Below are positions 1 to 64,000 of a DNA stretch of 64,000 nucleotides, one piece after another. Each line of letters starts with the position of its first letter. The first letter of the stretch is position 1. The notes under the pieces are model-generated. The model had not been told where the DNA came from, searched no databases, and was given only the letters and a program-made list of their open reading frames with translations. The stretch is from Jaenimonas drosophilae (taxonomy: Eukaryota; Euglenozoa; Kinetoplastea; Trypanosomatida; Trypanosomatidae): positions 1-64,000 of the forward strand of contig JASAON010001614.1 in assembly GCA_030849065.1 (NCBI GenBank). Direction: 5' to 3'. The position numbers and the translations under genes are program-made.

Positions 1-2
1 AG

Positions 3-269
3 AGTGCCTACTGCGATGCGTTGGTGTGTGCTGTATCGCATCGACTTGCTGCGCTGCTTGAGTGCCGCCACGGCTATATTCCTGGCCAGCTACGATCTCG
101 TTTTGGTGTTGGTGCTGCATGTGTTGGTGGAGTGCATCGTGAGGGATCGTTGTTGGCTGACGGTGAGTGTGGTGATGCTACTCAAGCATTGAGTGTTTCT
201 CGAAGTTGTAAGGCACGCGAGCATAGACGGTCCTATCTTCGTCGATTTGCCTATTCTAGAGAGGATTGA
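3..269 (+). CDS. Possible C-terminal end of an upstream gene (partial)
   Basis: A frame stays open from the left edge of the window for 88 codons and stops with TGA at 267-269. It reads as a mixed, non-repetitive, Arg/Cys-rich tail ending in SYLRRFAYSRED. If it is a gene, its start lies outside the window. The support is only the open frame and the lack of low-complexity sequence; a second frame (4-192) is also open over part of this stretch, so chance is a real alternative. No family is recognised. Confidence 0.3.
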   Translation, partial: SAYCDALVCAVSHRLAALLECRHGYIPGQLRSRFGVGAACVGGVHREGSLLADGECGDATQALSVSRSCKAREHRRSYLRRFAYSRED

Positions 270-1768
270 TAGGCCATATGGAGTTCTAGTGGAACTGGAT
301 AAGTGGTGCTGCGTCGGGAAGTTGTATGTGAAGTACGGATTCTACGTTGGAGGTGGAGGATGAGTGATAATTGTGTTTTGTTTTTGTTTTGCTGAGCAGT
401 TGGCTTCATGATTGATGTGTAGTATGAGGGAGAATTTTGTTTCGTCACCACAACGCTCTGCTTCGTCGGAAACACACTTTGTTTGAGCTTGGTCTTTTCT
501 TCTTGTTTCTGAATATGTGTGTTGTGGAGCGTTTCGCAGGTCTTTCGTTCCTCACAGCCACCGCGGAACTAGCCATATCCGTAATCACATACTTGTAGAT
601 ACTATTGTGTTTGTGCGAGGTGAGAAGTTCTTAATTTACTCGTGGACGTTGAAGTCAGCAAACTATGGATGTTGTCGATTTTGCCGTTTGTTTGCTCAGG
701 GGCTTGAGAACCCTTGAGACAGCACGAGAATGGTATGTTTGTGAGTTGTTTGGTGCCATGTCGTTTTTAGGTTGCCGTTGGAAGCGCTGAGTAAACAAGC
801 AGCGCTGCATGTTTTCATTCTGTTTTTTTTTTCGTGACGGTGCACTACCACTGTTTGTTCGTTTGTGATGTGTACGTTAGTGCGAGTGAGTCGTTTTGGT
901 GAGTTCCAGTGCTTTGGAGATGTGCTCATCGACCTGGGTGTACCTTACGTAGATGGTACAGTGTGTTCATCCGTACTGTGATGCTGTCTTACGTGATACA
1001 CCCAAATCATTACTCCTACGAGGGCAGCCCAAACGTTTTTGCTCCAGTGGTTCTTCTTCTGGTATCTGTTGCTTTTACCGAATGAGTGCACATCGACAAA
1101 GTCTCTGAGAACGTTTTTCTTCTCAACGGAAACACGCAACAAGATATACGGCTCCTGTTTTTTTTTTTGATGGTTGCTTTCAGCAGCGTTGCTTCTTTGT
1201 GTTTCCCCGCTCACGCAAACCGTTGGAGCAGAGGATTCAAATAATCTTTCCAGCCAGTGATCTTTGTTACACGTAAGTTTTGTTCTTTTTCCTACTGCCT
1301 TTGATCAGATTACGTTTGTTGTAGACGGCCCACAACATTGGCTGTGGAGTTATGAGCTGTTTGGGTTGCTGAATACCCCATCCACATGTATGTGCCACAC
1401 CTATCAGTAGCTTGGTGTGTGATTCTACTCTGTTGTTTCTGTGAGCTCCTTGAGGTGCGGCGTGCCACTGAAACTTGTTGGAGAAGTGCACATTGTGTTT
1501 CACTTGTCATTGTAGCAATTGTACCCCTTTATTGGTGCACAATCGCAACAACAGTGACTTGTTGTGTGACTGAGAGTGGTAGTAGAGCGTTCAAGGGGTT
1601 GTTCTTTTTGAATTCCTTATTGACGAGAGCTGATTGAGAGTGTAGTGTGATTTATTATTGGAATGTGTTGCTAATCACTGGTGCATTGTGCTGCGCTCCT
1701 TATCTTTTCTGATTGTTGATGTGCTGCGGACTAGCTGTGAGGGAAGATAGCTTTTTTTTTTGTGAAAC
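270..1768. other. Intergenic/UTR region
   Basis: About 1.5 kb with no convincing gene. It is T/G-rich, with several pyrimidine tracts followed by AG that could be trans-splice acceptors for the WD40 gene downstream (for example around 1690-1735). A Cys-rich hydrophobic frame at 1386-1637 and a 27-codon frame at 515-598 exist but have no supporting features. Confidence 0.5.
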
Positions 1769-3259
1769 TTGGCAATGCCACCGACATCTGGTTGTGTTGC
1801 GGGAAAGCGCAGCCGTAGTGATGACAACAAGTCTCATCGTGCTCCATCAGCGAAGAAGATGAACAAATCAGCAAGCTCAAAACCAACGGAGCTCATCACG
1901 TCTTCTACCGCTGAAGTGAAAGGTGTGGCACTGCAGTCCTGCCGCAGTGCGCTGCTGCTCATTGGCACCTATCACTCCGTCATGGCTGGTCTGGTCTTTA
2001 AGAAGAACAAATTCTTCATGAAGTGCTCCACCAAACACCACGTTGGAAGCATCAATGAAGTGGCGCTAACAGAGAAGTATGCCGCATCCTGTGGAGCGGA
2101 TGAACGTGTGTTCCTCTTCACGAATAAGGCTGAACAGCGAGTGACAGCAGCCCAACGTGCAAAGCTGCACGCCGCCGGAGAATCCTTGGCGGTACGTCTG
2201 GCCGATCTTGGAAGTTTGATGCCACCCACGGAAACCTTGTGTCTTGGATTCTGCGATCAGTCGCACTACCTCCTCTGTGGTTGTGCAGATGGCAGCCTCC
2301 TCATTTACCGGAGTCGTGATTGGTCCTTGGTGAATACGATGCAGGTGCACGAACGTGCTCTCGTTGCGTTTGCCGTACACCCGCTGAGTCGAGGCTTGTT
2401 GGTGGTGACGGTGGGTGCAGACCGTAGCGTTGCCATGATTGATCTCGCCAAGGGCAAGCTCATGACCAAGTGGAAGTTTCGCAGCCAGGATCTTTGCTCG
2501 CAGGTGGTGGAGGAGGCTGAGGAGGAGGAGCCTAACAACAACCACTCAGGTGAGGAGGTGGAAGAAGAGGAAGAAGAGGAGGATGAAACAGGTTTGATGC
2601 GGCGTCCACGTTCACTCACAAAGCCAACGCGACCGAAAAAGGCACCTGTGAAGAAGCCAACAACAACAGATCCTCTTGCTCGCCTCTTCAGCCGTGAAGA
2701 GCCAACCGAGGTGAGCTTCTCCCCCGGCGGTCGGTGGTTAGTCATCCGTGCGCGCTACTCTTTTGTGCTGTACGATACACAAGCCGGCATGCGAGCTGTG
2801 GCAACCTTCTACCACGATCGTCCGAATCCATCTGATGAGCTCCATGCCATGTGCTTTGTGTCAGAGAAGATGCTCGTGGTCGGCAATGAAGGTGGCCAGA
2901 TGTTCAGCTGCGTACTGCCCGTGGATGGCACTGTGGCGGGGGAGGTGCCTCGTCTTGTGCTTCAGCCCGTGCACGTGCACTACCCGGCAGAGATGCCACC
3001 AGAGCTCCACGCCATTGTTGCCACCCCAGTGAACGCGACGAAGGAAGCGCGCATGAAGCATCCTCCTCGTCACATTAGCCGCATCAAGTGTATTCGTCGC
3101 GAGGGCCTCACGTTGTTTTCCATTGACTCCAGTGGCGTGGTGATTGCGTGGGATGTGGTGGTGGCGAAGCATGCCACACAGACGGATTTAACGCTGCAGT
3201 ACGTCATCAGTGCCAACTGCCAAGGTAGGGTGACCTCTGCACAAGTTATTTCTCTATAA
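1769..3259 (+). CDS. PAK1IP1/Mak11-like WD40 repeat protein (60S ribosome assembly)
   Basis: A 496-residue protein whose order of blades matches the PAK1IP1/Mak11 family. A basic, Ser-rich N-terminus with KRSR and AKKMNK patches (a probable nuclear signal) is followed by a first strand LLLIGTYHSVMAGL and then repeats HHVGSINEVAL...SCGADERVFLF, YLLCGCADGSLLIYRSRDW and AVHPLSRGLLVVTVGADRSV. An acidic insert lies near residues 248-275. The later blades are EVSFSPGGRWLVI, MCFVSEKMLVVGN and IKCIRREGLTLFSIDSSGVVIAWDV. In yeast and animals this family acts in the nucleolus in pre-60S maturation; that role is inferred here. The start is the ATG at 1769. The last codons may not be correct: a consensus intron at 3225-3327 would replace the ending RVTSAQVISL with a Lys-rich tail ending at 3386 (504 residues). 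Confidence 0.75.
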   Translation: MAMPPTSGCVAGKRSRSDDNKSHRAPSAKKMNKSASSKPTELITSSTAEVKGVALQSCRSALLLIGTYHSVMAGLVFKKNKFFMKCSTKHHVGSINEVALTEKYAASCGADERVFLFTNKAEQRVTAAQRAKLHAAGESLAVRLADLGSLMPPTETLCLGFCDQSHYLLCGCADGSLLIYRSRDWSLVNTMQVHERALVAFAVHPLSRGLLVVTVGADRSVAMIDLAKGKLMTKWKFRSQDLCSQVVEEAEEEEPNNNHSGEEVEEEEEEEDETGLMRRPRSLTKPTRPKKAPVKKPTTTDPLARLFSREEPTEVSFSPGGRWLVIRARYSFVLYDTQAGMRAVATFYHDRPNPSDELHAMCFVSEKMLVVGNEGGQMFSCVLPVDGTVAGEVPRLVLQPVHVHYPAEMPPELHAIVATPVNATKEARMKHPPRHISRIKCIRREGLTLFSIDSSGVVIAWDVVVAKHATQTDLTLQYVISANCQGRVTSAQVISL

Positions 3260-3735
3260 TCGTTGCACACACACAAACACACACACACACACACACACAT
3301 ACCCTGCATCATTGTGTATCTCTCCAGGTTATGTTGGATGTGTGCGACGGGCGTTGAAGAAGTCGGAGATGATGAAGATCGAGTAACATAAAACGTTAAA
3401 AAGAGTGCTTTTTGCATGAATGCCGTGCATGTCCGTGGTGGGCTGAATGGGTGAGTAGCACTGAATAACCAGTACTTTGGTAGTGAAACTGTTGGTTGGC
3501 GTGGATGTACTGCATCTTTGTTCTTTTTTTGTTTTGTGCGTGTGTTGGTTTGATTCTAGTTAGTGATTATCTGGTTCTATCATCCACTTCCAGTGGCAAC
3601 ACACACCTACACCTACACCAGACAAACATTGACAAGCACACCAACTTCATATCCGTACATTGGTGATTATCTCGCACGAATTCTGTTGTTGTAGTTGTGT
3701 GTGCGTGCTGGTAGCACTTCAGTTTGTAGGCAGCC
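3260..3735. other. Intergenic region, possibly including a 3' exon
   Basis: It opens with a CA microsatellite (about 3266-3299). The pyrimidine tract ending in CAG at 3325-3327 precedes a short frame (3328-3386) that may be the last exon of the WD40 gene. The rest is T-rich, and a pyrimidine/TG-rich stretch upstream of 3736 (TTTGTAG at 3723-3729) is a plausible trans-splice acceptor for the next gene. Confidence 0.5.
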
Positions 3736-5178
3736 ATGGACCCCTACACGTCGTACCGCCAGCAGAGCACAGACTTTAGCTTAATTGTGGAGGATGCCAC
3801 CTTCTCCACCCGCATGCCTAGCCAAACCGCTCGTACGGTGAGCTTCACCTGCAGCGAGTGGGCAGCTCCAGGAAGTTGTGTGTTCGAGGACGATGAAATT
3901 CCACCAGCAACACGTCAGACCTCTGCTTACGCCGCCAGTCTCTGGGCCACCTCCACCGTCTCCCCATTGATGGATGATCATGATGCCAAATTTCGTGATG
4001 CGCTGAACGATGACGATGCGGCTGCGGTGGCGGCAGCTGCGGTGGCAGCTGCCGCAGACCTCGGTAGCACGCCTCCGCTTGATCCTGCCAACAACCCGAT
4101 GATATCCATGCTTCCCATGTCTGGAGGAGCAGGCTTGAGCCGTCGTGGGAGTGGCCAGTCTGGTGAGCACTTTCACGTGCATCAGCCCTACGCCATGGCC
4201 AACACCATGTTTATGGTGGCACCGGATTACACCAACGCCGCCTACCACGTTGACCCGCACATGCAACTCACCGTTCATCCACGCTCGCCGAAGTCTGTGA
4301 GTCCACCATTCCCATCCTCACCATCCTCTTTTCCGCTTCCTTCGCCCACAGTGGCACACCTTGCGCAACAGCAACAGCAACAACAACAGCAGCAGCAGCA
4401 ATTCCAGCATCTCTACCAACAACAGCAGCAGCATGCGCATCATCACCCGCAGCACCTGCCAAGCTTTGAGGATGATCACATTGCGCAGAGTATCATCCTC
4501 TCCGCGGGCTTGCCACTCTCCTTGCACTCCCTTACCCACTACATTAAGGATGGCCAGCCGCATGCAAGCACCCTCATCAACAACAAGAATGATCACCATC
4601 GCAACTTTCCCAATCAAAGCGAACCTCCGGCTGAGGAGCAACCTGCACCTTCCCACCATGGAGGCCGTCGCAACCATCGTGGTGGCCGATTGAGTGGGAA
4701 CGCCCGCGGTGATGCTTCACCAACTTCGCCGAATCACTCATCCGCGAGCGCCGGCGGATTCCGTGTGACGAGTGATGAGTCCACGAGCAACTCCACCCGT
4801 GGAGCTCGTCCAAAGAGTGAAAGTGAGGTGCTCAGTGACCTGCTTCACTTCCATGCCAACTTCTTTCCTCCCCCCCCTCCCCCACGTGTTCCGGTGGATG
4901 AGCGGCGCCAACGTGCGGCCTTGTGGTTTCACTACGCCAACAAGTGGGACATCACACATCGTCTGCCACCGCCTCCTCGCACACCACTGCCAGAGATGCA
5001 GCAGGAGCAGCTCATGATGTTGCCGGAGCTCACTCGGGTGCCCTACTACGGCGATGATTGGCTCATGAAGAGTGAGCGTTGGTTTGCCGTGATGCAGGAG
5101 CTCTTTGACTACCCGGAAGAAAACACCGGGGTACCAACACATCTTTCATTGGTACTGCAGGAGGCCCTGACGGGCTAA
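3736..5178 (+). CDS. Hypothetical Gln/His/Pro-rich protein
   Basis: A 480-residue protein I do not recognise. The first 90 residues are mixed and may be folded. They are followed by an Ala-rich run (about 94-108), a Gly/Arg/Ser patch, a long poly-Gln tract encoded by CAA/CAG around residues 212-235, and a His-rich segment. Arg/Gly-rich NHRGGRLSG-type sequence near residue 315 resembles RNA-binding RGG regions. The C-terminal 120 residues are the best candidate for a conserved domain: SEVLSDLLHFHANFF, then PPPPPPRVPVDERR, then a Trp/Tyr-rich stretch (ALWFHYANKWDITHRL, YYGDDWLMKSERWFAVMQEL). The ATG at 3736 has a possible splice acceptor seven bases upstream. The gene lies between a ribosome-assembly factor and symplekin, but neighbours say little about function in polycistronic genomes. 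Confidence 0.7.
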   Translation: MDPYTSYRQQSTDFSLIVEDATFSTRMPSQTARTVSFTCSEWAAPGSCVFEDDEIPPATRQTSAYAASLWATSTVSPLMDDHDAKFRDALNDDDAAAVAAAAVAAAADLGSTPPLDPANNPMISMLPMSGGAGLSRRGSGQSGEHFHVHQPYAMANTMFMVAPDYTNAAYHVDPHMQLTVHPRSPKSVSPPFPSSPSSFPLPSPTVAHLAQQQQQQQQQQQQFQHLYQQQQQHAHHHPQHLPSFEDDHIAQSIILSAGLPLSLHSLTHYIKDGQPHASTLINNKNDHHRNFPNQSEPPAEEQPAPSHHGGRRNHRGGRLSGNARGDASPTSPNHSSASAGGFRVTSDESTSNSTRGARPKSESEVLSDLLHFHANFFPPPPPPRVPVDERRQRAALWFHYANKWDITHRLPPPPRTPLPEMQQEQLMMLPELTRVPYYGDDWLMKSERWFAVMQELFDYPEENTGVPTHLSLVLQEALTG

Positions 5179-6066
5179 CGTGCATGCGTTGCACAAAAAA
5201 TGAGCCAAGTTCTACGCGTGTTGTATTAAAATCTCTGGATGATGACGATTATACAAGTGGGGTCACATATAGGTTGTTGTGCTTGAGATGCACCTTGAAA
5301 AAAAAAACACTTGATGTGGGCGTGTACTTGTACAAATATGATAATGGTGTGTGATGTATGCGTGGTTGGTTGGCGTTTATCATGACCGCCGTCCTTGCTC
5401 GATGTGCGTATGCGCAGAACACCGTCCCCCTCTTCTGCACCTCTTTTCACCCCCCGTACATCGCAACAACAATCATGTTTGTGTTTTGTGTAGCTCTACG
5501 AACACGACGAGTACGTAGAGTGTGTGGTTGTGTCTGTGTGTGTGAGTCACACCATGGCACACCCACACGAACCCCCCCGCGTACGAGTAGTCATGAACAT
5601 GTCTGTGTTGTTGTTGTGGGTTGTAGAGGGACTAAAATGCGTGTGTGTTTGATCTTTTTTTCTTTTCTGGTTATTTGGTTGCGTTGTAGACCTACATCCG
5701 CCGTGGGAGGTGTGGCTCTCCATCACCTTCCATCGTGGAGGAGCGTGAGAGAGTAGTTGCTCCGCGTACGGATGAAGAGAAGTATAATGAATGTTGATGA
5801 CCCTATAACACGTTTGATGATGTTTCTGTGCTTGTGTGATAGCTGCATGTGTGGCATGATGATGATGTTTGTGTGCTCATTTCTCTTCATTCATGCTTTG
5901 GTTAGATTTCACTAGACGTGGTGATTTAGGAACAACGTCCACTCTTTGGGTGGCCAACAACACTCATTTCATTGATTGTCATTGATTGTCGTGACGTCTT
6001 CTCGTGGCAACCAGAAAAGAACCGTTGTGTTGTGCTGAATCAGCGAGAGTACCACGCATATTGGAT
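5179..6066. other. Intergenic/UTR region
   Basis: About 890 bases rich in TG repeats and ATGATG runs. A frame at 5358-5756 begins with a signal-peptide-like stretch but soon runs into TGTGTG-encoded Cys/Val repeats, so I do not call it a gene. The region presumably holds the 3' UTR of the upstream gene and the 5' UTR of symplekin. Confidence 0.5.
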
Positions 6067-9000
6067 ATGCAAAAGTTAGTGGAGCACGTCCACGGCGCCG
6101 CCGTCGCGGATGACCTCCACTGGGACGTCCTGAAGCGAGAGGTGTGCGCTGGCACAGCCACCCTCGAAGATGCGCGTGTGTTGCTGAGTGAGCTGGTTGA
6201 TGGCTACCATTCCGCCTCGGAGTTGCTGTCAGAGTGTGCAAGAACGTCCTCCGCATCCATGGCACGTGAAGTGGAGGAGGGACTGCTGAGGCTGGGCATC
6301 TTGCACTGTTTGGCACACGTGTTGTTGATGGGCGCCCTGCCAACATCGAAGTGGTCCTTTGTGGCGGAGGATCTTCTTCTTCTCGCCATGTTTTGCTCAG
6401 ACTTAGCAACCGTGGATGATGCGCAGAGTGCCGTCGTCTACTGCAGCCTCGTCGCTCAAATTGCCGAGGTTTCCACCCCGGTGATGATGCAGCAGAGGTG
6501 GCCGCTTACTTCAGAGTGTCATAGCCTACGTGAGGAGCTCCTCGCGCTGCGCGAAGGCCTTCTCAAGCGTTTGGTCCCGCGTGTGGTTCTGCCGCACGCG
6601 CATCTTCGTCAGTGGGCCGCACTGGATGGATTGATGCGCATCTACGCCGCCGATGCACATGCGCTAACCTCCATGAAAATGACCTCCAGCGACAACACAC
6701 GGACGCAACAGCTTCGTGAGGATTTAGATCATCTTGTGCGAGGTCTTCTGCAGCCCTTGCACCTTGCGTTGGATGGGCTCGTGGCCCAGGCCAAACACCA
6801 ACACCGCATGGGAGCGGCCGCCACACGTCAGCGGATGATGAGCCACAACCGCGAGGAAGATGGCCCCTTGTGTGGCATCTCGCCACTCTTCATGAGTACC
6901 CTCCTCACCCGCGTGGAGGAGTTGGTGTGGGATGTGCAAGATACCTTGAGCCGTGACGGCAGCAACGCCATCATCGCCTCCATCCCACAACTGATCATCA
7001 CTGAGGTACTCAAGGTGCTGCAACAGGTAGTTTCTGTGCAGCAACAGATGCAGAACGAGGTGCTACTGGGCTCAACGAGCAACGATGCCTCCACCATGGC
7101 CATGAGTGGTCATGCAGATATCTTTAAGAGCCTCTCCGTACAACGTGGGCTGCAACGCTTCCTGAGTGTTCTGCTCCACGTCTCTGGAGATTTATCATCA
7201 ACAACAACAGCAACAACAACGCCGCTGGTAAGTGAGGCGTTGCTCCATGGCATCACCGCCGCACTTGGCCCCTATGGTGGGGCGGTGCTGGTACGTAGCC
7301 CCCTGGCAATGTGCAGCACCTACACCACACATGAGATGCAATCTGCCGTGGAGTCGTGGAGTACCGAGGCCCACGCTGACGCCAGCCGCCATCGCAGCTG
7401 TGCCATGTTGTTGGTACCTCCAGCATCTCTGGCTGGAGGAGGTGGCGAAGCAGGCGTGGGAGGTGGCGCTCAGTACGGCGATGGCGAGGAAGATGGAGTG
7501 GAGCTCCTCGGTGGACGCGATGGCATTCATATCAGCGGTGTTGGGGTGGTGAGCTCCACCACCCTCGTGGAGATGGTGATTGAGAGCCTCACGAAGCTGA
7601 ACGTGGATGCCGCGGAGCGCATCATGGAGCTTCATCAACATGGGCTGGAGGAGATGCAGCGTGCCGCGGCCAAGCGCGCACAACGGGAGGAGGTGGAGCG
7701 CATGCGGGTCGTGGAGCGCCAGGGCGTGGAGGCCATTGACGCCTCACGTTTGCTGGAGCACGTGAAGGATTCCGCGGCTTTCCGAGCGATGGGCGTACAA
7801 ACGTTGCGGCGTGTTTCGGCGCGGGCAAAACTGCAGCGCGCGGCCTTCAGCTCCGCCCTTTGCGCCTTCGCCAACATCAAGGATGAAACAGAGGCCACGT
7901 TGCGTCACATGCATGGATTGTTGGCGCGTGCGTTGGTGCAGCAATCGCCATCCATGATGGATGCCGCACTCGATGAGCTCTTTTTGGGACTGGAGCGGGA
8001 GCTGAAGGAGGAGGCAGAGGCCTTGGCAGCAGCTAAGATATCCGCAACAACAACAACACCTGTGAAGAGTTCCATCTTGGAGAAGACGTCGAGCTACTAC
8101 CAACTTCTTCTTCAGGTTCTCTTCACTTTTCATGCGTCGCAGGCACCCATACGCGAACACAGTGGTGCCGATGCACTTCTCAGCCTAACCTTGGCTGGGG
8201 TGCATGGCATGGCAGCAGATGGCGGAGCCATGGATGAAGATGGCAGCAACAACACCAACAACTTTGGCGGTTTCGATGGCCTACGTGGCCATGGAGCCAG
8301 CGGTGCAACGTTGCGCTTTAACGGTGGTTGTGTTCTCAATGTGGAGAGCCCGTTGGCCTTCTTGCAAGAAGATGATCCAGCGGTGGCGAGCTACCAATCC
8401 GGCAGAAAGCGGGCACGTGCGGCGGCACACACCACCACCCATGGCGGGGATGATGATGGCGCCAACGATGGCGATGATGGCACCTTCTTCTTCAAGAATG
8501 ATGCGGTGGCTGCTCCATGTACGTACAGCCACATACTCTGCCGTGCCTTGGAGCTGCTTGACACACATCACCTCCACTCACGGCTTCTGGACCTACTCCT
8601 TCAAGCCCCTGTGCTGCCTCGAGCGGTGTGGCACCACCTCCTCCGCCACTTTTGCCTCTCCACCCAACGTCAGCGCTGCCAGCTCGGCCTCCTTCTACTA
8701 ACACACCTGTGCGTACGCCGTGTGGTCTATCGCAGCTGCAGCCTCAATCTTCTTCTCCACCTGAGCCTCTCCACCAATGATCTTGCACGCCGTTTGGCCA
8801 TCCAGCAGATTGGTTTTCTGCTCGCTGCTACCACACGCCGTGGTGCAAAAGTGGTGGATGCAGAGATGGAGCAGTTGCTGTGCCGCTACGCAAATCGCCA
8901 ACGCGAGACGCTGCGACGGCTCCGCTTTGACCCACAGCCCACCAACACCTCTGCCGGCGGTGGTGAAGGTGGTGCGGAGGTGGAGCTTGATGATGCTGCA

Positions 9001-10245
9001 GCTACCGCGGCGATGCAGGAGGCGGAGAAGAAGGCCACAACGGCGCTCAACCGCCACGCCGGCCTCTATCTCCTCCTCTGCATGCGCCATCCTGCCCAGC
9101 TCTTCCCAGAGCTTCTGGAAGAGTACCGCGAGTGTATTCGCCATGACAACTACTTCATGGCACAGGCACTCCTCACGAGCACTGATGTACGCCGTTTAGT
9201 GCCCTCACTGATGCAGGCAGACCGACGTGGCTTCCTGAGTGTGGTGGTGCCGTGCTTGCGTCGCTACGCCCTAGATGCAGCACCCATGGTTCAGCACATT
9301 CTGAGCCACTTGGCACAATCGGTGCGCGATGTTAGCGCAACGGAGCCCGAGGAGGCACAGACAATCGCCAACATCCTTCGTGGATCGGCCAAGGTCATGT
9401 ACGAGATGAGCTCCATCCCCTCCTCCAGCACCGTTGTGATTCATGATATACGCTTCATGGCACCTCTTCTTGGTCTGGTGAGTACCACGGAGCTCAAGGA
9501 GGTGTACCTTCCAGCTTTCCTCTACTTTGTGCAGGCACAACTCATTTACCAGCGTCAGTACCAACAAGCCTCGTTGCACAGCTTATCTGCCCAGGAGCGG
9601 GGATACCTCCTCAGCACGGAGGAGCTCACGGAGCTCATTACCCAAGTGACACGAGAGGTGATTGTGCGCTCGCCCGTTCCCCCCGACGCTGGAGTGGCTC
9701 GTGGCCTCTCCCGCGTGGAGTTCTTCGTGTACCTGCACACCGCTCCTCATGACCGCCAACTCATTGAACGAGGCGGGGCGCCCATCACCGCAGTGACGAT
9801 CCGCGAGATCATCCGCGTGTGCGTGGGCCTCTCGCGCTCCTTCGACGCACGCACGGTGGAGCGTTTGTACGGCCCGGAGGAGCTCCAGCGGGTGATGAAG
9901 CGTCTCGTGCAGCTTCCACCCCCGCTTCCCTCGCAGCTCATGATCACCGTGCTCCTCGCCGCCTCGCTCTACGGCCAGGGCTACAACAACCCCTTCATTC
10001 GTTTTGTACGGCAAGAGATTTTGGTGCCGCTGGAACGTGCGGCGGTGTGGGAAGTGGATCGGGATCTCTGGCAAGGTGTGCTGCGATTGGTGGAGCTCTA
10101 CTACCCGGATTGCAGCGGGTTCCTCATCAACTTACCAGATTCTGTGCTCACGCAGGCGTTGCGAGACCGTCCTCAGCTGTTGCAGAGTTTTCGTGAGGAA
10201 CATGGCAACAATGCCTCATTTGGCCACATCTTGGCCACGCTGTGA
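6067..10245 (+). CDS. Symplekin (Pta1-like) polyadenylation scaffold
   Basis: A 1,392-residue helical-repeat protein. The C-terminal 250 residues follow the symplekin C-terminal domain: a segment with SPVPPDAGVARGLSRVEFFV, then VTIREIIRVCVGLSRSF, VMKRLVQLPPPLPSQLMITV, PFIRFVRQEILVPLERAAVW, and RDLWQGVLRLVELYYPDCSG followed by LINLPDSVLTQALRDRPQLL. The last lines up with the W-x5-W-x-G-F and LP-x2-QL pattern of animal symplekin. The rest is Leu-rich alpha-helical repeat with low-complexity inserts, including an acidic Gly/Asp insert near residue 800. Symplekin scaffolds the CPSF-type cleavage and polyadenylation machinery in the nucleus; in kinetoplastids this activity is coupled to trans-splicing of the next gene. 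The frame extends upstream to 6004 only from a GTG; 6067 is the first ATG and is taken as the start. Confidence 0.82.
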   Translation: MQKLVEHVHGAAVADDLHWDVLKREVCAGTATLEDARVLLSELVDGYHSASELLSECARTSSASMAREVEEGLLRLGILHCLAHVLLMGALPTSKWSFVAEDLLLLAMFCSDLATVDDAQSAVVYCSLVAQIAEVSTPVMMQQRWPLTSECHSLREELLALREGLLKRLVPRVVLPHAHLRQWAALDGLMRIYAADAHALTSMKMTSSDNTRTQQLREDLDHLVRGLLQPLHLALDGLVAQAKHQHRMGAAATRQRMMSHNREEDGPLCGISPLFMSTLLTRVEELVWDVQDTLSRDGSNAIIASIPQLIITEVLKVLQQVVSVQQQMQNEVLLGSTSNDASTMAMSGHADIFKSLSVQRGLQRFLSVLLHVSGDLSSTTTATTTPLVSEALLHGITAALGPYGGAVLVRSPLAMCSTYTTHEMQSAVESWSTEAHADASRHRSCAMLLVPPASLAGGGGEAGVGGGAQYGDGEEDGVELLGGRDGIHISGVGVVSSTTLVEMVIESLTKLNVDAAERIMELHQHGLEEMQRAAAKRAQREEVERMRVVERQGVEAIDASRLLEHVKDSAAFRAMGVQTLRRVSARAKLQRAAFSSALCAFANIKDETEATLRHMHGLLARALVQQSPSMMDAALDELFLGLERELKEEAEALAAAKISATTTTPVKSSILEKTSSYYQLLLQVLFTFHASQAPIREHSGADALLSLTLAGVHGMAADGGAMDEDGSNNTNNFGGFDGLRGHGASGATLRFNGGCVLNVESPLAFLQEDDPAVASYQSGRKRARAAAHTTTHGGDDDGANDGDDGTFFFKNDAVAAPCTYSHILCRALELLDTHHLHSRLLDLLLQAPVLPRAVWHHLLRHFCLSTQRQRCQLGLLLLTHLCVRRVVYRSCSLNLLLHLSLSTNDLARRLAIQQIGFLLAATTRRGAKVVDAEMEQLLCRYANRQRETLRRLRFDPQPTNTSAGGGEGGAEVELDDAAATAAMQEAEKKATTALNRHAGLYLLLCMRHPAQLFPELLEEYRECIRHDNYFMAQALLTSTDVRRLVPSLMQADRRGFLSVVVPCLRRYALDAAPMVQHILSHLAQSVRDVSATEPEEAQTIANILRGSAKVMYEMSSIPSSSTVVIHDIRFMAPLLGLVSTTELKEVYLPAFLYFVQAQLIYQRQYQQASLHSLSAQERGYLLSTEELTELITQVTREVIVRSPVPPDAGVARGLSRVEFFVYLHTAPHDRQLIERGGAPITAVTIREIIRVCVGLSRSFDARTVERLYGPEELQRVMKRLVQLPPPLPSQLMITVLLAASLYGQGYNNPFIRFVRQEILVPLERAAVWEVDRDLWQGVLRLVELYYPDCSGFLINLPDSVLTQALRDRPQLLQSFREEHGNNASFGHILATL

Positions 10246-10355
10246 CACCTCACGTTGTTGGATGAGGTGCCAACACGACGATATAATCATCGTCAAGGTT
10301 AACGTATAGGAGAGATGGTAACAAAGAACGAAGTATTCCATGCGCGTTGCTGCAC

Positions 10356-10382
10356 GCCCTCTCACTGTTGTGGAGAGAGGGC
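10356..10382 (+). repeat. Perfect 8-bp hairpin in the symplekin 3' UTR
   Basis: GCCCTCTC at 10356-10363 pairs exactly with GAGAGGGC at 10375-10382 across an 11-base loop. It lies 110 bases after the symplekin stop and about 95 bases before the probable splice acceptor of the next gene, so it would sit in 3' UTR or spacer RNA. Confidence 0.5.
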
Positions 10383-10447
10383 TGCAGATGATGATGATGA
10401 TGTGTGTGTGTGTGTGCTTTTCTGTGCGCATCTCACGTACCCTTCAT

Positions 10448-10477
10448 GTCTTTCTGAATCCGCTCTGTTTTGTGTAG
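10448..10477 (+). promoter_or_regulatory. Probable trans-splice acceptor for the MogA-MoeA gene
   Basis: A T/C-rich tract ends in TAG at 10475-10477. The open frame runs upstream of this site only from a TTG, while the first ATG after it is 10566. The acceptor therefore supports 10566 as the start and gives an 88-base 5' leader. Confidence 0.45.
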
Positions 10478-10565
10478 AAAAACTCTAACAATATATCATT
10501 TTAGCACACACGTACAACAATTTTTTCATTATCATCATTCTCATCACAATCCTTTATCGTCACGT

Positions 10566-11239
10566 ATGCCGCTCTCCACGCTTCATGTTGCCGTCATTAC
10601 GGTTTCCGATCGTTGCGCACGTGGAGAGGCCATTGATCGCTCTGGTCCAGCCGTGATGCACACGATCCAATCATTCATGGAGCAACGCTATCCAACATCA
10701 TCCACGAATGACGCAACCATCACCACCACTACAGCTGGAGAGCATGATCCTACACCTGAAGGCCGACCTACGTTGTACTTTCGTGAAGCGGTGGTGGCCG
10801 ATGATGTGGAGAAGATCCAACGCGTGATCTGTGCCTTCACCGATGGACCAGAAAGAAGCGATGAAACATTTGGATCATCAACCTCATCATCATCATCGTC
10901 TTGTGCATCTCATCGTTGGCGGCCCCACCTCCTCATCACAACGGGAGGCACTGGTTTTGCAGTACGCGATATTACGCCAGAAGCTGTGGCACCACTCCTG
11001 CACAAGACGGCGCCTGGTCTTGTGCAGCACATGTTGATGGCCTCGCTACCTCACTGCAGCTCCGCATGGCTCTCACGGGCGGTGGCGGGTGTACGCCATG
11101 CGACCCTCATCATCACACTTCCAGGAAGTACGAAGGCGGTGGAGGAGTGCCTCGCACCTCTGCTTCACACAGGGTTGTTGCATGCTGTGGAGCTGGCCAC
11201 GAATGCATCCAGTCCTGCACCATCATCATCGTTGCCACC

Positions 11240-11272
<33 letters not shown>

Positions 11273-12722
11273 CATTGCACAGCGTCCACGAAAATCGCCC
11301 TATGCGATGCTGCCCATGAAAACCGCGCTGGAGATGGTGGCGGCGGAGGCAACGAACTACGTGCAGCAACAATCATCATCGTTGGTGGTACGTCTTCCCC
11401 TTCATGAAGCTCTGCATCACGTACTGGCAGAGGACGTGAGTACATCCTTTGCTCATCCACCATTTCGTGCGTCTGTGAAGGATGGCTACGCCGTGAAGAG
11501 CAACGAAGGCTGTGGCATCTTTGCGGTTGGTGGTGCAACATGTGCTGGCCATGTACCAGCAACAACAACAACAACAACTACATCATCATCAACCACATGT
11601 GCTTCACCAACAACATCTGGTTGGGCTCCACGCACGGTGTGGCGCGTGAATACCGGCGGCATGGTGCCGGATGAGGCCGATGCCGTTGTTCAAGTGGAAG
11701 ATACGGAGCTCGTGGAGAGCGATGCGGCAGGCCGTGAGCTTCAGATTTGTGTGTTGCGCGCTGCCACACCAGGTCAAGATATCCGCCCCATTGGCGTTGA
11801 TATGCCAGCCAACACCGTTGTACTCCGCGCGGGCACCTTCATCACTGCGGCAGAGGTGGCCGTGGCAACAGCCATTGGATGCCACACCTTGGCGGTACAT
11901 CGCAAGGCATCGGTGGCGCTCTTTTCCACGGGTGATGAGCTCGTGGATGTGTCGGGCTGTGGACGTGACGGCACCACACATCACGTACATCTTCCTCCTG
12001 GCAAGATACTGGACTCCAACAAGGCAATGCTCCTGGCTGCTCTCCGTGAGCTGCACTACGCAGAGGTTGGCAATATTCATGATCTTGGTGTGGTGCGTGA
12101 TAGTCTGGAGGCCACCAAGGCCAAGATTCAGGAAGGATTGCGTGCCGCCGATGTGGTGGTGAGCACCGGCGGTGTTTCCATGGGTGACGTTGACCACATC
12201 AAGACGGCGTTGATGGAGCTCGGCGCGACGTTGGTTTTTGGCCGCGTTCATATGAAGCCTGGCAAGCCAACCACCTTCGCCGTCTTTCGCCAACACAACC
12301 CACCAAAGGTGTTCTTTGGTTTGCCAGGCAATCCGGTGAGTGCGTTGGTGTGTTTTCACTTGTTCGTGGTTCCCTACCTACGTCGATGTGGTGGGATGAG
12401 GGGGAGGTCCATCCACTACCCTGTGATTCGTGCGGTGCTCGCTGATGCATCTATTCGGTTGGATGATGAACGCCCCGAGTACCGTCGATGCACCATCACC
12501 CGACGCGTGGATGATGATGATGGTGATGATGATGATGCAGTGCCGTTGAATTCGCCAACCTCATCACGCCCAGAGTTTGTGGCAACAAGCTGTGGAGGTC
12601 AGGCCAGCAGCCGATTGCTCTCCTTGAGCAGCGCCAACGGCTTGATGATGCTTCCATGTGAGAAGGGCCATCGTGTGGCGGGTGATGTGGTGGAGGTACT
12701 CCTCGTAGGACGTCTGGTGTAG
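10566..12722 (+). CDS. Molybdopterin adenylyltransferase-molybdenumtransferase fusion (gephyrin/Cnx1 type)
   Basis: A 718-residue fusion that should carry out the last two steps of molybdenum cofactor synthesis: adenylation of molybdopterin, then molybdate insertion. The N-terminal MogA-like (G) domain shows VAVITVSDRCARGEAIDRSG at residue 6, TTGGTG at 125-130 and RDITPEAV just after. The MoeA-like (E) domain shows PPFRASVKDGYAV (Asp306), NTGGMVPDEADAVVQVED, STGDELVD, STGGVSMGDVDH from 533 and LPGNPVSALVCF from 586. The order G then E is that of animal gephyrin; plant Cnx1 is E then G. Ser/Thr- and Pro-rich linkers, some coded by CAT/CAA repeats, interrupt the G domain and join the two domains, and an acidic insert sits near residue 645. 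All signature motifs are intact, so the enzyme is probably active and cytosolic. The ATG at 10566 immediately precedes the MogA fold. Confidence 0.92.
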
Positions 12723-12943
12723 ATGATCATTACACTCATAAATGGTTTGGCATATGTGCCCTGCTGGGATTGTGATGCAGGAATCTTCTTGCTGGAGGTC
12801 GTGATGTGCCACAACTTCTCGTGTTTTCTTCCTACTCATCTCAACATTCTTCAGCGTGATCAAGATCATCACTCCCCATCTTCCTCCATCCACATCACCC
12901 CTCTGCCAGCATCATCCTCATCATCCTCATCATCATCATCATC

Positions 12944-13114
12944 ATGGGCACCGGCAATGAGTTTCTGCCATGCCTCAACAACTGGCCCCTTCTCTTCGTC
13001 GTCGTTGCCTTCCTGCTGTACTACTCGAAGATTAACTACATTGATCCGAAGCTGAAGATGATGAAAGAACGAGAGAGGGAAAACATCCCGAATGGGAAAA
13101 TTCACGCAGACTGA
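12944..13114 (+). CDS. Small single-span membrane protein (56 aa)
   Basis: A 56-residue open frame with a clear layout: a short N-terminus (MGTGNEFLPCLNNW), one hydrophobic span PLLFVVVAFLLYY at about residues 15-27, then a charged tail with KLKMMKERERENIPNGK. The ordered, non-repetitive codons contrast with the TCATCA repeats immediately upstream. A pyrimidine-rich stretch upstream (about 12790-12935) could supply a trans-splice acceptor. Gly at position 2 raises the possibility of N-myristoylation, but Ser/Thr is not at the usual position. The shape fits a tail-facing-cytosol or mitochondrial inner-membrane microprotein; no family is recognised. Confidence 0.55.
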   Translation: MGTGNEFLPCLNNWPLLFVVVAFLLYYSKINYIDPKLKMMKERERENIPNGKIHAD

Positions 13115-13805
13115 TTGGAAGACACCAACACATACTCATGCACACAGTTTGGTGTGGGTGCTGCTCATCTACTCACTCCTCATGCTTCCACCACTTTTGC
13201 ACCTTGTGGGTGCGTGCGTGGAGCATGCGTGTTCATGTTCTTATCGTCTTTGCCATCGCAGCCCCCGTACTACATCTCTCTTCCCCTCCCCCTAAATGAT
13301 ATATAGATTGCATCCGAAATGATGATCATGATGATGTGCTCATCATTGAGATGCACGTGCTTCACGACGTGTGCTCATCATTCACGATGCATCAACCATC
13401 AAAAAACAAAAAGGTCTGCGAGGGAGGAAAAAGAGCAATCGAAGGTTTGTTAGTTCCTTCGTGCATCATCTTGATACTCACTCTCTGCGCACGGTCTAAT
13501 ACCAATGCCCCCCTCATCATTTTTGGTTTGTTTGTTGTGCCTACGTACGGCGAAGAGCAGTGCCAACGATAGATGGTAGGAGGCGTACAGCGACGAATCA
13601 TCATCTCCTCTCTTTGCAATCATCATCACGTATGTACATGTTTGTGTGCGTGTGGCAGTTGTTTTTTGCTCTATTGAGGTGTGGCTCATGATGGTGTTGC
13701 CAACACATCTCTTTCCTTCTCGTCTTCTGTGCCTTCACGTGTACCTTCAACAACAACAACAACAACATCATCATCAAGCATTATTTACGTGATTTTCTTT
13801 GTTTC
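13115..13805. other. Intergenic region before the paralog array
   Basis: Contains pyrimidine tracts, a duplicated TGTGCTCATCATT segment (about 13334 and 13371) and a CAACAACAA/TCATCATCA run directly before the next gene. No gene is seen. The pyrimidine-rich stretch at 13780-13800 may serve the next gene. Confidence 0.45.
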
Positions 13806-15755
13806 ATGGCTGGACGCAGCGACCCTAGTGCATCCTACATCGGCTTCTACGCATTCGGTGGTATTGCAGGAATCTTGGCCATCGCCGCTATTATTTTTGT
13901 ATGCTACCATCGATGTAGGCGGCGCTACGATCATGAACGTGTGCCGGCCGATGTGGTGGCGGTGGAGATGCGTACGGAGGAGGCCAACCGTCCCGCACAA
14001 CGTCCACGACGCTCGCGCTATCCTGAAGCACAACCGAGCAATCATCATGTGGAGATCCTCGCCAAGCAGCCACCCGTGGCGGGCAACGTGATTTTGCGCG
14101 ATCGCGATGATCTTCTTCAGCTGAAGGGATGCTTGATGCAAGTGGAGGAGGCAGATGAGGATCGCACAGAAACAGGAAACGCAAGTCCTGCGCTCCCCAA
14201 CGCTTCCATGATGCAGTCCTTCGCTCTCGGCAACAGCTTCTTCTATCGCACCGGGGCCAACAGTTTAGAGTACAACAACAACAGCAACTCATATGAGCGT
14301 AGCCCCATGTACTCTGGTGGTGTTCGTGGCAGCTCTCCCGGAGTAGGATCTCCACATGGGGTGTGGGACTCTGCCGCAGGTGCGTTCCTACAACAACAAC
14401 AACAACAACAACAACTTCCTGGTCTGGAGCAGCCAGAGGAGGTGTGGCGGGTAGCCAGCAGTTTACCCATTCATTCACGTCAGATGCTCAACGCATCACC
14501 GAAACCGCCACGCGCTCCTCCTCCGGTTGCCGCCTCGGCAGATTTTATCTTCACAGTCGTGAATTCATCCGCAGTACAACCCGCCACCACCACCACCACA
14601 ACAACCACTCATGCAACAACCAACGTATCTGCTCCTTCTGCCACAGACGTGGCACATGGCCGCAGCCGCTTGCTCGTTCCTCTGCGGGAGGTCTCTGGCA
14701 TGGGAAGCTCACCACACAGCGGTGGCTCATCACCATCCAGCACACCACGTGATGCGTTTAACGTGCATGGATTATATGATGGTGGCTTGCTGCCCCCACT
14801 GAGCCCGCCGGTGCATGAGGTGCCACCCGCAAGCTGCCCACTTCCCCGTTTTCCTTCATCGCAACCAACAAGTGATGTGTTTCACGGGCCTTTTCATCAG
14901 CGAGAGGCAATCCATGCCACAACGCACTTCATGGAGGATCCGTTCAGCTCTCATGGCCTTCATCTGGACGTACCACGCAACACACAAACGCATTCACAAC
15001 AACATCAACCACCTGGTCATCAGGCGTTGAAGAGCAGCCATCATCATCATCATCATCACGGTGAGGTGCAACACAGAACACCCATCATAAACAAGAAGAA
15101 GAACAAAACTCGAAGACTGCGAGATATCAGCAAAGGAGGGTACCTCGTCTATGAACGTGAAGTGGCGGGGGAGGAGCCAGCGGATGGAGGTGTTGAAGCG
15201 CCTCCTGAAGAGGTGGTGGAGCTGCCTGATGGTCTTCGTGCAGCAGCACCAACACAAACGGGAAACAGCAACAACAACCAACGGAAAACCAAGAAGTTTT
15301 ATCTGCAAAAGGCATCTTCATTTGATGTGTACGGCCGCGGAGCCTACCTCGACGCTCCTACAGATCCTTCCATCCCTGAAGAAGCCTTCTATCCGCCAGA
15401 TCCATCATCATCATCATCATCATCATCGAATGCTTCACCGCCCTACTCACCCGTGAGTGTAAGTGCATCATCCATGGCCTCCTCGCGGCCTGCAGAGCCA
15501 CAATCATCCCCTCTACATCGCCCGCATCTCACAGATGCCGCTGGTGGCCCGCTCTCCACCACGGAAGAGGATGATCGCCGTGGTGCTGATGGTCTTCAAA
15601 ATGGCGGCACGCATGCTGCATCTCCAGCTTCTGGAGGTATGCCATCTGACTACACGCCCTTGTGCTCCCCTACTCCAGTAGTGCGAGATTATCTCTTTCC
15701 TGCTCCACATGATGATGATGTCGTAGATGAGGATGCAGCTGCTCTTCCGCTATGA
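13806..15755 (+). CDS. Array member 1: membrane-anchored A-B-C block protein
   Basis: A 649-residue protein at the left end of the paralog array and the only member with a membrane anchor. The N-terminus SASYIGFYAFGG leads into a hydrophobic span at about residues 14-33 (GIAGILAIAAIIFVCYH), followed at once by RCRRRYDHER, a basic stop-transfer that predicts a cytosolic tail. Block A is degenerate but visible (YPEAQPS at residue 72, then PVAGNVILRDRDD). Block B is reduced to KGGYLVYEREV near residue 443. Block C keeps ASSFDVYGRGAYLD (YGRG at about 509) but has lost RPLFRR. Poly-Gln, poly-Ser and poly-His tracts and Pro-rich linkers fill the rest. The function is unknown; it may bring the family's interaction to a membrane. 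Confidence 0.72.
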   Translation: MAGRSDPSASYIGFYAFGGIAGILAIAAIIFVCYHRCRRRYDHERVPADVVAVEMRTEEANRPAQRPRRSRYPEAQPSNHHVEILAKQPPVAGNVILRDRDDLLQLKGCLMQVEEADEDRTETGNASPALPNASMMQSFALGNSFFYRTGANSLEYNNNSNSYERSPMYSGGVRGSSPGVGSPHGVWDSAAGAFLQQQQQQQQLPGLEQPEEVWRVASSLPIHSRQMLNASPKPPRAPPPVAASADFIFTVVNSSAVQPATTTTTTTTHATTNVSAPSATDVAHGRSRLLVPLREVSGMGSSPHSGGSSPSSTPRDAFNVHGLYDGGLLPPLSPPVHEVPPASCPLPRFPSSQPTSDVFHGPFHQREAIHATTHFMEDPFSSHGLHLDVPRNTQTHSQQHQPPGHQALKSSHHHHHHHGEVQHRTPIINKKKNKTRRLRDISKGGYLVYEREVAGEEPADGGVEAPPEEVVELPDGLRAAAPTQTGNSNNNQRKTKKFYLQKASSFDVYGRGAYLDAPTDPSIPEEAFYPPDPSSSSSSSSNASPPYSPVSVSASSMASSRPAEPQSSPLHRPHLTDAAGGPLSTTEEDDRRGADGLQNGGTHAASPASGGMPSDYTPLCSPTPVVRDYLFPAPHDDDVVDEDAAALPL

Positions 15756-16887
15756 TACTCAACGCGTGTGCTCTATCGCGTTGCGTTTAGAGGACTTCTT
15801 CATCCCATGATGGGGGTGTGTTTGATGAAGGTTGCGAGGCTCAATGTGGATGAAGTGCTCCACTACATAAAATATTGGCAGATGCACACACTTCACTTGT
15901 GCTACTTGCCAAAAAGTTTTCATCAAAACGGAGAGTGATGTCTCGCCCAAGTGGTTTCTCGTGCTGAAGAAGTGTTTGGCATGACACATTTACGACCAAC
16001 GGTGTGGAGCATCTCCCCAGGAGGAGGTTGTCTGCCCAACGAAAAAAACGAGGTCTGTTCGTGATCTACATCATGATCACTGTAGTTGCCTTCTTCAACG
16101 TGGATGTGAGGTCCTGTTTCTTTTCTTGTTCTTTTTTTGTTTTCATTCGTTTACTGTTTCGTCGATGATGCTTCGATGTTGCGATGTCCCTTTTTATTAT
16201 TATTTTTCTCTCCACGCGTTTGAAGTGATTTGTGTGGCGAACTTACTCTTTTCTCTTTGCCACTCCACGCACAGACGCTACACTACCGAACCACACACAC
16301 ACACACACAATGCAGATCAGCTGCAGTCCTTTCCTCTTCTTGATCGCTCTCAATGTGATTCTGGCTCACTTCACATGGTTGTTGCTGTTGATGTTGTACC
16401 TGACATGTACCACATGTACCTGCTTCTTGCCTGTTCTTTGTTCTCTCTCCACAACATCTCCACAGACCGTGAAGGATTCATCGAAACACACACACCACAT
16501 TCTTAGTCTTAGTCTCGCAGCATTGTTGTTTGGGTGGTGGCTGCACCACATTGCACAACAACTCTCGAACACAGCCACAATACACGAGTTTGCTGTGTTT
16601 CACATTATGCGATGATGTTTGTGCTGGACCACACATCATCATCTTCTGCTCATCGTTCATTTGCACTCCCAACATGTGCTTGTATTTTTTTGTATAACGT
16701 GTGTTGTGTAGAGATCAATATTGCTTCTTCTTCTTCTTTCCTTCTTTTGCATGTGTTGAGGCCTGCGTGCTGCGGTGCTTAGCTCTTTATACACCTTACG
16801 TGGCACTCTCTTTCTTGTAGTTTTGTTTCTGTACTACATCACCACCAACAGGTTTCTTCATCACCTACACACTTGAAAAAAAGAAGA
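15756..16887. other. Intergenic region with a possible small membrane ORF
   Basis: About 1.1 kb, T-rich. A frame with three hydrophobic stretches (16310-16615) is listed separately at low confidence. Several pyrimidine tracts ending in AG occur (for example CTTTGCCACTCCACGCACAG, ending about 16274), any of which could be trans-splice acceptors. Confidence 0.45.
16310..16615 (+). CDS. Possible small membrane protein (101 aa)
   Basis: A 101-residue frame from the ATG at 16310. It is preceded by a pyrimidine tract with AG near 16274 and a short CACACA leader, a layout shared with certain genes here such as 22121. The product would have hydrophobic stretches FLFLIALNVILA, TWLLLLMLYL and LSLSLAALLFGWWL. 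Against it: the sequence is T/C-rich throughout, so hydrophobic residues arise easily, and another frame is open over part of the span. Confidence 0.25.
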   Translation: MQISCSPFLFLIALNVILAHFTWLLLLMLYLTCTTCTCFLPVLCSLSTTSPQTVKDSSKHTHHILSLSLAALLFGWWLHHIAQQLSNTATIHEFAVFHIMR

Positions 16888-18363
16888 ATGCGGCGAACAG
16901 ATCGAGTTCGGCGATTAGGGCCTCCGGGGGAATCCAACGTGGAGAACATCCCCTCACTCTTCTACACCGGAAGCCGGAGACGAAACAACAACAACAACAA
17001 CAACAACAACAATAGAAGTAGTAGCGGCAACAGCAACAACCCCAACACACAACGCCGGCGAAGGCCCTCACTCACGACCACAGGAGAATACCCGGAAGCG
17101 TTGCCATCCTTACTCGCGCGCAAGTACAACGGGCCGGTGGAAGGTACTGCGGTGATTGATCAAGATTTGGAGGAGCGAGAGTTGGCTGAATCCACTTTTG
17201 AGATGGTTAGCCCGCCACCTCCCCTGACGGAGGAGGTGCTGATGAATATCATTGCGCAACAACAAACATTGGTCTCACCGATTCACTCACTTATTTTATC
17301 TCCCGTGGCGAGCTTAACGAGCATACCATCCATGTCGGATCATCGATTGGTGCCTGCACAGGCTTCTGTGGCGTTGGCTGAGGCACCTGGCGGTGCAGAT
17401 CACCTCTTGTTGCAGCCATCTGCATCTCTTCAACAGCATCAGCATCTTCACTCCGATGTGTTTGTTCCATCTCCACCTCAAATGAATGAAGATTTCTTCG
17501 TGGCTGCACCGCCATTGCCTTATGCACGTGGCCAACTTGGCATCTCACCAGACGCCCTGAGCGGAGGAGGTGCCGCACCACCTCAACGCGTTGTGAAGAC
17601 GGGCGGCTACGTTATATTTTCAGATGATTTCGTGGAAAACAACCCATCCACGACCATCGCCGCCGTCACCCAAGACTTCCGCGTCTTGTCTGGCTGCACA
17701 AGCCCCAACGCACAGACGCATCGAAGCGGAGATACTGCTGGTGCTGGTGCTGCTGGTGTTGTATCACCACGTGGAGTGGATGGACCTACACCACCTCTCT
17801 CACCTAGACCAGAGCAGCTTACCTCTCCAGCATCATCCGCATCACCGCAACAACAACAACAACAACAACAACAACAACGTCGATCTAGTGATCTTCCTCC
17901 TCGTCGTCGAACAGAAGAGGAGGAACAACAACATGCTGTGCGTGCTAAGGTACATAAATACATCAGCGAGGTGGAAGCACAGGAACGACCGCTCTTCCGC
18001 CGCATCAACTCTGAAAAGAAGTACGGCCGTGGCTTCTACTACTCCATGATGGAAGCAGAGGAGCATCTTCACGATGTGCAACAATCGGATGGCATCACCG
18101 GCCGAAGTACATGTTGCTCATCTGCATCATCCAGCAAACTTGTGCCAAAGACATGCACCTCGCCACCCGTGGAGCCAATGCGGGATGAGGAGGTGATGAA
18201 TGAGCACGCAGTCGTGGAGATGGAGGATGCGCAGCAACGCCACTGCCACACATCACCCATTAATGCACGCATCGTGCTACACAGCCCACGTCGAAGTCCG
18301 GGCGTTACCCCGAACGATGCGGCGTGGGATGGCGGTAACAACAATAACAAACATGAAGTTTGA
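16888..18363 (+). CDS. Array member 2: A-B-C block protein, well conserved
   Basis: A 491-residue member with all three blocks intact. Block A begins at residue 68 (EYPEALPSLL, then PVEGTAVID and the acidic stretch to FEMVSPPP). Block B begins at residue 239 (GGYVIFSDDFVENNPSTTIA then VTQDFRVLSG). Block C begins near residue 360 (YISEVEAQERPLFRRINS then KKYGRGFYYS). A poly-Asn run of AAC codons (about residues 32-42) precedes block A and a poly-Gln run of CAA codons lies between B and C. The linkers are Ser/Pro/His-rich and probably disordered; there is no signal peptide or membrane span. The longer frame starts at a TTG (16873); the ATG at 16888 is used. Confidence 0.8.
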   Translation: MRRTDRVRRLGPPGESNVENIPSLFYTGSRRRNNNNNNNNNNRSSSGNSNNPNTQRRRRPSLTTTGEYPEALPSLLARKYNGPVEGTAVIDQDLEERELAESTFEMVSPPPPLTEEVLMNIIAQQQTLVSPIHSLILSPVASLTSIPSMSDHRLVPAQASVALAEAPGGADHLLLQPSASLQQHQHLHSDVFVPSPPQMNEDFFVAAPPLPYARGQLGISPDALSGGGAAPPQRVVKTGGYVIFSDDFVENNPSTTIAAVTQDFRVLSGCTSPNAQTHRSGDTAGAGAAGVVSPRGVDGPTPPLSPRPEQLTSPASSASPQQQQQQQQQQRRSSDLPPRRRTEEEEQQHAVRAKVHKYISEVEAQERPLFRRINSEKKYGRGFYYSMMEAEEHLHDVQQSDGITGRSTCCSSASSSKLVPKTCTSPPVEPMRDEEVMNEHAVVEMEDAQQRHCHTSPINARIVLHSPRRSPGVTPNDAAWDGGNNNNKHEV

Positions 18364-19174
18364 TTGTACGAAATAGTGATGGGTGATGGATGATGTGGGG
18401 CGTGAAGAAGAACATCTGTTGCTTCTTGTTTGTAAGAGTACTTCTCTTGTCTTGACGGCTGTATGAGTGAGGGAGCACATCTCGTTTTTCATGCTGTTGT
18501 TGTTGTTGTTGAAAATGATTGATGGCATCACAGTGAGACTAACTTTCCGATACACTCTTTGCGCTAGAATGAATGCAGAGTGAGTGTTTACGTTCATGTG
18601 CGTACATCAACAAGACGCACACGAACACACCTACTCGTATATGCCGACGTTAGCAAAGCACGAACACGTTGGGCTGTTGGCGCTGCAGTGCTGGCATCTG
18701 CTCAAGTTGCCATGGTCCTACCTTCATCCACTTCCTATACACCGGATGCAAAAAAAAAAAAAACGAGTATTTTGTTTTTATATTATATTGTCTTACTCGC
18801 TGTGATGTGATGGAGCACTACGCGCACATTGTTTCTTCTTACTGGAGTTGGTTGCTACTTCTTGGCTCATGGCATCTGCCGCACAATCCGAGATTGGCCC
18901 ACTCCCATCCAGCGATCACCAACCATCATCATCATCATCATGTGTTGCGCACGAATGACTGTGCGTGCGAATTCGCTTTTGTTTTTGTTTTGTTTCTTGT
19001 CTTGTATCAAGTGCATTCCTCTCCATTGACCAAGGTAACATCAACAATACGAAGAACCCTTGTTGGCTCAACCTGTGCAATGTCTGCCACTGACACTCAT
19101 CATCATCATCTTCTTCATCTTCATCTTCTTCTTCATGTATGGTGTGTTAGACGTGTAGTGCTGATACACCACAC
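18364..19174. other. Intergenic region
   Basis: About 800 bases with GTT and CAT triplet runs, a poly-A run at 18751-18762 and pyrimidine tracts before 19175 (TCTTCTTCATCTTCATCTTCTTC at about 19108-19133). No gene is seen. Confidence 0.45.
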
Positions 19175-19963
19175 ATGATGTCTGACTCAGCATCACACAC
19201 CCTCTGGGTTCCCATTGCAGATGTTGATGCACTTCCCATGGCATTGCCAACGTCTTGTGAGACTACGTATACCGAAGCGGTTACTGGCACGGCATTGATT
19301 CGTTGTGCGTCATCACTGGATGATGTGCAAGACGCCGTGGAGATGATTGCGGCACGACCAACGCTACCACAAGTGTTGGGCTTACCAGATGAGGTACCAC
19401 TCTTCACGTGGCTCGATTGCGATGAATCGATGAGTGCGCTGAGTATCCTGCCATCCTCCACATCACCACGTCGCTCCATCTCTCACGCTCCATCATGCGC
19501 ATCCCCCAACACTCCTTCATCTCTACCTCCTTGCACACTTCATCATCTTCATCATGTACCAACACCTCCTCCTCTCTCCCCTGAGGAGGTGTTGATGAAT
19601 GGCGGCGGTGTGATTTTTACGGATGAATTCGTGCAGCAACATCCCAACAGCAGCATCGCCTCCCTCACGCGTGACTTCGCCACCATGTCAATGCACACAA
19701 GCAACATGAGCGCAACATCGAACTCCGTCTCGGTGGAGGACGGGGGCGGTGAGGCTCCCGTTGTGGCTAGCACATGCAACACACCACGCATGCGCAATTA
19801 TCTGCACGAGGTGTTTTGCCATCAACGCCCATTGTTTAGACGTGTGGCCTCATCACGACGTTATGGCAGAGGTTGGTACTGGACCTCTGAAGATGCTCCT
19901 GCAACAACACCAACTCCCTCTGAGCAGTACCCATCTTGTATAACGTTTTCACAGTCATCATGA
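19175..19963 (+). CDS. Array member 3: short A-B-C block protein
   Basis: The shortest member, 262 residues, in effect the three blocks with little linker. Block A starts near residue 19 (LPMALPTSCETTYTEAVTGT then ALIR). Block B starts at residue 143 (GGGVIFTDEFVQQHPNSSIA then SLTRDFATM). Block C starts near residue 208 (YLHEVFCHQRPLFRRVASSR then RYGRGWYWT). Because the linkers are almost absent, this gene best defines the minimal unit of the family. The start may be the ATG at 19175 or the adjacent ATG at 19178. No membrane span or signal peptide is visible. Confidence 0.78.
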   Translation: MMSDSASHTLWVPIADVDALPMALPTSCETTYTEAVTGTALIRCASSLDDVQDAVEMIAARPTLPQVLGLPDEVPLFTWLDCDESMSALSILPSSTSPRRSISHAPSCASPNTPSSLPPCTLHHLHHVPTPPPLSPEEVLMNGGGVIFTDEFVQQHPNSSIASLTRDFATMSMHTSNMSATSNSVSVEDGGGEAPVVASTCNTPRMRNYLHEVFCHQRPLFRRVASSRRYGRGWYWTSEDAPATTPTPSEQYPSCITFSQSS

Positions 19964-22120
19964 ATGATTGGCATTCTGTATGTGAGTGTGTGTGCATCAT
20001 CATATGGATGATACTTCATGTGCGCTCTTCACGTGTGCTCAACTTGTTGTTGCTGAGTGAAACAGACGTACATCCGGAGCAAAGACGGAGAGAAGAGATG
20101 CTGCCACCAATACCCATGTTGATGCTACCAATTGGGTGTGCTTTACACACAAACAGGCACACAGCGCAGAAGATGATGCACGTTTCTTCATTAACTCCTC
20201 CCTTTCTTGTGTATGTTGTTGTCTGGAGGATTTTTCTTCATCTCTCCGCAAGATAAGATTCTTTTTTTTTGTTTTTGATGCGGCTGCCGTTGGGGATGTT
20301 CGTCTAACCACAGATGATCATCCCTCAGTCTTCTTGTTGATGGCGATTCACCACATCACAAGGATGCTGCTGGACGTTCTTCTCTGGGTTTGATGTGCTT
20401 CAACGTAGAGAGACGTGCACCACTCCTTGTTTGTTGTGCTTCAAGTGCGCACTGGATCTCAATCGATGCATCCAAAAGTATGTGGTACGTGTATTGCAAA
20501 CGAGCCGCACTTTTTTTACATTCCTTAAGTTTTCCCTGTTTTTTTTTTGTTGTTGTTGTTGCGTAGACATATGCTGTGGTGGTTTTTCGTTGTGTGTGTG
20601 GAGATACAATGCCCCTGCTTCGTAGCAGATACACAAGTGTGGCGATGTTTTTTTCTCTATGTGTGTGTGTGTTTGGATTTACCTTCTTTTCCTACAACAA
20701 CGTGTTCTACACGAAGCATGCAACACTGACTGGCGGTGAGCTGCTTCTTAACACCACATCACTTGTTTGTAGTGTTGTGCCTTAATAACTGTGCGTAAGT
20801 GTGTGTTGCGTGTAGAGCTCTTGCGAAGATGTGGTTCTGGCACCAAACACACGAAGAAACACACACACACACACCTACATGATGGGCGTACGAGGCGTTC
20901 TCCCATTCATGGAGGACCTCATCTCATTCATCATTCTTCCCCCCTTCTTAGACCTAAATTCCCCCTGCTCTTCATCATCCACTTACGCATGCACGCACAC
21001 AACTGCCACATGTGCATGACCTGATGAACGCGTGGATACCTAGCCACACATTCACCAGGTCATGCAAACATCTCTGCTTACATCTTGTGTTGGCCTCTTT
21101 GTTTCTTTTGTGTGTGTTTCTGTTGGGCGTCACAGATGCTGATTCGTGCTTCTTTTTGTTGGTGTTGCTCATTTTTGCGTGTCTTTGTGTTGATCTTGTT
21201 GATGCTGGTGAATGCTGCGGTTTCTACCCTCTTTTTTTTTTCTTTTTCAGACCACAAAGACGAAGTTGATGCGGCAATCATGAGAATGATGGCACACCCA
21301 TCTCTTCGTGGGCGTATTCATCATCACCATGAGCATCTTCTACTTACTCCTTTATCCCTCCTTATACTTCGTGCTTGATGTGTTTTCATCATCTCATAAC
21401 TCGGTGCATTCTTATCCAAAACAGAACGAATACACCACTGTGGTGCGTGTAGAGCACGTGGACGAACAAAGAAATGAATTATATGTATGTGTACGTGTTG
21501 ATGCATTCATCTCTCCTCTTGTGTCTTGTTGTAGGTCAAGCCACACGTAGTTGTGCTGCCTCAATCACAGTGCTACCAAAGACTCTTTAAGACGCACATA
21601 TAAACAAGAATACACTACTTCACCAGCATCACGGCGGCCTCGTGATTTACTTGAATCCTCTTTTGTTGTTGTTTTGTGTAAACCCACGTTAGCCGCACCC
21701 CCCTTTGTGTTTGTTGTTGAAGTTCGTGGTCATCCACAGCAACAACAACACGAAGAACGCACACAGACACACAAACACACCCACACACAACACCCACTTA
21801 CAAACACACATCACCAGCTATACTCTTTTTGCTGCTTCGCAAGAGATTTTGTATCCTCAGTTGTGGGGAAGTGTTTTCTTCTGTTTAAGCTTTTGACCGC
21901 CGTGAGCTCGTGTTGGTGTTGTTGTGTGGCTGTGTAGTGTTGTGGCGGACAGGTCAGCAACAACAACGATTTATCACCATCGTCATCACCACCATCATCA
22001 AAAGAAAAAACGAGTTGATTGGCTGCTTGACGGGTACACTTGGCTTATTCTTGTTCTTTTGCTCGGAAAATCCCCCCCCCTTACACACCCATACACACCA
22101 GGCAACAAACCTTCAACATC
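19964..22120. other. 2.2-kb intergenic region with a strong hairpin and exon-like segments
   Basis: No continuous gene is seen. It holds TG runs, a near-perfect 54-base inverted repeat at 21013-21066, and two segments (21425-21484 and 21535-21603) that join in frame across a 50-base GTATGT...TAG interval and end in TAA. A short frame at 20882 begins MGVRGVLPFMEDL, which resembles XPG/asteroid-type N-termini but stops after 45 residues. The last 40 bases before 22121 provide C/T-rich sequence and AG for trans-splicing. Confidence 0.4.
21013..21066 (+). repeat. 54-base near-perfect inverted repeat (hairpin)
   Basis: The outer 11 bases (TGCATGACCTG and CAGGTCATGCA) pair exactly. Inside them TGAA pairs with TTCA and GTGG with CCAC, separated by small symmetrical mismatches, leaving an eight-base loop. 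By hand count 20 of 23 opposed positions pair. It is the most extensive foldback I found in the window. Confidence 0.6.
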
Positions 22121-23362
22121 ATGAATGCGCATCAACGTGAGCGCATGGAGCAGCGCCGCCAACGTCATCTGGAACAGATTCGCCACCTCAGCGGCAGCAC
22201 CACACCGATGCCAACCGCACCAAGCTCACGCACCACCACACCACATCAAAGCCAGCCACGCCATCACAGCCGTGGAGATTCACACCTCTCAGACGCGCAG
22301 GAGCGTGGGCGCGCCATGATTGAGCAGATGCAGCGCAACCCTGGAAGCGTCCCAAACTCCTTCACGGTGCCGTCCGAGTTGATGGGTGAATTCCCCGTCG
22401 CTCTGCCAACACGTCTCGGGAAACATCTTCAGGCGGTGGTGGAGGGCACCGCCATCATTGATCGCAGCAACGTGGATGATCATTTCGAGGATGTACTCGA
22501 GGTGGTGAGTATCCCACGCTCCATGACAGAGGAACGAGCCAATCCTCTCGGGCCTGATCTTGACCTGTACGGCGACCACGCTTCTGCGCAACCTCGATTG
22601 TCTGTGAGTTACGCCAGCGTAGAAGAAATGCGGCGTGAATCATCTCTGCACGTTTTTGATCTCATTCCGTCCGACGAAGACAACAACGTGGATGATGATA
22701 ATGATGTTGTTGGTACATCTATGAACCTGCGACGATCTCCCGGCGTTCAGCGCACCGTTTCCATTAGCAGCGTCTCTGAGGGAGGAGGTGGCGGCCATCG
22801 GGTACTCATCTCGCCCACCGCGATGCAACATGAACCCCCACGCCACGTGCTCCGCCATGGTGGTGGAGTCATCTTCTCCGACCAATTCATTCACTCTCAC
22901 CCGGATTCAGGCATCGCCAACGTCACCCACGATTTTCAGCTCTCCGCGGCGAGCTACAGCCAGAGCGAGGGGAATCCTCTTGTGGCGGAGCTCTCCACGC
23001 CATCGGCCACACCCTCTCTCACCCCACCACGCCACCCGCATGAGTACATCAACCAGGTTGAGACTCAACAACGGCCGCTCTTCCGCCGCGTTGATTCAAA
23101 GCGCATGTACGGCCGCGGTGTGTACCACTCCGCCGCCGATCATGGAGGAAGTAGTGAATCCATCGATGGCCACCCACTTCGCGATCGCCGCGAGAGTGAT
23201 AAGAGCGATGGCTGCACCGATGATATATCGCAGGAGTGCTATTTGCGATCAGCCACCACACCCATTCCAGATGAACGTCGTAGTGTGGCAGGAACACCGC
23301 GCAAGGCCGTTAACGGCCATTCAATTGGCTGCCTAGCGCAAACTTCAACGGTAAAGACGTGA
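22121..23362 (+). CDS. Array member 4: A-B-C block protein, well conserved
   Basis: A 413-residue member. A charged N-terminus (MNAHQRERMEQRRQRHLEQI) probably forms a short helix. It is followed by an extra block shared only with member 5: GRAMIEQMQRNPGSVPNSFTVPSEL here, against GRAMIERMQ...PNAFTVPIEL there. Block A is at residue 91 (FPVALPTRL, then VEGTAIIDR), block B at 247 (GGGVIFSDQFIHSHPDSGIA, then VTHDF) and block C near 308 (YINQVETQQRPLFRRVDSKR then MYGRGVYHS). An Asp/Asn run and Ser/Pro linkers lie between A and B. The frame is open to 22040 only from a non-ATG codon; the ATG at 22121 follows a C-rich tract and CCAGG, a plausible splice acceptor. Confidence 0.8.
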   Translation: MNAHQRERMEQRRQRHLEQIRHLSGSTTPMPTAPSSRTTTPHQSQPRHHSRGDSHLSDAQERGRAMIEQMQRNPGSVPNSFTVPSELMGEFPVALPTRLGKHLQAVVEGTAIIDRSNVDDHFEDVLEVVSIPRSMTEERANPLGPDLDLYGDHASAQPRLSVSYASVEEMRRESSLHVFDLIPSDEDNNVDDDNDVVGTSMNLRRSPGVQRTVSISSVSEGGGGGHRVLISPTAMQHEPPRHVLRHGGGVIFSDQFIHSHPDSGIANVTHDFQLSAASYSQSEGNPLVAELSTPSATPSLTPPRHPHEYINQVETQQRPLFRRVDSKRMYGRGVYHSAADHGGSSESIDGHPLRDRRESDKSDGCTDDISQECYLRSATTPIPDERRSVAGTPRKAVNGHSIGCLAQTSTVKT

Positions 23363-24295
23363 GGAAGAGAGATGCCGCCATCACCGTCGTAGTGACTAAA
23401 TATGTGTGTGTGTAGGTGTGTTTGTTTCTTCTTCATTTTTTTGTTTTTATTTTGGCGCGTACGTATATGTGTGTTGGATGACTGATCTTTTCCTGCTCCC
23501 CAGCTTTCTTGTTGTGTGTGTGTTTTCTTCGTTTTTTTTTGTGTTTGGGAAGTGTGTGCGGGGAGAGCCTGCCCGCAATACCCGGGTGGAGCTGGTAAAT
23601 ATCGGCCGTGGAGCGCCATCCTCCGCACTTCCATGTATCTGTGTGTTTGTTCTCGTGTGGTTGTATTCAGCAGGGGATGAAGGCTTGGTACGTTGTTGTG
23701 TCGCGCTGAATGACGCACCAACCTCATCAACTCCCGCAGCAATTCTCCTTTTTCTGAAATATAAGAAAAAAACAAGTGTGATGGTCCTCTTCATCTTCGA
23801 TGTTAGAGAGATGGCACTCATAATTTGTTGGCTGTGTGGATTTTGTTTTCAACGACCTTCTTTTTTTCTTTCTTCTTTTTTTTTGCTCTCTTGTTGGCTT
23901 GTGACATTACTACTTCCAGCCAAGGTTTTTGTTGCTGCCAACATCCGGTGTGGAGCGTTCTTCTTTTTCCCCGAGGCTGTACGTGTTCGTGTGTGTTTTC
24001 TCTCCTCCTGCCACCATTTTTTTCCTCCAGATGGGAGGAGTAAGGTGGTAGGAATGTGTGTTCTTCTATGATGTTGTTGTTGCTACACAACGTGATCGCT
24101 GTGCTACCGCGTCGATCAACCACACCAGCACAAGACCATGAAGAAACAAATGTGTGTGTTGGTGAAGTTGTATAAAGTAATAAGGATCTTCTTTCTTTCC
24201 GTTTCAGTCTTGTTGCCGTTCTGCATACGTTCCAGGATGTGGAGCCACATCCTGGTAGCGTGTGGTCAGCTTGGCAAGCCCTTGGAAGACCTCCA

Positions 24296-24319
24296 GCACA
24301 CACACACACACACACACAC
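24296..24319. repeat. CA dinucleotide microsatellite
   Basis: An uninterrupted CA run in the gap between array members 4 and 5. Similar runs occur at about 3266-3299, 42236-42256 and 55604-55618, all outside the called coding sequences. Confidence 0.8.
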
Positions 24320-25827
24320 GTTGTTGATGTTTGTTGTTTTGTTGCGTCTGCTGCGTTCTAGTGAGTTGTGTGATACCGGCATAGTCCGGCCATAAACGAG
24401 CGGTTCTTGTTGGTGTTTCTCCATGCCGTGTTGCTGCGATTTTCCTTGATGTTTGTTGTTCGATGTTTTTGTGTTGATGTACGTAGATGCAGTGCGTCTC
24501 TGACTATATATGCCGCAACTGCCTTGTACCACTCACTCCTATGCTCCATCCACTCCTCTCTATTTCTCTCTCTCTCACACCCAACGCACTCTCTCATTGT
24601 TTTTTTTTCATTTATGTATATGCAACTACGCCATGTACGTCTACGAATTTTTGCGTGTCTGACGTATCGTGATACCAACATCTCATGATTGGTAGTCGTT
24701 CTGCATATTTGCGAAAAATAATGCGTGTGTGCGTGTGAATGTCACGAGGTGGAGTGTGGCATGTACAATGAGAAAACTGTGAGAAAGGATACCTGGTTTT
24801 GCGTGTGTGCGTCTCTGTTTTTTTTTGTTTTTTTTTGGCGATGTTGTTGTTTGATTCTGTTTTCACTTCTTTTTGGTCCTCGGTGTGTTTGAGTAGTGCC
24901 GTCACTCAGCCTCCCCTCTCATCATCCTCCTCTCCCGAAGATGAAGTCCCTTCATCATCGTCTTCATCTCCACGGATGAAACACGTGAGTTGGCCACATA
25001 CCGTCGCCGCATGAAATGATCGATAACTTGTGTGCTTGCGTTTGATTGATGTACATCGTTTTCGCTCCCGGCCCTTCTTCTTTTTTTTTTTTTCACGGAT
25101 CTCTACAGGTGTTGCTCCCATTGTGTGCCACGCCACCTTTCAAAGCATCTGAAAGTTGCGTGTATCGCGTGGACGAGTACAACATCTTTGATTTAAACGT
25201 GCGAGTGTGTTCGCCGCTGTATGTACTGTGTGTGTGTGTGTGCTTCCTTCGTCACACACGAACACATACATCATCAACACCCTCTTCTTTCACCTTTGGG
25301 ACACAACGAAGAATCACCAACAACACACACTTCTTCTACTCCTTCATCCGCCACACTCTGCCATCATCATCTCTGTATCTCTCCACTCCTCCTCTTCCTC
25401 TACCTCCTCCTCCGTCGCGGTGGATGCGCTGATTGATTTTGCTGATTTCAGAATTTTTTCAGTTTTTTTTTTGTTTTCTTTGCCGTTATCCGATTTCTCT
25501 GTCTGCCTTGCTCCGTTCACGGCTTCGTTAGATCCATTTGCGATGTTTTGTTTCCTGTTTGCTGCGTTGTTGTTGTTGTTCGTGTGTGTGAGTTAGCCTT
25601 AGCTGGGTGTTCGTGATGTGTGTGTGAGTCAACCCCGGCTCACCCACTCACCCACCTCAGCTCATGCAAGCACGCACACACAACTCGTGTACGATGTTGT
25701 GAATCCTGGTAATGTAGGATAGCAAAAGACACCATCAATCACGAGCGTGTTTTTGTTTTTGTTTCTTGTGCGAGTGGTATTGTGTTTTTTTTCTTTTGTT
25801 GTGAAAAAAGAAAAGCCCATTGACGTT

Positions 25828-25850
25828 GATGAGTGGATAGATCACTCATC
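25828..25850 (+). repeat. Perfect 8-bp hairpin
   Basis: GATGAGTG (25828-25835) and CACTCATC (25843-25850) are exact inverted copies around a seven-base loop. It is isolated in spacer DNA and its role is unknown. Confidence 0.45.
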
Positions 25851-26569
25851 AGCCAAAGCTTAAACGCCGCTCAGACGGAAGAAAAAAACGAAGTAGAAAA
25901 CAAAGCAGCGTCGCGTGTGTGTTGGCGAGGAAACAATGAGATTCCGAAAACAAGTGCAAAAAGAAAGAAAAACAAAATTAAAGACCAAAGAAATATGAAG
26001 TGAAGATTATCTCGAAACAGCCAACATGCGCAATCTCAACGGTGGGATGGCCACGGTTGGGATCATTCATCACCCACTCACTCACTCCCTTCCAATCCCT
26101 CTCTCATCCCGAATTATTTGCGGTCTCCGTCCACCGTTCCTTGATGATGATGTTGATGTTTATGAACGTGTTTGTCTTGTGCCATCACCGTGCATGCTCT
26201 GTGAAGCACACATCATCCTCCATGCACGTCTAGAACACTTCTACAGCATGTTTCTCTCCTCCTCTCATCTCGTGAGCCTTGTTGGTTGTTGTCGTAGCGG
26301 GTTTTCCTTATCATCATTGGCCATTGCACACACGCTTTGGTGGCCAACACGCTTTGATCATAGCATATCTCCGCCACACCCTCACCCTCACCCTCATCGT
26401 CTTCTTTTTGTTTTGTTTTTTTCTCTCCCGGCCCCTGCACCTCCTATTCCCTCCTCATCCTTTGGGTGTGGTGCAAAACATCGTAGAAGTGCTGCACACA
26501 TCATCTACCCGCGCAGCACACCACCACCGCAACACAAAGTATTGAATTTTTTGTTTTGCTGGTTGGAGA

Positions 26570-27724
26570 ATGCAATCACGCCGATCGCCCCGCTCCGCCG
26601 TCACACGGGCAGGACCTCCCACTGCACAACGCTCATCCAACCCGCTTCATCAAACACCGGTACGCAGCGCACCCGCCAACGTGGCCGCATCACCATCGCC
26701 TCAACGCAGCGTTCTCACCTCACCTCCAGCACGACCACCACCCATCACCGCATTACGTACGCCAAACATGCGAAGTTCATCCAACAACAACAACAACAAC
26801 ACCGGCCAACATCATCTTCGCAGTCCCAACACACAAGGATCTCCTCGCAGTGCGGCATCTCCCGCCGCCCTGAGTCAAGGCCGTGCCATGATTGAACGCA
26901 TGCAGCATCGGCCAAGTGAGATGCCCAACGCCTTCACGGTTCCCATTGAGCTCGTGCATCTCTATCCAGAGGCGTTGAGGTCGCCCCTCTCCGACAAGTA
27001 TTCAGAACCTGTGATTGGCACCGCCGTGATTGATCGTGTGCCAACCGAAGGACCCCTCGAGGATGTGCTGGAGATGGTCAGCCCAATGCCATCCACAACG
27101 ATTGAGTCCATGCGCCAACTGAGCCGCAAGCTTTCGATGCGCTCACCGCTGCTCTCCCCAACTGGCTCCATTGCCGCCGCCTCCCTCGGTGGTGGTGCTG
27201 ACGGCGATGAAGATGATGTGGTTACGGCGGATGTTTCGTCAACGGCGTCGCACGTGTATCGCCTGCCCAGCGCCTCAGAATACAGCACCGCATCGTTTGG
27301 CACCGTAGGGCGTGTCGTGGTAGCACCTGAGGCGATGCAAACAACCAAAGCTCCACGCCATGTACTACGAAAAGGCGGCTTCATCATCTTTTCAGATGAT
27401 TTTGTGGCACAGAATCCTGAGACAGACTTTGCTGCCGTTTCAAATGACTTTAAGGTGTTGTCTGGGGGATCACCATCCACCTCACCAACACAACCAAACT
27501 TCTCCGCAACTCCGCCCAACAACAACAACACCAACACCAACAATCCGAACAACTTTAATCTGGAGGAAGATATGGCCATTCGAACACAACTTCACTCGTA
27601 CATCACGGAGGTGGAAGCACAACAACGCCCGCTGTTTCGTCGCGTGAGCTCCGCACGCAAGTATGGCCGAGGCTTGTACTACTCCTCCAACGCCAGCTTC
27701 TCAGGCTCGGACCATGAGCAGTGA
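26570..27724 (+). CDS. Array member 5: A-B-C block protein, well conserved
   Basis: A 384-residue member and the closest relative of member 4. A long basic Ser/Pro/Arg N-terminus with a poly-Asn run of AAC codons leads to GRAMIERMQHRPSEMPNAFT and VPIEL, which is shared with 22121. Block A is at residue 132 (YPEALRSPLSDKYSEPVIGT then AVIDR and LEMVSP), block B at 269 (GGFIIFSDDFVAQNPETDFA then AVSNDFKVLSG) and block C near 345 (YITEVEAQQRPLFRRVSSAR then KYGRGLYYS). The tail is short and ends SDHEQ. The ATG at 26570 lies two bases after an AG that ends a T-rich tract, so either the leader is tiny or a later Met (residue 67) is used. Confidence 0.8.
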   Translation: MQSRRSPRSAVTRAGPPTAQRSSNPLHQTPVRSAPANVAASPSPQRSVLTSPPARPPPITALRTPNMRSSSNNNNNNTGQHHLRSPNTQGSPRSAASPAALSQGRAMIERMQHRPSEMPNAFTVPIELVHLYPEALRSPLSDKYSEPVIGTAVIDRVPTEGPLEDVLEMVSPMPSTTIESMRQLSRKLSMRSPLLSPTGSIAAASLGGGADGDEDDVVTADVSSTASHVYRLPSASEYSTASFGTVGRVVVAPEAMQTTKAPRHVLRKGGFIIFSDDFVAQNPETDFAAVSNDFKVLSGGSPSTSPTQPNFSATPPNNNNTNTNNPNNFNLEEDMAIRTQLHSYITEVEAQQRPLFRRVSSARKYGRGLYYSSNASFSGSDHEQ

Positions 27725-28536
27725 TGATGAAGATGGTTGCGTGTGGTGGTGTCAAGACGCTATTTGTGTTGGGGTGCAGCAAGACAACACACTTCTTCTT
27801 ATGGTTAGTTTTTTTTTTGTTTTGCTGTGTTTTGTTTGTGTTTTCGTGATTCCTGCCAGTGTGCTTATCAGCGCGGTTTTCATGAGGCAGAGGTGATGTG
27901 CGTAGTGAGAGGAAATGGCAGCATCTCCGCACCAGCACCTTGTTCGTCGCAACGCATCATGATGGAACACTTTATATACTCGGAAACAAAATTCTTTTTT
28001 TGGCAGGAAACATGTAAGATAGTTTGCATATACGATTTTTTGTTTTTATTTTATGATTAACACACAAACACACCTACACACATGGCGTGACGATGAGCTT
28101 GATTTGATGAAGGTTTGGGAACGCTCCCCCGCTTCTTATTGTGTTGTGGGATGCTGTGTTGTGCTGAAAACACAGTGATTCTTTTTTGTTTTTTTTTGTT
28201 TTTCATTGTTGATTGCTTTTTTCTTTTTGCACTCACGAGTGAGCTCATCTTCCCTGCTGCACCACGCTTCCCGCCACTCTCCAATTGCCGTGCCATCTCC
28301 CCATTATGTTAGTGAGGATGTTGAGTATGCTCATGACGATCTTCACGATTGTCTTAGACGACGGCCAATGTATTCGTGCTCAATGTTGGCGTTTTTTTTC
28401 TTTTTGTGTGCAGCGGGTTTTGTTGAAGATGTGCGCGCTGTTGATTCGCACAGGTGTTACTGCCTCTGTGCGTTGTGTGAGGGGTGGCACCACGTGCATC
28501 GTCTTTGTGCTGCACACTCATCCAAACGTGTTATGG

Positions 28537-28568
28537 TTTATTTTGGTGTTCTTTAGCACCAAAATAAA
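28537..28568 (+). repeat. Perfect 12-bp hairpin
   Basis: TTTATTTTGGTG at 28537-28548 pairs exactly with CACCAAAATAAA at 28557-28568 around an eight-base loop. It could end or stabilise an RNA, or act as a 3' UTR element. A TAG at 28554-28556 in the loop would end the candidate spliced frame. Confidence 0.6.
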
Positions 28569-29140
28569 TACAAACAAACAAATATGTGGAGATTGATTCT
28601 GATGCGATCGCACATGTTTTTCCAGCCATCTCCCACCCACCCCCTCCCCCCACCTCACGCGCGCTTCTGCATCTACATTATTTATTGGTTCATGTTTGTG
28701 TGTTGGCACATGATTCTTGCCACTCCTTGTGTGCCTTCGTTGCCAATATCCTTCATGGTTGTGTTGTTGTCTGAGTGCCAAACAACGTTTGCTGGCGGAT
28801 TGCGTGAGTGCATGAAGTAGATCATCCTGATCATGAATCGTACAGCAATTGAGTTGTTTTCCTCCTTCTCCACCGTGGGGATGTATAACGGCCAAGGTTG
28901 GTGTTTGCGCCTATGATGATGCTTTGCGAACACGTGCTCATTGGCGAGCACAGAAAGCACACATGCACCAATAAGGAAGGAACGCAGCATGTTTTGAGAT
29001 GTGCTGTATGTCTGTACGAATGTTCTTCACTTCGTGTGTTTTTTCTGCCAAACACTCATTCATGCTCTGCCCAACTGTGATGGAGCGGTAGCACAACAAT
29101 CTTTGCCCTTCATGCCAAACATGAAAAAAAAACACCAACG

Positions 29141-29161
29141 CAACACAACACAACACAACAC
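29141..29161. repeat. CAACA pentanucleotide repeat
   Basis: Four tandem copies of the CAACA unit. The same pentamer array recurs right after array member 6 (about 31358-31383), so this short repeat type is shared by two spacers. Confidence 0.6.
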
Positions 29162-30047
29162 ATCTGTGCTGATTCTGATGTGGTGTTTCTTGTTTTGTTG
29201 TTGTTTAGTTGTTGGCGGTGTTTGTTTTTCGCAGCGTACCGTGCATGCCTTCGTTTACCGACATTCTAGATGTACGCTGAAGGAGCTGCACAATCATCAT
29301 CATCGTCTTCCACCAACGATGAATGTATCACTCCCCCACTCACTCCATACATTTCGTGCAGCAACAAACGTTTTTTTCTGTTCCTCATTTCGCGCGGATG
29401 AGTGCGGAGGCAGTATCATCCAGTTTATCAGAGTTCTTATTTTTTGTAGTTGTTGTTCGTGTTTTTATTTTGTGCTGCTGGAGCAAGCTTGTCTTTGGGG
29501 TGATGGAGCATACACCAACACATCGTTGCGTGTGTTGATGCTGAGGATGGCAGTGAGGAAAAGAAGAAGTAGGATTGTTTGTTGGTTGGATGGATGTGCG
29601 CTCCTCCACAGATGAGTTGCGGTGAAACATTCTTCTTTCTTGTTTCGAATGTGTGTTGTATGTGATGATCATCATCCGCCTAAGTGAGTTGTTTTTTTCT
29701 TCTTCTTCTTGTTGTTGTTGTTGGTGGTGTATGAGAACGAAACGAACTCCACTTAACCAGCTCATCGTGATGATGCGTGTGATGATGAAATTTAGGAAGA
29801 AACACAACATGATGAATGTTGTATGGATGAAGCCCATGTTGTGGGTGTATGACGCGCAACAATTTACACAATCTTCATGCCCCTCATTGACGTCTTAGGT
29901 TGTTTTTCTGTAGAGCATCTCCAGCAGGTGTGTGTGTGTGTGTGCAGATTCTTAAGCGGATTGCTGGCACATCATCACGAGGGAGATTGAAATATTGTTT
30001 TTTTCTAGATTGTTTTTTGGTGTTGTAGTTGCGGCAGCTACACCAAC

Positions 30048-31343
30048 ATGCTGCCACAACCACTGCAGAGTGTTTCTAGCGCACTCTCACTGGACGAAGA
30101 GCGCGTGCGCCCCTCACTTCGATCTGTTTTCCAGCCCTTTCATCGTCCGGGACCACCACGTACTACCAACACAACATCATCCTTCACACAAACACATGCC
30201 ACGCATTCACTTAACAACAACAACAACAACAATAGCAGCGTCACCTCACCCGTGGTGATGGAGCCCAGCGGTGATTATCATCACTTCTTCTCCGTCGATG
30301 CCGCACCTCCCGCCACCACCGCCCCACTCTTTCGCGTGGATGAGGCGCCACAAGTTGCGTTGAGCTCCATGTTGGAGCTCACCCCGATGATCATCACGTG
30401 GGTGCCAAAAGGTATTCCCGTGGAGGAGATGTTGTTGCATCAACTAAATCCGGTGGATGGCATCGCCATTGTAGATCGTCATGATCCGCAATATTTTGGC
30501 GAGAACTCACTCGTGGAGCTCATCGCACCAACTCAACCAACACCGCCAACATCGTCTGTTCAGCGCGCACGTCGAGCATCAACGGCAACAACAGCGGCGG
30601 GCAGACGTGATTCAGACTTCGCCGAAGCTGGGTTAAGTGGATGTTCCATGTTGGCGGAGGGAGATGGTCATGGTAGCTCGGCACATGCCGCATCACCCCC
30701 ACTTCACACACGCACAACACCTCCCACAGCAACAGCAATTGGTGCTGCGGCACTATCACCTCAGCCGGCGATGATGAATGTTCTGCTGCCATCCTTGACG
30801 AGCCCAAACACCGCTGCCTCCATGGCCAACCACCACATCACCAATACGAGAGGCCAACGCCATCGACGGAGTAGCTTTCCTTCCGTCATGAGCAGCAACA
30901 CCATCAACATTCACAACAACAACAACGACAACAACGTGGATGAGTGCAGATGGCGTCCATGTGGCTTGCAACAAACACGTCGAGCGCTTAAACGTGGCGG
31001 ATGCATCATCTTCACCGATGATTTTGTAGAAGCACATCCTGAAACATGTGTGGCCGCCATCACACAGGCGTGCCAAGCTCATCCACGATTGGCACCTACA
31101 CCATCTCTTGCCATTCAAACGGTAGCGCCGCGTGTGAATGATGATGATGATGATGTAGATGGCGTGATGCATGTACCTGCTCTCGATTGTATTCGTGATG
31201 TGGAGGCACAACGCCGCCCACTCTTTCGCCGCATTCCATCATTTGCAAAGTATGGCCGCGGCGTATACCTCACACGACGCGAGGAGGACCGTTTTGGGCT
31301 ACAACACGGCGATTCAGCGCGACGCTGTGTTTCATCCAAGTGA
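30048..31343 (+). CDS. Array member 6: A-B-C block protein
   Basis: A 431-residue member. The N-terminus is Ser/Thr/His-rich with a poly-Asn run. Block A lacks YPEALP but keeps LNPVDGIAIVDRHDPQY and VELIAPTQP near residues 135-163. Block B is at residue 317 (GGCIIFTDDFVEAHPETCVA then AITQAC), without the usual DF after it. Block C begins near residue 384 (CIRDVEAQRRPLFRRIPSFA then KYGRGVYLT). A second pyrimidine tract with TAG lies 20 bases upstream of the ATG at 30048. An internal ATG at 30258 (MEPSGDYHHFF) is an alternative start that would drop the low-complexity leader. Confidence 0.78.
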   Translation: MLPQPLQSVSSALSLDEERVRPSLRSVFQPFHRPGPPRTTNTTSSFTQTHATHSLNNNNNNNSSVTSPVVMEPSGDYHHFFSVDAAPPATTAPLFRVDEAPQVALSSMLELTPMIITWVPKGIPVEEMLLHQLNPVDGIAIVDRHDPQYFGENSLVELIAPTQPTPPTSSVQRARRASTATTAAGRRDSDFAEAGLSGCSMLAEGDGHGSSAHAASPPLHTRTTPPTATAIGAAALSPQPAMMNVLLPSLTSPNTAASMANHHITNTRGQRHRRSSFPSVMSSNTINIHNNNNDNNVDECRWRPCGLQQTRRALKRGGCIIFTDDFVEAHPETCVAAITQACQAHPRLAPTPSLAIQTVAPRVNDDDDDVDGVMHVPALDCIRDVEAQRRPLFRRIPSFAKYGRGVYLTRREEDRFGLQHGDSARRCVSSK

Positions 31344-32787
31344 CGTGGTACTATCATAACACAACACAACACAACACAACACATGTATATGCGCACGTCC
31401 TACACGTGAAGGCATACCACTTCACGTGTATTCATACAGAAACTTCAATTTTCATTATGCGGACAATAACAACAACAACAGCAACAACATATCTCTCATG
31501 TTGGCATCTTGTGTGAATGAGATCTCATGACACACGTGTGTATCATCCAGACTTTTGTTTTCTTTTTTTTATCTTTTTGCTGCTACCACGTTGCTTGATG
31601 GGATCGTAACACACTCGTGTTTTGTTTCCGTCGTGGATGCTCGGCTGTGACATGAGTTGTTGGTATTTGTTGTTGTTGTGCATGATGAATTGTGTGAGGT
31701 GCTGTTGTGTTTTGGTGCAGAATGGCTGGAGATTCCACAAGGACCAACAACACATTTTTGTTTTGAAAAAAAAACAAATTTATGTGTGATGGAGTGTGTA
31801 GCCATCTCGCTGTGTGTGTGTGTGCGGATGTTGATGCTAATGGATCAATGCAATGTTTGTGAATGTCTTCAGTTCATGATTCTCATTCATCCAACGCTTT
31901 TCATCATCATCATCATCATCATCATGTTGTTGTTTGCGTATCAACGTTAGTCGATGTATCGCGGAAATGGAAGACCATTGGTGATCGTCACAACATTTGA
32001 TGGAGGAGCAAAGTCTTTTCATTCAGTTTTGGTATCTCTTTTCATGTGCTCTTCACCTCATTGACCAACACAAACACACAACAACAACAACAACAACATC
32101 GTCATGATGGACGATGTGGGCCATGGTGGAGTTGTGTTTTGTGCTTGGGTACGCTGGTGGATTTATAACTTTCTTATTATCCGTGTACTTCATATTGTGT
32201 CTTGTGAAGAGATGAAATGGAGAAGAAGAAGGATGATGTGCGTGATGCGGCAATCATACTGAGTTCATCGTGCTTATGAAGATTTGTGTATGCGTGTGGG
32301 ATGATGTTGAATTTTGTTGCTGAATTTTTATGGACGGGTTGTGGCAGCATCTGCAGATGTGTACGGTGTTTTTGTTGTGCCAACTTCCCTCTTCATTCAA
32401 TCACTCCTCATCCGCTGTGTTTTTTTTTCTATTTTTTTTTTTGCATTGTGCTCACGGGGACGTGAATCCAGTTCTACTGAATGTGTTGTGGTGATGGTAT
32501 TTCAATCTTCGTATTCCTCTTCTTGCACCTCTTCATGTTGTGTTGCACCTACACACACTTCTTTCTGGGCTAGAAGTACGTACCAACACACGTACCTGCA
32601 CTCATAGTCCTTTCTTAGATACACAACAACCTATTCTCCGGCGTGCTGCGTGTGTGTTTGGTGTTGTTGGCCATCATACACACACACAATCTCGTCCTAC
32701 TCTTCTTACACACTACATAGATTTTCTTCGTTGATTCTTGTTGGTGTGCTGCACATACAACACGCAACACACGCATACATTCACGCC
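31344..32787. other. 1.4-kb intergenic region
   Basis: Begins with CAACA repeats (about 31358-31383), then an ACAACA run, a TCATCA run near 31904 and an AACAAC run near 32080. T-rich tracts occur around 32410-32450 and 32715-32745. No gene is seen. Confidence 0.45.
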
Positions 32788-33834
32788 ATGACTACCCAAC
32801 TTACAAGCGTCGAGGAGCATCTTCCTCGTCCGCGCATCTTCCCTCGCATTGATCACCCACACATACTCCCCAACACACAAGCGTCATTTAGTGTGGCGGA
32901 GGTTCCGCACAACCAAACCTTTCCGCACGCACTACCGGCGCGTGATGGGCGGCGCAGGGTCGGGCCGGTGATGGGGACTGCGGTGTTGGATGTTGTGGCG
33001 CCATGTATTGATTTATCATGCTACGAGGCCGTTGCACCACCTTTTGTGGCAAACATCGTCAAGAAGAAGTTGTCCGCGGCGGATGCACAACGTCGCCGCC
33101 GGTACAACACAAATCCCGCCATCCCACGTCGCGAGCGCATCAACACCGCTGCTCAGCGTGAGATGTGCAGCCCTCGTCCTGTGCGTAGCGCTGCACGACG
33201 TCGGATGATGGAGGCACTTGGTTTTGGCGCGGACGATGCCAACGATGATGATTTTGGTGCAGATGGGGTGCGGAGAAACACCAATTTGCTTTCCATGAAC
33301 GTGGGTGCCATTCACAAACACACACATTACAACACGCCACGTGCTACACCACGCAAGGCACTCAAGGCGGGCGGATGTATTATTCTGACAGATGCGTTTA
33401 TTGAGACCAATCATCATCGCCTGCACGCCCACGGACGATTGCGTGAGTGTTTGCGTTGGCGCCGCAATCGTGGAGCTCCACTTAGCCCAACAACATCTGC
33501 CGCCGTGGCATTGGCCAAGGCACGTGAAGGTGGTATACGGCATGATGATGATGATGATGATGATGTGGCACCTCCACGTCTTTGTGAAACTCACGCCACA
33601 CGTCTAGAGCCCGTCACTGCACGAGTTCGTCGCTACGTTCAACAAGTTCGTGAGCATCAACGCCCGTTGTTGAGACGCTTGACATCATCACGTCTGTACG
33701 GTCGCGGGTACTACTACCGCTACGCATCTTCATCATCACGTGGGGCGGAGGAATTCATCATGATGGAGGAGGAGGAGGAGGTGGCCTCCGAGGCGGAGGT
33801 GAGCGCGGCGTCCATCTTGCCACAAACGTCATAG
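32788..33834 (+). CDS. Array member 7: A-B-C block protein
   Basis: A 348-residue, unusually Arg-rich member. Block A is at residue 45 (FPHALPARDGRRRVGPVMGT then AVLD and YEAVAPP). Block B is at residue 195 (GGCIILTDAFIETNHHRLHA), with its second half diverged. Block C begins near residue 285 (YVQQVREHQRPLLRRLTSSR then LYGRGYYYR). Arg-rich linkers (RRRRYNTN, ARRRMMEAL) and an Asp run coded by GAT repeats (about residue 253) occur between blocks, and a Glu run near the end. The upstream extension of the frame has no ATG until 32788, which starts MTTQLTSVEEHLPRPR. Confidence 0.78.
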   Translation: MTTQLTSVEEHLPRPRIFPRIDHPHILPNTQASFSVAEVPHNQTFPHALPARDGRRRVGPVMGTAVLDVVAPCIDLSCYEAVAPPFVANIVKKKLSAADAQRRRRYNTNPAIPRRERINTAAQREMCSPRPVRSAARRRMMEALGFGADDANDDDFGADGVRRNTNLLSMNVGAIHKHTHYNTPRATPRKALKAGGCIILTDAFIETNHHRLHAHGRLRECLRWRRNRGAPLSPTTSAAVALAKAREGGIRHDDDDDDDVAPPRLCETHATRLEPVTARVRRYVQQVREHQRPLLRRLTSSRLYGRGYYYRYASSSSRGAEEFIMMEEEEEVASEAEVSAASILPQTS

Positions 33835-35120
33835 ATGATGATGATGATGATGCTTGTTGTGTTGTTGTCTTTGTTGGATCTTCGGTTTTATAGAAGCACA
33901 TCCACCACTGATTGAGCTACCTCAGCTTAGCTCATGTTTTGTTTCTCTTGTATATGTATTCTGCTTCTTCGTTTTTTTGTTTCCACGCACATACCCATGA
34001 CATCTCCCCTATTCTACTGTCTTCTTCTTAAATCCCACACTCTGTTGGAGCAGATGCCATTCCTCTGATGTATTCTAATGCTTAACAACAACAACAACAT
34101 CTTCATTCTACAAATTCACTTGGTGTGTGCTTCGTGTGTGGCAGATTCTAGATGAAGTGATGATACTTCTCTCATGCTACGCGTGGATAATGAAGATGGT
34201 GGGACGTACTTCATTTTGTTTTTTTCTTTTGTGTGATGGTTGCGTTCTAGTGCATTCATCCTCCTTTTTATGACGATGTTGATGAAGTTCCCAGACCAAC
34301 TCTGTCTGTGTGGAGTAGCGCACAGTGCCAACATGATCATGTTTATATGAAGATTATTTCTTTGATGAGGCCTTTCAGCGTTGCTCCGTTGTGTTGTGGT
34401 TGTTTGCAAACGTGTAGATGAAGATACGTTGTGCTGCTTCCAGAATTCATGATTCTTTTTTTTTGATTGAAGAAGTTGCATGACTGATGCTACGTTGTAC
34501 TCATCATCCACAGTGGATGCGTTTGCTGTTGCGACGTTTCCCATGTGTTGTTCTATTCACCAACATCGTGTCCTTTTTTTCTCCATCTCTTCTGTTCTTG
34601 ACCTCACACTAGTGTCTCAGTGTTGGTTGGATCCTTCTACGTCGTACACACACACACACCCACACACACTTAGATTGGTAGAAGAAGCCCGGTCACTTCT
34701 TCTTCTGTTCTTGTGGAACTTCAATTTTATTTTGTGTTGTTGTTTTCACTTGTTTTGCTTTGCTTGCTCCGTGGATTGCTGAGTTGTTGTTTGTATCCGC
34801 GTTGTTGTGTCGGACAGAGAAAGAGAACATAACAACGCCCACATACATCAACACATCATCCTCGTTAGGTTATTCCCATCTACTTGTTCTTCTTTTTTTT
34901 CTTGTGTGTGTTGAAGGAATTCTGCTACAGCACACGCACAACATCAAGGTCTTCTTGTGCTGTGTGCTGCTCGTTCAGGGATCTCGCAACACAGCATATA
35001 CAATACTGCACCACACATATTTTGGCGGTTTTTTTTTCGTGGCTAAGCTCTCACTTCACCTGAGCTGCATCCACACACACACACACACACATATCATCAT
35101 AATCATCATCTACAAACAAG
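33835..35120. other. 1.3-kb intergenic region
   Basis: Holds a GAT run just after the stop, a 7-bp hairpin (33913-33934), an AACAAC run at about 34085 and CA runs near 34652 and 35073-35091. A long T tract ending in AG at 35030-35046 is a good candidate acceptor for the next gene. No gene is seen. Confidence 0.45.
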
Positions 35121-37412
35121 ATGCCAACATCACCGTCTGCTGTTAGTGTAGCAGAAGATGCTCCACGGCATCGTCGCCGGAACCTTCGCCGCTTCTCCAA
35201 TCATCCACGCGAGCGGCAGCGTAGCCATCATCGCTCGCACACATCCAACGGCGATGATACAGCGCGACCACATCGACGCCAACTGACACGTCAGCGCTAT
35301 CCACCTCCACACCTCAGCCAATCCAGCGCGAATGGTGCGTACCAACTACCCAGTGTTGGCGGCGCACACACCTCACGAGCGCCAAGTAGGCCACGAGATG
35401 GCCATTTGCGTGCATATCTTCGAGCTCAACACCTCACCAACGCTCGACCCCCACCTCTACAACAACAGCAATCCTCCTCCGTCTTCCCCAGCACATCACC
35501 AACCACCACCACAACACCAACAAGAACATCCGCACGTACAACACCCCAACTTCAACAACAACAACAACAACAACAGGAACAGCAACCTCCTGCAGCACTT
35601 CCATCTACTTTGCACTACCGTTGTGAAGCTGGCGGAGGTTATGTTGTGTCTGGATATGCGCATGGAGCGATTGCGATGGGCACGGCTGTTGTGCATGGCG
35701 GCCAACAACTTCCGCTGAGCCCATCTCTGCTCGAGATAGCGCTGCCACCTGAGCTGAATGCAGCTACAACAGGAGAGGATGTGGGTGATTTTGATGATGA
35801 TCATCGCTCTCAAGTTGATGATGTTGTTGGTTCGGTGAAACTGCCTTCGCGACGTGGTCGCAGCAGTAGACGGCAAAGTATTGCGGCATCACGATCACCA
35901 CTGGCCGCCAACAAATCGCAGAGCCACAACGCCATTCTTGGCTTCAGCACACGCAACCATCAAGGTGAGGAAGAGGTGCTGATGAATCTATCCTCCTCCG
36001 CCATGACTCTACCCAGCTCCATCACCTCACCACAGCAATTTCTCAGCCCAGCGGGAGAGGTATACCTGCTTCCTCAGCAGCATCGCCAACTACAACAACA
36101 ACAACAACAGCAACAGCAACAACAGCTTCCAGCATCCACGGGAACGTTTCCGCAACCATTTCTTGCATCATCCATCATGGATGCTGCTGACGTGCTTAGC
36201 GGTGCCACCAACAACACCAGCGGGGTCATGTACACCTTGACGAGCATGAGTAGCATCCACAGCAGAAGCAGTGAAGAGAGTGAAAGTACGAATAACAGCG
36301 TGAATTCCAGCGATGATGATGATGATGATGATGAGCACGATGACGAAGGAGGACTAGAGCCACGTGCACGTCGTGGCAGCGTCGTGGCAACGTTGGAAGA
36401 AGGTGGTGGTATCATCTTATCGGATAGTTTTCTTCGATTGCACCCAACCTCACCTCTCGCAACACGTTGCCACGAATCTCAGAACGCCTCACTCCGCAAC
36501 TCTCCACGCCTCCTCCATGGAAACACACAACAACAACGGTTGTTGAGCCCGCATCTCATCCACACACGTGTTGGCCGATCGTGGCTGACCTCTCCCGTGG
36601 AGGCGCGCACATCAACATTGGATGATGTTGCTGGGGAACGCCCAGCCCATGAAGGATTCATGGCAGAACCTACAACCCCACGTACACACTTTGTTCCGTA
36701 TCCAAGCAATGCAACCACGCCAGCAGCAACACCGCTGCTGACCTCACCACTTGGATTAGCTGCTGCACACACGCCGATTGTGGGTGCGGCATCATCTGCC
36801 GCCTTCTCTCTCGGCCGCTCCACTTTATCTCGCCGAAGTTCCGGCCGCGGTGTGCCACACACACCCATGGACACCAACAACAGCAGCGTCACAACAACAA
36901 GTGCTGGTGTGGTGCCCATGCTGATGGATGCGGTGGTGTTGGAGGTGTTTGATGAACGTGGCGGAGCAAATCGTCGAGGTGGCCGAGAGCGTTCAGCATC
37001 GAGGCCTGTTCCGCAACTCACCTCTCCACGTACGCCAAGTTCTGTGAGAGGAGGAGGAGGAGGAGGTATAGATGATGCCAAACACGCGGCGGCGTACATG
37101 ATGGAGGTGGCGCAGCAACAGCGGCCCATGTTTCGTCGCAAGACCTCCGCTGAGGCATATGGCAGAGGCATGTACTTCCAGCTTTTGGATGAAGATGCAC
37201 CAACAACCTTGATGCTTGATGCACATCAGAACATGGATGATGAAGAAGCAACAGCAACAACACCAACGGTGAAGGCCACAACATCTCCGCACCCCGTACG
37301 TCGTGCAACCACGCCAACACATGATCATTGCCTTCTCTCGCCATCATTGCACCTACGGGGTACGCGCCTTGAGAACTCCATCATGCATGGCTCTACATGG
37401 ATGGATCAATAA
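35121..37412 (+). CDS. Array member 8: largest A-B-C block protein
   Basis: The longest member, 763 residues, enlarged by low-complexity linkers: a basic His/Arg-rich N-terminus, three poly-Gln tracts (near residues 115, 145 and 325), a poly-Asp stretch (about 397-404) and a Gly run near residue 645. Block A is reduced to HGAIAMGTAVVHGG and LEIALPPE (about 180-210). Block B is at residue 428 (GGGIILSDSFLRLHPTSPLA) and lacks the DF that usually follows. Block C begins near residue 658 (YMMEVAQQQRPMFRRKTSAE then AYGRGMYFQ). The distance between B and C is therefore about 240 residues, against roughly 65 in member 3, which shows that the linkers tolerate large change. The ATG at 35121 follows a CA-rich leader. 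Confidence 0.78.
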   Translation: MPTSPSAVSVAEDAPRHRRRNLRRFSNHPRERQRSHHRSHTSNGDDTARPHRRQLTRQRYPPPHLSQSSANGAYQLPSVGGAHTSRAPSRPRDGHLRAYLRAQHLTNARPPPLQQQQSSSVFPSTSPTTTTTPTRTSARTTPQLQQQQQQQQEQQPPAALPSTLHYRCEAGGGYVVSGYAHGAIAMGTAVVHGGQQLPLSPSLLEIALPPELNAATTGEDVGDFDDDHRSQVDDVVGSVKLPSRRGRSSRRQSIAASRSPLAANKSQSHNAILGFSTRNHQGEEEVLMNLSSSAMTLPSSITSPQQFLSPAGEVYLLPQQHRQLQQQQQQQQQQQLPASTGTFPQPFLASSIMDAADVLSGATNNTSGVMYTLTSMSSIHSRSSEESESTNNSVNSSDDDDDDDEHDDEGGLEPRARRGSVVATLEEGGGIILSDSFLRLHPTSPLATRCHESQNASLRNSPRLLHGNTQQQRLLSPHLIHTRVGRSWLTSPVEARTSTLDDVAGERPAHEGFMAEPTTPRTHFVPYPSNATTPAATPLLTSPLGLAAAHTPIVGAASSAAFSLGRSTLSRRSSGRGVPHTPMDTNNSSVTTTSAGVVPMLMDAVVLEVFDERGGANRRGGRERSASRPVPQLTSPRTPSSVRGGGGGGIDDAKHAAAYMMEVAQQQRPMFRRKTSAEAYGRGMYFQLLDEDAPTTLMLDAHQNMDDEEATATTPTVKATTSPHPVRRATTPTHDHCLLSPSLHLRGTRLENSIMHGSTWMDQ

Positions 37413-38672
37413 CCACCTCACCCATCATCATCATCATCATCATCATCACTTCACCACGCGTTGATGTGGCTGATGTTCATGTATCTCAGTGTTGTGTGCC
37501 CCCCCCCCCCCTTCGGTATTGCCTCCCCTCCTCCTCATTCCCATCTTGGGAGATGTTTTTTGTTTTTCCTCGATGGTTGCTGCTTCCGCCTTCTCCAACT
37601 GGGCGTGTGTATGTGTGTCTGTGGATTCATCGTCCATCCACGAACATCACGCTGCAGCTGCTGATGTTCGTGGGGATGCATAAATGAAGAGTGTGCCACC
37701 TCCATTTATATCCATGCGTGGTGTTGGGACCAACCAACATCATCATCATCATCCTCATCATCATTTGCTGAATAGGTTCAGGAATGATTTGATGGGTGTG
37801 CTGCCACTCCTCCACACATACCGTTGACCGAGACCATTTATATTTTCTTTTGCTCATGGATGAAGATGATGAGCATCCAGTGTGTACGCGCGTGTGTGCT
37901 TGTTCGGTGCGTTGGATCCCCTGAGTGAGGTCTTTTCACCATCCACGCGACATCAACCATGTTGTGCCAACGATTCTGTTGGATGAATCATTGTCTTTTT
38001 TTTTTATTGTTTGCTTTTCTTTTTCATGATTGCGTGTCTTTTGGTTGCTGCAACAACACACGCACACACATGCACACACAAGTTGAACCAGACGTGTATG
38101 TTTGTGCGTATGTACGTAGTTTGTTTTTTTGTTTTGTTTTGGGTGCTGATGAGGACTTTCATAAATCTCCAACGCAGCTCCTTCACATCAGCGTATTGTC
38201 TGTGTGTTTTTTTCGTTTGTTCTTGTGCTTTGCTTGAGACATGCTCATGCTGAATTGTTGTTGATGTCTGGATGAGCAACAACCCTGGCAGGTTCATCTC
38301 CATCAAGCTGGGCGGCGTGTGTGTTCTGCGTGAATATTCACGTACTTGCGGCAACTACTCGGCATTGTTTCGGTGATGCCAACAGTGGAATAACGTAGAT
38401 GATGTATCTCACGCAGGATGATAACATTGCCAACAATGTTTGTGTTATAAATGTATGATAATTGTGCGTACAACTTGGTTGTTATGCTGCTCTATCCACG
38501 ACTACATGCATCATCTCTTCTCCACGTTCTTCTTTCTTCGCAGACATTTTTTTTTCCTCACCCTTGTTGCTGTACATCAACGTACGCATCATTCAGCACA
38601 TCATCATTCCAAGGAATTTTCAGCCATCCCACCTTCATCTACACTCTCCACATACATTTATGTGATTGTGCT
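37413..38672. other. 1.3-kb intergenic region
   Basis: Begins with a TCATCA run, has a C-run at 37500-37511 and T-rich tracts at 37995-38030 and 38210-38235. The stretch TTCTTCTTTCTTCGCAG (ending 38542), followed by a second T/C tract, is a strong candidate splice acceptor for the next gene. No gene is seen. Confidence 0.45.
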
Positions 38673-39509
38673 ATGCTAGAAGCCATGCTTAACTATCACT
38701 CGGCACAAGCACGGTCCAGTTCTCCATCCACCACACAAAATATAAACAACAACAACAACATTAATCCGCGCAGAACGTATCCAGAGGCTCTTCCAGCATA
38801 CTTGCCACGGCACTTGCGCGCCACCGTTGATGGTGTGGCGGTGATTTACAGCAGCTCCAGCGATTTACGCCATGTGCAACCGATGCTCGAGCTCATCACA
38901 CCCACTCCACTACGACAGAGTGTGAGTGGTGAGGCCGATACGCACGTGGATGAATCCACCACAGAAGAACACGCCGCACAGCAAGACGATGAGGTGGATC
39001 CATCACGTCGCAGTGCATCTTCTTCCCCCGTGCCTGAGTGCCTTCACACGAACATCTCTCCAAAGGAGGCCATTCGTGCAGGCGGTTGTGTCATCTTCAG
39101 CGACCGATTTATGCACGATCATCCAACCTCACCCATCACCCTCATCTCACATGAATATCAACGGGTACACCTACAACGTGCTCACACAGCCGCACCTGGC
39201 AGGATGCCATCCATATCTGCGTGTGAGACGAGCACTCCACTCGTGAGCCGTCGCGATGGTGGTGGTGATGCAGATGATGATGTGATGGAGCTGAACCAGT
39301 ACATGATGGAGGCGATGCGTGCGGAGCGGCCACTCTTTCGGCGGCAGCCATCCTACCAGTTATATGGCCGTGGATCATATGTGTTGTTGGATCAGGGAGA
39401 TGTGGTGAATAGAGCAGCTCAACGTGGACGCTCGTGCTCCGCGGGGATGCACGCCACCACGCTGGTTCATCGCGCAGCTTCTGCGATGGCCGTAAGCCAC
39501 AACATGTAG
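38673..39509 (+). CDS. Array member 9: A-B-C block protein
   Basis: A 278-residue member with compact linkers. Block A is at residue 36 (YPEALPAYLPRHLRATVDGV then AVIYSSSS and LELITPTP); the Asp of GTAVID is Tyr here. Block B is at residue 137 (GGCVIFSDRFMHDHPTSPIT then LISHEYQ). Block C begins near residue 208 (YMMEAMRAERPLFRRQPSYQ then LYGRGSYVL). The frame extends upstream to an ATG at 38451, but that part crosses the pyrimidine tract and AG at about 38542 and is hydrophobic and repetitive. The ATG at 38673, just before the conserved region, is preferred. Confidence 0.78.
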   Translation: MLEAMLNYHSAQARSSSPSTTQNINNNNNINPRRTYPEALPAYLPRHLRATVDGVAVIYSSSSDLRHVQPMLELITPTPLRQSVSGEADTHVDESTTEEHAAQQDDEVDPSRRSASSSPVPECLHTNISPKEAIRAGGCVIFSDRFMHDHPTSPITLISHEYQRVHLQRAHTAAPGRMPSISACETSTPLVSRRDGGGDADDDVMELNQYMMEAMRAERPLFRRQPSYQLYGRGSYVLLDQGDVVNRAAQRGRSCSAGMHATTLVHRAASAMAVSHNM

Positions 39510-40702
39510 GAGGATGGTGCCTACTTCTTCATTCGTTGCGTGTGTGTGTGTAGCATGAAGAGCACCCAACACACTCATCATCATATATCTGTTGTGTTGC
39601 GCTCGTTAAATCTGCTATGCTACGACAAGCACACACTCTCTCTTTCATTTCTTCCTCTAATTCCTTTGTTCTGTGCCGCAACTTCTGCACTAGCAGCTCA
39701 TGATGGCGATCATTCATCTTTTTTTCTTTTTTTTCTTTTTTTTTTGTGTGTGTGTGTGTACGTGTGCAGAGTACAAACAGACGTAATGGTCTGGGGTACA
39801 TCTTAGTTTGTTTTATTTCTTCGCTTGTTGTTTGCTGGCAGCAACAACTACTTTTTGCATACCTACTCTGACAAATACTCTTCTTGTGTTGTATGTCTTC
39901 TTCTTCCACCACGCAACTCATACACCCAATGAGTTTTTTCTTGAATCTTCGTGTTGGCATATGTTGCTGAACTCCGCACAGAGAGGTGTTGGCCGAAAAC
40001 ACATATGCCACTCACTCACTGTGTACGGAGCTGCTCTACATCCAACAACACATGCAACACAACATGATGTGAAAAGCACCACAAAACAACATTTTCACGC
40101 TTCAAGACGCACATTGCATTCAGTGTTCTTGCGCATAATCTATGTTGTTGTTTTGTGTGTATGTGTGCGGTTTACTACTACTACACGTATATCCGCATGA
40201 ATGAATGAAGATGATCATTTATTTCATCTCCATTGCCGTAGCCTTGAATCAAGGTGGTGGGCGAGGAGCACATCATTCCTTCACGTTTGTGTGTAAATGT
40301 GTGTTGTTGCGGTTGTTTTGTTTTCCTTCTTCGTTGAACGCCCCTAACTTAATCCAATGATGTGCGGTTATCTATGTTGCCCATGACATGGATGAAGCAT
40401 ACGCCAGCATGATGTATGTGCATCATACTCCCTCTTTTCTTCTTCAACACTTGTTTAGGTAGCACACTCTATCCCCTAAGTTGGTAGAGAGGCAGCAGAA
40501 GTAGCTCCTCGCACACTCGTTGTGCTCATTCAGTACCATACACGCATCACCTGCGTGCCGTGATTCTGAGTAGTCTTAGTTCCACTTCTTTGTAGTAGTA
40601 GTGTGTGTGTGTGTGTGTTGCTCGGTTTGTGCCTTGAACGCAACTGACACACCACACTACAGTTGTACTTGTGGTTGTTGTTGTTTGTATTTTTTCACAC
40701 TA
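39510..40702. other. 1.2-kb intergenic region
   Basis: Contains T-rich tracts (39719-39745), TG runs (39746-39760 and about 40603-40618) and a GTTGTT run immediately before the next gene. No gene is seen. Confidence 0.45.
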
Positions 40703-41941
40703 ATGTCAAGACAACAACGCAGAGATCCGTCGGCACGTAGAGTGCAGGATTTCGCCAACTTTCCCAACCAAGAAAACGTGGTGCTCCGCGGGGTCTACGG
40801 AGGCCCACAACTTCCACGTTTGCGTAGGTCTGATTTGCCCGATGCGGCGCTTGCACATGGTGATGTGTACCGATTGGAAACAACGGGTGTTGCCATCATG
40901 GACCGGAACTGGTCAGTGGAGGAGCATCAGCTCGAGGTGGTGGCACCGGATGCGTGGCTCGATATCGTTGAGAACTTTAAGCCACGTTTTTCATCACCCA
41001 CACGAAGTATTGTCTCAAGCATGTACTCCACAACACATCAAAGTCGTGGTGAGGTGGAGTACTCCACACGTTATGATTCCACGGGCACACACACCCACTC
41101 GTCTGTGTCTCAGCGCGCCCCACGTATGCGGCAGGTATCATCATACCAACGAACGCCACACCAAGGCAGTTCATCCATCCGACGATCCTTCAACGGCATG
41201 ATTGGTGACTATGATGATGATGACGATGATTTTGATGATGATTATGAAGAGAGCAACGATGGTGAAGAAGATGATGAGCTTATCACGCTTATTTGCGATC
41301 GAGCCGCGAAGGATGTTAATGATGCCATCAGACGCGGTGGATGTTTCGTCTTCACGGATGGCTACCTCGCCAGCCACCCCGATGGCGACATCAGCCGAAT
41401 AACAGAGCTCTACGAACGCTTCCACAATGATTGGTATGGAGATCAAGATGCCATCATCTCACTCATATCCAATCGTGAAGGTACACCACAACGCACAGAG
41501 ATGTTGTTGCGTGAGGCGATGCAGCTCAAGCGGCCCATCTTCCGTATCAAGCGAGCAGAAAAGGTCTATGGTGCAGCCGCGTATAGCCCACTAATGCCTC
41601 CTACACAAGATGAGGTTATGGTGGCATCACCACAAGAAGTAGAAGAGCTGCCAGATCATGAAGTTGTGCCACAAGAAGACCAGGATCAGTTTGAGGAGCA
41701 CGGCGATGTGCATCAACGACGTTTACGTGATCGCAACAAGAGGGCTGCTCAACTCAAGGATTCACGTCTGTACGCGAGGAACTCCATCTTCCAGGCGTTG
41801 AACGATTTGGATCTCTCAAGCTCCAGCGTTGATCTCAGTGATGTAACGGTGGGTGTGGTGAGCTCCGTCAGCGCACTCGACCTGCACAGCCCTCATGACG
41901 TGAATGAGCCACCCGTGAGGGGCTTCTCATCCGCATCATAG
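40703..41941 (+). CDS. Array member 10: divergent A-B-C block protein
   Basis: A 412-residue member at the right end of the main block. Block A is weak (DLPDAALAHGDVYRLETTGV then AIMDRNW and LEVVAPDAW, near residues 47-90). Block B is at residue 212 (GGCFVFTDGYLASHPDGDIS then RITELYERF). Block C has decayed to AMQLKRPIFRIKRAEKVYGA from about residue 272: the second Arg, the Ser and the YGRG core are changed. An Asp/Glu-rich stretch precedes block B. The C-terminal 110 residues (from QEVEELPDHEVVPQ) are charged and may form a coiled coil (HQRRLRDRNKRAAQLKDSRL); no other member has this tail. Loss of key residues suggests a different or relaxed role. Confidence 0.72.
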   Translation: MSRQQRRDPSARRVQDFANFPNQENVVLRGVYGGPQLPRLRRSDLPDAALAHGDVYRLETTGVAIMDRNWSVEEHQLEVVAPDAWLDIVENFKPRFSSPTRSIVSSMYSTTHQSRGEVEYSTRYDSTGTHTHSSVSQRAPRMRQVSSYQRTPHQGSSSIRRSFNGMIGDYDDDDDDFDDDYEESNDGEEDDELITLICDRAAKDVNDAIRRGGCFVFTDGYLASHPDGDISRITELYERFHNDWYGDQDAIISLISNREGTPQRTEMLLREAMQLKRPIFRIKRAEKVYGAAAYSPLMPPTQDEVMVASPQEVEELPDHEVVPQEDQDQFEEHGDVHQRRLRDRNKRAAQLKDSRLYARNSIFQALNDLDLSSSSVDLSDVTVGVVSSVSALDLHSPHDVNEPPVRGFSSAS

Positions 41942-42224
41942 CGAAGCAGGTAGGATGATGTTGTTGTTGTTGTTGTTGTTGAAGCTGCAGGATCATCTCA
42001 TATATACACGTTTTACGTTTTACTCCAGTGATTGCTTTGGATGTTGTTGTTGTTGGGCAGGCCCACCTTCTATTGTTTTGTGCTTTACAACATGTCTCTG
42101 ACGTTTTTCTATTGGCATGCGCAGTTCATGTAGAGCGCGGTGTGACGTTGGAGGTGTTGCGAGATGATGATGTGTGTGCGTGTGTGTGTATGTGTGTATT
42201 CATCTTCGCGTGTATGACGGATGG

Positions 42225-42255
<31 letters not shown>

Positions 42256-43977
42256 GCACAACTCATCTCTCTCCACCACCACCACCATTTCCTCCTCCTC
42301 CTTTTCATCATTACAATGACTTTAAGCGCCATCCATTCTGAGTGTTCTGTTTTGGTACTGTTGTTGTTGGTGATGGCACTCACGTCGTGCAGTGTTTTGG
42401 GGAGCAACATCACACAAGAACAAAAAACAATGACTACATCATCATCCTCACCATCGAAGGCTATACCCAACCATACCCTTCACGAAACATGCAAAATCGT
42501 TGTTGTTGCTGGAGAATAGTGTGGCGCACGAGTAGGCGCACCAACCACGATTTTCATGTTTCATCTTTCTTCGTTCCGTTGGTGATAGACCTTCCTATTT
42601 TTTTTGTTGTTGTTGTCGGTTGTTGGGGGAAAGAGGCAGCAAACCGTTCTCATCAAGTGTATTCGAGTGATTTATTTTTCTTGGTTTTTTTTTTTGGTGA
42701 TGCAGATGTGCACGAAAACAGTGGCTGATTGTTGTGGTAGTTCTCAGTGAAATGCAGCGATTCACAGAAGCACGTACGCACACAGCCATAAAGATGTATG
42801 AATGGCATCATGAGCTTTCTGCGTCTGTACTCAGCCAACCACATTTTCATTTTCACCCTCGATGTTTTCTTGATGTGCCCTTCCTCGTTCTGGTTTCACG
42901 CCTGTTTCAGCTTTCGCTCTGCCCCTTCTTCGAATAGAAGGATGCGCTTAACGTCATTCCCAGACTAACTTTTTTTTTTTTCAGCTTTCGTACTCCCCCT
43001 TCTCACTTTACAAGCAATGCGGCTGTGTGGTTGCTTCACGTGCGCGATGATTCATCCTCCTCCTCCTCCTTCTCCCTTCTTACCCATCCTCACAATGAGG
43101 TGGAGGAGCATGTTTTGCCGTCACGGCATACGCACACAAGAGTGAATACCCAGATTTCTTCATTTTGTATATTTTTATTTTTTCCTGCTTCGTTTTTTTT
43201 TGTTTCTTTTGCTGTTGATGCAGCGTGACCAGAAAATATATTCGCCTCATTTCTATTGCTGCTGAAATGTATCGCTCCCACAACGGTGCGGCGTAGGTGA
43301 AGCACAAGCAGGTTCCCCCGAACAGCACAATTTGATGATGATGATATTTATTCTGGTGCTGCGTGTTGTCCATGAGTGTGATGGTACACAACGTGATGTG
43401 CCCGCCAGTATGACTTGTGTGTTTGGTAAGACCTAGCCCTAGCACACTGCCCTTCATCATCATCTTCCTCATCATCATCATCCTCTCTTGTGCTCTTCAT
43501 CTTCCTGTAGTTTCCTTGTAGAGCACCCCTCTCCCTCCCTGTGAGCTCCTTAACCCTCATTCATCTCTTTAGACCTCAGACAACAAGAGTTGCGTGAAGG
43601 ATTGAGATACACACTTAACACATACACACACACACGCACACACAGTTTTTGTAGCTTTTGTTTCTTCGTTGGCTCGTGGTCTTCGCCTTGTAGCTCATCG
43701 GTGTTCCTCCCAACTGATTTATTTTTTTCTTTGCGGGGCTGTGCGAGACGTCGTCCAAGGTTTAAAACTGCAAATTTTTTTTTTTAAAAAAAGTTGTAAA
43801 GACAATCTGACGTACCTGGGCAACAGTGCACCGCCCTTCAGCTTGACTGCACCTGCACGTCGTGTGTTGTGCAGATCAAGGATTGCTCGTCATCTACGCC
43901 ACACGCTTGATTGTTGTGTATTGTTTTGCGCATCCTACGTGGAAATCTTTGTAATTCCACGCATCCTGAGGTGCGTG
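41942..43977. other. 2-kb intergenic region between the array and the ubiquitin-like cluster
   Basis: Contains a GTT run (about 41960-41981), a CA microsatellite at 42236-42256, a low-confidence small ORF with a signal-peptide-like start (42316-42519), T-rich tracts and CA runs near 43622. A TTG-initiated extension of the next CDS covers 43669-43977, but the ATG at 43978 is preferred. Confidence 0.45.
42316..42519 (+). CDS. Possible small secreted or lipoprotein-like peptide (67 aa)
   Basis: A 67-residue frame from the ATG at 42316. It follows a CA repeat ending in AG and a long pyrimidine stretch, a credible trans-splice context. The product starts with a signal-peptide-like core, VLVLLLLVMALTSCSVLGS, then a polar Thr/Ser-rich segment and an N-x-T site (NIT). 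Against it: it is short, no family is recognised, and part of the hydrophobic core comes from GTTGTTG repeats. Confidence 0.3.
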   Translation: MTLSAIHSECSVLVLLLLVMALTSCSVLGSNITQEQKTMTTSSSSPSKAIPNHTLHETCKIVVVAGE

Positions 43978-46900
43978 ATGCCCCAATCACCGGCAAAGAT
44001 GCCGAGATCCGCGTCACCCGTGACACGGGATGCGAGCGAGGACCACATTTTTTTCGTAGATGAGCCCAGTGGTGAGCGCTTCAAGCTTCTCTTTCATGGT
44101 GACATCAACCGTTTGAGCGTATCCAAGATTCGGCGGTATTTGCGCCTGAATCGCATCAACGATGAAAATGATTTGTGCTTTGAGGGGCGCGTGTTGTCGG
44201 ATGATATGCGCGGTGGTGATTTTGGTTTGAAGCGTGGAGCTGTGCTCAAGCTACGCAGACCATCCCCGGCGTCTGAACCACACCAGCATCATCATCATCA
44301 GCAGCCACAGCAACACAACAACAAGAAGCAGCAACAGAACAAGAGCAAGAAGAAACATGATAGGGAGGCTCCAGCACACCACAACGGCCCCAGCTCCTAC
44401 GAAGATCGTCTGCTGCTCAACAATGAATCCTACGCACTACGTTTTCACATTGAGCGCGTCAAGGATGTCAAGGAAGATGCACGCAACAACAACAACAAGG
44501 ATGGTACATCTGGCATGAAGCTGCCCTATCTCAGTGGCAGCCACTCACCATCTCCCATGGGACCTACGTCGTCAGAAACAAGCAGCGACGATACGCCAGC
44601 CAACAACAAACGCCAAAAGCTGCTGATTAACAAGGCTTCATCACCAGCCTTCTCTACCGTTCTCACAGATCCATCTGTTGTAGCTCCATATGGACGTGGT
44701 GAGCCCGACCACACACGTCCAGCGCCGATTGCACGTGGATGTGGAGCTCCACCGCCAGGGGGAAATGTGAGCAGGAACAACATCAGCACCACATCACCCC
44801 CAGAGGAAATAGTGATGAGCCCAGGTTCTTCGCACTACATCCAGAAGCTGCAGGAGATGCTTCGCCAAGCAGAAGCACTCAGCTATACCAATGCCACCAC
44901 CACCAACAACAACAACAACAAGATGTGCTCTACCACCAATCTTCAGCCACCTGCCGCACAGTACTCCTCACCGCAGTATGAGATGATGCCTCCACGAAGC
45001 ATGGGCCTCGCTCCCGATTCACTTCGCTCGACGCCTGCGATTCAAGCAAGTGCGCCACCAGCCGCTGGCGCAACCCGACCAACATCGAACCACAACAACA
45101 CCACCAACCAACAAGTGATGGAGGAGATGCGTGAGGTGCGTGCGGCGGTGGCGGATATGACGGGCATGCTCATGGAGATGAAGAAGCGCGAGGCGCGACA
45201 ACCATCCCCAAGCTCCTCCACCACTGACAGCAGCATCAGCACACCAAACGAATCGCATCGTAGAAAAGATGGTAGAAGTCACGTTCATCACAATCATGTG
45301 CCACCTCCACCACCTCCACCACCTCCGATGAAGACCCCTCGTCGTGGTGAGCGCACTCCGCGTAGTGATCGGCGCCATCCACCCATGGAGCCCGCTGAGG
45401 ATCTCACACAACGTTTGCAGCAGGTTCTTCCACGAGCAGAAGTGGTGTTGCAACGTCTTCTCGGCGCACTGCGTGTGGCGGCATCAGAGCCCGCATCGGC
45501 ACGTCGCTCGGAAGTCGCCTCCGTGGAACCGCACGCCGTGAAGGAGCTCATCATCTCACCATCGCAATCCGTCTTCGTGGACGAGGCAACGGCGCCAACA
45601 GGGAGAGCGATGGGTGAGGAGCTACGCAGCATGCACGGCCTTCTCAAGGAGTTGGTGGCGATGGTGGAGCGTGGCGGTGGCGGTGGCAACGGCATGGTGA
45701 ATGGCCGCCTTCCTTCGCATCGCTCACCCACACATCATTCTCCTTCCAAGAAGGACAATGTTGGTGCACGTGCTGCCACCCCACTCGCACAAGATCTTCA
45801 ACGCGTGATGTCCTACACGGAACATGCCTTGGCGGATTTGGTTCAGGTTCTACACTCTCAGCGTTCTCAACCTGATGTTGCAGCGCTAACCTCTCCACGC
45901 CACGACCGCCAACATGCATCGCCAGACTCCATCCATCTACACTCACCGAGGCATCCGTCTAGCCATCATCATCATCATGGTGATGATGTGGTGCCGGAAA
46001 ACACGCACACGCATCGCTCGCACAGCGTGCGCCGGCCATCTCCTCTTCGTAGTGGATCTTCGCATCATCACCATCATCAATCCCAGCCACATCATGAGCA
46101 GCAACATGAAGCACATCCTCCTCCTTCCAGTAGCCGTCATGATGTGCCACACACGAAGGAGGACGTTATTCTGAAGGAGGTCCACGACATACATCACGTG
46201 TTGCGTAGTTTGGTGAAGATGATTCATAAGGACAAGGATGAAAAAGAAGTGAAGCCCATTTCACCCACACGCGTTCAATCCCAGCGCTCACCAAGTCCTG
46301 AAAACATCTCCGCCTCACCCAACTCTTCCAGCCCGCGCTCCACCGACACCCGACGAACGCGCCCGCCACCGTCCATCTCGCCCAACGATATCCTCGGCCA
46401 AGAGGGCCGGCACCTCCGCGACACGGTACAGCGCGCGGAGCAGGTGATTCATCGTCTTTTGCACCTCGCACAAGGCCAGCCCAACACATCTGCATCCCTC
46501 ACCACCGACAGCAACAACAACAACAACTTAGAACGCAAGCACACCAAACGCTTTGATCAAGCACAACTTCCCTCTTCTGGTCCAGGTGTCGGGGAGGATT
46601 CCTTCGCCACGACGGGCTCCGAATCTGCGGTGATTCAGCAGCATGTGGTGGAGCACCTCGGCAGCGTGCAGCACATGGTGGAGCAGCTCTCTCAGGTGAT
46701 GCGATCCCAGCGTAGCGTGCATGACCCATCGCCTGCCGCGGAGGGTGCCATGCCAGCATCTCACCAGTTTGATGTTCTCCCGCTGCCACCAACCTCCATT
46801 GGTGGTGATGGGGATCTTGGCTCCGCGCAACTTGCCAACAACAACAACAACCCTAAACCCACTTCACAACAACAACAACAACAGCAACAACGCTCACAGG

Positions 46901-47523
46901 ATGGTGGTGTTCCGCCTGTTGTGGTTCAGAAACGTCTGAAGGACATCACTGCGGAAGTGGAGGAGGTCCTGAATGGGCTCACGCAACTTGTGCATGTGTT
47001 AGAGGAGCGTGGTATTTCACCCAACGCCAACACACAGAGTGGGAGCTTACAGCAGAATCGTCCAGTACCACTGGCGCGTGGAAGTGGGCGTGATCCGCTG
47101 CCATCGTCTTCAAACGTGGAGGAACAACCGCAACGCTTGGCGATGCGCGAACACCTTTACACGGAGCTCCCGTCACAAGCCGTGGAGGTACCGCCAATGG
47201 CGGAGTTGTATCCAGGCCAATCTGCCACACTGCAGCTCTCCACGCGCTATGATGAAGAGGCACAACCCTATCGCTATGCCCATCAACAACCCACAATGAG
47301 CTCCAGTCGCTCACCACGAAGCCAACCATCTCCACATTCATCTCGGCAGGTTTCTGGCCGAGGATCGCTGGCCTCACATCCCTTGAATAACAACAACAAC
47401 AACTCCGCACGTGGTAGCTCTAAACAGCTGTACAATCATGCACTCTATATGCTGGGTGATGTAGAGAGTATTCTGGGTGATTTGCAGAGCATCATGGGCC
47501 CTGAAGCTCAGCAACGAATGTAG
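43978..47523 (+). CDS. Large protein with ubiquitin-like N-terminus and repeated helical modules
   Basis: A 1,181-residue protein. Residues about 23-95 have the ubiquitin-like pattern: beta-strand HIFFVDEPSGERFKLLFH, helix RLSVSKIRRYLRLNRI, then LCFEGRVLSDDMRGGDFGLK and RGAVLKLRR. There is no terminal Gly-Gly, so the domain is not processed like ubiquitin. Low-complexity regions (Asn, Gln, His, Pro) separate short amphipathic helices with a common look: LPRAEVVLQRLLGALR, MHGLLKELVAMVE, YTEHALADLVQVLHSQ, EVHDIHHVLRSLVKMI, TVQRAEQVIHRLLHLA, LGSVQHMVEQLSQVM, EVEEVLNGLTQLVHVLEERG and MLGDVESILGDLQSIMG. These probably form coiled coils or helix bundles. The same ubiquitin-like domain occurs at 48251 and similar helices at 50155. 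It may be a structural or adaptor protein; function unknown. The start at the ATG 43978 directly precedes the conserved domain. Confidence 0.75.
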   Translation: MPQSPAKMPRSASPVTRDASEDHIFFVDEPSGERFKLLFHGDINRLSVSKIRRYLRLNRINDENDLCFEGRVLSDDMRGGDFGLKRGAVLKLRRPSPASEPHQHHHHQQPQQHNNKKQQQNKSKKKHDREAPAHHNGPSSYEDRLLLNNESYALRFHIERVKDVKEDARNNNNKDGTSGMKLPYLSGSHSPSPMGPTSSETSSDDTPANNKRQKLLINKASSPAFSTVLTDPSVVAPYGRGEPDHTRPAPIARGCGAPPPGGNVSRNNISTTSPPEEIVMSPGSSHYIQKLQEMLRQAEALSYTNATTTNNNNNKMCSTTNLQPPAAQYSSPQYEMMPPRSMGLAPDSLRSTPAIQASAPPAAGATRPTSNHNNTTNQQVMEEMREVRAAVADMTGMLMEMKKREARQPSPSSSTTDSSISTPNESHRRKDGRSHVHHNHVPPPPPPPPPMKTPRRGERTPRSDRRHPPMEPAEDLTQRLQQVLPRAEVVLQRLLGALRVAASEPASARRSEVASVEPHAVKELIISPSQSVFVDEATAPTGRAMGEELRSMHGLLKELVAMVERGGGGGNGMVNGRLPSHRSPTHHSPSKKDNVGARAATPLAQDLQRVMSYTEHALADLVQVLHSQRSQPDVAALTSPRHDRQHASPDSIHLHSPRHPSSHHHHHGDDVVPENTHTHRSHSVRRPSPLRSGSSHHHHHQSQPHHEQQHEAHPPPSSSRHDVPHTKEDVILKEVHDIHHVLRSLVKMIHKDKDEKEVKPISPTRVQSQRSPSPENISASPNSSSPRSTDTRRTRPPPSISPNDILGQEGRHLRDTVQRAEQVIHRLLHLAQGQPNTSASLTTDSNNNNNLERKHTKRFDQAQLPSSGPGVGEDSFATTGSESAVIQQHVVEHLGSVQHMVEQLSQVMRSQRSVHDPSPAAEGAMPASHQFDVLPLPPTSIGGDGDLGSAQLANNNNNPKPTSQQQQQQQQRSQDGGVPPVVVQKRLKDITAEVEEVLNGLTQLVHVLEERGISPNANTQSGSLQQNRPVPLARGSGRDPLPSSSNVEEQPQRLAMREHLYTELPSQAVEVPPMAELYPGQSATLQLSTRYDEEAQPYRYAHQQPTMSSSRSPRSQPSPHSSRQVSGRGSLASHPLNNNNNNSARGSSKQLYNHALYMLGDVESILGDLQSIMGPEAQQRM

Positions 47524-48250
47524 ATGGGCTGAGATAATTCTACGGATGATGATGATGCCGCAACTAAAGACCCTCAGCAAAACATGCATGCTCTTCATCA
47601 TCACCATCATTCGGAGAAGTCTCCGTGATGGTGTGGCATATTTCTACGACTGCCTCCATGTGCGTCCTCCTTAGTCATAAATGTTTTTTTTGTTTTCAGA
47701 AATATATGTGCTCCTCCTCTGCATACATCCACAACAACATCGTCGTCATCTACGTCCATGTTGCCAACTTCACCACCTCCTCTCATCCATCGATATGCTA
47801 ACACGTACGGAGTAGAAGAAAAACTGTATGTGTGTGTGCGCGCGCGCTGCACCATGTTTTTTTGTTGTTGTTGTTGTTGGTGAATGATGTACCATTATAA
47901 TAGAGCATTGCGTTCTTACTTTTAGAGCTACGTAGAGCAGCGACTCACGCGTGTGTGAAGAGGATGGGATTGATCAATCTGCATCTGTTGGTGGAACATA
48001 GAATGGATACGTCCATGTGCGTGTGTGTGGCTTTCATGGTGAATACCCAACCTCTTCTCTATGTATCTATCATCTCGTCAGTGCGTAGGGGCATCTCATT
48101 CCATCAAGCACTCCCTCGTCAGCCACACCTCTGCTCCTTCTTTCTGCTGGAGGTGTTTGGTGAGGGTGGCGTTGTATTTTTTTTGTAGTGTTTTTTTTTC
48201 CTGCTGTTGCTATTTTCTAGACAGGCATAGACCGTAAACGTAGGTCCATC
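47524..48250. other. Intergenic region
   Basis: About 730 bases with GAT and CAT triplet runs near the left end, a CG-alternating TGTGTGCGCGCGCG stretch at about 47832-47847 (potential Z-DNA) and a GTT run. A T/C tract ends in TAG at 48218-48220 as the probable splice acceptor of the next gene. No gene is seen. Confidence 0.45.
48181..48220 (+). promoter_or_regulatory. Probable trans-splice acceptor
   Basis: A T/C-rich tract with a run of nine T ends in CTAG at 48220, 30 bases before the ATG at 48251. Further AGs follow at 48224, 48230 and 48243, so the exact site is uncertain. Confidence 0.5.
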
Positions 48251-49039
48251 ATGCCCCCGGTACAGATCTTCTTCATTGATCGCCCGTACACCAAAACACG
48301 TTTTGAAGTTGTTGTGCAAGCCTACTTGCCAACACTCAGTGTATCCAAGATACGGCGCTACCTCCGCCTACGTCATGTGTCGGATGCGGAGCAGCTCACC
48401 TACAATGGGCAGCTTCTCATGGAAACGATGAAGGGGGAAGACTTTGATCTCAAGCAAGGATGTGTGCTTTATCTTGTTCCGCCCACTCCAGTATCCTCGC
48501 CACGACCAACAAGTGGTGAAACACGACCGAGTACATCTTCCTCACAGGAGGAGGATGCATCGCCACACAACCCACACGGTGAGGCGGCATCCATCTTGCA
48601 GGTATCTCCGCGAAGAGTGCCAGAAGTAGAGGAAGCTCCACAACCTCCGCCAAAAAAGAAGAAGAAGAAGAAAAAGAAGACACCTGAACTGAAGGAAGAT
48701 GTAGTATCCGCACCATCACCACCACCGCCACCACCACCTCCTCCTCCACAACAGCAACAGCAAGCACAACCACCTGCACATCTTTCTGTTCCTACGTTCA
48801 TCTCCACTCGTACAGTTGCGGTGCAGCGAGATGCTCCCCCTCCCCCACCCACAATTGAATACTACGAGTGCTCTATTTGCTCTGAAGATGATGATGAGGT
48901 GGATGCCGCACTCATTGATTTGCAACAACGTGTGCTTCACGTCCTCGAACGTATCGATATTGTGGAGGATCAGCTGAAGGACCTCAACTCAGATAACGAA
49001 GAGGAGGTTCATGAGCAACACCCACAACGTGAGCCATGA
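48251..49039 (+). CDS. Ubiquitin-like-domain protein with Pro-rich linker and coiled-coil tail
   Basis: A 262-residue paralog of the 43978 protein. Residues about 3-75 match its ubiquitin-like domain: VQIFFIDRPYTKTRFEVVV, then SVSKIRRYLRLRHVSDAEQL and TYNGQLLMETMKGEDFDLKQ and GCVLYLVPP. The stretch LSVSKIRRYLRL is identical in both proteins although the DNA differs at several codon positions. A Lys run (KKKKKKKKKT, about residues 136-145) and a poly-Pro/Gln run follow. The end is a helical segment, IDLQQRVLHVLERIDIVEDQ then LKDLNSDNEEE, comparable to a single helical module of the larger paralog. There is no Gly-Gly terminus. It is placed between its larger paralog and the true ubiquitin fusion gene. 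Function unknown. Confidence 0.75.
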   Translation: MPPVQIFFIDRPYTKTRFEVVVQAYLPTLSVSKIRRYLRLRHVSDAEQLTYNGQLLMETMKGEDFDLKQGCVLYLVPPTPVSSPRPTSGETRPSTSSSQEEDASPHNPHGEAASILQVSPRRVPEVEEAPQPPPKKKKKKKKKTPELKEDVVSAPSPPPPPPPPPPQQQQQAQPPAHLSVPTFISTRTVAVQRDAPPPPPTIEYYECSICSEDDDEVDAALIDLQQRVLHVLERIDIVEDQLKDLNSDNEEEVHEQHPQREP

Positions 49040-49256
49040 CATACAACAACAACCTACTACAAGATACAGCTCCATCTGATTGAAGATACACTCATTACTC
49101 CCTGCTGTTGTGATACCTGAGTAAAGGTTAAATGTGTGGCTACAGACATTCATCGTCCTCATCGTCATCAAAAAACATCATTGTGTGGCTGTGCCAACTC
49201 TCTCTGTTCGCTTCTCTTCACTCCCCACACCACATTCTACATCATTCATGGCTCTA

Positions 49257-49710
<454 letters not shown>

Positions 49711-50154
49711 GCACGTGTACGTGGCGCAGAGATGCACACGTCGTGGATGATGCCTGCACTCTCTCACACAACAGTACGACGCTTGAATTTCTTTGTTATT
49801 TATACACCAACATAACACCAACACCCCCTGAGTGGTTTCCTACTACTAACACCTACACTCATCTAAGGGGTCTGTCTGTGTTTGCGTACTGTGATAGTCA
49901 TCTCATTCTAACCTCTCTCTTCTTGTTTGTGCGTTATGATATGCGTAGCATGAGCACGTGTGTGCATCCATTGGCATATCCTCTCCTCCACGCCCATCCA
50001 TTCTGCGGTCCTTCATTTGGCCATTGACGGAGCAGCGCCGCCACACACCACCTCATTTTTTTTTCTTTTGCATCGCATCCACGCTCCATCGCCCTCCCCA
50101 CGCACACATCGCTGCTCGCTAGCACACCAACATCATCATCCACATTACTGGAAC
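49711..50154. other. Intergenic region
   Basis: About 440 bases with two pyrimidine-rich stretches (around 49905-49925 and 50055-50072) that could serve the 50155 gene. No gene is seen. Confidence 0.45.
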
Positions 50155-52745
50155 ATGCAGCACAATGATTCTGGGGCCACACTCGTTTCGCAAATTGGTC
50201 AGCTCATGACAAGCTTCTCCTCCAACAATTCGGCACCAGACCCAACGGTGATTGAGCGCTCGTTTCACTTGATGCTGCAACTGGAGCGGCTCTTCAGCCA
50301 CATTCTTCAGAACATGATGGAAGCAGAGCTGGACCACCCCACTCTCTCCTCCCACGCACACCGCAAGGCTGATGCATCAGGGAGAGGCGCGGCCTCCCGT
50401 ACACCAAATCCCCCAGCCACATCACACCGCACGCGCACCCACAGCCGCCACACCTCCTCCCGCAGCCACCCACCACACAGCAAACACACAACTTTGGCAA
50501 CACAGCTTCAGGAGCTGAAGCACCTTCTTCAACAGCTCAAAGCGGCCATACAAGAGCCCTCATCACGACGCCCACACCTACCCACCACAAAAAAGGCACC
50601 ACCCATCACACTTCAGCACTACGAATCGGCAATGCAGCACATCCAGGAAATGATTGGCCAGCTTCACGCCCTCTTCCATGAACGCCTTCTTCACTCCGTC
50701 AGCAAGAACTTCAGCATCAACACGGAGATGCAGGAGCTCATGGAAACAACACCACCTCCACCATCGAACAACACAACATCCCTCCATCCGATGCCATCTG
50801 CCGTCCTACACCCACTCTCGCAGCAAGAACTCATGTCAGACCGCTTCACTCCACAGCCTGCAGCAACGCCTGACGCCCAACAATCTGTGCAACAGCTTCC
50901 TTCAGCCGTAATGCGGCCACCATCACAGACAGAGATGCTCTCTGGACGTATGGCAGGCCAGGCTGCAGCAACGCCTGACACCCAACAATCTGTGCAACAG
51001 CTTCNGCCGTAATGCGGCCACCATCACAGACAGAGATGCTCTCTGGACCGATGGCCGGGATGACGCCTGAGGATGCTGGTTGTGTGCCTGCATCGAAGCC
51101 TTCTGGCAGCCAACGTAAGAGGCAGCCTGTGTGTGTGCATGAGAGCGGAGGTCGTGGGAGGTATACTGAGGAAGAAGAACGTTTGCTCCGAGAGGCGGAG
51201 CGCTGCTTGTTGGTGGTGTATCCGCTGCTGCAGAGGTTGTGTTGTTGGGTGGAGCTGGATGAGTTCCGCTGCGTATTCGAGGCCATGGGGGAGCACATTG
51301 AATCAGCTACACAACAACGGCTGATGTCTGGAGATAAGGGCCTGTTGCGTCTGGAGCCAAAACAGAAGCACACCCATGAAGGTGGCGCGTATGAGGAGGT
51401 TGTGGGTTGGATGCCCGGGCATGAGGACCAACAGGGGTCTGCAGGATCCATGGAAGTACAGGTGCCAGCTGCCCAGTCTTGCCCGAGCCATGTGATCTCG
51501 ATGCCCTCCGAATCTGTGGTGAATCCGCTCATGAAGATTCAGCGTTGTCCTCCCTTGACGGATGTGGAGGAGGAGGAGGAAACACCAGGGCCTGAGAGAG
51601 ACAGTACCTCTCCGAGCACCACATATGGCAGCCCACGAGAGCCCCGTGAAAGGTCGCAGACGCGGTCGCTGCTGCCATCTTCGGTGGTGGAGTCTATTGA
51701 ATTGGATCACCTCCCCTCCATCATCATGCCATCACGGGCATCCATGGTGGTGCCAGAGCTGGAGCAGATGCTGAGCCGCCAACCTCTGACGGTGCCTTCA
51801 CCCAACCACGATGGAGGCGGCTTGGTGGCCTTGTTACCTCCACAGGCGCAACAAGAGGCGAGGTGCGTGGCACAGGGTGATGTGGCAGCAACCTATGAGG
51901 TGCCACTTCCAGGAGAGGAGGAGAGTAGCCCCTTAACCCAAGATGCCATGGAGTTGGTGCGCAAACGTCTGGATGAAACAGTCAGGACGATTGAAACAAC
52001 TCTTCAGCCTCTCGGTGAGGCACTCGAGGAGCTGCGTCTGCGTGGTGTGGAGGTACCCTTCATTCCTCTTCTCACGGCCTCCAGCCCAGACTACAGCGAG
52101 GACGACCTGCAGCGGGAGTTGGCCAACACACAGGTTCCTGGCAGGGTGCGTAGCTCCTCCAGCGGATCTTCCGATAACCCAACCGCCTCGCTGCACAACG
52201 CCGTGGGAACCTTGCAGTCTGCATCATCACACATTTCTCAGGCGTGGGTGGCCTTGGAGGAGGTGGCACGGATGCTGCGTGCGCGTGGTGTTGATCCCTC
52301 ATGCGCCGTGGACGTGTTGCGGCGCAGATCATCATCATCCATGGCGGCGGCGGCGGCGACGGTTGCTGCCCCACCACACATCCTGCCACAGCCCCTTATT
52401 CAGCGCACCACAACCCACGTGATGGATGCTGGATCCTACACCCATCTCCAGTCCACTGGCCACCTTGCCTCGCCGCCACGGATGCCACCTCAGCCTCCGC
52501 AGCAGCAGATAAGCCCAACGTGCCCCAACATACCAGACATTCCACGACGCGTTTCACTTCAATCGAACCAACCTAATGATTCTCCCATGGGTGGCACCGG
52601 CTCACATGCAACACAACACGGATTCTCTTTTGAGGGCAGCAGTGCGAAGAGATCGCCAACATCGATGCAGCAGAGTGTCCTTCCCATCACGGGCTTCGAA
52701 CTGCCCGACTACCGCCGCTCTGGAAGCACCGGTATGAGGGATTAG
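50155..52745 (+). CDS. Helical-module protein with a 35-residue tandem repeat; assembly break at 51005
   Basis: Two frames read as one protein of about 860 residues: 50155-51004 and 51012-52745. They are separated only by an N at 51005 and a four-base shortfall relative to the neighbouring repeat copy, so I treat the break as an assembly defect and not a pseudogene. The product has repeated amphipathic helices like those of the 43978 protein: FHLMLQLERLFSHILQNMME, LQELKHLLQQLKAAIQ, YESAMQHIQEMIGQLHALFH, RLDETVRTIETTLQPLGEAL and LQSASSHISQAWVALEEVAR. A 105-base (35-residue) repeat containing PSAVMRPPSQTEMLSG runs from about 50860 to the break. There is no ubiquitin-like domain, no signal peptide and no membrane span. 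Its position beside the two ubiquitin-like paralogs and its shared helices suggest a related structural role; function unknown. Confidence 0.68.
50860..51069 (+). repeat. 105-bp in-frame tandem repeat, probably collapsed at 51005
   Basis: The segment starting GCAGCAACGCCTGAC at 50860 recurs at 50965, a period of 105 bases. The two copies differ by few bases. The second copy is interrupted by N at 51005 where four bases are missing compared with the first (CTTCCTTCAGCCG against CTTCNGCCG). A whole number of repeat units may also be missing. Confidence 0.75.
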
Positions 52746-53728
52746 AGTAGCACAGACAAACACACCTCGTCCTTCGTCCTCACCAACTTGAGTTTCATTG
52801 TTTCGTGGTTTTAGATGTTTGAGTACGGCAAAGAAAGAAATAGAACAACTTTTTTTTATAGGTTCAGAGTCATAGCCATCCTTCGGCAGTTTTGGTGTGC
52901 CGTGGCAGATGCTGCACATGTATGTTGTTTTTCAGAGGCAGAGATGAATCCAGCCTAGAGAAGTTTGCGGGCTACATTGGCCTACGGCAACACTATTTTT
53001 GAACTGGTTTTCTTTCGTGTGCTCCACCTCGTCTTTTCCACGATGCACGAGGCTCCAGTCACCCTCTTTCATATCAGACATCAACATTGTGTGTTCTCAC
53101 TCCTTCTTGCGTGCAACACACCAACACATGTTTGGTATTCGCCCTCTTCTTCCCACCTCCACCGCCTCTCACTCTCTCTTAATCTCGACAATTGGCACCA
53201 AAATCATGCCACCACCCTTGGTGCGGCACCTCTCACCCCATCACCTTTTGCTTCACCACTACATTGTTTTCCATGTTGATGAGCAGACGCGTCTCAACTC
53301 CACTCCCCTCACGTGTACGATCTCCCTGTATGGTAAGAGCATCAAAAGACTCTTTTCACGCGTTTCCAGTACATGTTGAGATACAACATGAATATCCGCT
53401 GCACATGAACCTACTGCACTGAGACACCCAAAGTGAGCCACACTCGCTCTTGCAACCGCTACGTTTCTCACGTCTTCTTCACTTCTTCTTCACTTCTTCT
53501 TCTTCATGTGTGTAGGTGACCTTTGCAGCCACATCATACATTCCTTGATTTTGTTTCTCGCTCGTTCCTTTGTTGGTCGGTACCTCTCCCGACCCAACAG
53601 AGCCATCCGACCTTTTATTTTCTCTTTTCACACACAACATACACACTTTTTTCTTTCGATTTAGTTGTTGCTTCTGTGGCACTTGTACCACGTAGCCAAG
53701 ACTTCTTATTTCTGCTCACACACACGTC
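52746..53728. other. Intergenic region
   Basis: About 980 bases. Pyrimidine-rich tracts occur around 53130-53185 and 53470-53510; a CTTCTTCACTTCTTCTTCA repeat (about 53473-53505) ends near GTGTGTAG at 53510-53517. A T-rich tract also lies at 53640-53665. No gene is seen. Confidence 0.45.
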
Positions 53729-54733
53729 ATGATACCACCTGCACGTAGCACGGTACAACGTGTTGTTCGCAATACACAACGCACCACCACTCCACGCACA
53801 AGCACCACCTCCCATCGACATCGCCGACGTGCAGAGTACCCTGAAGCACTCCCATCACTGCTGCCGGAATGCTACAAGGGTACGGCAAACGGCATTGCGG
53901 TGATTGGACCCGGAGAGGGCCCCACAGGCTCGTGGGAGGCCACCTTGGAGCTCGTGGACCCTCTGCGTGAGGAGGTTGAGCAAGACACCGCGGCGGTTTC
54001 ATCCACGTTGTTATCTCCCAACATCAGCCAGTCCGCTGGATCTATCCCACGCTCCCCACCACCCACTCTGCGTTCAGCTGGCCGGTTGTCTGCCCCACGC
54101 CATGATGGCACCCCGGGACAACCAACAACCCTCTCCGTCACGAGCCCGGTCTCAAACCGCCGTGTGCGTAGCCCCGGGGAGGCACTACGTCAGGGTGGTT
54201 GCATCGTCTTCACAGACTCTTACATACACGCCAACCCACACACTCCGGTGGCGGCCATGGTGCAGAACTTCAATCTTTTGCGTGTTGGAAGCCCTCCACC
54301 CTCGCAGAGCTCCAGTCCTGCCGTTCGTACGGTGGATTCCTTCCCCACACCCATCTCCTCCCCACCAAATAACACCATCACCAGCACCAACAACACCAGC
54401 CAACCTGTGGTGGAGACCTCCGGCGATCTCATTGCACAGTACCTGAGTGAGGTGAAGGAACAACAACGGCCCGTCTTTGTACGTCGTGACTCACCCACCG
54501 TCTACGGCAGAGGCTACTACTACGCACCACCAAGCGGAACCCCACAATCGGCCAACACATCCCCGCGATCTCTCAGCAGCCCAGACGCAGTGCTTTCGGC
54601 GCGGCGAGGGGCACGTCGCCGTGGCTCCTCCCCGCCGCCTGTGCTGCATTCAAAGGCAGGATCGTACTCTGACTACCCATCACCACCCATAAATCATTCT
54701 GGCCCACGTCGAAACACACACGCTATCTACTAG
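53729..54733 (+). CDS. Array member 11: A-B-C block protein beyond the ubiquitin-like cluster
   Basis: A 334-residue member lying 11.8 kb right of the main block. Block A is at residue 37 (EYPEALPSLLPECYKGTANG then IAVIG and LELVDP), close to that of member 2. Block B is at residue 156 (GGCIVFTDSYIHANPHTPVA then AMVQNFNLLR). Block C begins near residue 235 (YLSEVKEQQRPVFVRRDSPT then VYGRGYYYA); the pair FRR has become FVRR but the Ser and YGRG remain. The N-terminus is Thr/Arg-rich, and the linkers and tail are Ser/Pro-rich. The ATG at 53729 is used. Its better conservation than members 10 and 12 shows that the cluster between 44.0 and 52.7 kb was inserted into, or arose within, an existing array. 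Confidence 0.78.
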   Translation: MIPPARSTVQRVVRNTQRTTTPRTSTTSHRHRRRAEYPEALPSLLPECYKGTANGIAVIGPGEGPTGSWEATLELVDPLREEVEQDTAAVSSTLLSPNISQSAGSIPRSPPPTLRSAGRLSAPRHDGTPGQPTTLSVTSPVSNRRVRSPGEALRQGGCIVFTDSYIHANPHTPVAAMVQNFNLLRVGSPPPSQSSSPAVRTVDSFPTPISSPPNNTITSTNNTSQPVVETSGDLIAQYLSEVKEQQRPVFVRRDSPTVYGRGYYYAPPSGTPQSANTSPRSLSSPDAVLSARRGARRRGSSPPPVLHSKAGSYSDYPSPPINHSGPRRNTHAIY

Positions 54734-56350
54734 TGCTCGTACATCCATCATTCTCGGCTAGCGACGTGGTTTCGTGAACTAGGATCATGTGTTTTGTCGT
54801 TGAGCATCCAATGATTGCTGGGTGCGTTGAGAATCATTGATGCGCTGCATCTGTGCGACACGTTCTCACCTCATCTTCTGAGTGAACCGTTGTTTTTTTT
54901 CCTTTTCTGTTCTCCTATGTTTGATATGCTGTGTTGTTTTCGATAACATAACATCTCCTGAGCGTTGCTTGCGTTTTTTTTTTCATGGGCTCCCAACCCA
55001 TTGAGCAGACGACACGCCGTCCTTCTTCTCTCACTACACCGTTTTTTTCAGCACCAAACTTTGATCTCCTTCACCCACAGATCTTCCTTAGCCCTCGTTT
55101 CTCTTTCGTAAGCACGCTCATCTACTTTGTGTGTGGTTCCACCCCCGTTATACTGTAAAGGCATACATGCTGGTGTGTTCCACTGTTATCCCTCCCTCCC
55201 CTCTCTACACAAGGTAGCCACAAACAGTGGTGTGCTTGTGCGTGGGTGTGTGTGTGTGTAGGAAGTCCTAACTACTTGTCTTTTTTTTTCTGATTGTTGT
55301 TGTGCGGTGCCACGATAAGTTTATCCATGGTTCCTCGGTTACAACTCACGCGCATCTTTAAAACACAATTTTTCAAGCTTCGGTTTTTCCTGTTTTGATG
55401 ATTTGCTGTGTGTTCCTTGTGAGTGATGGCGTCATGACGGATCAACACGTGTGGTCGTTTCTGGCCTCACGAACAGATCTGCCCAACTTCACTCTCTCTC
55501 TCCCTCAGATGGCGGTGTATGTTTTTATTCCCCCTGACTTGATGTTGGCTGTGATTGAGATAGGTAAGCTCCTTCAGATACCAACTTCAGTGTGGCTGCA
55601 TCCACACACACACACACACGCGCACTCACAACATCGCAGTGCTGAATGGAGTGCAGGTAGGTACATGTAGTTTATCTGGCAAACTTCATTGATTGATTTT
55701 GTTGGGAGCTTCATGCCTGATAGAAGGACCGGCATTCTGACTCGTGCACGATGTGTCTTAGAACTATCTACTATCTCAGAGAAGTTTGCCCACCTACCTC
55801 CGCCACCCAACAATGCTGTTATGAGATGATGATTTTTGCTCTTGTTCTTCCAGTGAAGTCACTCACTCACTCATGATCCACATATGCCATTATTCCCACC
55901 ACAAAATGTGTTCTGTCTTGCTGCCACTCTGCACCCTGATGCACGTACCACAGCTCCACCCCTTCTCTTCTCCCTATTGACATTCATATACACAACCAAG
56001 CTATGAATTAGAACCCTACTCACCACACGTACTTTGGCTTGTTTCTCTAACTTCAGAATCCTCGTGAGCGCTGTCCGTCTTACTTCCGATTCGTTTTTGT
56101 TTGTGTTTATTCTTTTTGCTCATTTTCATCTTTTCATCATCACTCTTCTTTTTTTTTTTCACTCTTGGCGATTGCGTCTCGGTTGCGTTGCCAACATATC
56201 CACCACTCACTCCCCACCTTCTCAGGGAGTTTTTTTTTCTTCTTTTCACTCTTCGTTCATTTATTGTGGCGTTGAAGCTGTTGTGTGGGACGAGGCCCGC
56301 ACGACTGATACATCCATCATACACAGCACCCCACCCAACCTGTAGAAAAC
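54734..56350. other. 1.6-kb intergenic region
   Basis: T-rich, with a CA microsatellite near 55604-55618 and T/C tracts around 54894, 54975 and 56145-56160. A 90-codon frame at 55398-55670 was considered and rejected. The pyrimidine stretch at 56226-56265 precedes the next gene. No gene is seen. Confidence 0.45.
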
Positions 56351-57910
56351 ATGGAGGCCATCCTATCTGATGAAGCCGCCGCCAACCCTGACGGCCTCCA
56401 CCCAGAAGCACTCATCTCTGACCTCACACTTCTGCACCCCACGACCGTCATGGGAACCGCCATCGTGGATAACGCCCATCGCAAGATTGCCAACCGTCTT
56501 CTTCGCCGTGGAATGTTGGAGCTCGTCAGCACCATGTCAAAGGCACCAATCTTCTCGGTGCTCCTTCTGCCTCCCGATGCCTGCCTTAGCCCTCAACACG
56601 CTCTACCTCTTCCAGCGCCACAAGATAAGCAGAACCTCCCGCGGCCCTTTTCGGAAGCCTGCCTTGCCACCCAGCCCACAGCCGCCTTCTTTCCCAGCAC
56701 GATCTCTCCACGTGGAGCTGCCCGCCGCTTCTCCGTGAATGACGTTCATGGCGTTGGTTTCCCCACACGCGCTCCATCCATGTCCACCTTTCCATCGTCA
56801 GGAACTTCTCTCTGCGCCGCACCCACGGCATCAGCGGCACCTCGGCAGCCAGACCCACTCACCCCCGCCTCCACGACCACTGCACCACCGACTGGATTTG
56901 CACCCTTATCCTTGGATTTGCATCGCATCTCACGCGAGGATCTCTTCTTGCAATCACCCCAGATGCCGTTGCGCAGCCCTGCGCTCAGTGGCACCGATGG
57001 CTTCCCTCGCTTCAACACCGTGATGAGCATGGAAAATCTCGTCGATGATCGAGTGGAGGAGTCATTGGCTGCCCAACAAAGGGAAGGATTCATTGCCATG
57101 CAGCACCTGAATCACAATACCTCCACTGACCGTAGAGATGGAGGAGCCGCGGGCACAAGCCAACCAACCAGCACACCCCCTGCTACTGAACCTTTTCAAG
57201 GTAGCATGCTGAGCTTAACCCCGCAAATGCGCATGGGGATGTCATTTGAAAGTTTTGATCTTCTTCGTCAATCCGTCTCTGTGATGGATGCACGTGGGAG
57301 TACCTGCAGAGAGCGTCCCAGTGCGGCCATGAAGCAGGGTGGATGCATCATCTTCACGGATGACTACTATGACTACAACAACCGATCTCCTGTTAGTCTC
57401 ATTGCGGAGGAATATCGGCGCTATCATTCCGAACGTAAGATCGATCGGAGCTACCTGAACAACGTCAAGGCCAAATCGTACATCACGAAAGAGATAAAAT
57501 CCTTATACGTGGAGGGTCAGATTGGTATACGACCCATCTTTCGTCGACGACCGCCCGAGGATGTGTATGGTAGCTCGGAGTACATTCCAGCACAACACCC
57601 TACCTTGGTTGCCAATGACGCTCACGTGCTTTCAGACTCCACCGACCACAGGAGTCAAGATCCATCTCCTGCCAACAGCTCCGAAGAGCAAAGTGAGGAG
57701 GACGGCCTACGCCACCCACAATCTGACGTGAATCAATCTTCTAGTCGCCAGACCCTATCTAGATCCACGAAGGATTCCGTCAGGAGTGCCTTGTATCGCG
57801 TCCGGCATGCTCGTTCAGAATCCGAAGATGGAAGCATCACGGATGATGCTCCAACCGATGCACCCCTGGTTGCCCTTTGCCACACACCAGAATCGCCTTT
57901 ACTCCGGTGA
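56351..57910 (+). CDS. Array member 12: divergent A-B-C block protein
   Basis: A 519-residue member at the right end of the array. Block A is close to the N-terminus, at residue 17 (HPEALISDLTLLHPTTVMGT then AIVDNAH and LELVST). Block B is at residue 330 (GGCIIFTDDYYDYNNRSPVS then LIAEEYRRY). Block C begins near residue 375 (YITKEIKSLYVEGQIGIRPI then FRRRPPEDVYGSSEYIP): there is an insertion before RPIFRR, the Ser is Pro and YGRG is YGSS. The linkers contain less triplet repeat than in other members, and codon use is more mixed. The tail is Ser/Asp/Glu-rich (NSSEEQSEED and similar). The ATG at 56351 lies eight bases after a TGTAG. Confidence 0.75.
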   Translation: MEAILSDEAAANPDGLHPEALISDLTLLHPTTVMGTAIVDNAHRKIANRLLRRGMLELVSTMSKAPIFSVLLLPPDACLSPQHALPLPAPQDKQNLPRPFSEACLATQPTAAFFPSTISPRGAARRFSVNDVHGVGFPTRAPSMSTFPSSGTSLCAAPTASAAPRQPDPLTPASTTTAPPTGFAPLSLDLHRISREDLFLQSPQMPLRSPALSGTDGFPRFNTVMSMENLVDDRVEESLAAQQREGFIAMQHLNHNTSTDRRDGGAAGTSQPTSTPPATEPFQGSMLSLTPQMRMGMSFESFDLLRQSVSVMDARGSTCRERPSAAMKQGGCIIFTDDYYDYNNRSPVSLIAEEYRRYHSERKIDRSYLNNVKAKSYITKEIKSLYVEGQIGIRPIFRRRPPEDVYGSSEYIPAQHPTLVANDAHVLSDSTDHRSQDPSPANSSEEQSEEDGLRHPQSDVNQSSSRQTLSRSTKDSVRSALYRVRHARSESEDGSITDDAPTDAPLVALCHTPESPLLR

Positions 57911-59049
57911 GAGAGTCAGAGAGCTTCCAGTAGTGATGTTGGTGTGTGCCCATTCCATCATATGTCAGTATATATGTATGTATACGTGAATATATGTGAA
58001 TATATATGTATCTGCATGTGGAAGTTGCCATGACGGCCTTGGGGGATCTACACCCTCTCCCACACGCACACACACACACACTCTCTCTCTTTCTCTCCCT
58101 CTTCAACCAACCTCTCCACTACCCGCGACTTCTTCACTTAATTTTTTGGTTCTCTGCACCTATGAGTGATCACTCCACGGATTCCAGCCTAGCCTATCCT
58201 CCTCCGATAAGATCATCAAGCCAGAGAACCTTCACTTTCTATTCACGTCTCGTTGTTGTTGTTCTCTGTTTCTCAGTGGTTTGCATACATGTTTGGTGTG
58301 GGTTATTTTTGTGTGGGTTCATCATCATTTTTTCACTCTTTTTTTCTTGTTGCGGCTGAGAATAAGGGTGAATGGGGGAGGAGTATGTCTGCGATTTTAT
58401 ATGCTCGCAGATGTTTCTCCCCACACTCCTCTGCTGTTGGGAACAATGATCGGTGATCGAGTGAGTTATTTGTCATTCCAGAAGCACTGGGAGGATCGAA
58501 ACAAATGCGCTAAGAAGCTGCCAACATCCAGCGCGTGGATGCTCCCAACGTTGAAAGGGATGTGCTGGTGCTGGTGATGATGATGATGATGAGGTCTCTC
58601 TCTCTTTCACACAGAAACAACCTGCAACTTTTCTGTTTAACGGCTGCTTCATGAGTGGCGAGCTGGACGAATTTCTTGCTTCACTTTCATATGATCAATC
58701 GATCACCCAGTGACTCTCCTCGTTCTCTCACCCAGATGAGTTGTTGTTATTGCTGTTGACGGCCTACATTTCGCGGGATTCGCACCGTTGATTTGTTTTT
58801 TTCTTTGTTGTTGTTTTCCTCCAGGAAAAAAACGTCGATGATGATTTGGTCGCCATCCTCTCTTGGGTGTACCTTCGCGATGTAGTGATGATTGCAGATG
58901 TTGAACGAGTGATGCTTTTTCAATCAGTATGATGGATACATGTGTGATGGAAGGCTCGTGATGTGTACCGTGATCTTCGTATGTATTCCTCCCAACGCAC
59001 CTTTCCCAATATTTACTTCTTTTTCGTAGAACAACTATATCTTCACGTC
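57911..59049. other. 1.1-kb intergenic region
   Basis: Begins with a TATATGTATG-rich microsatellite (about 57968-58015), then a CACACA/CTCTCT tract at 58061-58105. A short frame with two hydrophobic stretches (58162-58359) was rejected. A GATGATGAT run lies near 58577. The tract ending TTTTCGTAG at 59029 serves the next gene. Confidence 0.45.
59000..59029 (+). promoter_or_regulatory. Probable trans-splice acceptor for the PEMT gene
   Basis: A T/C-rich stretch ends in TAG at 59027-59029, 20 bases before the ATG at 59050. The upstream extension of the open frame starts from GTG and crosses this site, which supports 59050 as the start. Confidence 0.5.
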
Positions 59050-59730
59050 ATGTCTCAATCCATTCACTATCCATCTATCGGTCTTGCTGCCTTTGTGATT
59101 GGCGGCCTCCCAACGGCGTGGAACATTGTGGCCCGCAATGAGTTTCACAACCACACCATTGAGCGCGCGCTCGGGTCCAAGCTTCGCGGTGCCTATGCAA
59201 TGGCAGCTGGCATCTTCGCCTTCAGCCGTGTACGTGATCTGGCCTTTGAGTACGCCATGAAGCTCAACCCAAGCTCGGTCCTCCCCATCATTGGTGATGC
59301 CCTCGTTCAGCGCTACGGCTCTGGTGTTCAAGATGCGCGCTCCCTTGCCGGTAAGGCCCTTCTTGCCTGTGGAGGTACGTTGGTGATGTCGTCCTTCATG
59401 CGACTTGGAGTGACGGGCACCTTCCTCGGTGACTACTTTGGCATCAAGATGAAGGAGCGCATCACGTCATTCCCCTTCAACGTGGTGGAGAACCCCATGT
59501 ACGTTGGCGCAACCATGAATTACATGGGTCTTGCCATGCTCGCCAATAGCGGAGTTGGCGCCATGTTGGTGGGATGGGTGGCAGCAGTTTACTACGTTGC
59601 CACCAAGTACTTTGAGGGCCCATTCACCGCGAAGATTTATGCTGAGGAGAACGCAGCTTCTGCGGCTGCGTCCAAGGCAACGCCGGAGCGCAAGATCAAG
59701 CCTGGCCCAGCCAAGTCCAACAAGAAGTGA
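59050..59730 (+). CDS. Phosphatidylethanolamine N-methyltransferase (PEMT/Opi3 type)
   Basis: A 226-residue membrane enzyme that methylates phosphatidylethanolamine derivatives to phosphatidylcholine with S-adenosylmethionine, normally in the ER. The match to animal PEMT runs the whole length: AWNIVARNEFHNHTIERALG near the N-terminus, then MRLGVTGTFLGDYFGIKM, then ITSFPFNVVENPMYVGATMN and YMGLAML, and finally YFEGPFTAKIYAEE. Hydrophobic spans lie near residues 8-24, 53-68, 100-118 and 160-182. The tail is Lys/Ala/Pro-rich and ends KSNKK, which could act as an ER-retrieval or cytosolic tail. The paired acidic residues I recall as Glu-Glu in animal PEMT before PFTAEIY read Glu-Gly here (residues 189-190). 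Opi3-type enzymes perform the last two methylations; whether this one also does the first cannot be told. Confidence 0.9.
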   Translation: MSQSIHYPSIGLAAFVIGGLPTAWNIVARNEFHNHTIERALGSKLRGAYAMAAGIFAFSRVRDLAFEYAMKLNPSSVLPIIGDALVQRYGSGVQDARSLAGKALLACGGTLVMSSFMRLGVTGTFLGDYFGIKMKERITSFPFNVVENPMYVGATMNYMGLAMLANSGVGAMLVGWVAAVYYVATKYFEGPFTAKIYAEENAASAAASKATPERKIKPGPAKSNKK

Positions 59731-60034
59731 GATGCTCTGTATTCACACATGCACACACACACACACACAGAACAAAAACGAAAAACAGTACACCTTTACT
59801 TCATCCACAGAAGAACTGTCATTTGGTTTCCACGTGTGGGAAGTTCGGTTCAGTTAGTGAGTAACCGAGGAATCGATGGTATAGCGCATTTAACACACAA
59901 CAATGGCCGTGATGTGTGGCACATGTGTGCCAACAACAGCCTTGTGCGTTTTTCATGCTCCAAATGTTTTCTTCTCTCTTGTTGTTGTTGATTCAACCAC
60001 TTCACTTCACGCTTCGCTTAGTCAGTCAGAATTC
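59731..60034. other. Short intergenic region
   Basis: Contains a CA run (59749-59770) and a T/C-rich tract followed by TTAG and CAG just before 60035. The frame of the next gene is open up to an ATG at 59903, but the pyrimidine tract inside that extension argues for the later start. Confidence 0.45.
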
Positions 60035-61324
60035 ATGGCATCAGCAGCTTCACCTTCCCCCTCTCTCTTCACCAATGCCCTTGGAGAGGTGCTGAGCTAC
60101 TGGGTGCAACGCCCACGGGCTGAACGCTTTCCTCTCGCCCTTCTTAGCGCCCATCCACTCCTACGTGAAGGTGTAGAGCAGCATGTTGGCTCGGCCTTTA
60201 CAGCCGAGCTTGAGCGCAGTGGCCGGCCTGAGCAATGGGCGGAGTACCACGGTGCAGGATTGCCAGGTGTTGCCATTTATCGCCGTTTCCCACGAACACC
60301 CGTCAAGTCTGCTGCCTACGCACCTGATCGCCCTCAACAACCGTGGCAGCCAACCCCACCACCGTCCACCTCCATGACGGTGGTGGTGAAGAGCATCAGC
60401 AGCAGTAGCAGCCGAGCCACCCCGCCATCGTGGCATTGGTCGTGGTGGTGGATCCTTCGTCGGCCTGTTGCATCGTTGCAGCTTATATTTTGTATGCCTG
60501 CCAAGGAATTTGTGGTGGAGGATGTGCAGGACTTACTCCCTCCATCCCTCACACACGCTACTACTGCCCTTCATGTGACGTCACTGGGCTTTGCCAATAT
60601 CAGGTTTGCATCTCCACGTGTGATAAACAATCTTCTCATGACGTACGGTTCTGGTTTATCGTCTGCCCTCTTCTCACACTGCTCGGTTGCCTACGATCCA
60701 TCTCTGCGTACCAGCATAGCTCTGCAGCCTCCTACAACAGCGGTGAGGCACCTCACCTGCTACCACTGTGGCGGGCATGAGTTTTGGTCAATGATTCAGT
60801 GCTGCTTCTTCGCTTCGCAGGACTTGCCCACTCGTCCTGACCCACTGGCGGTGCTATCACTCACCGATTGCATCTTCACAGGTGCAGAGCTGAAGTCAGT
60901 GCTTCTCTCCGTGGCACATCACAATAGTTGCAATGGTACTGGTGAGGGATCCAGTCTGGCTGAGGTTAACCTATCCTACTTGAAGGTGCGGAGTCCGAAT
61001 GGCTTCGGTGCTGTGCGAGACGGTGTGGTTGAGATGCCACTCGAGGAACGTACCGCCCTCGCGGCTTTGTTTTCACGAATCACTGGGCTCCTTCTCACAT
61101 CGGTGAAGGAGGATGGTATTCGGCCACTAGTGGCGATTGTACGTTCTGCACTCCTCTCACATGAACGCATGCGCTTGGTGGATTGCCGATGGTCATCCAC
61201 CATTTCAGATGCGGTTTTGATGGAGTGGGCTCGTCGTGGGGTCAAGTCAGAGTACGTGCGCATTGGTGGTACGGCCATCACACGTGTTGTTGCTGAGGAA
61301 TTCGCAGAGGCTGTGTCTCCGTAG
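60035..61324 (+). CDS. Hypothetical protein with leucine-rich-repeat-like segments
   Basis: A 429-residue protein that I cannot assign to a family. The first 90 residues look folded (LFTNALGEVLSYWVQRPRAE and LLREGVEQHVGSAFTAELER). A Pro/Ser linker and a Trp cluster (WHWSWWWILRR, about residue 130) follow. From about residue 160 there are loosely spaced strands reminiscent of degenerate leucine-rich repeats: ALHVTSLGFANIRF, AVRHLTCYHCGGHEF, LAVLSLTDCIFTGAELKSVL, LAEVNLSYLKVRS, ITGLLLTSVKEDGIRPLV, MRLVDCRWSSTISDAVLMEW and SEYVRIGGTAITRVV. This order (strand, polar turn, helix) fits an LRR solenoid of protein-protein interaction type. The ATG at 60035 follows a pyrimidine tract and CAG. No signal peptide is present. 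Confidence 0.7.
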   Translation: MASAASPSPSLFTNALGEVLSYWVQRPRAERFPLALLSAHPLLREGVEQHVGSAFTAELERSGRPEQWAEYHGAGLPGVAIYRRFPRTPVKSAAYAPDRPQQPWQPTPPPSTSMTVVVKSISSSSSRATPPSWHWSWWWILRRPVASLQLIFCMPAKEFVVEDVQDLLPPSLTHATTALHVTSLGFANIRFASPRVINNLLMTYGSGLSSALFSHCSVAYDPSLRTSIALQPPTTAVRHLTCYHCGGHEFWSMIQCCFFASQDLPTRPDPLAVLSLTDCIFTGAELKSVLLSVAHHNSCNGTGEGSSLAEVNLSYLKVRSPNGFGAVRDGVVEMPLEERTALAALFSRITGLLLTSVKEDGIRPLVAIVRSALLSHERMRLVDCRWSSTISDAVLMEWARRGVKSEYVRIGGTAITRVVAEEFAEAVSP

Positions 61325-61460
61325 GTGCAGCGAGGTGGTAGCTTGCGGATCTTGTGTTTGTTGTTGCGCCATCACCGAAGATTCTTCTGGTGTGCAGCAC
61401 CCCAATCACGTGTTGTTGTTGCAATGATCAGTTATAATCGCTTCGTCGCTCACACAGAAC

Positions 61461-61516
61461 CCTTTCCCTTTTCTTCATCTATATTGTTGAAGCTCATCAG
61501 AGAAGATACTCTGTAG
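61461..61516 (+). promoter_or_regulatory. Probable trans-splice acceptor for the M1-like gene
   Basis: A CCCTTTCCC/TTTTCTTCATC tract is followed by CAG at 61500 and TGTAG at 61516, six bases before the ATG at 61522. Confidence 0.45.
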
Positions 61517-61521
61517 CAAAG

Positions 61522-63207
61522 ATGAGCTACTGGCGGCCCACTTCGTGTTCAGTACAGTTGCAGCTCTCCGCTTCACGTGGTTCTGTTCTGGATGTGGGTG
61601 ATGTGTATCAGGGAACTTCGGTCATTCGGTATCGACGTGAAGCACTGCCGCCCCGATCCGATGCATCCACCGAGGTGTTTCATCAACAACTTCGCAAAGT
61701 TGCCGAGATGGGCGGCCTTCACGTACATGCGTGTACCACCGCCCCCTCTCAGGCTCACGTTTCTACAACGGCCAGCCGCCATGGCACAGATGCGGTCTTT
61801 CCTCTGACCGTGAGCAGCTATCGAGTGACGGGACGACGGGGATGGCGAGTAAATGAGGCCATCAAAGTGATATCGGTCATGAACGGAGCCATGCCCAACT
61901 CAGCAGTGCCATCATCATCCCCATCGACCGATGCCACATCGGGAAAGAAGGGGGCACGTACCGCCAAGACCAAACCAGGCAAGAAGAAGAATGAGTCAGA
62001 GATGGAGGCCCTCGCCGAGCCTGCGGGTGAGAGTGCGGAGGATGCGGGCAGTAAGGTTGTGTGCTTCGAGTCTGGTGGTGAGGCACCGGATGGGGCGGAA
62101 GTGGAGTTGCTCGTCACCTTCACTGGCAAGCTACAACATCCAGCCAATGGCGGGCTCTACGCCATACCCCAACGACGTGCCATCCTCACACACTTTGAGG
62201 TGACCCTTGCACGAACCGCCTTCCCATGCCCCGATCACCCTCAGTACCGTGTCATGTGGCAGCTCAAGACACTTCAGCTTCCAGACGCCTACCAGACCAT
62301 CATCACCAATGGCGATGCACTCGCAAGCAAAGACCTCCCACAGCAGAGTTTGGTGCAGCACAGCTTCCAAGCATGTGGGCCCATGGCCGCCTACGTCTTT
62401 GCCTTTGCGGCCTTTGCCGCACACGAGGATAATCAGGAACTTCTCTGCTCCGAGACCACCCTCCAACTTCCTACACAGACCCACGATGGTAGCTCGCTGA
62501 ATGATGCAGAAACGGAAGAGGTTCCTCTGCGTGTATTCACCGATGCTGGCAGTGGTGTGAGCATCGATACGCTCTCCTACCTCCGCGATCGAACCTGTGA
62601 GGCTTTACCACTCCTGCACCACTTTTTTGGCTGCCCTATTCCTCGCCTACAGTCTTCGCAGCTCATCATCTTGGTTGGCCCCACGGTGCCCTACATTGCG
62701 GGGATGGAGCATCACTGTTGCATCTTTCTGAATGAATCCGTCTACGCTGCCGGGCGTGGAGGGGCCAACAAGAAGACCAGTAGCAGCGGTGTGAGCGAGC
62801 AGCTGGAGCTGTTGGTGCATGAGCTGGCCCATCACTGGGCGGGCAACTACCTTGGCCTGACCTTTGCGGTGAAGGAGGGCCTGTGCCAGCTGCTGGAGCA
62901 GTGCTTGGGTGACCGACTACAGGGGAAGCCCATGCGCCGCTACCCGAAACGGGGCCATGAAGGGATTCAGGAAACAGTGAGTGGGAAAGAATTCACCGGT
63001 CACTCCTATCAGCACGCACTCCTCTCCATGCAAAACCTTGTGGCGGATGCTGGATTCGATGTGTTGCAGCAGCGTGTGCAGACTTTGCTGACGATTGCCA
63101 TCGCACGAACAGCAGAGGCAGAGGATCAGCATGGGTGGTGTGATGAACCCCTTCCCTACATCTCTACCGAAGCCTTCATGGAGCATGTCACTAACCTCAC
63201 GTCATAG
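61522..63207 (+). CDS. M1-type (gluzincin) metallopeptidase-like protein, divergent
   Basis: A 561-residue protein related to M1 aminopeptidases. The N-terminal beta-domain shows LTHFEVTLARTAFPCPDHPQ, matching the Q-F-E-x-T-DARRAFPC-DEP block of the family, and YVFAFAAFAAHE. AGMEH at 393-397 stands where M1 enzymes have GAMEN. The zinc site is HELAH at 433-437 with the third ligand Glu452 in KEGL, and the likely catalytic Tyr is Y496 (GHSYQHALLSMQNLV). Only 14 residues separate HELAH from the Glu, against 18 in the family, so a loop is four residues shorter. The protein ends about 65 residues after the Tyr and lacks the usual C-terminal helical domain. A low-complexity Lys/Ala/Glu insert lies at about 130-180. 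Zinc binding looks possible; exopeptidase activity is uncertain because GAMEN is altered. Confidence 0.8.
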   Translation: MSYWRPTSCSVQLQLSASRGSVLDVGDVYQGTSVIRYRREALPPRSDASTEVFHQQLRKVAEMGGLHVHACTTAPSQAHVSTTASRHGTDAVFPLTVSSYRVTGRRGWRVNEAIKVISVMNGAMPNSAVPSSSPSTDATSGKKGARTAKTKPGKKKNESEMEALAEPAGESAEDAGSKVVCFESGGEAPDGAEVELLVTFTGKLQHPANGGLYAIPQRRAILTHFEVTLARTAFPCPDHPQYRVMWQLKTLQLPDAYQTIITNGDALASKDLPQQSLVQHSFQACGPMAAYVFAFAAFAAHEDNQELLCSETTLQLPTQTHDGSSLNDAETEEVPLRVFTDAGSGVSIDTLSYLRDRTCEALPLLHHFFGCPIPRLQSSQLIILVGPTVPYIAGMEHHCCIFLNESVYAAGRGGANKKTSSSGVSEQLELLVHELAHHWAGNYLGLTFAVKEGLCQLLEQCLGDRLQGKPMRRYPKRGHEGIQETVSGKEFTGHSYQHALLSMQNLVADAGFDVLQQRVQTLLTIAIARTAEAEDQHGWCDEPLPYISTEAFMEHVTNLTS

Positions 63208-63420
63208 GTTAGGTCAATACATCACCGTACGCATACGCACGAGTGTGAGAGTGTTTGCTTGTTTCTGTAATGGCTTTGTGTGGTCTCTGTTGCTCGCCTT
63301 GTGTCTTTGGTGCAGGTGACTGTGTATGTACGTGCTGCCACTCATCTAACTCTTGTGTTGTGTGTTTTGTTGGTAGTGAATCACAGTTTGTTTGTTTTTT
63401 CTTCTTGAACCACATCACAC

Positions 63421-64000
63421 ATGCGTCGCGTCTTCACCACTCGCGGGGTTCGTGCGCTCAGTGCGATCGCCGTTGTTGCGCCTCGTTCGGCCCTTCCCTC
63501 CCCATCCATGACCGTGGCCCGCTGCTTCCAGTCTGGTGGTGCTTACCCGCCTGGTGGCGTACCTCCAGAGCTGCGTGCGCCGCACGGTGCCGAAGCTGCT
63601 ATGGGCCAGCCCCCTGCGATGGAGGAAGACTTTCAGCCACCCCAGAAGCCAACAGAGGCACCCAAGTACTTCACCATCAACACCAATGAGAAGGGCATCG
63701 CCCACATTCAGCTCGCCCGCCCACCCGTCAACGCCCTCAGCCTGGAGGTGCTGCAGGAGCTCAACCAGTGGCTCTTGTGGATGGGCAGCAGTGAGGAGAG
63801 CAAGGCCATCGTCTTCTCTTCTGCCTCCCCGACCGTCTTCAGCTCCGGTATGGATCTGGCTGAGCTTCACAACCCCAACCCAAGCCGCTTCACCACCTTT
63901 TGGCAAGCCTTCCAGGAAACGTGGCTCATCTTCAACAGCTTCCCCAAGCCCATCATCGCCGCCATCACGGGCAACGCCCCCGCTGGTGGTTGTGTCTTGG
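63421..64000 (+). CDS. Mitochondrial enoyl-CoA delta isomerase / hydratase-family protein (3' end outside window)
   Basis: The first 193 codons of a crotonase-fold enzyme, cut by the window edge. The N-terminus (MRRVFTTRGVRALSAIAVVA) is Arg/Ala/Ser-rich without acidic residues, as in a mitochondrial targeting peptide. It is followed by a Pro/Gly-rich spacer and then the fold: KYFTINTNEKGIAHIQLARP, PVNALSLEVLQELNQWL, AIVFSSASPTVFSSGMDLAE (first oxyanion-hole segment) and PIIAAITGNAPAGGCVL (second). The PVNAL and APAGG motifs fit 3,2-trans-enoyl-CoA isomerases, which act in beta-oxidation of unsaturated fatty acids. The catalytic Glu expected further on is not in the window. A T-rich tract (63389-63407) precedes the ATG at 63421, with the nearest AGs upstream of it. 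Confidence 0.85.
   Translation, partial: MRRVFTTRGVRALSAIAVVAPRSALPSPSMTVARCFQSGGAYPPGGVPPELRAPHGAEAAMGQPPAMEEDFQPPQKPTEAPKYFTINTNEKGIAHIQLARPPVNALSLEVLQELNQWLLWMGSSEESKAIVFSSASPTVFSSGMDLAELHNPNPSRFTTFWQAFQETWLIFNSFPKPIIAAITGNAPAGGCVL

What the first reader, a model, noticed from the sequence alone, without database searches (positions are those of the whole stretch)
13806..57910. Twelve-gene same-strand array of an unrecognised three-block protein family
Twelve neighbouring genes share three short blocks in fixed order despite lengths from 262 to 763 residues: A ([FY]PEALPS...GTAVID...LELVSP), B (GG-x-[IV]-[IV]-F-[ST]-D-x-[FY]) and C (RPLFRR-x2-S-x3-YGRG-x-Y). The linkers are low-complexity and unalignable. 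I can name no known family with this arrangement. Short motifs that survive while linkers change suggest that each block contacts a partner, possibly one scaffold or enzyme for all members. An array of diverged (not identical) copies points to diversification and not to gene dosage.
Basis: seen in the sequence. Interest (0 to 1): 0.92.

Follow-up and report, generated by a model that had tools for sequence, protein, structure and literature searches.

The report
Diverged tandem family with shared blocks
A single-celled flagellate (a kinetoplastid) carries a row of old, strongly diverged gene copies whose proteins keep the same short conserved stretches between fast-changing linkers; no relative turned up in the databases searched, so it looks like an undescribed protein family worth testing for a shared binding partner.

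Summary
Eleven of the twelve genes share blocks B and C far above shuffled sequence; block A is clear in nine of twelve. The twelfth, 13806-15755, is a membrane protein sharing only block C, marginally. The genome is kinetoplastid. A second array on two other contigs preserves eight members in the same order. Between the copies, blocks are 75% identical with 7 gap columns and dN/dS 0.13; linkers are 46% identical with 508 gap columns and dN/dS 0.29. So the genes code, the blocks are under purifying selection, and diversification predates the array duplication. No convincing Pfam, NCBIfam or PDB relative was found, nor any in the large protein database, which does hold trypanosomatid relatives of a neighbouring gene. 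Block C ends in [RK]xxSxxxYGRGxY; two membrane proteins 30 kb downstream carry a similar element without A or B, suggesting a portable docking motif. Most likely reading: a lineage-specific family of largely disordered adaptors with a common partner.

The parts
13806..15755 (+). 649 aa, N-terminal transmembrane segment; shares block C only (15252-15356); resemblance to blocks A and B not above shuffles
   Evidence: array-2 homologue C118:10267-12060
16888..18363 (+). member, 491 aa; A 17077-17220, B 17575-17679, C 17944-18048
   Evidence: array-2 partner C118:6762-8216
19175..19963 (+). shortest member, 262 aa; A 19220-19363, B 19574-19678, C 19784-19888
   Evidence: partner C118:5252-6073
22121..23362 (+). 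member, 413 aa; A 22379-22522, B 22832-22936, C 23030-23134
   Evidence: partner C118:1604-2800
26570..27724 (+). member, 384 aa; A 26951-27094, B 27347-27451, C 27584-27688
   Evidence: no partner found (would lie between contigs C118 and C121)
30048..31343 (+). member, 431 aa; A 30393-30536, B 30969-31073, C 31173-31277
   Evidence: no partner found
32788..33834 (+). member, 348 aa; A 32908-33051, B 33343-33447, C 33619-33723
   Evidence: partner C121:1450-2433
35121..37412 (+). longest member, 763 aa; B 36375-36479, C 37080-37184; A-like stretch 35613-35756 not above shuffles
   Evidence: partner C121:3727-6081
38673..39509 (+). member, 278 aa from the inner ATG (the finding's frame starts at 38451); A 38766-38909, B 39054-39158, C 39285-39389
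   Evidence: partner C121:7657-8454
40703..41941 (+). member, 412 aa; B 41309-41413, C 41489-41593 (YGAAAY); A-like stretch 40820-40963 weak
   Evidence: partner C121:9556-10761
53729..54733 (+). member, 334 aa; A 53825-53968, B 54167-54271, C 54425-54529
   Evidence: no array-2 partner found
56351..57910 (+). member, 519 aa; A 56387-56530, B 57311-57415, C 57488-57592 (YGSSEY)
   Evidence: no array-2 partner found
43978..47523 (+). interleaved gene, not a member: 1181 aa, ubiquitin-like N-terminus and KASS...YGRG stretch
   Evidence: partner C121:12722-16420
48251..49039 (+). interleaved gene, not a member: 262 aa, same ubiquitin-like N-terminus

Best explanation
The array encodes a lineage-specific kinetoplastid family of largely disordered adaptor proteins, made by old tandem duplications and later copied as a block. 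Shown: real coding genes, shared B and C blocks, stronger purifying selection on blocks than on linkers, and divergence older than the block duplication. Inferred: the blocks are the constant binding surface for one common partner; block C (about RPLFRRxxSxxxYGRGxY) is a docking peptide whose serine fits a basophilic-kinase site (consensus recalled) and may switch binding; the fast-changing linkers and tails give each paralogue its own target or regulation. The C-terminal half of block C may also act alone on membrane-anchored proteins such as 13806.
For: Blocks B and C in 11 of 12 against 2400 shuffles. Eight array-2 homologues in the same order; blocks 75% identical, 7 gap columns, dN/dS 0.13; linkers 46%, 508 gap columns, dN/dS 0.29. 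Each of eight copies closest to its positional partner. Pyrimidine tract upstream of 11 of 12 starts, against 6 of 12 on the antisense strand. [RK]xxSxxxYG element in 17 of 20 family rows and in two downstream membrane proteins, 0 of 300 shuffles. No relative in the protein search although trypanosomatids are in that database.
Against: No partner, localisation, expression or structure is known. dS is near saturation, so the dN/dS values are rough. The serine of block C is absent from 40703, 56351 and C121:9556. The link to the downstream membrane proteins was seen after the fact; with a looser pattern 5 of 300 shuffles reach the same count, and 87572 lacks the second Gly (YGRADY). Lineage specificity rests on word-seeded searches only.
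Confidence: 0.4

Rival explanations
1. A, B and C form one small folded domain, and the long linkers are disordered loops inserted into it. The proteins then bind through one ordinary surface and the separate 'blocks' only reflect loop length.
For: Blocks are more hydrophobic than linkers (34% against 22% FILVMWYC), contain strand-like runs (TAVID, CIIFTD) and invariant glycines, and keep a fixed order.
Against: A-B spacing runs from 83 to 351 residues and B-C from 62 to 252 in the 20 rows; 13806 keeps C without a detectable A or B; part of C recurs in two other proteins.
Confidence: 0.3
2. The family is not lineage-specific but a widespread kinetoplastid family annotated as hypothetical proteins, diverged beyond the sensitivity of the searches made here.
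For: The protein search needs shared 5-residue words and capped one query at 8000 candidates; no kinetoplastid genome collection could be searched; only about 84 block columns are informative.
Against: The database holds Leishmania, Novymonas, Strigomonas and Diplonema proteins, yet the B-C region of 22121 found nothing among 66 candidates at E up to 10.
Confidence: 0.3
3. C118 and C121 are not a second array of this genome but contigs of a related organism in the same assembly; the comparison is then between species.
For: Both contigs are short (21.8 and 22.8 kb); GC3 is higher there in 8 of 8 pairs, once by only 0.003; synonymous change is near saturation.
Against: CNX1 and PEMT beside array 1 and a phosphatase gene inside array 2 have one copy each, three of three genes tested.
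Confidence: 0.15
4. Block C is a VCP/Cdc48-binding site of the SHP type, and the proteins are VCP cofactors or adaptors.
For: A Leishmania p47 SHP1 site reads FYGRGQRL (PMC7403338, passages); Y-G-x-G-x-x-hydrophobic fits 15 of 20 rows; ubiquitin-like proteins sit inside the array and a cullin family beside array 2.
Against: The Phe or Trp of the published consensus is Tyr in 20 of 20 rows; 5 of 20 rows fail the pattern; it explains neither RPLFRR nor the invariant second Tyr.
Confidence: 0.08

Closest known systems
Tandem gene arrays of Trypanosoma brucei (PMC1855330; abstract and passages seen)
   Same: Same-strand arrays of paralogues, some with divergent members that keep orthology
   Different: There concerted evolution is described as pervasive; here each of eight copies keeps its one-to-one partner and members are strongly diverged
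SHP motif of VCP/p97 cofactors (PMC7403338; passages seen)
   Same: G-x-G followed by a hydrophobic residue, next to an aromatic residue; Leishmania p47 has FYGRGQRL
   Different: Tyr instead of the defining Phe/Trp in 20 of 20 rows, extra invariant Tyr, longer conserved context RPLFRRxxS
Kinetoplastid cullin client adaptors (PMC12816148; passages seen)
   Same: Lineage-specific, expanded adaptor families serving a common scaffold: the way of working proposed here
   Different: Those described carry F-box, BTB, DCAF, kelch or Skp1-like parts; no Pfam domain was found here

Membership tests
Any Pfam-A family | score above the curated cut-off | tested here: not met
   12 of 12 proteins scanned; five weak matches in three proteins, E 0.17 or worse, all under cut-off
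Any NCBIfam family | significant match in several members | tested here: not met
   12 members scanned; two families each match one member, E 0.0092 and 0.038
A protein of solved structure | profile match in the PDB | tested here: not met
   whole profile: none at E up to 1. Single blocks: C best E 0.32, A 0.27; B 0.0027 to a designed barrel through a repeated EALKKGG, judged chance
SHP (VCP-binding) motif | Phe or Trp before GxG | tested here: not met
   Tyr in 20 of 20 rows
SHP (VCP-binding) motif | G-x-G-x-x-hydrophobic | tested here: inconclusive
   15 of 20 rows
SHP (VCP-binding) motif | binding to the VCP N domain | not testable with these tools
   structure prediction off; no binding assay
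Tandem array under concerted evolution | copies within an array more alike than partners in the other array | tested here: not met
   8 of 8 closest to the positional partner; on the tree six of eight pairs form a clade, five strongly supported, two unresolved
Ubiquitin-like proteins (43978, 48251; interleaved, not members) | ubiquitin-fold N-terminus | tested here: inconclusive
   two-sequence profile matches polyubiquitin at E 2.7e-4; no Pfam match
Kinetoplastid genome | paraflagellar rod protein family (PF05149) | tested here: met
   four matches over cut-off, 0 of 14 control genomes

The most novel reading that the evidence does not exclude
One lineage-specific module has grown at this locus: a portable motif ([RK]xxSxxxYGRGxY) carried by three protein classes, namely three-block adaptors, single-pass membrane proteins and, in a looser form (KASS...YGRG), ubiquitin-like proteins, all reporting to one hub of the ubiquitin, VCP or cullin system, and duplicated together as a block next to an amplified cullin family.
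Probability: 0.08. Interest if true: 0.8.

Novelty: new variant of a known kind. Interest (0 to 1): 0.5.

Why it matters
If the family is as confined as the searches suggest, it is a trypanosomatid tandem array that has escaped homogenisation, with a second array copy as a natural control separating constrained from free sequence. It turns a cluster of hypothetical proteins into a testable question: what binds RPLFRRxxSxxxYGRGxY, and why are about a dozen variants of everything around it kept?

Tried and rejected
Dosage array: rejected, members strongly diverged. Chance motifs or non-coding frames: rejected. Two haplotypes of one array: rejected, block identity 67-86% and synonymous change near saturation. 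Second species in the assembly: disfavoured, not excluded. Overall homology of the two downstream membrane proteins to the family: not shown; of 15 shuffle-tested comparisons (200 shuffles each) two stood out, 87572 with the C118 homologue of 13806 (z 4.1, 0 of 200) and 89363 with 13806 (z 3.4, 1 of 200); the alignment printed for the latter runs through low-complexity linker and not the motif, that of the former was not printed. Block-C link to the ubiquitin-like proteins: only suggestive; 56, 2, 87 and 23 of 2000 shuffles reached the score in four comparisons, one of them aligning elsewhere, and the stretch is not unusually conserved between the two copies. PDB matches to single blocks: judged chance. 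A first DNA pattern search for block A found nothing.
Full report
WHAT IS THERE. The window is the first 64 kb of a 99.8-kb contig (C323) in an 18.8-Mb, 370-contig assembly. Four matches to the paraflagellar rod family, found in 0 of 14 control genomes, make it kinetoplastid. The PEMT gene at 58981 matches an unnamed public sequence best (59%) and, among named ones, Leishmania martiniquensis (56%; 120 of 656 matches listed). An aldo-keto reductase farther along the contig matches PDB entry 4f40 best (that this is Leishmania major is recalled). The species was not identified. Flanking genes are ordinary: a WD40 protein, a symplekin-like protein, a MoeA/MoCF fusion, PEMT and an M1-type peptidase.

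THE BLOCKS. The twelve frames are on the + strand. Leave-one-out tests against 2400 shuffled proteins find block B in 11 of 12, block C in 12 of 12 (13806 marginal, 10.4 bits against 8.3) and block A clearly in 9 of 12. A first version with a shorter A block was weaker for A. Scanning the window, the rest of the contig and the pieces of four other contigs held then, the best match outside the family was E 0.04. Whole-genome searches with five members found family matches only on C323, C118 and C121, apart from one match on C368 to the A-B linker of 56351 (E 3.2e-5, two stops inside), which I leave unexplained and suspect to be compositional. Such counts are lower bounds, as the tool says.

A SECOND ARRAY. 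C118 (minus strand) carries homologues of 13806, 16888, 19175 and 22121, and C121 those of 32788, 35121, 38451 and 40703, in the same order. Partners of 26570 and 30048 would fall between the contigs; none was found for 53729 or 56351. Each array-2 copy is closest to its positional partner, 8 of 8; on the tree six of eight pairs form a clade (five strongly supported) and two are unresolved. Pooled over the eight pairs, blocks are 75% identical (862 codons, 7 gap columns, dN/dS 0.13) and linkers 46% (2453 codons, 508 gap columns, dN/dS 0.29); dS is near saturation, so the ratios are rough. The genes are therefore translated, the blocks constrained, and the members distinct before the array was copied. 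CNX1, PEMT and a phosphatase gene inside array 2 have one copy each, which favours a block duplication in one genome. Against it, GC3 is higher in array 2 in 8 of 8 pairs, once by 0.003 only, so a contaminating relative is not excluded.

EXPRESSION SIGNS. A pyrimidine tract of at least 15 bases lies within 600 bases upstream of 11 of 12 starts (not 22121), on the antisense strand in 6 of 12; for eight other genes of the window the counts are 7 and 1. This fits trans-splicing but is no proof of transcription. Spacers are 0.8-3.2 kb, apart from 11.8 kb between 40703 and 53729.

THE TWELFTH GENE AND A PORTABLE MOTIF. 13806 has a hydrophobic segment of transmembrane strength (mean 2.39; the other window members reach at most 1.55). 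Two further proteins with such a segment (2.47 and 2.18) lie 30 kb downstream, C323:87572-88888 and 89363-90646, and contain RVASPELYGRADY and RLNSTVVYGHGDY. The pattern [ST]xxxYG[RHKQ][GA]xY occurs twice in 37 non-family ORFs and in none of 300 shuffles; a looser pattern is reached by 5 of 300. A matching element is in 17 of 20 family rows. The 21 ORFs of four 10-kb stretches elsewhere had none. This was noticed after the fact and is a lead.

NEIGHBOURS. 43978 and 48251 share a ubiquitin-like N-terminus, with homologues on C121, C193 and C253. 43978 and its C121 partner carry KASS...YGRG. YG[RH]G occurs 3 times in 70 non-family ORFs against 0.27 expected (0 of 200 shuffles), but two of the three are that partner pair, and the alignment to 13806 is only suggestive.

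HOW IT PROBABLY WORKS. Shown: coding, constrained blocks, freer linkers, old divergence. Inferred: the blocks form a constant interaction surface and the linkers individualise each copy. Block C combines RPLFRR, a serine in 17 of 20 rows in a basophilic-kinase context (consensus recalled) and YGRGxY, which suggests a docking peptide that phosphorylation could switch. Whether A and B are separate motifs or strands of one split domain is open, since structure prediction was off.

COMPARISON. Pfam gave only matches under cut-off, NCBIfam two single-member weak matches, the PDB none for the whole profile and only matches judged chance for single blocks. The large protein search found nothing with the whole profile among 8000 candidates (E up to 0.1) or with the B-C region of 22121 among 66 candidates (E up to 10); the database does hold Leishmania, Novymonas, Strigomonas and Diplonema. 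It finds only relatives sharing 5-residue words. A full-text search for four block strings found no paper, and listings on trypanosomatid families showed none that names this one (titles and abstract starts only). In T. brucei arrays concerted evolution is pervasive (PMC1855330, abstract and passages); here it is not seen. The Leishmania p47 site FYGRGQRL (PMC7403338, passages) resembles the end of block C, but the defining Phe/Trp is Tyr in 20 of 20 rows, so membership is not claimed. Seen by passages only: PMC3916237, PMC10441713, PMC12816148, PMC10903960; by outline: PMC8472099.

VERDICT. A real, diverged and apparently undescribed protein family with a shared block architecture. It is ordinary in being a lineage-specific gene family, unusual in having escaped homogenisation and in a motif that recurs in membrane proteins nearby. 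The mechanism is inference.

Noticed in passing
contig C323 beyond the window, 87572-88888 and 89363-90646 (in L043): Two proteins with an N-terminal hydrophobic segment carry RxxSxxxYG[RH][GA]xY, like the end of block C, without a convincing overall resemblance to the family.
   Followed up: partly
window 43978-47523 and 48251-49039; C121:12722-16420 and 17057 onward; C193; C253: A family of proteins with a ubiquitin-like N-terminus, one on C193 with two such domains in 3064 aa, two of them inside each array.
   Followed up: partly
C118:13220-16648 and 17268 onward; also C15, C16, C229, C91: An amplified family with a cullin neddylation domain (PF10557, E 1.4e-12 in the one scanned), 19 matches on five contigs, two copies in tandem beside array 2.
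   Followed up: partly
C118:8597-9700: A HAD-type phosphatase gene, single copy in the genome, sits inside array 2 between the homologues of 13806 and 16888; none stands there in array 1.
   Followed up: yes
window 50155-52745: Two long frames meet near a single N at 51005, so the gene model there is unsure.
   Followed up: no
C368:20629-20907: A match to the A-B linker of 56351 (E 3.2e-5, 36% identity, two stops inside), unexplained.
   Followed up: no
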